Assembly (NCBI GenBank): GCA_950295325.1
Contig: OX485805.1
Span: forward strand, 16,169,501-16,233,500
Direction of reading: 5' to 3'
DNA: 64,000 nucleotides
DNA from: Polytrichum commune
Lineage: Eukaryota > Streptophyta > Polytrichopsida > Polytrichales > Polytrichaceae
Shown: positions 1 to 64,000 of the stretch, in pieces
Numbering within the stretch: position 1 is the first letter of the stretch
How the letters are laid out: each line of letters starts with the position of its first letter
Program-made: the position numbers and the translations under genes
Notes under the pieces: model-generated
What the model was told of the DNA's origin: nothing
The model's database searches: none
What the model saw: only the letters and a program-made list of their open reading frames with translations

Positions 1-3000
1 TTACTACTTATTATTTTCTATTTTCTATTTATTATTTATTGTTTATTTTATATTGTTAAATATTTATTATTTATTGTCTACTGTCTATTAGTATCCCTAG
101 ATTTACACCTAGATCTAGCGAGAAGATTTATAAAACTAAAAAAATATAGAATATTCTTTGATGGACCTTTTGCATGACAATAAAGTGGCACAACTCCTAT
201 ATATGTAAAAACATTGCGCAGAGCTCAAAACTCCAACACCAAAAAAATTAATGTCATGGCCGCATGTCAAAGTGACCGGTCTTCCTACTAGTGCATGACC
301 ACTCTACGATATGTGTGGTGGTCGCTCAAAAATGTCAATTCATTGTCCTTCTGATGTGGAGAAGGACCATGCTTCCTACTAGTGTCCCCACCATGGTAAT
401 ATAACTGCTAAGTGTTGGTGCCTCCCAAGGGCCAACTTTGGGTCCCACAAATGATTAGTTTAGGCTATGGTGAATTAGTGCACCGGTTAAGAATTTTAGG
501 AGAATAAAACAATATGATTGGCTACGAAATGGGTTCTTCATTGACCGGGTTTACACTATGGCCAAGATTTTTTTAGTGGAGAACTTTAAGCATGAACGAA
601 AAAATGATATGGTTGTCAACATGATAACAATTTTTGCTAAGGGGATTCTCTGGAGGTCAAGTTTTTTGGGCAACCTCAAACCCTTGGACAAGAAATTTGG
701 CCTCCGGGGAACTTGAACTTGAGGTATTTTATTTATCATTTTTCCATCTTGTTTGTCATACCAACCGTTGCCTCAAATAATTTTATCTTGGGCTCAAATT
801 ATGGACCAACTAGTGCACTTCTTCATTGTAATCTAAACCAATCTTGATTAGAAAATATAATTATACTTCCAAGTTTGAATCCCATGAGAAAGAGAGAGCC
901 CAAATTATGTCATTTTAAGCTCTTAAGTTTGCACATGTTTGGTTGAATATGTTGTTGTCATAAAATGCTCCCTATTTCGATATGGCGTGCGATATGGCAT
1001 GTTGAAATTATTCTATTATTCCATCTAGTAGGGTCTGGCACCGTTAATCAATCTATCACAATTCATTCAATTATGCTACAATGATTGAATGATAGAGTGC
1101 ACCGGAAATTGAAATCTAGAATGTCATCTATGTCATTATATTATTTTTAATTTTAGGTGGTGTGGTGACAATTGTTACTTCAATTGAAGTATCAACCCGC
1201 AAGATTGGCTGGATGGATAGATGTGAAGGTTTAAATTGATTATTTTATCGAATTAAACTAGTATTAGTGGTAAATAGAAAATAGATAGTAAATATTATAT
1301 CGGTTGGATAGGTTGGGAGTTAGAAATTAGTTTAGTAAGTAAATCCTAATAGAACAAGAGACAACAAATTATTATAAGACTATTTCGGGATTAACTTAGC
1401 TAAAGGCAGTAATCGAGTGGTTGATAAGACTAAATATTTAAAATATTTAAAATTCAAAATGACTATACGACAAAACTATTAAAGGAGTAGAGTAAAACGA
1501 CATTGACTAGTAAAAATACTCCTTTGATTTAGCCGATTCGCCTCGATAAAAAAATATCTAATTTGACAAATGTTTTTTAACACTACTAGGTCAAAATTGG
1601 ATGAAGTCTTTTGGATAAAAAGAATCAACAATGGCTAAAAAAATCCACTGCGAATGTGGACATGGCGAGGCAAAATGCCACAAAAATGTTCAACTCCATT
1701 GCGTGAGGCAACCTTATTAAGGGACGTCGAAGCTCCTATTAACATCACCATTCTTTTATTTTAATAAATTTTCTCGGTCTCGGCTCTTCAGAGATCCAAA
1801 CCCCTCCAAGCATAGGCATTTTCTTCTCCAACCCAAGCGTTTTCAACTTCAATTAATCTTTGATTGAAGGACCTGCTGTTGGTATTTAGTAGTTTGAACG
1901 TTTGTGGTCCTTAATAACAAGTAGGTTGTTCTTATCATTCAAATAAAGTATTTTCCTATAGTATATATATTTTTATAGTATTTGTTTCTTTGTATTGAAG
2001 TTATATCTTAATATCTCTTTTTTCTTGTTAATAAAGAAAAATTAGTTTATATAGAATATCATATTAATTAGTAACTATGAACCAAAAAAATAGCGTACTT
2101 CAGAAGTTCATTACGTCTTACTTTTAAATCCGATTCCAACTTATCTTATATGAATAGATATTTGTTAAAATCTTATTTTTAACAAAATTAGTTTCATTGA
2201 AATCTAAAATTTTCTCTAAAAGTTATGAGTGTTTCCATGAGATAAATTTTGTTGTGATACTGCTAATTTTATAATTTCACCCCGGCTGGCTGGAGAGTTC
2301 ATTTTCTATCATTTTTATATTTCTAGTTAAGTCTCAAAGTTATCTCTCTATTAATGTTAGTCTTGTCTGATACTAAAATTTTGACTAAAAGTTATAAGTA
2401 TTTTCGTGAGACAACTCACATAAACCTCGTTTGTTCATATTATTTTTCAAATAGTTAGAAGTTCTAAAATATTATATTAGCATTTGGTCTCTTTTGTATT
2501 GAATTTTAGTAGTTGAACTACATTAGAAGGGTCTAGGTTGCCGATTTCAAGGTAATCAAGCTTAGGTTAGGCGAATTGGATGCTTATGAGGCTAACTACA
2601 ACATTTTTTCTTACAAGACTTTCGAACCTTAGAAAATGTTATTTGTGAATTAAGGGTAAGCACGATTCAACCCTTTGGCTTGGAAACCAAGGGGGTGCCT
2701 ACTTTACCTCACAGTGGACTATTCTAGTGCCTCTAAACAATAACCCTCCATATCCTATAATCATCAAAATGCATAACATTCATCCAACCATTCTTCATCC
2801 AACCATTCTTCATCCATGCAATCTTGTTTAAGCTCATCTAAGTCTATTCTAAGTCCATCACAAAACCGTTCTTCGTCCAACCTAAATTATCCTAATTTCA
2901 TCTAAATTTCATCTATTATAAGTATTACATTCATCTAGTTGGTCACACAAGGAAAATCAACTTATTCATCTCACCGTCGTTCAATTATGAACTGTCGGGA

Positions 3001-3350
3001 TTAACTTTAAGGAATTTACTATGACTTAAGATGATTTTAGTTATAAATTCATATATCCCTCGTTATCAAACCAAATTGGACATGTAATATATCATTGGAG
3101 AGTTATCAACAAATAATACTGATAAAAAACACAAAATAAATAATCCTAAAACCATGGAAAAAATCACATCAGGGTTGGACTGCGGCTAAACATAGCCGCA
3201 ACGATAATTTCTAAGCATCACTTTAGAAATTCCTAACTAATTCATTCTAGCTCAGAATTGGACATACAAGGTGTCATTGGAAAGCTATCAAAGCGATTAA
3301 ATTATCTTTTTAAATAACTAACACTAGTAAAACCATTTAGGAATTTGTGG
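1..3350. other. AT-rich non-coding DNA, no gene seen
   Basis: This stretch is AT-rich with many short homopolymer runs and stop codons in all frames. No reading frame longer than about 60 codons stands out and none resembles a known protein. There is a short tandem of ATTCTTCATCCAACC-type words near 2780-2815. I see no RNA gene or mobile-element terminus. Confidence 0.6.
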
Positions 3351-3362
3351 AAAACTTGCTAT

Positions 3363-3545
3363 AGCAGGGGGAGGTTGGCTTTAAGTACCCAATTTCCACC
3401 AATGTCCACATAGGCCACCCTTGGTTGGGGATGGCCAAGTGGTGGATAGAATTGGGGGTTTAAGCCACCTTTCCAAGAAACAGTACTTGGATAAATGACC
3501 TTTTCCCACCCTCCAAACCAACACTCCAACCAAAACTCTATACGC
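3363..3545 (+). repeat. 5S rRNA-related dispersed repeat, copy 1
   Basis: About 180 bp that is related along most of its length to a second copy near 13.3 kb. The central part at about 3458-3505 resembles the internal promoter part of plant 5S rRNA: a TTTAAGCC block followed by CTT, then AGTACTTGGAT and TGACCT, in the order and approximate spacing of the 5S box A and box C segments. The rest does not resemble 5S rRNA, so this is not a functional 5S gene. A 5S-derived SINE or a Cassandra-type TRIM retrotransposon, which carries 5S sequence in its LTRs, would both explain it. No target duplication was resolved. Confidence 0.45.
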
Positions 3546-3559
3546 ATGTGGCGTATGTC

Positions 3560-6500
3560 ATGTGCCCTGGAACTTTGCTCTTAATGGCAATGACATGAAC
3601 TATTCATTGGTCTTGATTATGTGGTGATAGGATTTTGGACATACATAGGATTTCCACGTACCACATGCTCAAGTCACTTAAATACTTAAAATGACTCTTA
3701 AATTCTCCAAAAAATGACCATATCTTTTATAAAAGCTAAGAAACTACCTTTCCATTAAAAAACGGTATCCCCTCAAGTATCTCAACGTGCTACACTAAAT
3801 GTCCTACAATAAGTATTCATTATCATTTTCATTGTCATGAAACTTTGCTCTTAATGAAAATGACAACGAATAGTGAATACACATGTATTAAATATTATGT
3901 GTCATGATATTTTGCTCTGTATGAAAATTACATGAACTATTCATTGCTCTTGAACATGTAGTGAATAAATTTTTGGTCTTGATCATGTGGTGGATAGGAT
4001 TTTAGACATACATAGGGTTTCCATGTAGTACATGTGCAAACCACATAAATACTTAAAATGACTCCAAAATTCTCCAAAAAATGACCATATCTTTTACAAA
4101 AGCAAAGAATCCAAAAATCCATTAGAAAGTTGCATCCCCTCACGTATCTCAACATGCTACACTAAATGTGCTACAATAAGTATTCACTATCATTTTCATT
4201 CTCATGAAACTTTGCTCTTAATGAAAATGACAACAAATAGTCCATACACATATATTGTGTATCATGTGTCATGATATTTTTCTCTTAATGAAAATTACAT
4301 GGACTATTTATTGGTCTTGAACATGTGATGAATAGAATTTGGTCTTCATCATGTGGTGGATAGGATTTTAGACATTCCATGTACCACATGTGCAAACCAC
4401 GGAAATACTTAAAATGACTCCAAAATTCTTCAAAAAATGACCATATCTTTTACAAAAGCTAAGAATCCAAAAGTCCATTACAAAGTTGTATCCCCTCAAG
4501 TATCTCAACGTGCTACACTAAATGTGCTATAATAAGTATTGACTATCATTTTCACTGTCATAAAAATTTGCTCTTAATGAAAAGAAAGACAAACGAATAG
4601 TCCATACACATGGACTATTTATTATGTGTCATCATACTTACCTATGAATGAAAATTACATGGACTACTCATGGGTTTTGATTATGTGGTGAATAGAATTT
4701 TGGTCTTGATCACATGGTGGATAGGATTTTAGACATGCATAGGGTTTCCACATATCACATATGTAACCCACGGAAACACTTAAAATGACTCCAAAATTCT
4801 TCAAAAAATGATCATATCTTTTACAAAAGCTAAGAATCCAAAAATCCATTACAAAGTTGCATCCCCTCAAGTATCTCAACGTGCTACACTAAATGTGCTA
4901 TAGTAAGTATTGACTATCATTTTCACTGTCATAAAACTTTACTCTTAATGAAAATAAAGACAAACGAATAGTCCAAACACATGTACTATTTATTATGTGT
5001 CATCATACTTACTTATAAATGAAAATTACATGGACTACTCATGGGTTTTGATTATGTGGTGAATAGAATTTTGGTCTTGATCACGTGGTGGATAGGATTT
5101 TAGACATGCATAGGGTTTCCACATATCACATATGTAACCCACGGAAACACTTAAAATGACTCCAAAATTCTTCAAAAAATGATCATATCGTTTACAAAAG
5201 TTAAGAATCCAAAAATCCATTACAAAGTTGTATCCCCTCAAGTATCTCAACGTGCTACACTAAATGTGCTATAATAAGTATTGACTATCATTTTCACTGT
5301 CATAAAACTTTACTCTTAATGAAAAGAAAGACAAACGAATAGTCCATACACATGGACTATTTATTATGTGTCATCATACTTACTTATAAATGAAAATTAC
5401 ATGGACTACTCATGGGTTTTGATTATGTGGTGAATAGAATTTTGGTCTTGATCACGTGGTGGATAGGATTTTAGACATGCATAGGGTTTCCACATATCAC
5501 ATATGTAACCCACGGAAACACTTAAAATGACTCCAAAATTCTTCAAAAAATGATCATATCGTTTACAAAAGCTAAGAATCCAAAAGTCCATTACAAAGCT
5601 GTATCCCCTCAAGTATCTCAACGTGCTACACTAAATGTGCTATAATAAGTATTGACTATCATTTTCACTGTCATAAAACTTTACTCTTAATGAAAAGAAA
5701 GACAAACGAATAGTCCATACACATGGACTATTTATTATGTGTCATCATACTTACCTATGAATGAAAATTACATGGACTACTCATGGGTTTTGATTATGTG
5801 GTGAATAGAATTTTGGTCTTGATCACATGGTGGATAGGATTTTAGACATGCATAGGGTTTCCACATATCACATATGTAACCCACGGAGACACTTAAAATG
5901 ACTCCAAAATTCTTCAAAAAATGATCATATCTTTTACAAAAGCTAAGAATCCAAAAATCCATTACAAAGTTGTATCCCCTCAAGTATCTCAACGTGCTAC
6001 ACTAAATGTGCTATAGTAAGTATTGACTATCATTTTCACTGTCATAAAACTTTACTCTTAATGAAAATAAAGACAAACGAATAGTCCAAACACATGTACT
6101 ATTTATTATGTGTCATCATACTTACTTATAAATGAAAATTACATGGACTACTCATGGGTTTTGATTATGTGGTGAATAGAATTTTGGTCTTGATCACGTG
6201 GTGGATAGGATTTTAGACATGCATAGGGTTTCCACATATCACATATGTAACCCACGGAAACACTTAAAATGACTCCAAAATTCTTCAAAAAATGACCATA
6301 TCTTTTACAAAAGCTAAGAATCCAAAAGTCCATTACAAAGCTGTATCCCCTCAAGCATCCCAATGTGCTACACTAAATGTGCTACAATAATAAATTGTCA
6401 TGAAATTTTACGCTCATTAAAGTTGACAACGAATAATCCATACACATGTATTATGTATCATGTGTCATCATACTAACTTATGAATGAAAATTACATAGAC

Positions 6501-7460
6501 TACCCAGTGGTCTCAATTATGTGGTGAATAGAATTTTGGTCTTGATCACATGGTGGATAGAATTTTAGACATGCATAGGGTTTCCATGTACCACATGTGC
6601 AAACCACATAAATACTTAAATGATTCCAAAATACTTCAAAAAATGTCCATATCCCGTACAAAAGCTAAGAATCCAAGAGTCCATTAGAAAGCAATATCCC
6701 CTCAAGTATCCCAATGTGCTACACTAAATGTGCTACAATAATTATTCATTATCAAGAAATTTTACACTCAATGAAAATGACAACGAATAATCCATACACA
6801 TGTATCATGTGTCATGTGTCATGATACTTTGCCCTGAATGAAAATCACATGGACTATTCATCGGTCTTGAACATGTGCGAAGAAAATTATGGTCTTGATT
6901 ATGTGGTGGATAGGGTTTTAGATATGCATAGGGTTGCCACGTACCACATGTGCAAGCCACGAAAATACTTAAAATGACTCCAAAATTCTTCAAAAAATGA
7001 CCATATCTTTTATAAAAGCTAAGAATCCAAAAGTCCATTAAAATGCGGTATCCCCTCAAGAATCCCAATGTGCTACACTAAATGTGCTAAAATAATTATT
7101 CACTGTCATTTTCAGTGTCATCAAACTTTGCTCTTAATGAAAATAACAACAAACGAATAGTCCATACACATGTATTATGTATCATGTGTCATCATATTTT
7201 GCTCTAAATGAAAATTGCATAGACTACTCATTGGTCTTGATTATGTGGTGAATAAAATTTTGGTCTTGATCACATGGTGGATAGGATTTTGGACATGCAT
7301 AGGGTTTCCACGTACCACATGCGTAAACCACGTAAATACTTAAAATGACTCCAAAATTCTTCAAAAAATGACCATATCTTTTACAAAAGCTAAGAATCAA
7401 AAAGTCCATTACAAAGTGGCATTCCCCCAAGAATCCCAACATGCTACACTAAATGACAAC
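3560..7460. repeat. Satellite array, monomer about 371 bp
   Basis: A tandem array of roughly ten monomers. Equivalent points fall at exactly 371-bp steps between 4664 and 6148, and at more variable steps (about 330 to 420 bp) in the diverged flanks. Every monomer contains the same landmarks: a CATGTGTCAT block, ATGGACTA, a GTGGTGGATAGGATTTTAGACAT block, an AAAATGACTCC block and CTACACTAAATGTGCTA. A minus-strand open frame of about 71 codons recurs in each monomer, but this follows from the repetition and is not evidence of a gene. The central copies are nearly identical and the edge copies are diverged, as expected for an array homogenised from its centre. Confidence 0.9.
4664..6400. repeat. 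Higher-order repeat core (3 x 371 bp)
   Basis: Within the satellite, the monomer beginning at 4664 and the one beginning at 5777 (1113 bp later) share private variants that the two monomers between them lack. Examples are CTATAGTAAG instead of CTATAATAAG, AAAATAAAGACAAAC instead of AAAAGAAAGACAAAC, and CAAACACATGTACT instead of CATACACATGGACT. The unit of recent amplification was therefore a trimer of 1113 bp. Confidence 0.75.
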
Positions 7461-7570
7461 ATACAAATATTTTCTCACTTAAAAAAATTACTTGTACTAA
7501 CAAATAATATCATATTGGCAATTACATGAATTGACATTTTGAAACCTCTAGGCATATAGTTTAGGCCCTT
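7461..7570. other. Junction between satellite and LINE
   Basis: The last satellite landmark ends near 7460. The first readable LINE codons start near 7590. The AT-rich stretch between belongs to neither with certainty. The LINE upstream part (endonuclease, ORF1) is absent, as expected for 5' truncation during target-primed insertion. Confidence 0.4.
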
Positions 7571-7589
7571 CGCAAATCGTGTACATGAT

Positions 7590-8831
7590 ACTAAATACCA
7601 TGAATTAGCTCAAAAAGCAAAAATAGCTAAAACTGAAGCCCGAAAAATTACAACGGCATACACCATTAAAAAAATTAAAAAAGCCATATCAAAATTCCAA
7701 CAATTATATGACAAAAGTCCCGAGAAAATTAACAAGAAAATCTTTAGAAACAATGATACTCCCCCGCTAGATTGCCTCATCGATAGTTTTAATAACATTC
7801 TTACAAACCCAGAGGACATAGCACATAAAATATATTCCCAACAGTCACTCAACAATAGACCCACGGTACCAACATGCTACTACCAACCAGATCACTTACC
7901 ACAATGCACGTGCGGAGTCAGACAATACCCATGGCACGACCTAAATGGATACACACTTGAAAAAAGAGGTGAACCACTAACCCCCCTATACATCTACTTG
8001 GACCAAGAGACATACGATATATGCCTCAAACACCTGGCCAATGGGAAAACCCCTGGACCAGACAAAATCCCTAACACTATATTTAAAAATATGCCACCAC
8101 AATTCCACACGCTCCTCTTAATGTTCTTCACGTATTGTTATAAATAGAACAAAATCCCTCAATCCTGGAAAACAAACATTACAATACTACTATATAAAAA
8201 AAGAAATTCATACTACCTTACCAACCACAAACCGATAGCACTCGCTAACACAATATATAAACTATTTATCAGTATACTCACAAGTATACTCTCTACATAT
8301 GGGGAAAGACACCAAATCTTACATGATAGCCAAGAGGGATTTCGAGCCAAGAGAGGCACCTCCCGACAACTACAGATTCTCATATCAATATTAGAAGATG
8401 TCAGACTCACAAACCAAGATATTTATATACTATATATCGATTTCAATAACGCCTTCGGCTCAATTGACCGTGCCAGACTCCTCGCCATTATGAAAGACCT
8501 CGGTTACCCACAAGATGCAGTAACATTGATAGAAAATATTTACTCACACTCCACTACCACGTTTATAGGTGAACACTTTGACAAAACACAACCAATCCCT
8601 ATACAAAAAGGAATTATACAAGAAGATACATTAAGCCCATACCTCTTTATCATCTTTCTGGAACTACTCCTTCGATGGCTACAAAGAGGAAATAACGGAT
8701 ACTCCTTCAAAACTTCTAATACAAAAATAAGTTCCACTGCTTACGCAAACGACTTAGCTGTCATAGCCAACAAGCTAACATGCATCCAACTCCAACTAAA
8801 CAAACTTGACAAGTACTGTTCATGGGTATGA
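7590..8831 (+). pseudogene. LINE reverse transcriptase domain (degenerate)
   Basis: One plus-strand frame reads through the palm and fingers of a non-LTR retrotransposon reverse transcriptase. Landmarks in order are NGKTPGPDKIP (about 8040), a HKPIALANTIYKLF block, QEGFRAKRGTSRQ, the first catalytic motif YIDFNNAFGSID (about 8435-8470), DTLSPYLF, and the second catalytic motif, which reads AYANDLAV where active enzymes have YADD. That Asp-to-Asn change should inactivate the polymerase. In-frame stops interrupt it at 8145-8147 (TAG) and 8829-8831 (TGA, a likely former Trp codon). No endonuclease domain is present upstream, so the copy is 5'-truncated. The clade is unresolved. Confidence 0.88.
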
Positions 8832-10875
8832 ATGGATCTTGGTATCCCAAAATATGCAATCACAGGCTGCCCCAATAAATCAAAACTTAACCCACAAGCC
8901 TTCAAAAACCCAATTGAGAAACACAAATATAATTTTTTGGAACCAATTGATACCTATACTAAGCCAAAATGAACCATATATTTACTTAAGAATTAGCTTA
9001 GTCCCCTCACTACAATGGAAAACCCAAACGCACATAACAACGACCAAGTTAATAAAACAATGTCAGCTACTAGTCACATGCCCAACCACTATGAAACAAA
9101 AAATACAAATGGTAGACACAGTCATAAGAGCTGGCATTGCCTATAGTTTCTATGCCGTCCCCTATTCTCTTTCCGCCATCAAAATACTCGATAGAAAAAT
9201 AATTGCCATACACAAAACCATATGTGGCCTTCCAAAATGTATGTCCAATGCGGTTACACAACTGTCACATGACATGTTTGGCACAGAAGCCTTTTCACTA
9301 AAAATGCATATATTACATGTATTGGCGAACAACTCATTAATGCGCTTAACGACAAAGGTAGACTCAGAAGAATATACAACGGATTAATAAGACACATACT
9401 CGCTAAACATGGAGGGGCACAAAACTTATCACGCATATTGCACCATGATTGCATAAGGTCGCCAATCACGCGTACCCTATTCCTACTTAAAACCACCAGC
9501 GGTACCCACCTCAGGAGTACACTTGCAGAATTTCCCCTCCTCCCCACGCCATTAGAAACACAATGGCTAAGGCAAGCAAATAACATACCAACATTGACCC
9601 CCACAATATCCCTAAAATACCTACATAAATTAATATTACACAACATAACTCAACTTAAACACATAACACACCCCAATGGCACACATCTAATGACCAACGA
9701 TGAATTCAAAAAATACTATGATACACCCACTAAAATAGTAAAAACCGCTTTAGACCATGCTAGAGCACTCTTCTGCGAAACCACATGCCACAACCAATGC
9801 CCGGAAGAATGTATAACACACGCCGCACCAAACACCCTAAAATACGAATATAAAATACAAAACCATAACATATCCCCTAGAATACGAGAACAAAATGCCC
9901 CTCACCACCCACCACCCACCACCCACCACCCACCACCACCACTAGAGCACCCACAACCACCATTACACATTCTAAAAAACCACACACAATTCCCTATACA
10001 CTCCATAATAAACGACCGTCCCGGCACATATAAAGACAAAAATAAAGTCACAAAAATATATAAGGTCTACCTATGTCAATGGATACTACCAAATGACATA
10101 TTCTACAACAAATGGCTCCCCCAAAAAGAATTGTTCCCATGGAACAACCAAAATACCATCAACCACAACATCCTCCTTTTAACACAATACTACACTAACA
10201 AACAACACCAACACTTCAATAGTATCCTACAATGAACTTCAACCAAATACAAATTAGAGACTCCCGCTATATATCCCCACCACAAACCATACCCTTATGC
10301 CATATTAATATTCAAGAATGTAACCCAGAAAATGACATCGCCTACACACAAAGCACCATCCAAAGTCAACACGTCGGTGTATCACACATCTTTGATAACA
10401 ACAGCCGCCACCTAATCACCTTACCCGAACAAAGACTACAATGGCTATGGGAACAATATCAAGTAGCATTAAACAAGCCACAAAACCTAGAACCTCCCAC
10501 GCAACCATTTGAAACGGAAGTCGCATGGTTATACCAAAGATACAAGTATAGAATACCCAAAAGCGACCCCCTCAAACTTTCACAATACACCCTCCCCCAC
10601 ACCATCCTAGAACACATCATTGATTCCTTTCAAATCACACACTCATACTTCTCGTCGCCCGTCACATGCCCTACCCCACTTCGGCAATTTTCTTCCCCAT
10701 TCTCTCGAGACAAAGTATTTGGATCAATAGGAACAACATTCCAACATAAATAGAAAGGGAACGGATACGTCCATCCATATACAGAAGCAGAAGCCCAACA
10801 AGCCCTCCACTGGGCAAGATTAGCAGCAAAGAACAACCCAGACACAATTACAATACTTATAACAACAGATCCAAA
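8832..10875 (+). pseudogene. LINE middle region after the RT (frameshifted)
   Basis: Continuation of the same element. The thumb and connection region is readable in pieces: about 9080-9300 in one frame (a KQKIQMVDTVIRAGIAYSFY block and ICGLPKCMSNAV), about 9300-10234 in a second frame, and 10232-10753 in a third. At least three frameshifts are needed to follow it. The composition is strongly C- and A-rich on the plus strand, giving Thr-, His-, Asn- and Pro-rich translation, including a His/Pro repeat near 9900-9960 that looks like microsatellite expansion. No catalytic motif is recognisable. It links the reverse transcriptase to the RNase H. Confidence 0.75.
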
Positions 10876-11997
10876 TTGGTACCACAACCTCAACCCCCAC
10901 TCCCATATTCACATGTCATAACACACTTTAAAGCTGACACCATTATATACGACGAACCAACAATACCACCGGAACTACGAAACGAACCAAGAATAGAAAG
11001 CCGCGACATTTGCATACTATGCATACACCACAAAACTACACCCATTGGATCAAGAAGCTACATCCATCAAATGGATAGTATAGGTAACACTCTACAAAAA
11101 CCTGACATATTCACCAAAAATGCACCACCTACACCAATAAACACCCCAGTAAACCGTAGTAAAAAATGGTCTGGACTTCCATTCCCCCCTCATCCAACTA
11201 TCACCCCAAATAATGAAAATCCACTAATCACCAACCAAGCAAGATGCCTCCCTCTCAAATATCAACCACAATTCTGCTACTACACGGACGGGTCGTTTAT
11301 ACCGCCTAAAGAGACAACGCGCGGACAATGGAAACGAGAAAAGGCAGGATATGGCATATATAACCCTTTCAAAAATCTCAAGATCGCAAAAAGGCTACTA
11401 GGACTCCAAAACATACTACGAGCATAAATGATGGCTATACATCACACCCTACATCTTCTCACTACCACATATAAGAACGAACCCGCACATATCTTCACAG
11501 ATTGCCTCAATGTTTTATACCTCCTAATCACACAAATCAAACACCCAACCCTGCACAACAACCACCCAGATAAGAAAATACTCGAATCTATAATCAAAAT
11601 GCTACAATCTCGTACACAAATTACCACACTCCACAAAGTCAAAGCCCATACAAACATAAATGGAAATGAACAAGCAGACGCACTAGCCAAAAGGGGATGT
11701 GAATTAGAAAATAGAGATGCTACAATGACATATGAACTTGCACACCTTACACCATACTACCTACAAAAAGATTGGTGGCACTCAATGCAAGAAACACCAG
11801 ATAAAGGCCCCATTAGACATCTTGGAAAATACATCCTTAAATATGATAAAAGACAAAACCTCAAAATTATAGCAAACCAAACACATCAACTACATAAATG
11901 GCTTGACAACCAAGATATCGACAAAATTTTATCAAATGAATTTTGGAATAACCCTACCATTACAGACAAACAAAAAACATGCATAATAAAGTTCTGA
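10876..11997 (+). pseudogene. LINE RNase H domain (catalytic Glu now a stop)
   Basis: Type I RNase H motifs occur in order in one frame: FCYYTDGSFIPP (first catalytic Asp, near 11285), then the helix where the family has RAEL/RAEM, then IFTDCLNVLYLL (Asp, near 11500), and KVKAHTNINGNEQADALAKRG (His and Asp, near 11640-11690). At the second position the sequence reads R-A-stop-M: the codon at 11425-11427 is TAA, one base from the expected GAA glutamate. A second stop (TGA, probably from CGA) lies at 11995-11997, after which the same frame continues. This is the RNase H usual at the C-terminal side of the RT in several LINE clades. Confidence 0.88.
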
Positions 11998-12738
11998 ACT
12001 GGACAATATATGGGACAGGCTCGGAAACAACTCTTCTTCGGAAGAAAAGCATACCCATCAAATACAAGCCCTATCTGTAACTCACCAGATGCAGATACAT
12101 GGCTTCATGTACTCCTCAAATGCAAACAACAACACATCCACGCACTCATAACAAAAAGACACAACAAAGCGGTATGGGAAATATGTAAGTTTATTATCTC
12201 AAACAAAACATCAAGATACTACATACTCATGAACGCAGGCACATATAATGGATTACCCCAAGAAAACACAGTACCAACATGGCTATTACCATGCACGTGC
12301 AAAGCCCAAAGATGTCACTGTAATGCTAGGTTCAAACCTGACTTACTATGCATAATAGGCCACCCATACAATTACCCGCCACCAGAGACCCCTACACCAG
12401 AAATCACCATACAATTTATAGAATTCACATACTGCAATGACATATTCACCACGGAATCAAGAGAAAGAAAAACCACAAAATACCAACCACTCATCAACAA
12501 TATTATAGCAAAATGATGGAATGTAGCACCACTTATAGTACTAGCCGCAGGTGCAAGAGCCACAATCCATATCCCTTCGATGAAAGAACTAGAATCAAAA
12601 CTTAAAATCCCTACCACAAAAATAAGAAATACATTCAAACAACTTAATATAATTGCAATACAATACGCACACTCAATACTAGTTTACAAAAGGCGGTTAG
12701 AAAACAGACAACCTATCACAGACCTACAAGACCCTTGA
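11998..12738 (+). pseudogene. LINE C-terminal zinc-binding tail
   Basis: The RNase H frame continues with a cysteine/histidine cluster (CNSPDADTWLHVLLKCK near 12085), a basic RHNKAV motif and a terminal block around WNVAPLIVLAAGARATIH. A TGA at 12514-12516, probably a former glycine codon, separates this last block from the rest. A Cys-His knuckle followed by RHN is common at the end of LINE ORF2 proteins. The frame finally stops at about 12736-12738. Confidence 0.7.
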
Positions 12739-12960
12739 CACACATAACTATCACGATAAACTACCACCGGTAAAGGTATAGGTTACCGGTTAACCGGTAA
12801 AGCCTACTAGTTACTCATGAAGTGTCTACTCCTTGCAAAGGGTGAAGTAGTCTTACATCTAAAAGCCACTACCCCGGGGTGTGGCCAAAGATGTTTTACG
12901 AACAGACACTATATTCACTCCGGCCCCCAAAAGGAGACCGGAGTTCTTCTTCTTCTTCTA
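12739..12960 (+). repeat. LINE 3' UTR with terminal hairpin and TTC tail
   Basis: Non-coding 3' end of the LINE. It contains ACCGGTTAACCGGT-like palindromic sequence near 12785-12800. Close to the end is a stem-loop with arms ACTCCGG and CCGGAGT at about 12925-12950, immediately followed by a short TTCTTCTTCTTCT tail. Terminal stem-loops plus simple-repeat tails are how several LINE families present their RNA to the reverse transcriptase, so this is probably the authentic 3' terminus. Confidence 0.65.
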
Positions 12961-13282
12961 CCATGAATGGTGTACAATGATTAAACTACAATATAGTAGT
13001 AATAAATTACAATAAGATAGTATCATTAGGTATATTTAATTGTCACTAGTTTATTGAATATTTTATATTATTTTAAAATTTAAAATGACTTTTAAAGATA
13101 TTTAAAGATATAAAATATTAATTTATGTATAATTATAAAAACAAGTCCCATGTGTATTACATTCATGCATGCAAACCACCTAAGTTTATTCTAAATCCAT
13201 CATTTCATCCCTCATGGAACCATTTTTCATCCAACCTAAATTATCCTAGCTTCATCTAAAATTCATGCATTGCTATTCCAAA

Positions 13283-13455
13283 AAGAGGCGGGGGAGATTA
13301 TTGGAGGTACCTAACTTCCACCAAATTTTACACCGGCCATCTTTGGTTGGATTAACCGAATAGTGGGAGGATTGAGTTTCCAAGGATTAGTATTCGGATG
13401 GGTGACTTTTTACCACCTTCCAAGCCAACACCCCAATCAAGACCACAACTTGACC
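13283..13455 (+). repeat. 5S rRNA-related dispersed repeat, copy 2
   Basis: Related to the copy at 3363-3545 across most of its length (shared TTCCACCAA, TTTGGTTGG and CCAAGCCAACACCCCAA blocks). It contains AGTATTCGGATGGGTGAC at about 13390-13410, very close to box C of plant 5S rRNA. The TTTAAGCC segment of copy 1 is missing here, so the two copies have decayed differently. Confidence 0.45.
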
Positions 13456-14984
13456 TTTTAGTTGTAGCTTTAGTATCTAATTTTATCACTAACCACTTAC
13501 TCTATCTCTAACTACTACCTTTCTACCTTCACCAGAAGCTAATGCAACCTGAATCAAGACAACCTGAAACTACAATTGGATGCAACCTACGCTCCAGCAA
13601 CCACATTTTTATACACATTCTACTTTAGCAAACACATATTTGTATAACAATTATCCTATAGGGTTAAAAAAACCCATTTATTCAACATCAATAGGGTTCA
13701 TAAATTCTTTTTGTTCAACATTCATTTTGCTTGCATTCTAGGAACTTTGTGCATGTATTTATATGGAGAAAAGAGAAAAACAGAGTGTCTTAACTGAGAA
13801 AGAGAGAGAGTGTGAGAATAAGTCCGGCGCTAATTCTCGTAGATCACCCCCTTTCAATCACAATTTTGTTCATCCATAGATCTAGCCATAGTTAAATATA
13901 ACAGTTAGCATCAACAACCTATTTCACATTGGTTATTATTCTTTAAACCCCTAAATCCAATGGTCTTTGTTCGCCGCCCTTTTGATCCAACGGCCTTCAT
14001 CCGCTTCATATTTTGTGACGTACAATAAGCACTACTTGGGTTTCAAAACTAAGGATTGATAAACATTTACTTGAAATGTACAAATAAATTATTTAAGCAT
14101 TGAGAGATCTTTGTGAATGACAATGTCCTAAATAGTCTTACTAGACGTTTAATTGGGTCAATACAAACTTAGTTGTCATAGAATAGGCAACTTAAACCCT
14201 TCTAATGTAGTTTTTTATTATAATTGTTTACAAGGTAGCCTAAAAACTAAATATAACACTTAAAATTACCTAAGTATATGAAAGAAAAAATGAAGATGAG
14301 AGTTTTTTGAGAAGTTAAATTTTGATTGAGATTGAAAGTGGTTGGAGTTGAAGATGAAAGAAACTAAAAATAAGGGACTTTGAACTTTCGGAGGTATAAG
14401 ACCGAGAAGACGACATAAATTAGAGAATAAAAGGTACTTTAATGGAAATTTGACGTCCCTTAAGTAGGATTGAGTCAGGTGGTGCATGATAACTTCTTTT
14501 CTTGAGTCTAACTTCACCACGTCCCTCTTATATTGGATTTTTTTCTAAGGACTTCGTCACTATCAATTTTTTTCATCTAAGTATTTTCTTTATTTTTTAC
14601 TTATTATTGCTAAAAAATACTTATAAAAATGGATCTTATGTTATCGAGGCAGTTCGGCTAAGTCAAAAGGTATTTTCGTTGATAATCTATAGTGTTCATT
14701 CCATTTATTTGATTGTTTTGGCATGTAGTTATTTTGGATCTTTGGAATATCTTAAGTTTTAATCTTTATCAACTACTTATTGATTGACTTTAGCTTAGTC
14801 AATCCTAAAAAAATCATCTAATAATTCTTTGATATTTTTTCTTAGGTTTTTATTTACTACGATAATTTCAAAATCTAATTTTTTTCAACTAACCTAATAT
14901 TTTACTATCTAACTTTTATTAGCCACTACTACTAAGTTAATTGATAAAAAAATCAATTCAACCCTTCACATCCCATCACAACCA
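13456..14984. other. AT-rich non-coding DNA, no gene seen
   Basis: No supported coding region. Short frames at 14266-14520 (-) and 14502-14762 (+) have low-complexity, AT-driven composition and no recognisable motif. Confidence 0.55.
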
Positions 14985-15640
14985 ATAGCCACACTCCCAC
15001 CTCAAGAACAAATGCATGCTTTAAATACCAAGAACAATAATGAACACTTTGGAAAACAAATCCATGCCATCATTGGTACAAAAACCACCTCCTTACAAAG
15101 ATAAATGGGGAGTTCAAGCCATTAAAAATTCCCATCTATGTCAGTGGATCACAATCCCATCCACCACAAAATAGGTAGGAGAATCCCAACTTCTCCACAC
15201 ATACAACATCACCTTAGACCACAACTTATATCTACTTCATAAATTTACACAAGTCATATGTAATAAAAAATGCAACAACCACTTATAACTCATGCATCAA
15301 TTTCTTCCAATCCGAAAATCGGAGATTCATCAAACCCCCTATAGAAGACCCACACTTAACCTTGACATCAAATAATGCAACCCAGACAAAGACATCAACG
15401 AATCTCAACTGATTATCTAAATCCAAAGACCCGATGCATACATATTTGACCACACAAGAGCATACATTGTCTCCATCTCATTCACAAGATTCCAATATTT
15501 GTAGGAAAAATTCACACAAATAAAACACCTCATATGGCTAGCTTCCTCCAACCACTTCCACAACACTTTGCCAGTGAAATATTTTGGCTAACTCAAAGAT
15601 ATGTCACAGTCTTACCAATAGAAAATCCCAAAAACATATA
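14985..15640 (+). pseudogene. Second, older LINE relict (middle domain)
   Basis: Conceptual translation matches the middle region of the 7.6-12.7 kb LINE although no long frame survives. Shared words include YKDK followed by HLCQWI/YLCQWI, HNLYLLHKF against HNILLLTQY, CNPDKDI against CNPENDI, and IFDHTRAYIVS against IFDNNSRHLIT, all in the same order. Stops and frameshifts are frequent. The divergence shows it is a distinct, older member of the same LINE lineage and not a recent duplicate. Confidence 0.7.
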
Positions 15641-16389
15641 TTAGCACAAAAAAAAGATTCTTGAATATTGACAAGTATGAGTGAATTATAGAAGATTCAT
15701 AGCCAAAAAGTAGAAGCAACCATCATGTGTCGGCGGGCGCACCTTATCCATGGGAGATTCATTTAAATTTGGATGAATAAATCTTAGAAGTTGGAGAGAT
15801 GATCTTAAGTGAGGAGCCTCCTCCTTGGTTTGGCATTCTTGTCAAGTCAAGCCTTGTGAATGAATGTGTGAAGAGAGCTTGTGTGAGGTGAAGATTGCAT
15901 GTTTTTGCAATAAACCTTGAGTTTTTCTCTCCCTACTTACACTCTTGGATTCTCCCATGATGGAGTGAGAGATAACTTGACTTGTTGTATACATTTGAAG
16001 AGAGATTTAGAGCACTTACAAGGGTTTGACTTTCTTCCTTCTCATTTGGCAAGAATCCTTCATTTTTCTTCTTTTCTTCTTTATTTTTGAGATATGATAC
16101 GCAATAGAGGGCGTGAGGACGAGGAGTGACGAAGTTGCGGAGTGTTAGAGTGAAGAACACCGCGCATTTGCGGAGCAACAAAAAAAAGAATGTTTGCTTG
16201 TGAATGCCACATCGACGTGAATTGTAGTGATGAATTATTGAATTGTCCATGGAATTTCTTGTCATTTGTTCGCTTACAAGCTTGAATTCACATCATTGAG
16301 CTTGTGAAGAACATTCTTGATTCTAATTTAGAGGGCAATTCATTCTCCAAATTTTAAAAAATAAAAATAAAAAATTAGGAGAGAGGCGG
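15641..16389. other. Non-coding DNA, no gene seen
   Basis: A minus-strand frame at 15933-16265 is the longest present. It has no motif I recognise and is probably fortuitous. Confidence 0.5.
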
Positions 16390-16439
16390 AGGAGCTGACT
16401 ACGGGAGCTGAAGCCCCTGGCCGGCTTCCATTGATGTAT

Positions 16440-16765
16440 ATGGGGTTCGGCGGCACGTGGCAAGTCCCCCCCCTATTTTCCCCCCCCCCAACTAGCCTAG
16501 TCTAGCTAATCCCTACCCCTACCCCTACCCCTCTCCACCAAAGGGTAGGAGGTGGGGAGCTAGCCTACCTCTACCCCCCTACCACTACCTAGCTACCCCC
16601 CTAGCTAGCCCCTTATTCCTACCCCCTACTAGCTACCCCCCACTAGCTACCCCCCTATATAAGCTGGCACCTAACCCCCCCACCCCCTTCCTCATTTTTC
16701 TCCCTTAGCTAGTTACCTAGCCTAGCTAACCCCTACCCCTACTCCTACCAACCTACCCCCTACCC
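16440..16765. repeat. CCCCTA/AGCTA-rich low-complexity tract
   Basis: A pyrimidine-rich tract built from CTACCCC, CTAGCTA and CCCCCTA words, including three perfect CCCCTA hexamers near 16510-16530. It is low complexity without a fixed period. It is not a canonical plant telomere repeat. Confidence 0.75.
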
Positions 16766-16947
16766 CATGTTAATGAAAATGACATGAACTTTGCTTAGTT
16801 GTTGTTTTGAGAAGATGATCCAATATTACATTTGCATTGCTTTTTGTATTTCATTATGGTACCTTCCCCCATGACGAATTGTGTTGCTGGAGGTTGCCAA
16901 CATTACCTCATTTTGTGTTGTTCTAGTTTGTGATAGGGTATCGTGAG

Positions 16948-17355
16948 TATCGAAACCCTTTCTAGCTCCCCTTAACTATATTGACAGTTTTTATTTATAA
17001 CAAAAGTCACAAGCGCTAACCTTTCGCATTCCGCCATGCTAATGGTTAGTTCCTCCTATCCTAGACCTTATAGTTCATAAAAGAGGAACCAACCCTCATA
17101 CTTAGATTTCGGGACTTATTCCTTAATCAGTAAGCAATTTTTAGATGTGGACTTTCATCCATGAAAATCCAATCCTATGTTGATCATCGTGTTGTTGAAG
17201 CAACTATACAATAATCTGAATCACACTAGGCAACTATGCCCTAACATTGGGCCAATGCCCATGAAGGTTGTACCGTTCGGCCTCAGGTGGGTGAGGCCAC
17301 ACCACCTCACCCATATAAGCCTCTAGGACTCTAGGCATGGCCCCTACCCCACCGT
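16948..17355 (-). mobile_element. LTR family A, old inverted copy 0, 3' part
   Basis: The reverse complement matches the last about 400 bp of the family-A LTR found at 42836-43807: the TGAACTATTGGTCC region, the CCATTAGCATGGCGGAATGC block, GGTTAGCGCT and the terminal GGGTTTCGATA, which corresponds to GGGTTGCGACA in the younger copy. Many substitutions show this is the oldest family-A copy in the window. The match breaks at 17355 where another insertion begins and resumes at 18491. Confidence 0.75.
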
Positions 17356-18490
17356 TGTCGGGTAGGGAGGGTTCCGCCTTGGGAAAACACTGGATTTTTG
17401 GTTGCAACTAGATTTGTTTGTCGGACTATCGAATCTTCTGGTCTTCTAGAGTCTCGGTCTTCAGTTTCTTCAAATCTTCAAATTATTTTCCGTTGGCCTA
17501 TCATGTTGCAACTCTAAATGGGTTAAGGATAAGGGTAGGGTGATAAAAAAACCACAGGCTTTGGACAGGTAAAATGGGACGTCAGAACACGAGCTGACGT
17601 CTGAAAGATTTGCTCCTAAACTTTCAAACCCACGGTGACCAGCAATCATGCCTCACCAATGGGAACAACAGAAAACAACCTTGTGGGTCATTAATCCCAC
17701 TTCGTTGTCACAAACATGAAATGGGGCTTTTATGGATTCCCACAAAACCTGCAACAAATTTATGATGCAAAAAAATCAAATGCGACTAGCTTCCAAATCC
17801 GGCTGGGAATCACAGAAAGGATAATGAACCACAAGCCACAACACACTTGAATCTTGAGAAGTCATGAAGTTTTCAAATCTTCATATAAACACCAAATTGA
17901 GCAAATGAGATCTTTATAGAAAGCTAACAATAAGTACTACACTTCCTCAAAGTTTCGTTGCAAATAAAATACCAGTCCTTCTTTTATGATCGATCGAAGT
18001 CTCAGCCCTTCTTTATAAGAGACAACAAACCTCCCTCCACTCAAACTAGCACAACTTTTAATTGCTAACTTCAAATCAAGCAAGTGAGACCACTCTAGAG
18101 AAACAACACCATGAAACACAACTCCTCCATATTTTATTTCAAAATTCCCATAAACTCACACACCATGAGCTTAAAAAAAAACCCCTCTTCTCTCCCACAA
18201 CCTCTTCTCTACTACCCCTCTCTTCTCTACAACAATCTAATATGAGAGAGACAGAGTCCCCCTCTTATCCTCATCACATGGGCTTCTAATCACCCATTGG
18301 TCCAAAAGTAAACTAAGAATAAAACTAGAAGTAAGACTAAAAGGGCAAACTAAGAGTAACTAAGAATAAACTAAGAGTAAACAAAAAGATAATCTATTTC
18401 TATTCCCTTTTACTTTCTTCCAAATCAAAGAATCACAATGCAATATTAAATAAGTATACATCTATATAGTGTATGTATTTACATTACGAC
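17356..18490. mobile_element. 1.1-kb insertion inside LTR copy 0 (putative solo LTR)
   Basis: The family-A LTR is interrupted by 1135 bp flanked on both sides by ACCGT (17351-17355 and 18491-18495). The insertion begins TGTCGGG and ends near CGAC, so its ends form a short inverted repeat of the TGTCG...CGACA type. If the final A is counted as element, the ends are TG...CA and the duplication is CCGT. A 4-5 bp duplication with such ends suggests a solo LTR of a family different from A. It has no coding capacity. Confidence 0.65.
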
Positions 18491-18697
18491 ACCGTCAAGA
18501 AACCTTTTGTCTTTCTACCAAGAGTTGGGGCCAAGTAGACATTTTCCCTTAGCCGATGGGCCAAGAAGCCACTAGCAGCTTCAGATCATCATAACTGCCT
18601 CATGTGATCTTTGATTCTAACAAGTGACCACTCCATCTTTATCTACGCTTCACGTAAATGCCGATAGATCCCTCACTGACCCGATTTGGGCAAGTAT
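18491..18697 (-). mobile_element. LTR family A, old inverted copy 0, remainder
   Basis: Resumes the match to family A (reverse complement of the part with AAAATGTCCACTTGGCCCC, the GAAGCTGCTG block and CATCTACGTGAAGCGTAGATG). It stops abruptly after GGGCAAGTATTG at about 18697, where a TGTGAGCCC sequence resembling a family-B LTR start follows. The 5' half of the LTR is missing. Confidence 0.7.
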
Positions 18698-19868
18698 TGT
18701 GTGAGCCCGATTTTGTGCCCACTATTCAACTTAAACTTTAAAAAGATCAAAACATTAGAGTTAGCAATTGTTGAGTTGGTTAAGAATTAGATTGGATTGG
18801 AATTTAGAATTTAAACCTTTGTCGTGTTAAGTTGTTATGCTTATGTCATTTAGTGAGAAAGATAAAAAATGAGTTAATTAGTTTGATTAGAGGTAGTTAA
18901 TACCTTGCTCAAGTGGCTTGATGCTAATGGTGTTGGTCGTTTAGGCTTAAGCCAGTGTTTGTTTTAGGATGGGGGGGTGCCCACAATGTGGATTAGGCAC
19001 TGGATTCTCGGATCCAGAGCCGGGAATCCATGGTGTGCTCGGGGAGGCTGTTTTGTTCGCTCTCTCTCAAAAAAATGGAAGAAGGGGAGCCGCCGCTCAA
19101 GAAAAAAGCCACATCCTCCCAAGGGCAGCGGCGATTACATTGAAGGAACGGTCGGAGAGACGCAATGGAATTCGGTTTGCGGTGTCTAGAGCTGCTGGAT
19201 CAGCGAGCTAAAAGCGCAAACATCTGTGAGCTGAAGACTAAAGTTGGACATTGAATTCGGGGCAGGAGCTTCTTGGAAGGAGACTAAGTTCTAAGTTCTA
19301 ACTCTGTGACACGATGACTAGGGAATTATCCTCTACAATTTATAACGACAAAGACAAGTACAAAAATCCTTCTTTAATTAATTAGCAATTTCACTTTGAA
19401 GGATGTCATATCTCAAGCAATTCGCTTCCCCCTGCACATTAGCACTCACCCTCGACTGTGACTCAATGTGGCATCAACGCAACAACTATAAACTAACAAT
19501 TTTGATCTAGAACATCAATTCAAACTCCCTCAACTTGGATACTCACCCCAAGGTGAGTGTCAAAGTTGGCTATTCCTAAAATTAATTATCCCTCTAGGAT
19601 TTAGTGAGCTAATGATCTCAAGATTAATGTTATGTCCTTATGCCATTCCTAAGAGAGTTTAGGACCTTACCTCAAGCCGTGCTCCCTCCTCAAAACAATG
19701 TGCATAAATGAAAATGCAATTCATTCCAAGAAAAGAAATTGAAATTTGACTAACCTAGCCAATGAAAGAAAAATTAAAACCCCAAGTACAATGCTTACCG
19801 AGCTCCAAGTGCTCCTTCCTCTCCCACTAGTTTGTGCCTCCAAGTCTTGATCCCCTAATCCCGCTTCA
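18698..19868. other. Probable internal remnant of a gypsy element
   Basis: Lies on the internal side of the primer-binding site at 19869-19886 and is therefore probably leader or gag-side sequence of that minus-oriented element, now truncated. No gag protein is readable. Short plus-strand frames at 18969-19211 look fortuitous. The left boundary begins TGTGAGCCCGATTTTG, resembling a family-B LTR start in the opposite orientation, but its far end was not found. Confidence 0.35.
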
Positions 19869-19886
19869 CTCCCGGCAGACGCACCA
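19869..19886 (-). promoter_or_regulatory. Primer-binding site (tRNA-Asp-like)
   Basis: On the minus strand TGGTGCGTCTGCCGGGAG begins four bases after the ...CTCACA end of the adjacent LTR. It resembles the TGGCGCCGTTGCCGGGGA primer site, complementary to the 3' end of tRNA-Asp, used by many plant Ty3/gypsy elements, with a few differences. This fixes the orientation of the neighbouring LTR. Confidence 0.65.
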
Positions 19887-19890
19887 ATTA

Positions 19891-21415
19891 TGTGAGGCCT
19901 AAACTCCCACCCCTTAAGCGTCATAATCCGGGGGAAAGCCTATGACTGACATATGCTCAGTGGAAGTAACCTTGCTCTTACACTCAGTCTAATGAGCCTT
20001 CACAGTGATTTCTCTTTACTCCATTTCATTCAAAACCAACACCACAACAAGCATTCAGAAATACTCTTTCCTACACTAATAGCACTCTGCATTAATACTA
20101 AAATGAACTTCAACACCTAGCCTACACATCCTCTTAAGGGGTTCAACCTTAATGGTTATGTGCCTCACCCTTACTTACTAATACCCTTCTACAAGGTCTA
20201 CCCCCACATATTATGAGAGCGGCCTGGGCTCGGCTCCCAGTTGCTCCCCTTACTCTGAACCCCTAAGCCTCGCCTAGTGGATTCCAGAGGTCCCTTGTTC
20301 CCCGCTCCCGGTTCGGCCAGGGCCATTCCTGGTCTCTACCACTCCAGAGACTCCTCGGTAGCCTAATTCCAGCTTTCTCTACTCTCCAACCTCCGATCTA
20401 GCATTGGTGCCCTAGTGGCCATTGCCTCAATCCCTCCTGGTCCTCGATCGCCTCCGCATCACAGTCGCCCTAATCGGAGTCAAATTCTACAGAGCACAAC
20501 ATTCACACCCAGCCACATGGCTAAACAATCCAGCTGCTCCTCATGCCATTTCCTTCAATTCCCAGCCGCCCCTGCTGGCTTCCTCCGACTTCCGATTAAA
20601 AATCCATCCTTTAAGTGTGCAAAACAATTCATCATTTTCTACCTGTGATTTTGAATGCCCACTGAAGTGCCACCAAAGGCAGCCACAGATTCACAACTCG
20701 AATGCAACCCACCCATCTTAATCAATCAACTCAATGATGTCAGTATGCCCATCTCTTCGATCTCCTCACCGAGCTAGCTGCACCCTGGTGCTACTCTCCT
20801 CCTCGATGCCGTTTGAATTCTCACGATTCATCTAGTCGGTGCGCAGCTCTTGCTTAGCCAATTCTTTCCCTAGACCTCGTCATTCCTCAGAGGCTCCTTC
20901 GGCGAGTCTGAGATCCTTGTTCGCACCCCCAGTATCCCAACCCAGATCACCAGTCACCCGTGCCCAGTGACTGCCATCAGTCGCGGCTGCCACAAGCCGA
21001 ATTCGTCTCCTCATTCCCTCATCCCCCGCTCTCTCTTCGTCTCGGCTCCAAAAAAAAACATTTGTAAGAGCTGCCCTCGCTCCCTCCTCTTCCGAGCTTT
21101 CCTAGCCTTCGAATCCAGGGGGTTATCCTCTAAACCCTGCCCCTCCTAAAATGGCCAAGAGGGATACTAATCCTGACTCTAAAACCCCTCCTTGGACCTT
21201 GTCTTGAGCAACCCTTAATTCTCACAAATCTAAAGCCTGATTCCTACCAATCATTAAACCTTCCTGTAATCCAAAAAATCAAGCTAATGTAATTCCAATC
21301 AATGCTGACCACTATCACTCTTTTTATGTTTATGAAATCATAATTTAAAAATTCCAATGCCGAGTTCTAATCCTCCTAGGACTAAGATACATGTGGGCAT
21401 AGAATTAGGCTCACA
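19891..21415 (-). mobile_element. LTR family B, 5' LTR with adjoining primer site
   Basis: On the minus strand it runs from TGTGAGCCTAATTC to GGCCTCACA, 1525 bp. Both ends match the solo LTR at 30412-32304: start TGTGAGCC with TGCCCACAT shortly after, end with CGCTTAAGGGGTGGG then GGCCTCACA. Interiors differ, so they are separate subfamilies. The flanks are not direct repeats, as expected for a 5' LTR still joined to internal sequence. A CT-rich, moderately GC-rich interior (20.2-21.2 kb) has several short fortuitous frames. Confidence 0.72.
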
Positions 21416-21430
21416 GTTGGCGTTTGCATC

Positions 21431-23908
21431 TTGAATTTTTTGCTTCCGTTGGAAGTCCCGTTGACTTGGAGATTTTCCTTGCGGCGATGGCCCCTGCGTC
21501 GAGTTCTCCATGAAGAAGTAAGCTTGTGGGATCATGGGCGACGGCACAAGCAAACGCACTCAGCTTTGTTGGCCGCAAGACGTCCTCGCAAAGGTTTGCG
21601 CAAATACGATTCTAGTCGTGTGTCTGGCATAGAAAAAGAACGTAGACGGGATTGCATACTTGGAGAAGACTCTATCTGTCAAGTGTCCACAAAAGATTGT
21701 TGCGCGAAGAAATGTTGCCAATTCTTTCCGCGTAAAAAAATTAGGTCCCTTCGTCAAGAGATGTGGCTTACAGATTTTCGTATGAGGTCAGCAAAAAAAC
21801 TCGAGGTCCACAAAAATTTGCACGTTGACACCCATGTCCATAAGGTTGTTATCCTTGAGAATGTGGAAGTGTGTTGCACTGCGTGGTATTCCATCCATGC
21901 AGTCTCCAAGGCTGGATTTTATAGGTTTAGGAAGTATTCTATTTGGGTCGCCGTTCTCGATTTCATGGCAACTCAGGCACCAAGAACCTAGGGAGGCTAC
22001 ACTCCAAGCCTCCGTGACACTCTCCACCATCATAGTGTCGTTGGCCGATGCAATGCCCCACAAGACGAGGACATTGTTGTCCGGGGAGAAAGTTGTTCAA
22101 ATGGTGTTGCCCACGGGCACAAAATGGAAGAACATCTTAACGGACATCAACGAAGTGGGTCGCAAAGCTGGATGTGGGCCCATTTCTTTGTCCAAGTTGA
22201 GTGTAATTAGAAACCAACAGTTTGCGGAATACATTTTGAAGAGACCTGGAGACAAGTTTGCCAGGTGTACGGCGTGTACGGCATGTGAAAAATACAAAGG
22301 TCTTCGAGAGGCCCATCCTATAGGCACAGAATCCCATACTAGACACCAAAGAAAATACATTGAGCATGTCAACAACCAGGAGGCACACCGTCAAGATTAC
22401 TACAAGAATCGTGCACTATCCATAATGAGGCCCACGGAGGTCTTAACTGTCATCCATGATAAAATGGACCATACCAAAACCGCATGCCCTTGTTATGCAT
22501 GCAAAATAAAAGCCACGGATGGTCTCTTCAAGTTGCCCGTAGCTATCACAAGTTCGTATGGAATCACAAATATGTTTGAAAGGATTTCCAATATTTTTGG
22601 GTTTGTTTGTCAAACTTCATGTGCCGTTTAGTAGCTATCCCATATTTTTGTTGTTCATCTATCGTTTTTTTCTCATATGATCGCCCACGGCCATGGGGAC
22701 GTTAAATATGCCCATTATGGTTTGGATTTTTACCCTGGCGATGCCAACCACACGGTTGGTTCATTTGCAAAACTCTTGCGCGATCTTGAGAAGCCGCCGA
22801 TTCACTCTTCCCGTGCCATTTTTTATGGTTGTGGAACGACACCCCTTTATGAGGCAGTGCTTCAGGGGAAAGAAGTTTGTATGTCGGCATTGCCGGAACC
22901 ACCTGGAGAACCCATTTGTACAAAACCATTGCCTCCAACTCTCCATGTTCAACTTGATAATTGTGCTAAAGACAACAAATGTCGATACGTGTTTTGTTTT
23001 TGGTCATTATTTGTGGCAAAAGACATATTCCAAGAGATGTTTGTGTCTTTCTTGATGGTGGGGCACACACACGATGACATTGATGCGTCATTCGGACGTT
23101 GGAGCATGAAGTTGCATGAAGAGGATTTTCCCACCATACCGCTTCTCATGAAATCATACATGAATTTGGATAATGTGCCCGTAATCCCACACATGATTAA
23201 GGTTGTACCAAATTTTAAGGCCTTCATCAAGCCATACATGCTGAAGGGAGAGGACCGTTTGGTGGGACACACGAAAACACAACAATTCCGCTTCTATATG
23301 AGGGATGATGTGTTGGTGACATACGTATAACTTTGACACAAGAATTTTGGCTACAAAGTCGTTTGACGGTTGTCGAGTTCGACACCATGTTCTTCGACAA
23401 TCGAAAGGTCCGTGAAGAGTTCGCAATGGACGAGCATTACATTGGTCCTGTACGCAATCGGCCTGCACTGTCGTTTCGTGTAGGTGTTGATTGCCATAAA
23501 GGTTATATGGTCCTCGTACGAGCAAGAGATGAGGAGCACCCCAAGCCAATTTGATTGGTAAAAGCATTGTCTTCACCCAATTTTGTCCGAATTAGCCCCA
23601 ACTTTCGTCAAATTAAAGTGGAATATTGCCGTCCTAGCACCAAAGACTAGAACGTTCTCAAGACCTATTTAGGTTGGGACACCAAAAAGAATTTCAAGTG
23701 GACAGTGGACTCAGCATATGGACCGGTTTGGATAAACACAGATACCAAACTTTGTGCTTGGAAACCGCGTAAGGGCTCTAAATTGGAAACAATGACCATC
23801 CCCCAAAAACATATAGATTTTGCCAAAGACAACCTGGCACGTATTGCAGCTGTGAAAAATGAAGCCGATAATGGATATGAAGCGGAATATGAAGACGGGG
23901 AAACATAA
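21431..23908 (+). pseudogene. DUF7869-like transposase-related gene, broken
   Basis: Successive frames build one protein. The N-terminal part (21.6-22.0 kb) has a Cys-rich CCAKKCC knuckle and an AWYSIHAVSKAGFYRFRKYS block. The middle (22.0-22.6 kb) has a CTACTACEKY knuckle and HDKMDHTKT. The core (22.68-23.33 kb) has LDNCAKDNKCRYV followed by FLMVGHTHDDIDASFGRW. The tail (23.3-23.9 kb) ends WTVDSAYGPVWINTDT and an acidic end. This order is typical of DUF7869 proteins, widespread transposon-associated proteins probably with an RNase H-like core. It is disrupted by frameshifts near 21.95, 22.6 and 23.32 kb and by stops at about 23553 (TGA) and 23648 (TAG); the 22.6-kb gap could instead be an intron. 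It starts immediately beyond the LTR at 21415. Confidence 0.68.
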
Positions 23909-25020
23909 CATAAGTTGGAATTAATGGCTCAACATAGAGGGACTTTATAAATTTGGTATTATTGCAATTATTATATAATAAATTTATAATATTCAAATTT
24001 ATAAATATGTTTGGGATGTGCCATACAATCCCATAAGACCCTTATATATGGGATGCGCACCCTAAACTTTATAATGACATAATACTATTTGATTTTGGGA
24101 TTCGATTGTTTTTTCCACGTGTAGTTCATGTTTATAAATAATGATATGAAAACTTACTATTTGTAGTAACGAGAATATTCTTCACGGGCAAATTTGTAAA
24201 CCGTCATGTTCCCAAAGTTCCATACGTTCACAATATTGGCATCCCAAACTATGGGCGTATTTTATTTTGAGACTTTTCAAAGTCTCCGATTAACGAATAT
24301 AGTGTTTTGAGCTAAAAAGATAGCCACAACACATGAAGAGTCAAACACTCGAAGAAAATTCCATACAACCAAGTTCAATTATTAGGAGCAACATTTAGTT
24401 TGGACAACACTACTTGAAGAGGTATTATCGAAAGAGAAGCCTATTGCAACAAAGAGCCTCTTAAGTTAGATTAAAATGTCTCTCAGCAAGACTATGAATA
24501 GGTAGTTCAATCATCTTAATTTGGACGATATTCTAAGTCACTACGATATGGTCAACCCTAGAAACAAGTGGAGGTAGTTGAGTTCTACAACTCAACCCCA
24601 ACAACAACCACCAAACACTCTACCCATCTACAATAAACATACTAATAGTGGCCTACTAAATCACATAATCGTACTACTTCTCACCACCTAAATGGCCACC
24701 GCAACTAGCCGGGATTTGTGACATTCAAGTAAAATCATTGGTGAGAATTCATTCATCTCATTGGATGAGATCAACCACTTTAGTATGACCCTTATGGTGT
24801 CGGCTCATTGTCTCAAGGTGACCGAAAATACTTAACTTTGGTGTTTAATATTACTCCAACCCTATCTAAAGGGTGTTAATAAATACAAAGTTTAGTACAT
24901 CTAAAAATGAGTATCTAATGTAGAGCAAGTGGGTGCATCATGGATTGCCAACCCATCACTACTTGTCCGGTTATTTTTAAGAGATTAACATGTCATTTTA
25001 TTAAGCCATTTAAGACTCCT
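23909..25020. other. Non-coding DNA, no gene seen
   Basis: AT-rich sequence with no supported frame. I found no terminal repeat that would close the transposase-like gene to the left. Confidence 0.5.
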
Positions 25021-25024
25021 TATC

Positions 25025-25215
25025 CTCTCACCCAGTCATCTTTGTGTAAACGTTTCCTACCTCCTAACTTCCCGAACCTTCTGAGTCCTTCTCTTCTATT
25101 TTTATTTTTTATCTTACACTCTCACCCAATCATCTTTGTGTGAACTGCTCCTACCTCTTACCTCGGCTCTTCCCCAACTTTCCGAGTTCTTCTCTCTCCT
25201 CTTTATCATTTCTTT
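25025..25215. repeat. Imperfect tandem duplication, CT-rich
   Basis: CTCACCCA(G/A)TCATCTTTGTGT followed by a TCCTACCTC block and CCGA(A)/CCGAG then TTCTCTCTC-type sequence occurs twice, about 93 bp apart. The tract is pyrimidine-rich and is followed at about 25290 by TTAGGGTTTCG, a word common in plant 5' leaders. That could mean a nearby transcription unit, but no coding exon is convincing. Confidence 0.45.
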
Positions 25216-27100
25216 TACACTTTCACCTTTGTCACATTCTTACATTCTCTCTCACATCACCCACCTTGCACTCATATTTGTAATATGTTGTTTAGGGTTT
25301 CGTAGCTTAGCAATTGCAAAGTTGTAATTTAAGGAGTATATGTTAGCATTCAATTTTTTTGAAATTTTGCAACTTGCATTTTTTTCTTCTTCTGTGAAGT
25401 CAATTTTTTTTATCTATGGAGTGTTGTACATTCACTTAGACTCGGTGCTTATTATTTTGGACTTTGGAACTTTGATTTCCTATGTAATCAAGGGTTTCTA
25501 TAGAAACCATCACTCTCATTGTGATCATATCATTCAATCATCATATTTGTGTTTAGCCACTAACTGTGACATAAATAATATCTCCTATTACAGAGGAGAA
25601 CCTATTGTTGAGCATGATGATCCAAATGCTTGAGTAAGATAAAATTATTTGTTTGTTCAAAATATCATCTAGATCTTATAGGTTTGTGTACAACATCAAT
25701 CCGCATTCAATATTGTCACTTACAAGGATCCCTAGCACATGTTGATTCTCGAGAAAATTTAATCATGATTCTGTGATTGGCATTGGAAGATCTGTGTGAG
25801 GTATAAGTCGGCAGTAAGAAGTGAAGTAGAATATTGCATTATTTTCTGAAATATTGCAAATATGAAACAAGTGATTGGTTTTAATCACTGCAGTGCTAAG
25901 TGGTTTGTGGCAACTGAACATCAGAATGTGATCCTGTGTAGATAAAAACCAGTGGAAACACTCCATAGATCCCAATGATTCTAAATCCAATCGATTACAT
26001 GTTGACATCTTCCGGATTTGCTTTATTTCACTTGAGGTGTTTCTATAGATTTCTCCTAGATGATCGGTAAGTCTTGAACTTCAACCAGTTATTTCTCAAA
26101 CTCAACCAGTTCATCTGTGACTAAGTACTGGTTCTCTCAGAGCCCTGATCATGTCGATATAATAATTGTAGTTTCAAGTAGCACTGCGAAGTTTGAGTCA
26201 CCAAGACTGCTTGGATTGATGTCAGTATGGGAATGTTGAGCATTTCATAAAGAGGAATTTCATTTTAATACTCTAATTTTCAGTGATTGGCATTGGAAGA
26301 TTTGTGTGAGGTATAAGTCGGCAGTAGGAAGTGAAGTACAATATCATATTAATTTCGGAAATGACTATTGGAATTTTAAGTTAGCACAAACTTAGTTTCT
26401 CATGATTGTTGTAGATCAGCAGAGCTTCTTTGGATCAACTGCCTGCTGGTTTGATTGAACGTTTATGTACTGGATGTAGCTCTTGCTGGCTATGGCAGCT
26501 TAGCTGATCAATTTGTATTTTGCACGGATATTAGCCTCCAGAAAAATGTTGTGTTAATCTTCTGAGGCCTAGTGTGAATGTAGGAAAAAGTTCAAATCCT
26601 TTCTAATGTACAAAAAAAGTAGTAGAGTCAATGTGAGAACTTACAAGGTAGCTAGATGTGAGCAAGAGTCCTCCCTACCTTTGAATGCGTCCTAGTCCGG
26701 GTGGGGAATCCTCTTTGCACAACTACTAGTTAATCATTCACCAAGTGTGATCTCAATTGAATCAACTGGGCGTGGTGTATGTGACACCCTTGCATTAAAA
26801 GTATTCAAGTATTCACAAACACTTGAACCAATTACAATATCACAAAGCACTAGCTAGCCACACCACACTCCTTTCTACATCCAATTAACCTACTGCTACG
26901 CATTACCTCATGGTACTGTTGCTTCAATCCTGCTCTTAATTCCATAGCCAACCCCCCATTACTTGGGCCAGAATAAGTCCTCACTCACACCAGTCGGGCC
27001 AGTCTACTACCTCCTCCTACCACATACCCTGGCTGCATCCAAGAAATGGCTCACACTGTCCACCTTCCTTCCTTCTCAAAATTTACTGTACTGGTGAGAA
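25216..27100. repeat. Non-coding region with an 80-bp direct repeat
   Basis: GTGATTGGCATTGGAAGAT followed by TGTGTGAGGTATAAGTCGG and CAGTA(A/G)GAAGTGAAGTA occurs at about 25776 and again at about 26281, 505 bp apart and almost identical over about 60 bp. The rest of the region is of ordinary composition with no protein homology I recognise. It could be a non-coding transcription unit or decayed LTR sequence. The plus-strand frame 25340-25633 is not convincing as a gene. Confidence 0.45.
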
Positions 27101-28227
27101 TTGTCAGATGACGAGTAGTCGAAGCTGGCAGCAATGTGAAGTTGCCGGAAACAAGCGTGATCCTCTTGTTATTTAGCAAGCTCGGTAACTGCCTATGTGC
27201 ACAACATAACATGTCGAAAAGAGAGCGAGCTACAGGAAAAAAAATCCAGTGCTAGGTACAGTAAGCCACCTGTGTGTCGCCCCTTTCCCTTCCAAGTAAG
27301 CCATAATCCCCTTCCTAGTAAGCGATAATCCACTTCTTCTTTTGCTAAGTCACCACTTTCTATACACCAAAAAAAAATAACAACCTGCATAGACTTATCG
27401 GACAACTAACTCCACCGGCAGCCGCCGTGACGAGTTTCAACTTCCAAAGAACTCGACTGCGCAAACAAGCTACACAATGAAGTCACTCGCACTGGGGCCG
27501 TCGACGACTAACTCCAAGCAATTCCCGAAGTACTCACGGCCAGAATGAGTGCCACCAACTTTCACCATTCCTTCCTCCCGAAAGCAGTTGTAGTTGACCA
27601 AGCAGATGCATTGAGATGCGCACTGGCATATTTTCTGAAGCCATCATTCGGTGAGCACCAGAAGCTTGATTCTCAAGTAATATGCCCCAACGACAATGTG
27701 TGAACCTGCTACTACCTCACAAGAACAGAAAGCAGGTAACAGAAAGCATTGTAACAAACTTCCGTTTCTCCTTTCTTCTCTTCTCTTCGCTTCTCCTACT
27801 TACACTCTCATAGTCATATCACACTCTGTTTCTCCTGTCCTGTCTCTCTCCAAGTTTGTTTGCGTCCACTTGAGGGGATCTTTTGCTCGATCGCAGCAGC
27901 AGTGATGGGAAAACGTGGCCCAAGATTCCCCTCGTACGCCAGCCGGGAGATGCAGGCAACGCCAACTACTTCCAACAACCTTTTACCTAGTTACTCACTT
28001 CCTCACTTTGGGATCACAAGCCTGCTCATCATTCATCGGTGCACAAGGAAACGACGACAACTAGAAGGAACTTTCCCCAATCTGGACACCAATGTCAGGC
28101 TCTGTGCCGCTTGATGCGAAAGTCGCCGCCACACACCGAGTCGAGGCTCACACGCATGATGTTGCCCAGCTCTCCAGTGCCGCGAGCTCATTTGTGTATT
28201 CTTCATCTACGACTGTAACTGCAACTT
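27101..28227. other. Moderately GC-rich DNA, no gene recognised
   Basis: The composition is richer in GC than its surroundings and contains CT-rich tracts. Short plus-strand frames (27696-27905, 27860-28114, 28092-28442) overlap in different frames and match no family I know. Confidence 0.4.
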
Positions 28228-28599
28228 TGTCGTGTTGTGGCTCACCACGCATCGTAGTTCCTATCCTTGCCGCCAGCATGTTGTGCAACTCTAGTAGTGC
28301 TAGATCTGATGCTTTGATGGAGCAAATGGGCGAGCGATTTGGCTCGTCCTCCTCCGGGACCTTTTCCTTTCTTTTCTCTTCTTTCGTTTTCTCAGGCGAG
28401 TGCGCACGCGATTGTCGTGTTGTGGCTCACCACGCATCGTAGTTCCTATCCTTGCCGCCAGCATGTTGTGCAACTCTAGTAGTGCTAGATCTGATGCTTT
28501 GATGGAGCAAATGGGCGAGCGATTTGGCTCGTCCTCCTCCGGGACCTTTTCCTTTCTTTTCTCTTCTTTCGTTTTCTCAGGCGAGTGCGCACGCGATTG
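28228..28599. repeat. Near-perfect 185-bp tandem duplication
   Basis: The block starting TTGTCGTGTTGTGGCTCACC at 28228 repeats at 28413 with almost no difference. It runs through GGCTCGTCCTCCTCCGGGACC to GCGAGTGCGCACGCGATTG. The second copy ends directly at a run of about 20 cytosines (28600-28618). Such identity means a very recent duplication or an assembly effect at the homopolymer. Confidence 0.9.
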
Positions 28600-29153
28600 C
28601 CCCCCCCCCCCCCCCCCCTTTTTCCTTCCAGACACTGCTTAGATTCCCCTAGGATGAGCGCTCCCGATACCTCACCTGCAATGCCGCACCCACAACCCCT
28701 ACTTTTTGTCCGACATTGAGATCTGGGAGCAGAAGTGCCCAAGGACACCAACATGAGAGAATAAAAACAACACACTCCCCACCGCGGCAGGGCTTCCGCC
28801 CGCTCCTTCCACTCTTCCTCTCCCTAGTCTGAATGAGCCTCTCCTCACTGAACTCCCGAGACCCCTCCAAGCCTCTTTTTTTTTTTCCACACTAGCATCT
28901 TTGGGGCAACCCGATAAAAAAACAAGCTTTCTCTCTGACCCTTTCTTTGCTTTTTGACTCCACCTATCTTATAGTAACTTAACGTAACTTTGGTTTTTCT
29001 CTGTGTCTTGAGTGGTTCTCACCTTCTTAATTTGCTTCTTAATTCCAACATCATGTTCCTTTAAGATTGATTGGCATGTGAGCGTGGTTTTTGGGCTCAC
29101 ATAACTAGCAACCATGAGGGGAGGGACACGGAATCTCTTGCTCCGCAGGCAAG

Positions 29154-29836
29154 TTAATTGCACTCAAGTCCTATATTCCTTGCATCGACTGCCCGAAGTG
29201 CATGTCGGGAATTGTTCCTGTTCAATGTCTCTAGCTGGACCGAGTTGTTAGGAAACACCTCACCAATGAGATTAGGTCCCAACCACACCACATCAAATTT
29301 TCCTGGAAAATCTAACTTCCTCGCATCTTCAAGCAAGACTAGCATTCCTGCCCTCAAACTGCGCTTCTTGTGCCTTTGATCGAAAGTGATCTTCCTCCTT
29401 CATTGGTGAGCCTCAATATGTTGGGCGCTCAACCTGCGACTCTCGTTTAGTGATGCCAAGGAGGCCAACCTATCCTTGAAGGATTGGCTGTCAGTCAACC
29501 TCGAGTCAATTGCTACGCTCAACATCTCAATTTCAAACTCAATGGGCAAGGTGGCTTCAATGCCATAAACCAACGAAAAAGGGGTGGCTCGAGTGGTTAC
29601 CTTGAAGGTGGTCCTATAAGCCCACAAGCCTCGGTGAGTTTCACATCCTAGTCCTCTTTAGAATCTTGCACCGTTTTCCTCAAAATACTCACCAGTGGCT
29701 TATTTATACTCTCAATTTGACCGTTTGTTTGTGGGTGGTAAGGTATGGTCTTCCGGTGGTCCATCTGGAATTCCTCAGTCATTTCACAGATCATGCTATT
29801 CAAAAAGTGAGTACCCCTATCTATGCTAAAGGAAGA
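29154..29836 (-). pseudogene. Ty3/gypsy integrase remnant
   Basis: Minus-strand translation gives the distal integrase core and C-terminal domain of a plant Ty3/gypsy polyprotein: a DRGTHFLNSMI segment (about 29830), the catalytic-core PYHPQTNGQIE motif (about 29725), AYRTTFKVTTRATPFSLVYG with ATLPIE (about 29560-29620), and the C-terminal GKFDVVWLGP then EVFPNNSVQLETL. A TAG replaces a tryptophan-type codon after the KED motif at about 29652. The frame changes near 29630 and again between 29400 and 29357. The reverse transcriptase, RNase H and most of the integrase upstream are gone. It is not contiguous with the solo LTR at 30412. Confidence 0.85.
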
Positions 29837-30411
29837 AAAGAATGCAAAAAAAATGAAAAGAGGTTAAAGCAGAAAGTGGCCACGGGAATAAGTACTCAGC
29901 CACGGAATTGCAAGAAAGATGCGTGGTAATAGGGGATCAAAGCCACGGTAATAGGTCATCGACCGCGGAATCATAAGGAAGACGCGCAATTAAAGAAGGG
30001 CTAACCATGGAGACAAAATAGGCAGTGGGTTTGATGGAAAAAATCATCAAGTTGCAAGAGGAATTAGGATAATTAGTATTAGAATATAAATAGAATTGCT
30101 TACGAGAATATAATAGGTTATAGAATATAGAACTAGTAATTAGCATCCAATGTGAAATTTTCATTATCAACTCAAATCATTTTGATTATGTCACCACAAT
30201 TATGTTGGAAGAATTGGTTGAGAATTCTTAAGAATATTTCACCAACATACCATGTAGCCACCACATAGATATGAGCAAAAACTTAGAATATGGACATTTA
30301 AGTAGATTGACAGTTATAACCGTTTGCGATAAGCATCATCCACAAATGTCATAGATAGGTAGGTATCTAGGAAGATGGAAATGACAACCATTCAAAATAT
30401 GGATTTAGGCC
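29837..30411. other. Non-coding DNA between integrase remnant and solo LTR
   Basis: Contains a degenerate short repeat of CCACGG/CCGCGG with GGTAATAGG and AAGAAAGATGCG words at about 29875-29990. No gene is seen. Confidence 0.45.
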
Positions 30412-32304
30412 TGTGAGGCCAAACCCCCCACCCTTAAGCGTCCGTAGTCCGAGTAGTGGGTTTGGGCTCACATTCCTCCGCGGTATTGGATTTGGACTTG
30501 GATGAGTCCATAGTGCAAGGTTCACCCTTCAAGTGGTCTTGGATTTAACTTTGGTCTTTGCTTCCTTTGTCTTGCCATCGCGAGAGTGCTCCACATTCTC
30601 CATTAAGTTGTGCACGTGGTTTATTTTTAAAGAGAGGATGCAAGTGTTAAAAAAAACACTATTCTCTATAGTCAATCTCAAATACATTTACTTGTGAAAG
30701 CCACACATAACACTAACTAGCATAATGTAACTAACTACTTGTCTATGAGCTAATTAGGTAGGCTATCTACTAAGCTCCTTCATGAACCCATCTCTTTACT
30801 TTCTAATTACATAAACCTAGCTCCTTCATAAACCCAGCTCCTTCATAAACCCAGCTTCTTAGCTTCTAACTAAACAAACCCAGCTCCTTCATAAACCCAG
30901 CTCCTTCATGAACCCAGCTCCTTAGCTTCTAACTAAACAAACCCAGCTCCTTCATAAACCCAGCTCCTTCATGAACCCAGCTCCTTAGCTTCTAACTAAA
31001 CAAACCCAGGTCCTTCATAAACCCAGCTCTTTACTTTCTAACTAAACAAACCCAGCTCCTTCATAAACCCAGCTCCTTCATAAACCCACAACTTTGTAGT
31101 TGTAATCCCCAACTACCTCACTAATTATTCAAGCCCTTAACTAATCTTCCTACCTAATTTCCCTAATTCTACTAACAACCCCTTTCTAATCACACAATTC
31201 TTCTCTAATCCTAAAATCCTAAAATCCTAGAGAGGAGAGGGGGAGAGAGAATTTCCTAACTTCACTAAGACTAACTAATCCACACAAGTATATTTTTGCA
31301 CTCATCACAACATCAAGTGCTCAACTCTTAAACATGGAACTTGCAACCACGTGTATTCAAAACATGAACTTAAAGTACCACAAATTGGAATCATGAATTA
31401 ACTTTAAAATCCTTCACGTCAACACTAATTCTACCAAGAGGTCAAGCCCTCTTCAAGGCTAACAAGCCTTGGCTCTCAAACTAAAAACTAAGCACACACA
31501 TGTGCTCCAATATGGCTTCCCACACCCACACTTATAACTCGTGGGGTGCCTTGGAGCACAAAGGAAAGAGAGGATGAGTGAGGGAAGAATGAGGGATTAT
31601 ATAGTAAGCTTGAGGGGGTGAGCACCCTCAAGGCTCACGATAAGCCCTTGAGATTTCCTCCTACTTAGTAGGCGCCAATCCTATCTTCTAAGCCTTCCTC
31701 CCTCAAATGATCAACAAGGATCCTAATTCGAACATTTAACTAGCCTTGGCTTTCTACCTACCACACTTTACCAAACTTGGGATGCTTCAACCCAAACTTA
31801 GCCTCCTTCGCTTTCCGCCGCCATAACTTTCTCCCCTTACTTTCCCAAATCGTCGCTCACCACTTAATTCAAACCACGATGCTTAACTCGTGATTTGATT
31901 GGTGCTTTGAGAATTTGTTTATCCTCCACCTTGCATTCTTCCTTGGGCCTTCCCCATTAAGTGGCCATGATGAGGTGGTCCACTTGTGCGCTCCATGTGA
32001 TCCTCCATTCATCCCAATTCGAATGCACTTGCCTCTTGAGTCACTTTGGTTGTCTCCATCCATTTGTACTAGCCTACTCACTAACTACTCAATCCAAGTT
32101 CTCCTTACCTATCCTCAATCACTCAAATCCTTCCGAAGGTAAAAACACAATAACAACTCACATCCTAGCCTCTTACAACATGGTACTTCTAAGACTAACA
32201 TTTCACTCTTTTTATATTTTTGTGAAGTAACATGCTACTTCAAAGTGCATCAACTAACGTTTCAAGGGTCTAAGACTAAATGTGGGCACCCTTTTGGGCT
32301 CACA
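30412..32304 (-). mobile_element. Solo LTR, family B, with AGGCC target duplication
   Basis: Plus-strand ends are TGTGAGGCC (left) and GGGCTCACA (right), giving TG...CA termini with an 8-9 bp inverted repeat. It is flanked on both sides by AGGCC (30407-30411 and 32305-32309), the 5-bp duplication expected of LTR retrotransposon integration. Length is 1893 bp. Orientation is assigned from the related LTR at 19891-21415, whose primer site is visible. The absence of internal sequence between matching target duplications shows a solo LTR left by recombination. Confidence 0.88.
30815..31095. repeat. Minisatellite inside the solo LTR
   Basis: CAGCTCCTTCATAAACC and CAGCTCCTTAGCTTCTAAC-type words alternate with AACTAAACAAAC at a period of roughly 60 bp over about 280 bp. 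It expands the length of this LTR relative to its relative at 19.9-21.4 kb. Confidence 0.75.
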
Positions 32305-32309
32305 AGGCC

Positions 32310-33192
32310 TAGAGAAGAATGATTATATAAAGCGAGAAGTTTTTAGGAGCAATCACCTCATTTCATAGCAACGAAGTTATCTTAAGATTAAATGTCAAAA
32401 ACACTTGAGCTTACCTTGTAGCTCCTTATTTTGAGACTTTCTTATAAATATAATACAACTTTCCTATCTCTTAATTTATTTTGTGAGTGGTTGGATGTCG
32501 TGAAATTTGAATAAATTGACATTGAGAGAGGAACTTTTTTTAGCTAGAGCTCATAAGAGTAGTATAATGATGTGAATTAAAGAGGAGAATTGGAACTTTG
32601 AGAGATGGAGTGTCATTAAATTGACCTTAACTCTCATCAATGACCTCATAGAGTAAGGATCAAGTGCTTTCCTCTTCTCATCAAGTGCAATTGGATTTAA
32701 CTCCTCAATTGAAAGAAGTTGAATTAATTATCATAAAATAAGATAATTATGATTGTATAACATGAGAGTATTTTTGTTATGAGATATGTATTAATGATCA
32801 AATATGAAAACCATCGATGTATGATCAAATATAACTTGTTATGCAAACTTTTAATATAATTGTACTTTTATTTCAATAATAACACTTAAACTTAAAGACT
32901 TAAAGAACATACATATTACAAAATAGAAATTCATTTGATTTCTATGATTTCATAACTAACAAGAAAATTTATTTACGTATGATAAAATATTTATAATATA
33001 ATATTAATTAAGATTGATGTTATTATATCACGGAAAATAAACTATGAATTATAATTTTCTTTGGAAAAATTAATTCAAACTATAAGAAAATCCTTTTAAA
33101 TTCATTAATAACTAATAATTACGATTGAATTTTGACTAATATGGATGAATCTTTAAGATATTGTTACACCTCTAAAAACTCGCCTTACCTTA
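32310..33192. other. AT-rich non-coding DNA, no gene seen
   Basis: Very AT-rich sequence with no supported frame or repeat terminus. Confidence 0.55.
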
Positions 33193-33198
33193 GTGTAG

Positions 33199-33446
33199 TC
33201 TCGGGGGGTTCACTCCCTTTTATATTTTGCATGCACATGCGTTCGGGACCTATTTATTGGGGGGGGTTATTTATCTTGCTGAAAAGATTATAAGGTGATG
33301 GTATTTTACATGTAAACATGTTTCACTATTTTAAAATCTCCTATTCTACATGTACATTTTTTATAAATTTTATCTACAATGAATATATTGGACCTTATTT
33401 TTTATCGTACATTGTTCTACGATTTTTGCCAGTGAACCCCCCGAGA
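33199..33446. mobile_element. MITE, 248 bp, 16-bp terminal inverted repeats
   Basis: Termini are TCTCGGGGGGTTCACT and AGTGAACCCCCCGAGA, a perfect 16-bp inverted repeat. GTGTAG flanks it on both sides (33193-33198 and 33447-33452), consistent with a target duplication of about 6 bp. The interior is AT-rich and non-coding. These are the properties of a miniature inverted-repeat transposable element; the superfamily is not identifiable from these ends. Confidence 0.82.
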
Positions 33447-33699
33447 GTGTAGTAAGTTTTTGCTCTCAGTTAAATAACCCAAAACCCAGGGTACAGACTC
33501 TCAAGGAAGGCTTAAATAGTGTCTATTACATGCATTTGTCACATTATAGTTCATTGATTAAATAATAAGGTTGTTATCTTCACTCTAATTCATGACTGGT
33601 ATGTCTTTCACTCTCCTTTTCTCTTTTGGTTTCCTCTCACTTTGTCTCATTCAATGGGGTATGTGTGTCAGTCTCAGCAATAACCACCTCGCCATGAGA

Positions 33700-35480
33700 T
33701 TGTATAACAATAGTCTTTCGAGAACAATAGTCTTTGAGTATCACAATTGTCTTTGGTAACCATTGGCCAATGCATCTTCAATTCAAAACAATTCCTTCAT
33801 TATTTTGGTCAATGTTAATTCCAATACAAGACAAGTTGTTTATTCCTTAACTTCAGATTTAATCATTACTCACAACTTATGCAACTAACAAAGTTCAACA
33901 TCCAGCTATAGTCTTGGTTGCCTTGCAGAACTTGTAACAACAACAACCATGATAACACACAAGACAATAGTTTATCTGGTTAGCTTATCATTCTATACTC
34001 AAAGATCAAGTCTCTAGATTAAATACCAATTTGCAACTTAATTAAGATTAGAACAACTCATGCCTAGGTATCATTTATAATCCAAAGTTCATGCTATCTT
34101 ATGTTCATTTAATCCTTCTCACAATCCTCACTTCTTCCTCTAATCAACTGATCAGAAGTGATTTTTCATCACTTCAGTTGATTGAGTTCCTCTCTTAAAT
34201 TCCATTCTTCCCAATTACAAAGCTATCAGCCTAAATTCAGAATTCAACTATAATCTCATGTGGCTGAACTATTAGCTTTCTTCATCATGGCCTCTCACAG
34301 GCTTCAACCATACTCAATAGATTCTCCCATAGTTAGACACTTGGCCTTACGGCTTCTTTATAGCCTATAGTAGGATTCAACTATAGTCCATAGTTACACT
34401 TCAGACAGGCTAACTCCCTGACCTTTCAACTCCCTTCTCTTGACGGGAACTCCCACAAATCCTCTCTCAAGTGGGTTCTCTCTCTCACACCCAACTCCTC
34501 AGATTATAGTTTATCTTATCTTCCTTCATCACTCAGGGAATGCACCTCTCGGGTGTATCATATCATAGTTTCACTATTCTCATTCTTTGTCGCTCAGGTA
34601 TTGGGCCTCACGGGATGTTACAGGATGTAGTCTCACTATATTCTCTCTCTCAACAATCATTTTATCACTTTGCGTTAATAGTTTAAGCTTTCTCACTTCT
34701 GTTATTTTGGTTAGTTCTCTCTCTGGGCTTGCACTCTCAATCGTTGGACTTCCAAAGGAGCTCAATATTAATCCTTCGACAATAGTTTCCTCCTATCGCA
34801 TTCTCCACATTCTTAGTTCACAATTTGCGCTGCTCAACTATATTTAGGCTTTCGTATTTTGATTCGCACCACTACGCTCAACTTCACTCACTCATACTGG
34901 CACTCCTTCACTCCGACAATTACACTTCCAGTAGTCAACAATCGCTTCACAATTCCCTCTCCTATTCCTCCTTACTCTCTGCAGTTTGCTCTTAGTCAAT
35001 GCCATTCTTAATCGAATCCCAGTCACTTGCAATATTAACAATTGGCAACAGTTTCCAATTCCACATTCACATAATCAAAACCAGAAAATAGTTTGACGAG
35101 GCTCCGGCCATTCAATCGACTCATCATTCAAAAGAACAACAAACGTAAACAAAGTTTGGCAATCCTGCAATCACTGCAGTGATTACTCAGTTTCTCGTAA
35201 AATAGTTTAACTATTATCCTCGCACAGACTGTGTCGAGGGAGACAAGTCCATAAGTTCAACTATACGCTCAAAATAGTTCAGAGAAATGCCTGGCTCCTC
35301 CTCCTCGCCAGCCCTCTTAGCTCGGCAGAGAAGAAGACGATAGTTTCAGAAACTACCTAAGGACACCTAAGCCCGTGCCTATGGTTAAAACTACTTCCTA
35401 ACTTATAGTTTAACTATGTTCATCCTCTTGGATGGACTTCATATGTATTTCAACTATAAGCCTATAGTTTACTAAGTGAC
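33700..35480. repeat. Region with recurrent AACTATAG/ATAGTTT words
   Basis: More than a dozen copies of AACTAT, CTATAGT or ATAGTTTAACTAT-like half-palindromes are scattered at irregular spacing, in both orientations. Examples lie near 34253, 34385, 34507, 34566, 35205, 35260, 35345, 35408 and 35455. The sequence between them is CT-rich and non-coding. No target duplication was found. Confidence 0.5.
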
Positions 35481-36830
35481 CAAAAATTTGGCTCACACTT
35501 AGTTATTCTCATGATTAATGAACCTTACATTGCAAGTGAAGATAATTAAGGTTGAGATTTTTTTACACTAAAAAAATACATTCAAATGATAAGGAGAACA
35601 AAAAGCTAATAAATCATAAAAGGAGTACAAACCGAACATATTAATGAGATACAATATTCTCAAAGCGATTATAATATTACATGAAGTTACATTTTGAATC
35701 ATCTTAGTTATATTGCAATTTAATGACACATGACGCTTATCATTTTGTCTACTTTAATCGCGTCATTTTTTTATAAGGGCTTCACCATGATCTCTAAATC
35801 ATTTAGATTAGATTCCTAATCGTGGTTCATGATGGTTAAATTAATAATGATATCGTTATTCAATCCATCTTCGTCACGAAATCGTTTTTTTATCATAAAC
35901 ATCTAAACCAATTATTCACTTGCCATCTCATAATATGTGTCATGATATTCAACGATAAAATTTTGGTTCAAATTTGTCGTTGTCAACATTATTGTAGCTT
36001 GATGTTTTCAAATTTTATGTTGGGATTGCGTACTTACAATCACAATACGTATAATCACAATGTGGTTAGGTAAGATAATACAAATTTTCCATCTCCATTG
36101 CGCTTCAAAATATCCAATTTTTAAATTCATTTATTGGTTCAAGAATTCACTCATCATCAATAAAGTGAGACAAATTGACATTTTTTTGAACTTTAAGTGT
36201 CATGATTTCATTCTTCATCAACCGGTTTTTTTCATTGTCAAACGATGTGTATAATGATTATAAATTTCAATTGTCACCATTGTGATTAGCCAATCAAGCC
36301 GCCTACTCCGCAATCTGTTGGTTGTCAAACCTAACCATCTCTAATTGCTTCATCCTAAGATTCTATAGATCAATTTGTGTTTTATCATGCATAAGAATCT
36401 CTTCTTATTTTTCTTCTCTATATATTTGAACCTCACATTATTGTAGGTATAGTGTTAATGATACCTTACCCAATATAAATATCCATGAAACTATCAATTT
36501 ATTATACCTTATCATTTATCATTATATTCGCTAATTGAAGATTTTGGAAAGTCACAAAATTAATTTACCTCATAGTTTGGGATGCAATATTATGAACGTG
36601 GGGAACATTGGTAATGAACTTTCTACATATTCATGCATTAGGAGTATATATATTTCTAAATATAATAAGTATCTATATCATAATCAAAACATGCACTAAA
36701 CACGATATCAGACTTGAAGTCCTTCATTAGTCTTCAAATCATGAAAAAATCTCTAATTAACAAATATAGTGATAATTTAAATAATCTCATTATAAAATGT
36801 TATTACTTACCATAATCTTCATACCATCCC
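35481..36830. other. AT-rich non-coding DNA, no gene seen
   Basis: No frame, repeat or terminus that I can support. Confidence 0.55.
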
Positions 36831-36899
36831 TCAAAACATGCTTGAAATATGTCAATATTGTATAAGTTTTTATCTTGTTCGTAAATTATTCAACCTTTG

Positions 36900-37155
36900 G
36901 GTTGTCCTCTGCCTTAGACTTTCCCAAGAAATACGTATCCTTCCGGCTCGCCCATCCCTCCCCTTTCTTTGGCGCAAAGCCATAGACATCAACCTAGGCA
37001 GCCGCGGTCCACTGTTCCGGATCCCTCCTTATCGTTCTCTCCCATTGATTCCCTCGCTCAAACAAAAACTCCCTCAACATGGCCTCGTTCTGTAGATTCC
37101 AAGGCTTCGTGAGAAGACCCTCACAACCCATATGGGTGGGGTCCTCCACCACATC
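36900..37155 (-). pseudogene. Unidentified coding fragment cut by an LTR
   Basis: Minus-strand translation from 37155 downward is protein-like: VVEDPTHMGCEGLLTKPWNL, then an acidic/aromatic block with FLFERGNQWERTIRR, then a stop near 36995 followed in the same frame by VYGFAPKKGRGG. I do not recognise the family. It ends exactly where LTR copy 1 begins, so an older gene or transposon exon was interrupted by that insertion. Confidence 0.4.
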
Positions 37156-38024
37156 TGTCGCGCACCTCTCCATGAGGAGTGCCCGAAACACCATGGGCAC
37201 AAGGGGGACCCCGGAGTGACACCCGGGACTTGTGGCGCCATTGGTGAGAGGGCCCAAGTGATCCTAGTGTGGGTGAGGGCCCCGGGCGTTGGGAACGCCT
37301 CCCACCCACAAAGACTAGGAGGCATGAGGGTGAGGCCATGAGCTATGCGTAGCTCATGGCGTGGTGATTCTAGAATGCTCAAGATCACCTCAATCGGAGG
37401 TGTGAGCTAGGAGTTATGGCCATTTGAGTGGGGTGCTGTCCCGGGACAGCGCCCTGATACAGTGCCTGGGAGTGATTCCCAGGACTGCCAAGGTTCAAAC
37501 AGGCATAACTTCCTCAACACTTGCCCGAATGGGGCAAGTGAGGAATCCATCGGCATCTACGTGAAGCGTAGATGAGGATGGAGTGGTTGGTTGTTATGAT
37601 CAGACATCATACAAGGAAGTTATGATGGTCTGAAGCTGCTGGGGGGGTTCTAGGCCCAGCAGCTAAGGGAAAATGTCCACTTGGCCCCAACTCTTGGTAG
37701 AGAGACAAGAGGTTGGTTGGCGGTGGGGTAGGGGCTCCGTGTAGAGTCCTAGAGGCTTATATGGGTGAGGTGGTGTGGCCTCACCCACCCGAGGCCGAAC
37801 GGCAAGGCCTCCATGGACTTTGGCCTATTGTGAGGCCATAGTTGCCTAGTATGCTTCGGGTTGTTGTAGTGTTGCTCCGGCAACGCGATGATCAACATAG
37901 GATTGGACTTCCATGGATGGAAGTCCACATTGGGGAAATGGGTTACCGATTAAGGGGTGAGTCCCGAAAGCAAAGTAGGAGGGTTGGTTCCCTCCTATGA
38001 ACTATTGGTCCGGGGTAAGAGGAG
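37156..38024 (+). mobile_element. LTR family A, copy 1 (3'-truncated)
   Basis: Begins TGTCGCGCACCTCTCC like the other family-A copies and is highly similar to 42836-43700. The match ends after GGTAAGAGGAG at 38024; the last about 110 bp seen in copy 2 are absent and a short GAGCGTAGAGC tandem follows instead. It contains the palindromes typical of the family. Three minus-strand frames of 70-104 codons in it recur in each copy and reflect its GC-rich sequence, not genes. Confidence 0.85.
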
Positions 38025-38596
38025 GGGCGTTGCTAGGGCATGAGCGTAGAGCATAGAGCGTAGAGCGTAGATTTTCTGAATTTCGAGCGGAGATATTTTA
38101 TTTTTAGTAATAAATTTTCCAAAAATAAAATATTATTATTTTAAATGGTATATTCCTCATAATATTCGAATTTTTTATCCTTATGGCCGTGGAATTTAGT
38201 ACCCATAACCGTGCAAAATGGGTTTGACATATGGAAAAAATTTATATGTGACCGAGTTTTGGAGGAAATAGATGACTTCATTGAAGAGAACTACAAGGAC
38301 ACATGTTCACGGAAGAGCACAAGTGAAGGACAAGTACAAGTGATTCATAAATTTAACATAGCAAAAAAATAATATATATAATAATATATATTTATATATA
38401 CGTATTCACTAAATTGTGAAATTACATAGAGTGACGTGTGTCATACACGTTTATGAAAAATAACATATATATGAGACTAATAAATAAATCTAATTACTCT
38501 AAACTGTAGCATGGGCTAAGATCCCCCTTTCAAGAATTTTTTTCACCTCCAAGAAACTGAGGGTAGGCGCATGCATGAAGAGGTCATGATCGGCCT
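38025..38596. other. AT-rich 3' flank of the MULE-like gene
   Basis: Contains a short GAGCGTAGAGCATAGAGCGTAG tandem at about 38045-38075 and an ATATATA tract near 38370-38400. Nothing coding is seen. A polyadenylation region for the gene that follows on the minus strand could lie here. Confidence 0.4.
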
Positions 38597-41150
38597 CTAG
38601 TTTGCAGACTTGTACGTAGAGATAGTAAAGATGCTTACAAGGTCGGAATGGACACCCGCGTCTACCCAGCTTAGCCATTGTCTCTTTGAACGCCGGGCAA
38701 TTGCAGTCTGGTAGGCACTGATTGAGAGATGGTAAACTGACTCCGTGGGAGCTGGTTTAGATTGCAAAGTTACAACGCATCCAAAACCGGGTTGAGGTAT
38801 CATTACTACCTTCAGAATACTTGCCTTCATTGCTCTAGCGGAATCAATGTTCTGCATGTGCTTCGAACTGGCACAAGTGATTGAGCGGTGCATGTTCTTT
38901 GACTTTCGTGTTTTAGGATAAACGTCCGCATTATCTGGCATTGGAACCTGTGACAGATCCGGTGGCGGTGTTGAACTGTTGAACGTGCGACTCACAGGAA
39001 CGCTTTGCTTTTGGGGAAGTTGAAATCCCGCATTCTCCAACGCCTCAATCTCGGAACGTGTGAGATTGGTCCCTATCTTCACAGGCCAAACCGACGGGAT
39101 GGGAGGTCGTTCCTCGTAATCCGAAAATGGCTCTATCCATCGTCGACGATACCCCTTCACACACCTCTCAATATCGTCAGCACAGAAAAAAAACTGCTCC
39201 ACCACCTTCTGGTTACCTTTTTGAGGGTGGGTCCAAAGGCCAGTGTATGTGGGAGTTGGTGTGCTCTTCCCGTTTTGGACGATACGGGATGTACATTTTT
39301 TTCGAGTGACAGCCATCTGCGCCCAACAAGCCTTCGCAGAAACCTTATTAAGTCGGGCAATGTGCCATAGCTTCTCATTCACACGAGTCTCCTCCACGGC
39401 CGTCACCCGTCCAATATCTATGCCAGTTGAGGCAGGGGGCTGTGCTGGGCGTTCCACTTCCACTTGAACTTCCTCCTGGATGGTACTCAAATTTTGAGCA
39501 CGAGCACGTGTCACCCTCCGACCCACTCGAGGACGTGAAAAATTAACAGTGTCTGGCCTATGAGTTTCTTCTTCGGCGCCAAGGGGAAGATCCGGCTTTC
39601 GTTTCCTCGACCCAAAAACCTCAGCTCCTTCGAGGTGTGCGTCTCGAGTACAAAAATCTTCGGCTCCGGGCATGTTCAAGACGGCTGCGTTCAGGGTAGT
39701 CGGATCCCCGGTTCGGTGAGCTCTGCGTTGGGCTGTCTGAAGTCGAAGTTCTTCTCTCGAGGGTCCAGAGCCTCCCGCTCCACCTTTGAGGTATTGATAG
39801 TACCCCACCACTTGCAGGAATGCTCTAACGTAATCGTCGACGGCTGCCACGTAGAGATCGCCACCCCTATTGCCGGACGCTTGCAACCATTTGTTGTGAA
39901 CGGTCTCAGCAAGGTTGCAAGAGGGCATTTCAGCTAGTTCATCCGGAGAATATTTCTTCTCCTATACGAAGGCAACTGGTTAGAAAATGTTCGGAAACTC
40001 AATTCAGCAAGGAGAAGTCGTGGTGGGCCATGCTTGCTGCAACGCATGGATCCCCTAAAAATAGATATATTTTTCAGAAGAAGTTGTTGAGACACTGAAA
40101 TAAATCGCAATAATGAAAACATAAAATTTAAAAGCTAAAGATTTGATATTGTTTAGATACTACATTAGACGCAGAGATAAGAGTGCAAACTTAAAGAATT
40201 ACAAAATTTGAATGAAAAAGTGCATACTTACCAGTTCCATGAATCCACCCCACTGCCTATATCGGAAATGCCAAAACGCTAGCCAGTGGTTCAAATGGTG
40301 GAGGCCAGCGTCAGAGGTTGCACCCAAAGATGTCCACCAGGCTTTGATTGCCAAGTAACGTGTTTCAGCCTCTGCCACAGACCGTGCATCTTTGTACTGC
40401 ATACATAATTTCTTGTGTTGATCTTGCAATTCGTGCACGATGTATTGTTTGGTGTGTTTTTCTAGGGATTGCGCCCAATGGAAATAACACGTTCGCTCGC
40501 AGCCTTCCATGGGTATCTTTGGGTCTCCGGATCCGTAGATGATGCGCACAGCGTTCCAATTGGCTTGCGCACTATCAACCATGAAACCTTTGAACTGGGG
40601 CTTGTGTATTCCATGCCTACCCATGACATGGTTAAGGTTCTTCCAGAAAACGAGTTGAGCATCTTTGTCCTCAGACTGGAAATCACAGCAAGCAATGGTG
40701 AGTACACGTTGGTAAGAGGAGTCGTACACGTGGCAGGCCATGGTGGTCCAGTTGGCAACTCATTTGACGTGGTCAAACATCATCCAGGAGTGCTCTAAAT
40801 CGCCACTAGGTTGCATTCGGCGGACAAGGTCAACACCGCTGCCATGTCCCACCTCGGACATCTTGAATATGAAGACCTTGTCGGAGTCGTCACCTTGGCC
40901 TGGAAACATGTTTCGTTGCACGTAGGCCCAGTTGCTCAGCCCTCTGAGCTTAGTGATGCCATCAAGAACGCCATATCTGCGCAAATACTTAAAACTGTAG
41001 ACACGGTTTTTTAAGTTAGGGGAATTGAGCTCCTTGTAGCATTGGAAGATAGGCTCTAGCTGTTCTAGAGAAAATAAGGTGGGAGGGTCGTCTTCTTCGC
41101 GGACCAAGACGTTACCTAAAACATCCTTGCTAGTTTCCCTGTCATTTAGG
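38597..41150 (-). pseudogene. MULE-like transposase, C-terminal half, two exons
   Basis: Exon C1 runs 41150-40232 and exon C2 39961-38597. The donor CTG|GTAAGT and acceptor GTATAG|GAG are good and the frame is kept. C1 carries a MULE-type RNase H core: FDHV (first Asp), a WTTMACHVYDS block, FMVDSAQANWNAV (second Asp) and a CYFHW zinc/His motif. C2 carries the C-terminal region with a basic VGRRVTRARAQ stretch and a final GCVVTLQSKPAPTESVYHLS block, perhaps SWIM-like. A TGA at 40760-40762 sits just after FDHVK; CGA arginine is its likely ancestor. Apart from that stop the frame is open to the terminus. The N-terminal half is missing here and is found at 61.6-62.9 kb on the same strand. Confidence 0.72.
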
Positions 41151-41171
41151 CTAGTCGTAAACATGGATGAA

Positions 41172-41400
41172 TGACGTGGCTGACCGTCTATGATGTATGC
41201 ATTGCGTGGCGTTACGTTATGTCCACGTCGACGTCCTCGTTGGCACGGGTGCCATGTCACCGACCACGTGGCGTTACGTTGTGTCCACGTCGACATCCTA
41301 GTTGGCACGTGTGCCATGTCACCGAACACGTGGCGTTACGTGGAATCCACGTCGACATCCTAGTTGGCACGGATGTCATGTCACCGACCACGCGGCTTCC
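41172..41400. repeat. 62-bp minisatellite rich in CCACGTC
   Basis: Three copies with GTTACG at 41214, 41273 and 41335 (steps of about 60 to 62 bp) contain TGTCCACGTCGAC, CCTAGTTGGCACG and GCCATGTCACCGA. The word CCACGTCA recurs in the region 60.88-61.60 kb at the opposite end of the proposed CACTA-like element. The minus-strand frame through this block is repeat sequence and not part of the transposase. Confidence 0.7.
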
Positions 41401-41502
41401 AGGTCAATTGGCCACGTCATCCAGCCACGTGGCATGAATGGTATATGTTGGTGCGCGGGTTCACATGTGGTCAAGTAATATATCGCCATGTGTCCATTAT
41501 GC

Positions 41503-41649
41503 AGTTCTTATGTAGTCGTTTTGAAGTTCTTATTTTGTCATTTTGTAGTTATTATGTGGTCATTATTTAATCGTTTCATAGTTCTTCTTTAATCATTTTC
41601 TAGTTCTTATGTAGTCATTTTCTAGTTCTTAGTTAGTACTTGTGTAGTC
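41503..41649 (-). repeat. 11-bp phased GACT/AACT array (left arm)
   Basis: On the minus strand, fourteen units beginning GACT, GATT, GACC, GACA or AACT follow each other at exact 11-bp steps from 41649 to about 41503 (for example GACTACATAAG, AACTAGAAAAT). The same spacing and core recur at 52.87, 55.84, 56.42 and 59.86 kb. Its position near one end of the 41.15-61.63 kb segment is where CACTA elements keep subterminal binding sites. Confidence 0.8.
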
Positions 41650-41699
41650 ATTCTGTGGGTGTTGAACAGTACATGCCGCAGACGTGAACTTGAATGGCG

Positions 41700-42059
41700 T
41701 GGCCTTCTGTGTTCTAAATGACTAAGAAGTCACTATTGAACAACTACATTCTACTTATTAGAGCTCGTGTTAATGCCATCTGTGAACACATTCAGCCATT
41801 GTTTACTCTTTTCTTAGTTGTGCATATCATTGCGTAAGCCGAGGTGAGAGGGGTAGCATTGTGAATGCATGCAACCCCCATTCAAACATTGGGATGCAGC
41901 CTCAATATGAAAGCATGAATCATACATGAAACACTACACATCTTTGAATTTGATTGTGGGGTTCCCAACAAAATCTGTAAGAGTGTTCATATGTGGGTTC
42001 ACAGTGTTTAGTGTAGGGAAGACCTTTATCTACTCCCTCCTAAGTACGTATAAGGAAAT
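41700..42059. other. Non-coding DNA, no gene seen
   Basis: Downstream flank of the FCP1-like gene. No frame or repeat that I can support. Confidence 0.45.
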
Positions 42060-42830
42060 TCACGCTGCTCTCAAACTCCTCTCATTCCAAAGTGTGCTGC
42101 CTCCCACTACGTCTTTAACTACCCACTGGTCTCCATCCTCGTGTGGGTAGGCAAGCTTCACATCACCTATGTGAGCAGTTGTCACATCAACTTTATAGCA
42201 AAATTGCGGAATCACCTTGAAGTGGAACTTGTCCACACCCCCTACGCCGCTGATTTTACCGGTTGCAACCTTGCGTCTCTTGTTTTTCGGACTCATGAGG
42301 TGCACACATTGCCCAACTTTAAATTGTACCTACACACCATCCTTACAACAATCAAATGCACACCCAATGAACTGTAGTGATCATTACAACAATGTTTCAG
42401 CAATGGATGCGGTGCAAGTAAAAATACAACTTCTAAGGGGCAAACCAATGAGGACGCAATAACAAGATCAAATGTGTCCACACCCAATATGGCTGCCTAA
42501 AATTGCGTAATTGGAATAAGAGTTTAGGGAAGTATTGGTGGAACCTGTTGTGTAGGCATCGAAGTATTGCCGGATGTACTATCCAGTGCCCTCACACTCC
42601 TTCGTCGCAATTCGATGGCCGGAACCACCTACACATGCAATCACAACCCAATTTGAATTAGTACTTACGGACACATGGTAGGAGGTGGGAAAAAATTCCA
42701 TTGTGAACTTCAAGTTCACAACGATCCCTCACCTCCTGGATACTTCCCAGTTGACTCTGCCATAGGAGTGCATGAGCCAGGCACTGCCATGTTCCTTGAA
42801 AAAGACTTCAGTTGACATATCCATGGTTGC
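42060..42830 (-). pseudogene. FCP1-like transposon gene, distal exons
   Basis: Distal part of the gene whose main exon lies at 43808-45327, now separated from it by a solo LTR. Directly beyond the LTR the frame continues to 42716. A putative exon at about 42625-42540 reads ELRRRSVRALDSTSGN between plausible acceptor and donor sites. The last exon (about 42343-42060) begins after GTGTGTAG with VQFKVGQCVHLMSPKNKRRK and continues with VKLAYPHEDGDQWVVKDVVGG. Its pattern (basic patch, glycine-rich turn, acidic GD block) vaguely resembles C-terminal domains of plant CACTA-associated proteins. Exon limits are approximate and the frame just after the LTR is uncertain. Confidence 0.45.
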
Positions 42831-42835
42831 CTTAG

Positions 42836-43807
42836 TGTCGCGCACCTCTCCATGAGGAGTGCCCGAAACACCATGGGCACAAGGGGGACCCCGGAGTGAC
42901 ACCCGGGACTTGTGGCGCCGTTGGTGAGAGGGCCCAAGTGATCCTAGTGTGGATGAGGTCCCCGGGCGTTGGGAACGCCTCCCATTCACGAAGACTAGGA
43001 GGCACAAGGGTAAGGCCATGAGCTATGCGTAGCTCATGGCGTGGTGATTCTAGAATGCTCAAGAACACCTCAATCCGAGGTGTGAGCTAGGAGTTATGGC
43101 CATTTGAGTGGGGCGCTGTCCCGGGACAGCGCCCTGCTACAGCAGTGCCTGGGAGTGATTCCCGGGACTGCCAAGGTTCAAACAGGCATAACTTCCTCAC
43201 CACTTGCCCGAATGGGGCAAGTGAGGAGTCCATCGGCATCTACGTGAAGCGTAGATGAAGATGGAGTGGTCAACTGTTAGCATCAGACATCATACAAGGA
43301 AGTTATGATGGTCTGAAGCTGCTGGGGGCTTCTAGGCCCAGCGGCTAAGGGAAAATGTCCACTTGGCCCCAACTCTTGGTAGAGAGACAAGAGGTTGGTT
43401 GACGGTGGGGTAGGGGCTCCGTGTAGAGTCCTAGAGGCTTATATGGGTGAGGTGGTGTGGCCTCACCCACCCGAGGCCGAACGGCAAGGCCTCCATGGGC
43501 TTTGGCCTATTGTGAGGCCATAGTTGCCTAGTATGGTGCGGGTTGTTGTAGTGTTGCTCCGGCAACGCGATGATCAACATAGGATTGGACTTCCATGGAT
43601 GGAAGTCCACATTGGGGAAATGGGTTACCGATTAAGGGGTGAGTCCCGAAAGCAAAGTAGGAGGGTTGGTTCCCTCCTATGAACTATTGGTCCGGGGTAA
43701 GAGGAGCTATCCATTAGCATGGCGGAATGCGAATGGTTAGCGCTCGTAACCTTTGCTAGAAACGAAAATTGGCAAGATTGTTAAGGGACCTAGCAAGGGT
43801 TGCGACA
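42836..43807 (+). mobile_element. Solo LTR, family A copy 2, with CTTAG duplication
   Basis: Complete 972-bp solo LTR. It starts TGTCGCGC and ends GGGTTGCGACA, so TGTCGC and GCGACA form terminal inverted repeats with TG...CA ends. CTTAG flanks both sides (42831-42835 and 43808-43812). The interior has strong palindromes: arms GGCGCTGTCCC/GGGACAGCGCC, CCATGAGCTA/TAGCTCATGG, CATCTACG/CGTAGATG and GTGGACTTCC/GGAAGTCCAC. It lies inside the FCP1-like gene, so it is younger than that gene. The last 17 codons of the open frame ending at 43756 are LTR sequence. Confidence 0.93.
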
Positions 43808-45327
43808 CTTAGTGACACATTAACAGCGGACCAGAAACTCGCAACGTCTTTGTGCGCATAGAGGCGTTGAAGAGCTGGCCATAAGTTTTCCTTTAAATAA
43901 AGATTGTCCTCAGATAAGTCCTTCACATGAGCAACATAGAAAGGGGGAGGGGCAATCACATTCCAGGGTGCATTGCAGTCCACCCTAGGGACATGGTGGT
44001 CTATCATAACTGTGTTGCTGCCATCCCAAGATGGCCACTTCTCCCAAACCTTGGTCAAGGGTTTCCCCCACAATGGCCCCTCGTCACTCTCTTGTATTAC
44101 CTCGCAATCCTTTGCTGCCCACACAAAAATTGGCTTATGGCCTTCCAAATGAGAAAACACGGGTAGGATCTCCTGTAGGACCTCTTCCATGTACTGTATA
44201 CTCTTCCTACCCCAAAATGCTACTTTGAAAAATTTAAAACACATGCCCAGGAACTCCATCATCCATGGCCGATACACCAACCTACGTGTCGTTGTTTTCT
44301 TGCTCACCCGAATGTTGGGATTCGGATTCGGTTGAGTCAATAGAGTGGTGTCAAGAAGAGTACCATGCACATTGAGTATCAATAATTTGGTGAGATTGGG
44401 AGGGTCCGCTATCGATGACATGTTCAAACTAGTCATGAGGCTCACCTGACCAACGTGCGCATTGTCATCAGCACCAGTGTCACCTATCTTGCTTGGTGAC
44501 ATGGTTTTCGGGCTTTTAGGACATGAAATTGACGATACTCCCTTCCCCGGAGACGTAACAAGGGTTGCAACCTCAGCAAGAACCGCTACATCCCCGCCCT
44601 CTACACCCACACTCCCACCCAGCCCACTTACGTCCTGGCCACTAGTCAGGCCGACCTTATTCCCCCTTGGACCCCCCCCTCCCCACTACCTTCCACGCCA
44701 ATGGCTGCCACCGCAACCTCTGGAGGTCCAGAGCCAACATCTGCACACCCACCATCGACCACCCCATCCCCCTGGCTCGCATTAGCTGGTGGTTTAGGCT
44801 GCCCAATAGCAACCTCTGCTGGAGCTCGCTTCTTGGCACCGCCCTTTGCCACCCTCCCTTTTTTCAATGCCTTCTCGCTTCTCCTAACTTTGACTCCCTC
44901 TTTACTATTCTCTTGCGACGCGGAGACTGCCTTTAGCTTCGCATCCTTGCTCCTGGTCAACCTAGTGTAGGTTATGGGTTGGCCTTCACCTTCACTACGA
45001 ATTGATGTGTTATCCACCACATCCACTGGCAGCGTATTGGAGGTTCCCACGCGATCCGTGGGGGACTGATCTTGGAGGTCGCACGGAGATTTGGGGAGGC
45101 TACAATGCACGTCCTGGTTGTTCGCCGTCGTCTTGGGTTTGCTCACGCTCGTCTTGGACTCTAGTTTATTCATGATGGAGGTCACCATGGCTGCTAAGGT
45201 ACTCAACGTTACGTTCACATCTTTTAATGCTTGCTCGTTGTTTTGGCCAGTCATTACCATGCTGGCCATTTGCCGCCTGAATTCAGTCTGGTTGTGCTCC
45301 ACAGCGGAGAGGCGGGCTGACACTCTC
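43808..45327 (-). pseudogene. FCP1/NIF-phosphatase-like gene in the transposon
   Basis: The main exon begins after CAATTTCTAG at 45327. It encodes a short helical region (RVSARLSAVEHNQTEFRRQM), a Ser/Lys-rich basic linker and then an FCP1/NIF-like HAD domain: LLILNVHGTLLD (about 44370), VYRPWMMEFL, VAFWGRKS, FVWAAKDCE, KPLTKVWEKWP, SNTVMIDHH and NAPWNVIAPPPF, all in family order. The family nucleophile motif is DxDGT; here it is NVHGT, so both catalytic aspartates are lost and phosphatase activity is not expected. A run of eight G on the coding strand (about 44672-44679) shifts the frame between linker and domain; a one-base length error or true indel would explain it. The gene is cut at 43808 by the solo LTR. 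Confidence 0.65.
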
Positions 45328-45880
45328 CTAGAAATTGCTTGTTGTGCAATTAACACACAACCCACTTCAATAAATAAACATGCTCTAGTTGAAACCTGCC
45401 CATCCTCTCCCAGATATGTTGTGCATTGTAAGGATTGTTGCATATAGATTGTTGCTGCAACTACATTATGACACATATACTTGTCACTACAAGTACAGCC
45501 TGAGAAAAAAATGACTGGAGCCAACTAGATAATGACAAAAAAATGCCTGTATCTATCACTATTAGAAAATCATGACCAAATCAACAAAAAATCAACAGAT
45601 CTTTGTCGATCCGGGCACTGCAATGACCGATTTCACTGATTTTTGAATTTTTGTAAAAATCAACTGTTTATTGCCTACATTTTTGTTGATTAGAATAGTA
45701 CAATGACCAAATCAACAAAATTTTAGTAAATGTGAAATCTTTTTGGAATATTCTAGGATCTATTGGAATATTGTAAAATCTTTTTAATTTTTTGCAATTT
45801 ATGGACTTGTAAGTGTATGGGTATGGAAATAATTACGAATTCAAAGGTGTGTAAATATTACAAATATTATATTAGTTGAT
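45328..45880. other. Upstream flank of the FCP1-like gene
   Basis: The minus-strand frame continues open to 45524 but contains the acceptor at 45327, so this part is probably intron or leader. AAATCAACAAAA-type words recur between 45580 and 45730 and again near 47085. No other gene is seen. Confidence 0.45.
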
Positions 45881-45889
45881 TGTTAATAT

Positions 45890-46432
45890 TATATATATAT
45901 GTATATATTAATATATATATGTATATGAATTAATATGTATATAATATATGTAACATATTATATATATATATATATGTATATATGTATATAATATGTATGT
46001 ATATAATATATATGTATATAACATGTATGTATATAATATATATGTATATAACATGTATGTATATAATATATATGTATATAATATGTATGTATATAATATA
46101 TGTAACATATATGTATATAATATATGTAACATGTATGTATATAATATATGTAACATATATGTATATAATATATGTAACATATATGTATATAATATATGTA
46201 ACATGTATGTATATAATATATGTAACATATATGTATATAATATATGTAACATATATGTATATAATATATGTAACATGTATGTATATAATATATGTAACAT
46301 GTATGTATATAATATATGTAACATATATGTATATAATATATGTAACATATATGTAACATATATGTATACAATATATGTAACATGTATGTATATAATATAT
46401 ATGTATATAATATATAATATATAAATATGTAT
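45890..46432. repeat. TATATGTAACATGTATGTATATAA microsatellite/minisatellite
   Basis: A long AT-rich array of ATGTATATAATATATGTAACAT words with a basic period near 32 bp after an initial TATATGTATATAACATGTATG stretch. Stop-free frames of up to 168 codons exist on both strands purely because the period avoids stops; they encode only Tyr/Ile/Met repeats and are not genes. Confidence 0.92.
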
Positions 46433-46737
46433 ACATTTACAGTAAATATATACACTATATATTTACTGTAATTATATACAGTATATATTTACTGTAATTA
46501 TATACAGTATATATTTACTGTAATTATATACAGTATATACTTACTGTAATTATATACAGTATATATTTACTGTAATTATATACAGTATATATATACTGTA
46601 ATTATATACTATATATATACTATATATATTTACTGTAATTATATACTGTATATATTTACTGTAATTATATACTGTATATATTTACTGTAATTATATACTG
46701 TATATATACTGTATATATTTACTGTAAATATATACAT
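46433..46737. repeat. Palindromic TATATTTACTGTAATTATATACAG array
   Basis: A second, sharply different tandem array follows the first. Units of 24-30 bp contain TTACTGTAATTATATACAG, whose TACTGTA and TACAGTA words are inverted partners, so the whole array can fold into hairpins. Its boundary with the preceding array is abrupt near 46432. Confidence 0.88.
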
Positions 46738-46800
46738 CAAGTAGGTAGTAAAGAGAAAATAGTGGCCTTATTCTAGAAAGGTTTAAAACACTCCATTTAT

Positions 46801-46987
46801 ATCATGTGTGATGTGATGACCTAGTGGTTAAGGCACATGTGTGGATGTCACTAGGTGCAAGGTTCGATTCTCGTGGCCGACACCTTCGGCTTGGGCCTTG
46901 CCACCTAGGTGAGTGGTAGGTAGTCTATACTTTGTAGGTGAGGTATAGGTTGAGGGTTACTTGGGAGGTGTTAGGAAATGCAGATCT
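46801..46987 (+). mobile_element. tRNA-derived SINE
   Basis: TGACCTAGTGGTTAAGGCA (about 46816) matches a tRNA/RNA polymerase III A box and GGTTCGATTCT (about 46861) matches a B box, at a distance appropriate for a tRNA-related head. A G/T-rich unrelated body follows. TCCATTTAT occurs immediately before (46792-46800) and after (46988-46996), consistent with a 9-bp target duplication. No homopolymer tail of length is left. It is not a tRNA gene, because the rest of the cloverleaf is absent. Confidence 0.72.
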
Positions 46988-47042
46988 TCCATTTATTCAT
47001 TTTTTATTTTTTAATGTAATATATATATATATATATATATAT

Positions 47043-49881
47043 AATAAGTTTTTTTTTAAAAATCTTTTTGTGACCATATCAACAGAAAAAAATCAACAAA
47101 ATTGTGTTACATCATGTCCAGGTCAACGCGTCCTAAGTAACAACCGCGACCAACGCCTTTCTGTTGATCCAGACGTAGAATTTTCTACTAGTGTATCAAG
47201 CATCACTTTCAGGTTCACATTTCGGTTACAGTAGTATACAACAGATTTCTACACATATAGATACTTGCAACTGATCACTTTTTATCCACTAATTGATGAG
47301 GCCCTCACTATTAATGACTCTCATATGAGATTAACAAAGCAATTAACATAAACAAATGCCGCGCTTGACTACTTCAATTGTCACAAACTGCAGTCAACTT
47401 TGTTGCTAAGTGTTTTGAGGCCATTCATGCATGTTTCTTGATATGTACATAGTAGCAACATGAGATACTATGATGTTTAACATATCAGGTTCCCAAACCA
47501 AATTGAAAATAATATAACATATGGACCCCTGTATTGCAATGCTTTGTGGTGAGGTGTGGATCTATGAACAGACACATGAAAACCATGTGTATAAAAGACA
47601 CCGAACTATTGAGGATAAAAGTTGCTAGCCATTCTTAGCTTACTAATCAACAAGACTTGGGGGGAAATGGAGGGCTACATGACCACTTAACTAGCACAAC
47701 CATCTTGACTTTCAAAACGAATGACACATTCGTACGAGCTTCAAACATTGTGGGGCAAATGGTACACCCATGATTTACTGTTGCTAGTCACCTCACATTT
47801 ATCCTTCTTTCACATCCTATAACACGTGGGTGCACAGAGGGTAGCTGCGTAGTCAATGTGTCTAAGCAATTACATAAAATCCCACATACAGCTTTTCAGC
47901 CTTGAAGAATTGGAGAGTGACATGGAGTTCACTTATGACCCATAACCTAAATCCTCCTAACTGACATTGGTTAAGTTATCTTCACGCCGCCCCTCCACAC
48001 ACCTCTTTCAAACCTACCTCACATCACCCTTAATGAATATTTACAAAACAACATTGAGCAATGGGACATGAAATTGAGCCCGTTGGCCATACCCCGCTCA
48101 AGAATCAATTGTTTGCATGTCAATCTCTCACATGCAAGATTACTTCCACAAAGTTTGCAAGTATAAATATTTCATGCATTCATCAAAAGCAGTTTGGCCT
48201 TTAACCCCTAACCGCATACCACATTACACTCGATTGGCCCTCCATGTTCCATACTAGGTGTACATATAATACCGTGTCTTAGTTTACACCCATTTCAATA
48301 TGTGCTAACTTGCTACTACATGTTACTACTACATATTGTACAATTGATTCAATCTTCAAATACTTCAAGCTATAGGTACTTTAACCGCTTTTAATATGTA
48401 TTATTGGGTTCAATTTGGAGATGTTGGAGCTATCGTATGGCACTCTCACCCACACTAGTCAACGTGTATCCAACCATTAGTTATGTGGGTACATTCAAAA
48501 CTACAAAAACCTTTGAATGTACCTAACATGGTGTATACCTAATATCCCCAACAAGTAGGACAGTCAAATTTGACTTGGTTCAGGGGATTGAGATTATATC
48601 TAGCATCACTTAACACAAAGAGCATTGATAATATACAATATGTCACAATGGTGATGAGATTTCAATGGCATGTTTTTGACTCTAGATCAGTTAACACAAG
48701 CCCAAATATCTTCTTCTTCTTTAATTGGTTTTTTTAGCATTTATGTTGTTCCAATTGGCAATTCATGAATGAGTTTATTTTAGGTGGGTTTACTCTTAAA
48801 CTTTTAATTTAGAAGAGGAAAAAGTACCTTAAACAACTCCCTGCAATGTCCTTATGCCCATGATAGGCCTCTTTGACCCATAAGGATTAACAATGAAACT
48901 CTTCATACATGGGAGAGAGGGAATTATTGTTTATGACTGTACCTTTCATTCATCCAACATAAAAGTTATGATATACTTGGTATTACTTTTAAATGTGATG
49001 TGACAACACCATTAGCCTCAAATGACCCAAGTTAATAGAGACATACAGACTTAAGATGCTTTAGCCACAAACTTATAGATGGTCAAGATTTTAACTGGAC
49101 AAATAAGAGGTACACTCGTATGCAACAAATCCCTCCTGGTTGTTAAGGAGACACGCCTAACTCCAACACAACAATATTTAATCACATGTATTTGAGTGGT
49201 ATGTGGTTATGTGGTTACAAATAAAATGTTCGACACGCTTTATACCATCACATGAGACTTTCAAGTTTCAAGTTTCAACTTTCCTGGTTCCGAGTTAGAG
49301 TTGCACGAAATTATGACCAGACCATTGCGTCATTAGCGACCTAGGGTGTCCAAGTAATCGAGTCACCGGCAAATTAGAAGATCCCCACTTACTTCTTTAT
49401 CTACGAAAGTCTAAGTCATCACTGGCTACATTCAATTGGTTATGGGACAATTAACTTTACATTACCGAAGCACAGATTCCTAAGGACTAGGGTCCAAAAG
49501 CATGCTGATCCGAAGTATAATTTGATGTCCTCTCATTTATAACACACCACTTAAAGAATCAATTTGCATTCTACTTAAAGTCAAAGATTATTCCACCGGA
49601 TTATGTGTTTGCATCCCCATGATGTACCTCCCACGAATCTACATTAGGACACAACAATGACTGCAAGGACCTACACAAACTGAAATGCTTATGCCTGAAA
49701 GCTCTCTACATTGGGAAGACTCCACGTCAACTGCTGGTACCCTCAGACACCAAAAACCACACATTTCAAGTACACATGGACACAGGTGCATAAGTATACA
49801 AACTCTAACACATTTAATTAGAAGGTGGATTACTCACAGAGGTGCATGCCCCTGTCTGCTCCGATTCTTGCAAGTCCTCGG
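47043..49881. other. Non-coding part of the CACTA-like element
   Basis: Preceded by a short TA dinucleotide run (47020-47042). No coding region, terminal repeat or tandem structure is evident over about 2.8 kb. It separates the TNP1-like gene from the FCP1-like gene and may hold the TNP1 3' region. Confidence 0.45.
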
Positions 49882-52869
49882 CTATCTCGGTGATCCCGGG
49901 ACTCCTCTGTCTTTTCTTCTTCTGGAATCAATAGCATGCGGACGTTCATTAGGAAGCTTTTCAGTCATAACAACCTGAACTGAACAATGACTGAAATGAA
50001 TGTATGAAGTTACAAGTGCACGTAAGTTCAGGACGACACTCACCAACAAGGCTTCTTTACCGGCTTTGCCAGCCCTCCCGACGTTGGACTGATTCTTTAC
50101 GGCCTTCCTCGCGTTCGCCATTCTCAAAGCCTTTTGCTCGGTTTCGGGATTCGACCAATACTCGCAGAGACGTGCCCATTGATCCGGCTCAATGAAAACC
50201 GGGCACTCTTTCTTGCCACCCAGATACCATGCCTTCATTTTTGACCTCTCGGTCTTCATCTGCCTTTTCACTGCATTCTTGAAACCCCTGTCGGATAGGG
50301 GGTTCCCCACATATTCAAACTCCTTGTCCGGTGCACCCCTTAGTCTCTCAATGCTGGAGGGAGATTGGTCCTTCCACGAAACGCAGCTCACGTCTAGTAT
50401 CCTAGGTACCAGGCTCCGTAGTGCTTCGTCAAACTCATTCTTGCCTTCGCAACCTCCATCTATTCCTCCACCCGCCTTGACCCTCACCTTCTGCGGTTTC
50501 TGTCCAACGGCACGCCTTGCATCCATGGCTTCCTCCACTTCTTTCTTGTGCGCTCTCCTTGCTGCCCTGGCCTCGCTCTCCGGCTTCACCGTGGGCCCTT
50601 CATGTTGTGGAGCCGCTGTCGCTTGGGGAGGCTGCATCCATGGACCGGGGTATTGTTGTGGCGGCATCCACGGGTTGGGTTGTCCCATCATCCACTACTG
50701 CTGCTGTGTAGTCTGGGGCGGCATCCATGGTTGTTGCATCCACGGTGGATTGTTCAACGGAGCAACTTCTGGTTGCGGAGGGGCCATGGTTTTCGCCGGA
50801 GATACGTGTGCCTTCTGACCAAACACAAGCACGATGACAACACATTTGGGCTAATGTCAGATCTAGTAAAACCAAATAAAATTGATCATTAGTGACTCTG
50901 CCTGCACCAATCTTTTAGAGCATTCAAAAGAAGGTCAGAAGTTGGATAAGATTGTGATGAAGGAACACTAAAACCATGGTTTGATTTCAAAGGAGCTGAA
51001 CCCAGATCAAATGTAGGTCAACATTTGGCTTTAAAATGGAGAAAGTGGTTGCAAACTGAGAAGTAGAAATACTAAGACCAATGTGTGCTCTTAATAGAGC
51101 TAAACCCAGTACTAAGACCAGAAAACCGGTTTAGCTAACTCCAAATCTCAGCCTGCATCAACACTTTAGATCATTCAAATGAAGGTCAGAACTTGAGCTC
51201 GTCATATATTTATATACTCAACAGAGCAAGCTATGCTAAATATATAAAGGGGCTAGCCATTGCATGCTCACATGGCCAAATTTGGACAGAATCCTGCCAG
51301 GACTCTTCAAAGAGGTCATGCACAACAATGTTACATGAAAATCAAACAAGGAATACACAAACGTGACAGAATAAAAGACTTTTTTCTACCTGCTTCATGA
51401 GCTTTGCAAGAAGAAATGGAGAGAGGGCTTTATCGCATAGGAGTGTACCTCTGATTCATCAAACATAAAAACTTGACCCCTATAAGTTTGTGGGCAATTC
51501 ACCTGAAATGACTTCAACTTGAACAACTTGGGGAGGGGGAAAGGAGGAGCTATTTCCAGTTTCAAATTTTGTAAATTTAATATTAACCCCCAGCTGCATA
51601 CGACTTCAGGGCTTTAATGTTGAATGATTGAGAGGTATAAGTGACATTTTCTTCCTATTATCTAAGAACATGGAATTTACCTTCTTAGGCGGGCTCTTAA
51701 ATATTTGTCGGGACCGCCTTTTTGTCGCACTTGACCCGAGCCGATCCCCAGATCTGTGTCGCAGCGAATGAACATCTTCGTCTTCTTCCTCGTCTGCAAT
51801 CAAATTTACATCCACACAGTCAGTTGCGTGCGGATGGGTGTGGTGTCAATCAATGTAGACCAATTTAGAGCTCGAAATTATGAGCATAAGACCATCAGAA
51901 AAGTACCGAAATTGGAGCCACTAGAATCCCCCATTCATGTTCAATCAGAAATTGCAACGTGGTTTAGGGTAGTCGTTCCAATCATAACAGCTCTAGTGCC
52001 TAGCCAAAGAAAAAATGTTAGTCTTACGTCACTCTTCCTCTGCCATCTTTCTGTGTATTTTGCTTCAAACGAATACGTAATTCACCTATATAACAAATAT
52101 TCAGATTAACTATATTAAGTAGGTACAGCTGAAGCAACTGTGGAAATACTCCACATGAAAATGAACACCAACTAATCATTCAATTGATGTCTACTTGATA
52201 CAACAAGAGGACAATGCATTAAACGTATTCAACATCACACTCATTGACATGGGCCATGTGAACTTACATATCATACTAATCCAGGAGTTTTGGGTTGCTG
52301 CAAACTGATGATTAGAGACCAGAGTGCTACCTTACTTGCTGGTGATGGTGCTTTTAATATGATCTTGAATAAAAAGGACTGTAGGCCCTTGTGTGGTCTC
52401 TACTCAATTAACCACCTATATTAGAGTGGTATGTGGCAAAGCTGAAAATGAGAATAAAGAACAAGTACACACGTGCCTACTTATAATGTGCACAACTATC
52501 AGCTAGGAATCTGCAAGACTAACCAACTCCATCACAAGGTTTTTTTAGGCTTTTAATGCTTTTAACAAGCACAACCTGATTGACCTTTAAGGGATGCACA
52601 CACCATTTTATTCTACCAGGATGATTTTTATTTAATCACACATGACCCAGATTCAAAATCACACATGATTTTTTACCATGTGTATTTTAGGTTTACCTAG
52701 ATAGTTTAGGGATGGTTGTGTATTCAGGGGCCAACTTAAAGACATGTTTACAGAGCAAAACTCTGTCACCATAAGGGGCACCCAAACAACCTTTAGATCC
52801 ATTGGTTTAGGGTGCATCGCACTGGTTGTTGCAATTAGTCGACACAATGTTGTAATACAAACACACAAT

Positions 52870-52975
52870 GACTGGTAAAGGACTGAAAGTTCTACACATT
52901 CAACTACACAATGACTGGGAAAGGACTGAAAGTTCTACACATTCAACTACATTTTGACTGGTAAGGTCCTGGACA
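52870..52975 (+). repeat. 11-bp phased array in TNP1 intron
   Basis: GACTGGTAAAG, GACTGAAAGTT, a CTACACATTC spacer and AACTACACAAT follow in 11-, 11-, 10- and 11-bp steps, then the whole 43-bp block repeats and starts a third time. It shares the GACT/AACT core and spacing of the other arrays. It lies in the intron between exons 2 and 3 of the minus-strand TNP1-like gene. Confidence 0.7.
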
Positions 52976-54419
52976 TAAGTACACAATGACACAATAAGTG
53001 GAGATGGTTTAGGAAGCTCACCTGGGCTGGACACAAGTACACCAGATACGTAGAAGGTTGAGAACGCTCACCTGGGCTGTACTCGTCATAAGTCTTTGTG
53101 GTTGCCGATTCTTCCTCCCCGTCCATGTCACGGAGATCTCTCCGCTCGTCCACTGTTGCGGGTTTAGCCAATGTTCTTTGGCTGCGGCGTCTAGGCAAAG
53201 ATGGGCCCTCCTTCATAGAGATCGAAGATGACTTCAGCGTGCTGAAGTTGTCACGTCTGTAGCAGTAAACAAGAGATTACAACAGTCAACCTTCATCCCT
53301 CAATCACACTCGTCATCTTGAGATCTTCACTCATTTAAGTTACCTATAGAAGTTCTAATGCATTAACATGATCCATCGAGAACTTAACCACAAAAAGCGT
53401 TGTATTTGCAATATGATCCACACACCTAAAGTTCCAGAACATTTTTGACTGGTTCCAAAATTGTAACAGCAGTCAAATACTGATATTAGATGGGTATCTC
53501 AGATGGAGTAATCTTAACGTATCCAAGTTATCATTTGGATATGAAACACATTGTTAGTACAAGTTAGCAAATGCAAATAAAGGTCATAGCCAACCTCCTC
53601 ATAATTTTCAGTGCTCATTGGGCTAAGTTTCCATCCAATATCTCAATATTTCTTTCATTTGGACCATCAAGTCCACATTAGCCTCTACCTCGCGGAGGCT
53701 ACCACACTCCGCCACCACTCTAGAGAATTAGCTGCTATGAATCCATCCTCATGTAATTTCAGTCCCATTAGCCTTTTTGGCTTCCCCGATATTTAAAATT
53801 AATTTCTACAGTCATACAGGTTGTCATACACGTCCCCCCCCCCCAATTAATATATATATACATATTGTTCCTATAATGGTTATCATCTCATTCAGAAAGA
53901 TATATATACCACTCAAGTGTAGGTGTCCTAATAAGAACAGTAACCAAATAAGGGTTTTGTGCCTTATTTCCAACAAACGGGAGCTTAACCCTGTCACCCA
54001 TACACTGTACACCCAGTGCACTCTCATGAACAGATTCCAGAACACAAACATGGAACCAAACACATAACCTGAAACAAACACCATATACCATGGTCGTACA
54101 TTTACCCCCCCCCCCCCAAAAAAAATTAGATAAACTGTTGCCATGTGCCTTGTGAGTAAATAGCTGCAACAACACATTTGGCTTGCACAAAGAGATCATA
54201 GTATTAAAAGACGAGATAGGTCATCTCGCTGTCCTTTGAACATGGAACCCTCAGCTTCATTTCTTGTCTATCTCCATTACAAGATGAGAGTGAGGGTTGA
54301 TAAATGAATAGCTGACCGATTTCAGCACTGTAAACTAATCAATTCCTAAGAAAATGATGATAAAGCTCCAAAGCTAAGCATCAATCACCCCTGCTGATAC
54401 CAAAATGTTATAGCTCACT

Positions 54420-54945
54420 ACCAAATTACCCCTAAACTCTAACCAACCCTCACTAACCCTAACCCTCATCCCCCAAGCTCACCCACATGACGCCCTCAAC
54501 CCTCACCACATCCCCAAACCAAAAGATCTTCAAAACCCACACATCAAGGCACCAGATTACCCCTAAACTCTAACCAACCCTCACTAACCCTAACCCTCAT
54601 CCCCCAAGCTCACCCACATTTCGCCCTCAACCCTCACCACATCCCCAAACCAGATCCTCCTCAAAACCCACACATCAAGGCACCAGATTCCCCCTAGACT
54701 CTAACCAACCCTCACTAACCCTAACCCTCATCCCCCAGGCTCACCCACATTTCGCCCTCAACCCTCACAACATCCTCAAACCAAATCCGAATTCAAACCC
54801 ACCCATTGCAGTACCAGATTACCCCTAAACTCTAACCAACCCTTACTAACATCAAATCCCATCGCTCAAGAAGACCACATTTCGCCCTCAACCCTCACCA
54901 CATCCCTCAACAAAATGGGAATCAAACCCTCACCCATTAAGGTAC
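54420..54945 (+). repeat. 131-bp tandem repeat with telomere-like words
   Basis: Four units beginning near 54421, 54552, 54683 and 54815. Each contains CCCCTAAACTCTAACC, CACTAACCCTAACCCTCATC (lost in the fourth), a CACATTTCGCCCTCAACCCTC block and ACCACATCC. The CTAACCCTAACCC words resemble the plant telomere repeat on its C-rich strand but are only two to three units long. The array lies in the first intron of the TNP1-like gene. Confidence 0.88.
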
Positions 54946-55671
54946 CAGATTTGACTCAAAACCAACCACACAAACACACCCCTTTACCTCACCCTAAATC
55001 CTCGCACACAAACCACATCGAACTACACAAGAACACATTGAGCAACAACAAACCCAAACCAAGAAATCATCAAGAGTACTTACCAGCCAGTCTCGGATCA
55101 CGAATCCACACTCACGGTGCTGGAAAGAGGTTTCGAAACCCTACCCCAAACCATCCGGGGAGGACACCATCCCCTCACCAATGTCTCAAATGAGTTGACC
55201 ACATCTGAGCCGCTGGTTCCAACGGCTGCGATAGTGCCACGTGCCGGAAAGTGGCCCACACGCCAGTTTACTCCATGCGAGTATGGCTTGACCCTTCCCC
55301 GACATTCGCGGAGGTCGGAGATGAGCAAGTGCATGGAGGGTGTTACGATTTTACCAACGGATTTTACCCCCCCCGCCACCGATTTTACCAACCGGTTTTA
55401 CTAACCGATTTTACTGACGGAATTTACCCCAGAGCAAGACGACAAGACTCCCATCCCTCAAGAAAAATCAGGCTTCAAAGACAAAGGTAAGAGACACTCA
55501 CAAACTCATTGATGCTTGTTCCATTGGCCTCATCAACTGCCTAAGTTTGGCGACGCGTTTGTCACGCTCCAGTTCGTAGGAGCATTTGTCCACGTCGCCA
55601 TTGCCGTCTCCAGCAGGGATCATGCCATCCTTGGTACATTGCATCGTCGAAGGTGACGGTGTAGGTACCAT

Positions 55672-56615
55672 GGTATTCTTTACTCAAAACTGAGGACCGT
55701 ATTGGAGCCTCGTGCCTTCATCCCAATGCTGCAATACGCCAGACCGATGGAGTGCATGCTATTTAGGGGCGGGGCTCTAACGGATACATGGACTCAAGCT
55801 AGGGTTTCCTTACGCAGAGCTGCCAAATTTGAAGAACGACTAAGTAACGACTAGTGAGTCACTGTTTAGCGACTTAGAAGTTTCTGTTGTTTGACTAGGG
55901 AATGACTGCTGAATGACTTGCTTACGACCAATTTCTGACTATTGAAAGACTAGTAATAATCGAACCCCTGACGAGACGCCACAACCCTATAAGCTCACAA
56001 AATGTGTTCATTCTGTTGCGTCAACCCTCTGGGCTAAGTCATGTGCATCGCCATCTTTATTACGTGGAGGATAATTTCGCCAGGTTGGAGCTAGGAGTGT
56101 TACCCCGGAGCATGGTTAAAACATATCAACCTATGTGCTGAAAACATACCAACTTCCCAACAACATGCTCGTCCCCACAAACGTCTACTCCGCATTGAAT
56201 GGAGGGACCAAAGATCGGCGCATTCTCAATAATCACAATCAGATACATGTTGCCATGCTCCAGGTTACCTTTATTCAAATGGGGTCTACTCTATAATATT
56301 CCTTAGCATGATTGGCAAATCACCTGTAGTTTAGAACTTCAGCATGTGAAATCTCAAACTCAACCGGGTCATATGTTACTAGATGACGGTCCCCCCCCCC
56401 TTACATTAGTGAACAAGGCTGCCGACTAGTGAATGACTAGTAAATGACACGGGGATGACTAGTGCATGATTGCACAGACGTGAACGACTAGTGTGTGAGT
56501 AGTCTAAGACCAGTTTATGACAGATGAACAACGACTCAATGGGTGGACACAACCATGTTTAGGGGTCTGATATTAAAGCCGCTGATATGTGCATAGTGGC
56601 AAGCCTGCAGGTTAC
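55672..56615. promoter_or_regulatory. Divergent TNP1-TNP2 intergenic region
   Basis: 944 bp separate the start codons of the two transposase genes, which point away from each other. Two arrays of GACT units in 11-bp steps lie here: 55838-55958 (eleven steps, for example GACTAGGGAAT, GACTGCTGAAT, GACTATTGAAA) and 56424-56540 (GACTAGTGAAT, GACTAGTAAAT, GACTAGTGCAT and others, with two spacing breaks). A run of ten cytosines lies near 56391-56400. The arrangement suggests a shared bidirectional control region whose repeated sites could be bound by the element's own TNP1 product; this is inference. Confidence 0.55.
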
Positions 56616-59600
56616 ATGGACCATCGAAGACTCCCTCTTAGTGACAGGAGACGGCAACAACTTCGAGACGACCATTTGTGGAGGAGGGAGCAAGAGAGGG
56701 CCAGATTGTATGGCTTGAGACGAATTCATTGCCCATGCTCCAAATGCAAGGGACGGGTTCAATGCTCTATTGCAAAAGTGAAGGACCATCTAATCCGAAA
56801 TGGGAGGGAACCCAGCTTCAGAGTGTGGAGGGGGCCTGGAGAGAGGGACGGATCCGATGAGGAGTGGGAACAGGAGCTTAGGAGACCCCCAGGAGCACAT
56901 GACGGACACATTGACGAAGGGTTGGATATGCACGCGATGGTTGAGGACGCATTCACAGAAATTGATGAGGCACCAGCCCCCCCCACTACATTGGAAGATC
57001 AGTTGGAGGACATAGTAATGGGTGCCTTCACAGTTGTCGATGAGTTGGCCCATGATGACCACGAATTTTCTGACGATGAGCTAGAGGACGAGGTTTTGGG
57101 GGAAATTGGAGGTGGCATTGCAGAGGAAGACAATTATGGTGATCCGCACGAGTTGGAAACGGCAATTGAGGAGTTGTACCATGGCGCAAAGTCTTCGGTG
57201 TTGGCCGCAACGATATTAATAATGACATTGTGTACGGTCCACGGTGTGAGCAACAAGTTTGCGGACCAGCTATTCACCCTCTTCCGCGAACACCTACTAC
57301 CCAGTGAGAATATGCTACCGAAAAACCTTCATGCTGCAAAAGGCTTGATTTCAAAATTAGGATTGAACTACAATACAATTCATGCATGCCAAGGAGGATG
57401 TGTATTATTTAGAGGGCAATATGAAGGTGCAACTCATTGTCCAAAGTGTAAGAAACCACGTTACAAAGACGAGGCCAATAAACGGAGGCCTTGGAAAGTA
57501 CTTAGACACTTTCCCCTAATTCCAAGACTAAGGCGTATGTTCCGTACACCCACAATATCTGAACTCATGGTGTGGCATGCAAAGAACACAAGCAGTGATG
57601 GATTGGTAAGACATCCTTGTGATTCAAAGGCATGGAAGCACGTACATGAAAATGTAGATTATAGTTTTGGCCAGGAAGACCGCAACATTCACTTAGGAAT
57701 GGCGGCCGATGGAGTAAACCCTTTCAAGTTGCAACGTACCAGTTGGAGTACATGGCTGGTAATGTTGCTAAATTACAACATACCCCCATGGCTGACTACG
57801 AAGAAATTTTTCATAATGTTGGCGTTGCTAATCCCAGGAAAACAGTCTGTGACATCTCAATTCTTCGATGTGTACTTGGAACCTTTGGTGGAGGAGTTGA
57901 TCCAACTATGGAAGGGTGTGGATGCTTATGATGTGCTCAAAGAGGTGGGGTCAAGGGCCTTCAAACTTAGAGCAATTTTGTTGTGGACCATACACGATTT
58001 TCCCGGTTATGGAACAGTTGCAGGTGTTGCACATCAAGGCTATGCGGCATGTCCTGTGTGTGGGCCTCATTTTAAAGGTGAACATTCTATCGAACTTGGA
58101 AAGCAAACCTATACAGACACAAGGAGGTGGCTTGCCCATGACGATCCGTGGAGATCACCGGAAATGAAAGACCACTTCAATGGACGTATAGAAGTTCGCG
58201 GTAAGCCCAATGTGGTTAATGCAAATGAGCAAGTGCAGCGAGCCACCGAGTATCAAACCTGGTTGGATGCAGGCAACAAAGAGGGCGCCGCTAGAGACCC
58301 CTCCAAAACACACGGCGTGAAAAGGAGGAGCATCTTACACAACCTGCCTTATTGGAAGGTATATGTTCCAGCTGCTTTGACTCAATTGTTGTATGCATCC
58401 TCACAGGGAACGACATGTCCAACTTAAAAAAGACTTAAAAACGACTGAAGTTGCTCATAGATGGCATAGACAAGTGCACGTGTCAGAAGCATTTAGTTGT
58501 TGAGTAGTAGCATAATAGTCGTTTACCATACACATGGACACATGTCCATTAACATAGTCGTTTGAAAGTCGTTTACAGTACATATGTTCAACCAATGGAA
58601 ATGACTACGAGAAACTACAGGTCTGGAAACGTGGCAACACAGACGAGAGTATATGCTCCCACGACCCATCCATTAGTACAGTCGGTGCGTTACAATACGT
58701 CCACAATGACACAACGTTAGTAGTCGTTGTAGACATCAACGACGTAAACGCCAGTCGTAATCGTAGTCGTTATCGGACGAGTTTCCGCAGGGTCCTTTCA
58801 CTAACTAGTATATGACTATATTGCCAGGATCTGCTCATACGATACACTCTGGATGTTATGCATTGTGAGGCAAACTTTTCGAAGAACATATTGAAGACAG
58901 TCACAGGACACAAGGACACAGTAAAGGTCCGCCGGGACCTGCAACGCAGAGGCATCAGGCCGCATTTGTGGCTCATTCCCCACCCAAGGAAAAATGGGAA
59001 AATGTTGAAACCGGCGGCCCCGTATGTGTTGACAAACGAAGAGTTCGAAGTATTTGCCAGTGTTATCGAGAACCTGAAGACACCATCAGGACATGTTTCC
59101 AACGTGACGCAGTACGTACAGAAGAGGACGTTCGGGGGTTTAAAGTCGCATGACTACCATGTGCTTATGCAGCAAATCATGCCACTAGCACTACGAGGTC
59201 TTTTACAACCTGGTCCACGAATGGCGGTGATGAGGATTTCGAAAGTGTTCCGAAGGATATGTGGGAGTGTTTGGAACCCATTGGAGTTTGAAGCTCTTCA
59301 GGCGGACGTCGCACGGAGCATGGCACTTCTGGAGATTCATTTCCCTCCCTCATTTTTTGACATTATGACGCATTTATTGTATCACCTTGTCGATGAATTG
59401 GACATGTGTGGTCCCGTCTCCACAAGGTGGATGTATCCTATTGAAAGATACATGAAAACCCTAAAGCATTATGTTCGGAACATGGCAACACCGGAGGCAT
59501 GCATGGCGGAGGGTTACGCAAGGGATGAATGCCTAGGTTTCATCACGGAATACCTACACAAGTTTGAAGTGGTTGACCGTCGAGTATGGGATGCGGATGA

Positions 59601-60758
59601 GGAGTACGGAGATGCAGAGGAGGTGCTAGAAGGGGCAGGAACAAAGTACTTGATGACACCAACATTGAGAGATGTAGCCCACCAATATGCTTTGACGAAT
59701 TTATCCCTCATGGCACCTTTGCATAGGTGAGTGTGACCGTGTTTTTTCTGATTGCACATTCTTGTGTCAATGTGCCCTGTTATTTTGCAAAACATGAACG
59801 CCTCTGTAAACCCCTACTGCCTGAGCGGGCGGATGAGTCCGTCATGAATAATGACTGACTAGTAAATGACTAATGAGCGACTAGTGAGCGACTCATGAAT
59901 GACTATTGAATGACTTATGAGCGACTAGTTAGCGACTGGTGAAGGACTAGTGAATGACTTATGAGTGACTATTGAGCGACTGGTGTATGACTGGTGTATG
60001 ACTATTGAATGACTGGTTGGATGTACAGGCAATGGAAAGTGGAACGGGAGGCGAATCCCAACATCTCGGCTTTTGAAAACTGGATTAAAGACGTAGTACG
60101 CAATCACCCTGTTGACCCGAACGATGAGGATGACATGGATAGGGTTCTGATGTGCAGCAGACCGTCACAGTTAGCCACACGATATACGAGGATGAAGGCA
60201 TATGGAAACCACTTTCGGGTGGAGGACCAACAGTCCAGGACATTAAAAACCTATGATAGCGGAGTTGCCTCTGTGTTTCACATGCCCTCCGAGGGTTCGG
60301 AGGAGGTGACATTGAATTATGTGGGAGTACTAAAGGATATACTAAAATTGAACTATGGACCAATTCGTACGCCTGTCATACTTCTTAGGTGCGAGTGGAT
60401 GAAGCAATTTGACAATTGGGGCAATCCAACGTATGTAAGAGATGAGGCTGGATTCATGGTCGTGAATTTCCGCCACAGGGTTCCTCAAATGTTGGATCCG
60501 TTCATATTTCCCAACCAAGCGACTCAAGTATTTTGGTCAGACGAAGTGCGGAAACTGGGGTGGAAAGTAGTTTTGGCAAAGGAGGCACGCTCCCAAAGAC
60601 ATGAACAGAGCACACAAGATGTCTTCATGACCACCACCGAAGAAACGGATGGCATGCAGTTGGCAAACCATGTGCCTCCCCCGCCCACCACAGCCTCATT
60701 GGTGGGAGCCATAGAACTATCAGATTCCGATAACTCATTAGCACTAGCTAAATTTTAG
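56616..60758 (+). CDS. CACTA TNP2-type transposase, intact three-exon frame
   Basis: Three exons, 56616-58358, 58828-59726 and 60029-60758, join in frame with consensus borders (AAG|GTATAT...CCAG|GAT and ATAG|GTGAGT...ACAG|GCA) to give 1123 codons without a stop. The N-terminus has a Transpos_assoc-like CPCSKCKG cluster (Cys39-Cys44), then an acidic region. The Transposase_21 core has AADGVNPF (Asp365) and TIHDFPGYG (Asp461), two presumed catalytic carboxylates, with a CPVC knuckle after. Exon 2 holds LDVMHCEANFSKN and the DUF4218 region (FFDIMTHLLYHLVDE, GPVSTRWMYPIERYM). Exon 3 is DUF4216-like (VLKDILKLNYGP, VILLRCEW, FIFPNQATQVF) and ends with a SUMO-interaction-like IELSDSDN. The first ATG is chosen; the open frame extends nine codons further up without one. 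Nothing visible prevents function. Confidence 0.88.
58430..58775. repeat. AGTCGTTT-rich TNP2 intron 1
   Basis: Intron 1 (58359-58827) contains GACTTAAAAACGACTGAAG near 58427 and repeated AGTCGTTT words, some 11 bp apart (AGTCGTTTGAA, AGTCGTTTACA near 58558-58575), the inverse of the GACT core. The array is less regular than that of intron 2. Confidence 0.6.
59857..60016 (+). repeat. Perfect 11-bp phased GACT array in TNP2 intron 2
   Basis: Fifteen GACT tetramers start at exact 11-bp steps from 59857 to 60011, consensus GACTRNTGANN (for example GACTAGTGAGC, GACTATTGAAT, GACTGGTGTAT). The array fills half of the 302-bp intron 59727-60028 and ends about 15 bp before the splice acceptor. It is the clearest example of the motif found across the element. 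Confidence 0.92.
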
Positions 60759-60829
60759 GTGTTTGTTTTTACAGAAGCCTAGCTGGGGTCACAAATGTCC
60801 TTAGTGGTTGTATTTAACAATATTGTGAC

Positions 60830-61625
60830 TGAACTACAACTTACTATGACTGAACTACAACTCTACTATGACTCAGACGTCCACGTCATCGAGTACGTGG
60901 CATGATAAATGAAAATTATTGTTGTTGCCCAGTGCCCTCCATTGAACACATGATTTCAGACATGCATCATATGTGCACATTGGCAATGTATATCTTCCAT
61001 ATATGTACTTGCAATCTGTTGGAGAGTCATAGTTAAGTATGGGTTGGTGAAGGGCAACACAGAAATGATTGCACAGTTGCTATGTGAGAGTTGTCTTGGC
61101 ACGTCACACCGGCATGGATGAGTTGGACGATGAATAACTAACCGCAAACCAAAAGTTGCACATGTCATCCACGAGTCATTTCAGTAACTGAACAATGACT
61201 AAACGCTTGTACACGTCATCCCAATTTTGGCGGGCGTGTGAGTCAGTCATTGAGCTCGAAATTCGTAGTCATTCTTTTGACAGGTCACTATTATCGAGCA
61301 TAATTTTCATTCAATTAATCCCTAATTTCCACGTCATCAGAGGGATGTAAGTGCCACATCACATATTTGTGTTATTTTTAAATAATAGTAAACACGTAGT
61401 CGTTAAATCACGACCAGACAATGACTAACAGTCAGCCACGTCAAGATATTCTATCCACGTCATACACGAATGGATGTAGTGGATGAAATTTGTTAGACAT
61501 AAAATGAGTATGTTGTGCGGTCGTCAACAGAGTTCATCTTTAGTCATTTAAATGACTAAACAATGATTCACATGTTAGCCACGTCACACAAGGTGACTTC
61601 ATCAGGCATCACAGTCGTTTAATGA
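60830..61625. repeat. Right subterminal region, CCACGTCA and TGACTAA words
   Basis: Downstream of TNP2, GACTGAACTAC and AACTCTACTAT occur in 10-11 bp steps near 60832-60880. Then CCACGTCAT words (about 60890, 61330, 61440, 61455, 61580) and AATGACTAA words (about 61195, 61420, 61550) recur. The same two words dominate the opposite end at 41.17-41.65 kb. This is expected of subterminal repeats at the two ends of a CACTA-type element. Canonical CACTA terminal nucleotides were not identified. Confidence 0.6.
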
Positions 61626-61630
61626 GTTGT

Positions 61631-62899
61631 TTAGGACACTGAGTCATTGATACCCTGGTTGGAATGGACAAGGTTTGTTGTAGTGACAGGATGCTTATGG
61701 TTGCCTACATGGACGCAAGCACGCTCTTGCGTATCATCTTCAAAAACGTAAAAGATTTTTGCATCACAAGAGGCTACACAAACAGGAGGTTCTTTACAGA
61801 TCTTACAGACTAATGTTGAAGTTGGAGGTGGAGCGTCTGCAACAGGGAAGGCATCTTTGGAAGAACCTTCGAACTCGACCTCGTTCACTCCATATGCGCG
61901 TTCAGGCCGCTGCAGAAACCCACATTTGGGATTGTGGCATTGAAGATGACCTACACAGTTAGACGACCGGAATGACAACCCCAGCGTGTTACTGATGTTA
62001 GTAGTCATAGTCTTTGTCCATATATGGCCATCGTAACGTTTGTCCATACATTCCATAGATTTAGCATTCTTATGGACTGCAGATGGAAGGGTGGGAGGAA
62101 GAATGAAGATTACATCCCCATTGAACGACGGTGGCAGGAAATCTACGTTCTCAGTACAGATAGAATCATAATTCAGTTTCTTAAGAACTGACTTGCTTCC
62201 AGGCATACTACCTAGGGAACGAAGGGAGGGAAGAATGTTTATCAGTTTTGTAGTTTGCGAAGGTATAAGGAAATGAGTAGTCCTACGTGAATCTTGAGAA
62301 GAAGAGGGAGATGGACGCTTAGCACTAGACCGGATTGATGGATGGGAAGGCCTCCCCTCATCATCAGAAGAATCGGACAAATCGATGCTAACGCGGAGAC
62401 CTGGCTCGATCTTGACACGAGATAGTAAGGGGGCTTTAGTGCACAGTGTAGAGGAACTGCGAGGAGTGAGGAGGACTGTAGTAGCGTTCATGGACTCTGA
62501 CAAGCCAAAGACGCGATACTTTCCGGGCTTGAGTTTCCAAACGCGAGCATTATTGTCTAACATTACGGCCTGGACGTATAAGGAATAAAGGACATTTTGA
62601 GTTTCCGGATTGACAACATCTGTCTCTAACCACAAGCTATCAGCATCGAAACCAAAACGAATGGATAGCCACTGGAGAGTGAGATCAGCGGTTCCATCAG
62701 GGCCAGGAGGTATGCATGTAGGGATAAGAGATCCAAGAGAAACAAGTTCGATGACATCGACGAGTGGAGCTTGGACAGCAGCGGAAGACATTGAGAAACA
62801 ATTTGACAATGCTATGTGAGAAGGAATTTGCAAAAGGGGGATCGAAAAGAAACAATGGGATATATACATGAGAGGTTGATGAAGACGTTGGACATCCAA
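61631..62899 (-). pseudogene. MULE-like transposase, N-terminal half
   Basis: An open frame of 422 codons; the internal ATG at 62791 (MSSAAVQAPLV) is the more likely start because the first 36 residues look hydrophobic and fortuitous. The region has a Ser-rich linker with a SUMO-interaction-like VSIDLSDSSDDE, then a Cys/His cluster with HLQCHNPKCGFLQ, LVCKICKEPPVC and ACVHVGNHKHPV, a zinc-binding DNA-recognition type seen ahead of MULE transposase cores. The frame ends about 20 residues after the last histidine, just where CACTA-like subterminal repeats begin. The expected catalytic core is absent here and matches the minus-strand gene half at 38597-41150. I infer one gene split by insertion. 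Confidence 0.65.
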
Positions 62900-63156
62900 G
62901 ACATGTACAGAATGTAGTCAGAAAATGTTTGGTTAATCATGAGAAATATTAATAATCTGTATAAACAGTAGTGTGAACAATACATCATGGAGTGGGAGAC
63001 GAAAATGGGGCCTTTGCCATATGGGGCCCTTTGCCATATTTGTCATTGTCATGTTTATGACAATGATCAATCCCTAAACTACGAACTGCAGTGCATCCTG
63101 CGCAATCGAGTTTCTGACCTTTGGCACTCCTCAATATGGATCTAGAGTAAGTGCCA
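62900..63156. other. 5' flank of the MULE-like gene
   Basis: Contains an inverted repeat around TTGTCATTGTCATG...ATGACAATGAT near 63038-63068. No gene is seen. Confidence 0.4.
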
Positions 63157-63559
63157 GGAAAATGGGTGACCCCTGCGTTGGAGCAGGGGTCCTTTCTGCC
63201 TTGATGAATTTGTGCGCCGATGATGAGCTTCTGGCTCTGAGGCAGGTTAGGGTATATAGTTTGATTTTCGGCAGTTTGCTTTAGGAAAATGGGTGACCCC
63301 TGCGTTGGCGCAGGGGTCCTTTCTGCCTTGATGCATTTGTGCGCCGATGATGAGCTTCTAGCTCTGAGGCAGGATAGGGTATATAGTTTGATTTTCGGCA
63401 GTTTGCTTTAGGAAAATGGGTGACCCCTGCGTTGGCGCAGGGGTCCTTTCTGCCTTGATGAATTTGTACGCCGATGATGAGCTTCTGGCTCTGAGGCAGG
63501 TTAGGGTATATAGTTTGATTTTCGGCAGTTTGATTTAGGAAAATGGGTGACCCCTGCGT
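63157..63559. repeat. 127-bp tandem repeat with internal hairpin
   Basis: Units start with GGAAAATGGGTGACCCC at 63157, 63284, 63411 and 63538, exact 127-bp steps, nearly identical. Each complete unit holds a hairpin with arms GACCCCTGCG and CGCAGGGGTC. The fourth unit is cut after 22 bp by a family-A LTR. Confidence 0.93.
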
Positions 63560-64000
63560 TGTCGCGCACCTCTCCATGAGGAGTGCCCGAAACACCATGG
63601 GCACAAGGGGGACCCCGGAGTGACACCCGGGACTTGTGGCGCCGTTGGTGAGAGGGCCCAAGTGATCCTAGTGTGGGTGAGGGCCCCGGGCGTTGGGAAC
63701 GCCTCCCACCCACAAAGACTAGGAGGCACAAGGGTAAGACCATGAGTTATGCGTAGCTCATGGCGTGGTGATTCTAGAAAGCTCAAGAACACCTCAATCG
63801 GAGGTGTGAGCTAGGAGTTATGGCCATTTGAGTGGGGCGCTGTCCCGGGACAGCGCCCTGGTACAGCAGTGCCTGGGAGTGATTCCCGGGACTGCCAAGC
63901 TTCAAACAGGCATAACTTCCCCAAGACTTGCCCGAATGGGGCAAGTGAGGAGTCCATCGGCATCTACGTGAAGCGTAGATGAAGATGAAGTGGTTGGTTG
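63560..64000 (+). mobile_element. LTR family A, copy 3, runs off the window
   Basis: Starts TGTCGCGCACC inside the fourth unit of the 127-bp array and is nearly identical to copy 2 as far as the window edge. The five bases before it are TGCGT; the same five bases should follow its 3' end outside the window. Because the array it interrupts is itself highly uniform, both are young. Confidence 0.9.

Follow-up and report, generated by a model that had tools for sequence, protein, structure and literature searches.

The window, a stretch of 64,000 nucleotides from the moss Polytrichum commune, carries the two halves of a MULE-like transposase gene with a CACTA-like element between them, which raises the question of whether one DNA transposon has cut the coding sequence of another and how the junctions between them were formed. 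An earlier note on this DNA had placed the half-genes correctly on the minus strand, where the open reading frame listing also has them, and had proposed a CACTA insertion in MULE-like coding sequence; this reading is supported. Elsewhere in the genome, uninterrupted copies have both halves in a single gene, with a 756-aa open frame in four of the five copies fetched, and the CACTA element is absent from these copies. The split gene breaks off at 61686 and 41138, outside the ranges of 61.61–61.65 and 41.15–41.17 kb given before. The features are collected in Table 1.

Table 1. Features of the nested elements, in window positions (those beyond 64,000 continue the same scale)
Feature	Position	Strand	Remarks
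LTR, first 869 of ~972 bp, interrupted by MULE-like element	37156–38024	+	96% to solo LTR at 42836–43807
Target duplication (10 bp) of MULE-like element, GTAAGAGGAG	38015–38024		second copy at 80468–80477
MULE-like element, 3' part	38025–41138	-	terminus GGGCGTTGCTAGGGC at 38025
MULE-like C-terminal ORF	38597–39961	-	
MULE-like catalytic part	40199–41138	-	in-frame stop at 40760–40762
2 bp (CT)	41139–41140		matches neither intact gene nor CACTA relatives
CACTA element without left terminus (152 bp missing), in MULE-like transposase coding sequence	41141–61685	+	20.5 kb
Left subterminal repeats	41141–42000		CCACGTCA and AATGACTA words; 62-bp tandem units at 41205–41396
Solo LTR (TGTCGC...GCGACA) in CACTA	42836–43807	+	CTTAG target duplication on both sides
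FCP1/NIF-like domain	43759–44403	-	N-V-H for D-x-D (motif I), ID-H in motif IV
Coiled-coil-like and linker part, same second gene	44646–45341	-	frame-shifted relative to FCP1-like ORF
Predicted intron, swollen by AT-rich satellite	45342–50043	-	GT...; acceptor CAA, not CAG, here
TNP1-like exon	50044–50694	-	weak Transposase_24 match
TNP2 frame with Transposase_21 and Transpos_assoc	56586–58427	+	
TNP2 frame with DUF4218	58816–59730	+	
TNP2 frame with DUF4216	60009–60758	+	
Right subterminal region	60760–61685		terminus GTTTGTTGTAGTG at 61673–61685
MULE-like element, transposase N-terminal half and its upstream part	61686–63158	-	transposase frame 61686–62917
Tandem repeats (127 bp) belonging to MULE-like element	63156–63559		
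LTR retrotransposon start, in MULE-like repeats	63560–64000	+	target duplication TGCGT; runs to 77709
Remainder of interrupted LTR	80478–80578		beyond window; C3:16249978–16250078

The insert belongs to a family with the characters of CACTA (En/Spm) elements, namely terminal inverted repeats, 3-bp target duplications (in its relatives), a tnp2-type transposase and subterminal motif repeats. Thirteen relatives were read at both ends, and no two of them share the same flanks. A constant association of the five genes within the same limits, which by the earlier note would have refuted its reading, is therefore not seen, and a single element made of all five is ruled out. Perfect 3-bp target duplications flank 12 of the 13, the exception being C5:6983609 (ccc/cct). 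Every relative extends 152–153 bp further left than the window copy, to CACTACAAGAAAA in 12 and to CTCTACAAGAAAA in one, and the right end of the family reads TTGTAGTG; the window copy retains the right terminus only. An intact CACTA copy is present at C5:10443362–10456438. This terminus is exact, with TAGTG at 61681–61685. Among 39 other matches to a query across the right junction, 35 end at the terminus (query position 386/387), two at 390 and two at internal breaks, while the 22 other matches to the left-junction query begin exactly at 41141 in 15 cases, later in seven and earlier in none. A second copy of either junction was not found with these queries of the genome. The CACTA termini, which had not been placed before, are thus exact on the right and deleted on the left. 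The subterminal words claimed for both ends of the insert are indeed concentrated there: the left subterminal stretch (860 bp) has three copies of AATGACTA and the right one (926 bp) five, with none in either gene half, and for CCACGTCA the numbers are two and five, against one and zero in the gene halves. The pair GTCGTAAACA (41154) and GTCCTAAACA (61628, other strand), once suggested as a terminal inverted repeat, is rejected because both words are internal relative to the ends of the relatives, GTCGTAAACA sitting 165 bp from their true left terminus.

The left junction lacks 152 bp of the CACTA element and 99–102 bp of the split gene, and it has gained 2 bp. Owing to this deletion, the window cannot show the predicted inverted repeat and 3-bp duplication, since the left copy of the duplication would fall in the deleted stretch. 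The damage may have come from an aborted or one-ended transposition, in which TNP2 mishandled one end and the deletion arose during insertion or attempted excision. The loss at one end only, the removal of DNA on either side of the junction and the 2-bp filler would suit such an event, but an ordinary break with end joining gives an identical trace, and the solo LTR and the frame shift in the window CACTA make later damage plausible, so that this origin is possible but rather doubtful. The solo LTR is absent from the CACTA copy at C1:31794303–31812984.

Among the gene labels that had been assigned inside the insert, TNP2 and FCP1-like are borne out and TNP1-like is weak. TNP2 is clear from the Pfam profiles Transposase_21 (E 7e-61), Transpos_assoc, DUF4218 and DUF4216, and the FCP1/NIF profile matches at E 1.8e-11. 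The TNP1-like part matches Transposase_24 at E 0.0013, under the curated cut-off, and five of six family members match the same profile with a best E of 0.0001. The TNP1-like and FCP1-like parts probably form one spliced gene, as suggested by matching phase-0 splice signals between them (19 sequences searched; donor end in nine, acceptor start in 14), the predicted joint linking ...TTG to CAAG. PF03031 (NIF) is matched by 13 of 13 domain copies, and the single PDB match of the domain is UBLCP1 (3shq, E 2.6e-8); a single-sequence fold of the window domain failed (pLDDT 40.9). The catalytic D-x-D is missing, being N-x-H in 16 of 17 copies and D-V-H in one, by a motif I pattern that required N or D, then HGTL, and that all 17 supplied sequences fit. 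Motif IV is ID-H, not DD, in all 13 copies of the alignment (13 of 17, leaving out L050, L051, L058 and L062). The dN/dS of the domain, for 14 of the 17 copies (leaving out L051, L058 and L062), is 0.10–0.47 across 53 of the 63 pairs listed, the other 10 giving no value. Judged by these ratios, the domain is under purifying selection though its catalytic aspartates are replaced, and it is apparently non-catalytic.

Of the 71 best-scoring tnp2 loci, 46 have the second gene no more than 45 kb away, against a random mean of 1.26 and maximum of 7, and in all 46 it is upstream of tnp2 and on the opposite strand. These counts are lower bounds, drawn from searches that scored 72 of 871 tnp2 candidates and 128 of 329 for FCP1; they used 72 of 75 tnp2 matches and 72 of 107 FCP1 matches, the others being further pieces of included loci, and matches no more than 3 kb apart were merged. 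This linkage, with its constant placement, argues against the domain being passenger DNA that the CACTA element captured and has no role for, as do the dN/dS values and the splice signals. Such a passenger would fit the two copies that have intact ends and duplications and no FCP1-like domain (C4:22821822 and C3:34205424), the eight of 46 linked loci that match in the linker only (by eye from query ranges), the finding of a partner at none of the eight tnp2 loci, among those scored, of 64% identity or less, and the frame shift in the second gene of the window; on balance it is unlikely. A second NIF family showed no association with MULE-like loci beyond the random range, with three pairs within 5 kb (random mean 0.52, maximum 4) and 10 within 30 kb (random mean 3.0, maximum 10) among the matches listed. 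Tentatively, and with rather low confidence, a CACTA lineage may have fused its TNP1-like part with a captured FCP1-like phosphatase whose shape was kept and whose catalytic aspartates were lost. The product would be a subterminal-binding protein with a phospho-peptide binding module (e.g. for the RNA polymerase II tail), which could either anchor the transposition complex in transcribed chromatin or protect the element from silencing.

An assembly error may be present in the 20-kb interior, but both insert junctions are sharp and collinear. The uninterrupted copies are likewise collinear with the window on either side of the insert. Comparison with such copies, which the earlier note had proposed, places both halves within one protein. 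Two separate genes, or fragments captured side by side, would also leave each half terminating where CACTA sequence starts, but this account is refuted by uninterrupted frames of 756–781 aa at many places in a genome search and by the open frames of the fetched copies L001, L002, L004 and L005, and its probability is negligible. A plain intron, which had already been judged not to fit the reading phase, is ruled out by the one open frame of the uninterrupted copies and by the 99 missing bases, which correspond to 33 codons within an unbroken frame.

The split gene is part of an element that has terminal inverted repeats and a 10-bp target duplication; this element in turn lies within an LTR. 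MULE target duplications are long, about 8–11 bp. The far ends were read in the window copy, L001, L002 and L005, with 10-bp duplications in the first three and none found for L005. The terminal inverted repeats, GGGCGTTGCTAGGGCATGAGCGTAGAGC and GGGGAAAGTTACAGCATGAGCGTAGAGC, are imperfect over the outer 13 bp and alike further in. About 2.2 kb found in L001 and L003 between the point corresponding to 63158 and the 127-bp repeats is missing from the window copy. The Pfam MULE profile PF10551 gave no match to the intact frame up to E 10 or to five family members up to E 1, no copy of the split gene was seen among the PF10551 genome matches listed, as far as compared, and a profile-profile comparison, with thin alignments, was negative. 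Putative DDE catalytic residues and a putative SWIM-type zinc motif were seen by eye in the frames. The MULE-like label thus agrees with the duplications, the inverted repeats and the by-eye motifs, and not with the Pfam profile.

It is therefore highly probable that the locus is a nest, with a CACTA element inserted into a MULE-like transposase within an LTR and its left junction damaged later or simultaneously. The MULE-like DNA transposon would first have entered the LTR, making its 10-bp duplication, and the CACTA element would then have entered the transposase coding sequence by cut-and-paste; the lost target duplication was presumably ACA. Either afterwards or as part of that insertion, the left junction would have broken and been repaired by end joining, at the cost of the 152 bp and 99–102 bp and with the gain of the 2 bp. 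Neither element is now able to move alone, because the MULE-like transposase is in two pieces and 33 codons short and the CACTA element is one-ended. The TNP2 frames of the window appear to be open and, in principle, could still serve other copies.

Several known systems resemble parts of this nest. As in FCP1/SCP-type phosphatases such as UBLCP1, the domain matches the NIF profile in 13 of 13 copies and motif IV aligns; unlike them, it has N-x-H for D-x-D and ID-H for DD. MULE elements that have captured a plant mobile domain, for which use in anti-silencing has been proposed, are likewise DNA transposons retaining a host-derived domain, although the superfamily and the domain are different, and an FCP1-like domain is not seen in the relevant parts of that source (PMC5418596). 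The variability of CACTA ORF2 is known, and the elements of Chenopodium and other seed plants share with ours a conserved ORF1 (TAD, Transposase_21, DUF4216) and a variable ORF2, possibly with Transposase_24 and further domains; the extra domains described are Peptidase_C48, Transposase_24, Orbi_VP1, SANT and ribosomal_S8e_like, and the main text has no mention of FCP1, NIF or phosphatase (PMC8978399). No report of a CACTA element with an FCP1/NIF/phosphatase-like domain was found in the open-licence papers searched. If an FCP1-like, apparently non-catalytic domain is kept by purifying selection across diverged CACTA families, a possible contact between transposon and host transcription through a pseudo-phosphatase would become testable. 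For annotation the family is a trap, in that FCP1-like CACTA copies will be named host phosphatases. The soybean CACTA (En/Spm) transposon Tgmt*, also of 20.5 kb, has in its published description the CACTA termini, 3-bp duplication, subterminal repeats, tnp2 and TNP1-type second function that are common to both; unlike elements of its type, the moss element has a second gene that runs opposite to tnp2 and carries an FCP1-like domain, and the window copy is without its left terminus and inside the coding sequence of another transposon (PMC2613891). Nested transposons are ordinary in a repeat-rich genome, and this nest is a base-resolved case in which one DNA transposon destroys another and then loses its own terminus.

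The window spans C3:16169501-16233500, and two half-genes and three genes between them were found in it where the earlier note had placed them. The N half of the split transposase gene (61631-62917, minus strand) has at least 99 matches in the 408 Mb (64 contigs) of genome searched. Its closest family shows 87-98% identity, with matches mostly stopping at query residues 413-418 of 428, and among the matches listed a second family shows 43-47%. The catalytic piece (40199-40759, minus strand) has at least 150 matches. At many places in the genome, for example C3:57643321-57645585, both pieces share a single open frame, 756 or 781 aa long. Five uninterrupted copies were fetched (L001-L005), of which L001, L002, L004 and L005 contain a complete 756-aa frame, while in L003 a stop lies close to the start and 660 aa are open across the junction. 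In the closest copy, L001, similarity to the window extends to 41138 at the left junction and resumes at 61684 at the right, 61684-61685 being a chance identity of L001 and the end of the inserted CACTA element. Ninety-nine bases of L001 (3756-3854), equal to 33 codons, are missing from the window copy, and the CT at 41139-41140 is part of neither the gene nor the insert. With an in-frame stop at 40760-40762 and a change of frame within its C-terminal ORF as well, the window copy carries several lesions.

Of the 40 matches to the right-junction query, 39 lie outside the window; the stop is at query 386 or 387 in 35 of these, corresponding to window position 61685 or 61686, at 390 in two, and at internal breaks in another two. 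The right terminus reads GTTTGTTGTAGTG and is followed by the triplet ACA. With the left-junction query, 15 of the 22 matches outside the window (23 in all) begin at query 12 (window 41141), seven later and none earlier. Thirteen relatives were read at both ends and then recounted, and in all of them the sequence runs on to the left of 41141, for 152 bp or, in one, 153 bp, before reaching a terminus of CACTACAAGAAAA in 12 and CTCTACAAGAAAA in one. The two copies of each relative's 3-bp duplication are identical in 12 of the 13; C5:6983609 reads ccc/cct. These ends and duplications identify 41141-61685 as a CACTA element that lacks its left terminus. If ACA was the duplicated triplet, its left copy has also gone, which brings the gene-side loss to 102 bp. 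The earlier observation of a CACTA-like element of about 20.5 kb in a MULE-like transposase coding sequence is confirmed, and its interpretation is supported and completed.

The split gene belongs to a larger element. When the sequences were extended to reach the element ends, the L002 element (C1:1520737-1534588) measured 13852 bp with a 10-bp duplication, GCGCACATAC, and the L001 element 12770 bp with AAGGTTAAGG; a matching duplication was sought at the ends of the L005 element and none was found. The 10-bp duplications and imperfect TIRs sharing GCATGAGCGTAGAGC favour a MULE, and a D...D stretch and a CxC...CxH stretch were seen by eye in the frames. The Pfam MULE profile did not match the split-gene family, nor did a profile comparison with the genome's own PF10551 family, for which alignments were thin; we label the element MULE-like only. 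In the L002 copy, frames of 308 and 262 aa lie opposite the transposase strand and are possibly further genes of the element.

In the window, the 3' end of the MULE-like element is at 38025 and its 5' end lies outside, at 80467 in window numbering continued beyond the window end (C3:16249967), with GTAAGAGGAG flanking both sides. The reversed LTRs listed in the table are probably a second retrotransposon, since the same five bases lie on both sides. The nesting therefore gives an order of outer LTR, MULE-like element, CACTA and the retrotransposon starting at 63560, with the solo LTR and the reversed element coming last; either order of the CACTA and the 63560 retrotransposon fits. Such a nest is ordinary biology for a repeat-rich genome. 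Among the matches listed, our uncounted impression is of many broken transposon copies at about 42-59 Mb of C4.

Features of the nest and frames of the second NIF repeat family (plain positions, window; "continued", window numbering beyond its end; L numbers, fetched loci)
Feature	Position	Flanking bases
LTR enclosing the MULE-like element	37156-38024 and 80478-80578 (continued)	
Solo LTR within the CACTA, same family as the enclosing LTR	42836-43807	CTTAG both sides
LTR retrotransposon breaking the 127-bp tandem repeats of the MULE-like element	63560-77709 (continued)	TGCGT
Two reversed LTRs within that retrotransposon	67853-68826 and 73876-74851 (continued)	GGTAT both sides
Second NIF family frames, 257, 261 and 281 aa	L084 3623-4405 (C4:1883242-1883823), L083 3704-4477, L085 2772-3617	

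The second gene of the CACTA, with its FCP1-like domain, is the part of the finding worth following. The FCP1-like ORF has at least 107 genome matches and tnp2 at least 75. Among the matches listed, an FCP1-like match lies no more than 45 kb away at 46 of 71 merged tnp2 loci, against a random expectation for linked tnp2 loci of 1.26 on average and 7 at most (1000 random placements), and in all 46 it lies upstream of tnp2 on the opposite strand. Also among the matches listed, 26 FCP1-like loci have no tnp2 inside 45 kb, and tnp2 loci of 64% identity or less have an FCP1-like partner in none of eight cases. Linker-only matches occur at eight of the 46 linked loci; in two that were fetched the FCP1-like domain is absent and the termini and duplications are intact. 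A distant-family intact CACTA, C5:10443362-10456438 (13077 bp, duplication TCT, identical 12-bp termini CACTAGAAGAAT...ATTCTTCTAGTG), contains FCP1-like, TNP1-like and tnp2 frames.

The TNP1-like frame lies upstream of the FCP1-like part on the same strand, and the splice signals suggest that the two form one gene. Across 19 sequences, the conserved TNP1-like end was found in nine, each time followed by GT(A/G)NGT in phase 0. The FCP1-like exon start was found in 14, in phase 0 with CAG before the junction and CAAG after it in 12, and with CAA in the window and L051; the acceptor pattern required two glutamines, which fixed CAG or CAA in advance. The two parts are separated by 364-838 bp in five loci; in the window the distance is 4705 bp. 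An AT-rich satellite of 24- to 26-bp units occupies 45930-46760, within this putative intron, and is missing from the CACTA copy at C1:31794303. Four 131-bp tandem repeats (54420-54943) lie between the two CACTA genes.

Pfam NIF matches the domain in 13 of 13 aligned copies, and its single PDB match is UBLCP1 (3shq, E 2.6e-8). At motif IV all 13 copies read ID-H, whereas UBLCP1 has DD. Motif I, searched with a preset HGTL pattern that matched all 17 sequences given, is N-x-H-G-T in 16 and D-V-H-G-T in one; two tandem host-like NIF genes (L065 1885-2892 and 3366-4253; C2:43149594-43151611) have DVDG in one and DVNG in the other, with IDD. dN/dS (Nei-Gojobori) is 0.10-0.47 in all 53 pairs yielding a value, of 63 listed, the pairs being non-independent, some repeated between lists and several with dS >1. 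The simplest reading of these sequences is that the domain may be a non-catalytic module under selection, which might have a binding partner.

A second, very large NIF repeat family accounts for the majority of the 150 scored NIF matches (best 150 of 965 candidates). It has the motif DLNG and a motif IV with DD or DS. Pfam gave no convincing match for its frames of about 500 aa, and L087 has a weak protein-kinase frame some 10 kb from a family frame.

In the open-licence papers searched, we found no CACTA carrying an FCP1/NIF/phosphatase-like domain, and the extra domains of CACTA ORF2 treated in the relevant passages of one account include no FCP1/NIF (PMC8978399). The passage on a soybean CACTA in another gives a length of 20.5 kb (PMC2613891). 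MULEs with a captured host domain are described in part of a third, with a proposed anti-silencing use (PMC5418596).
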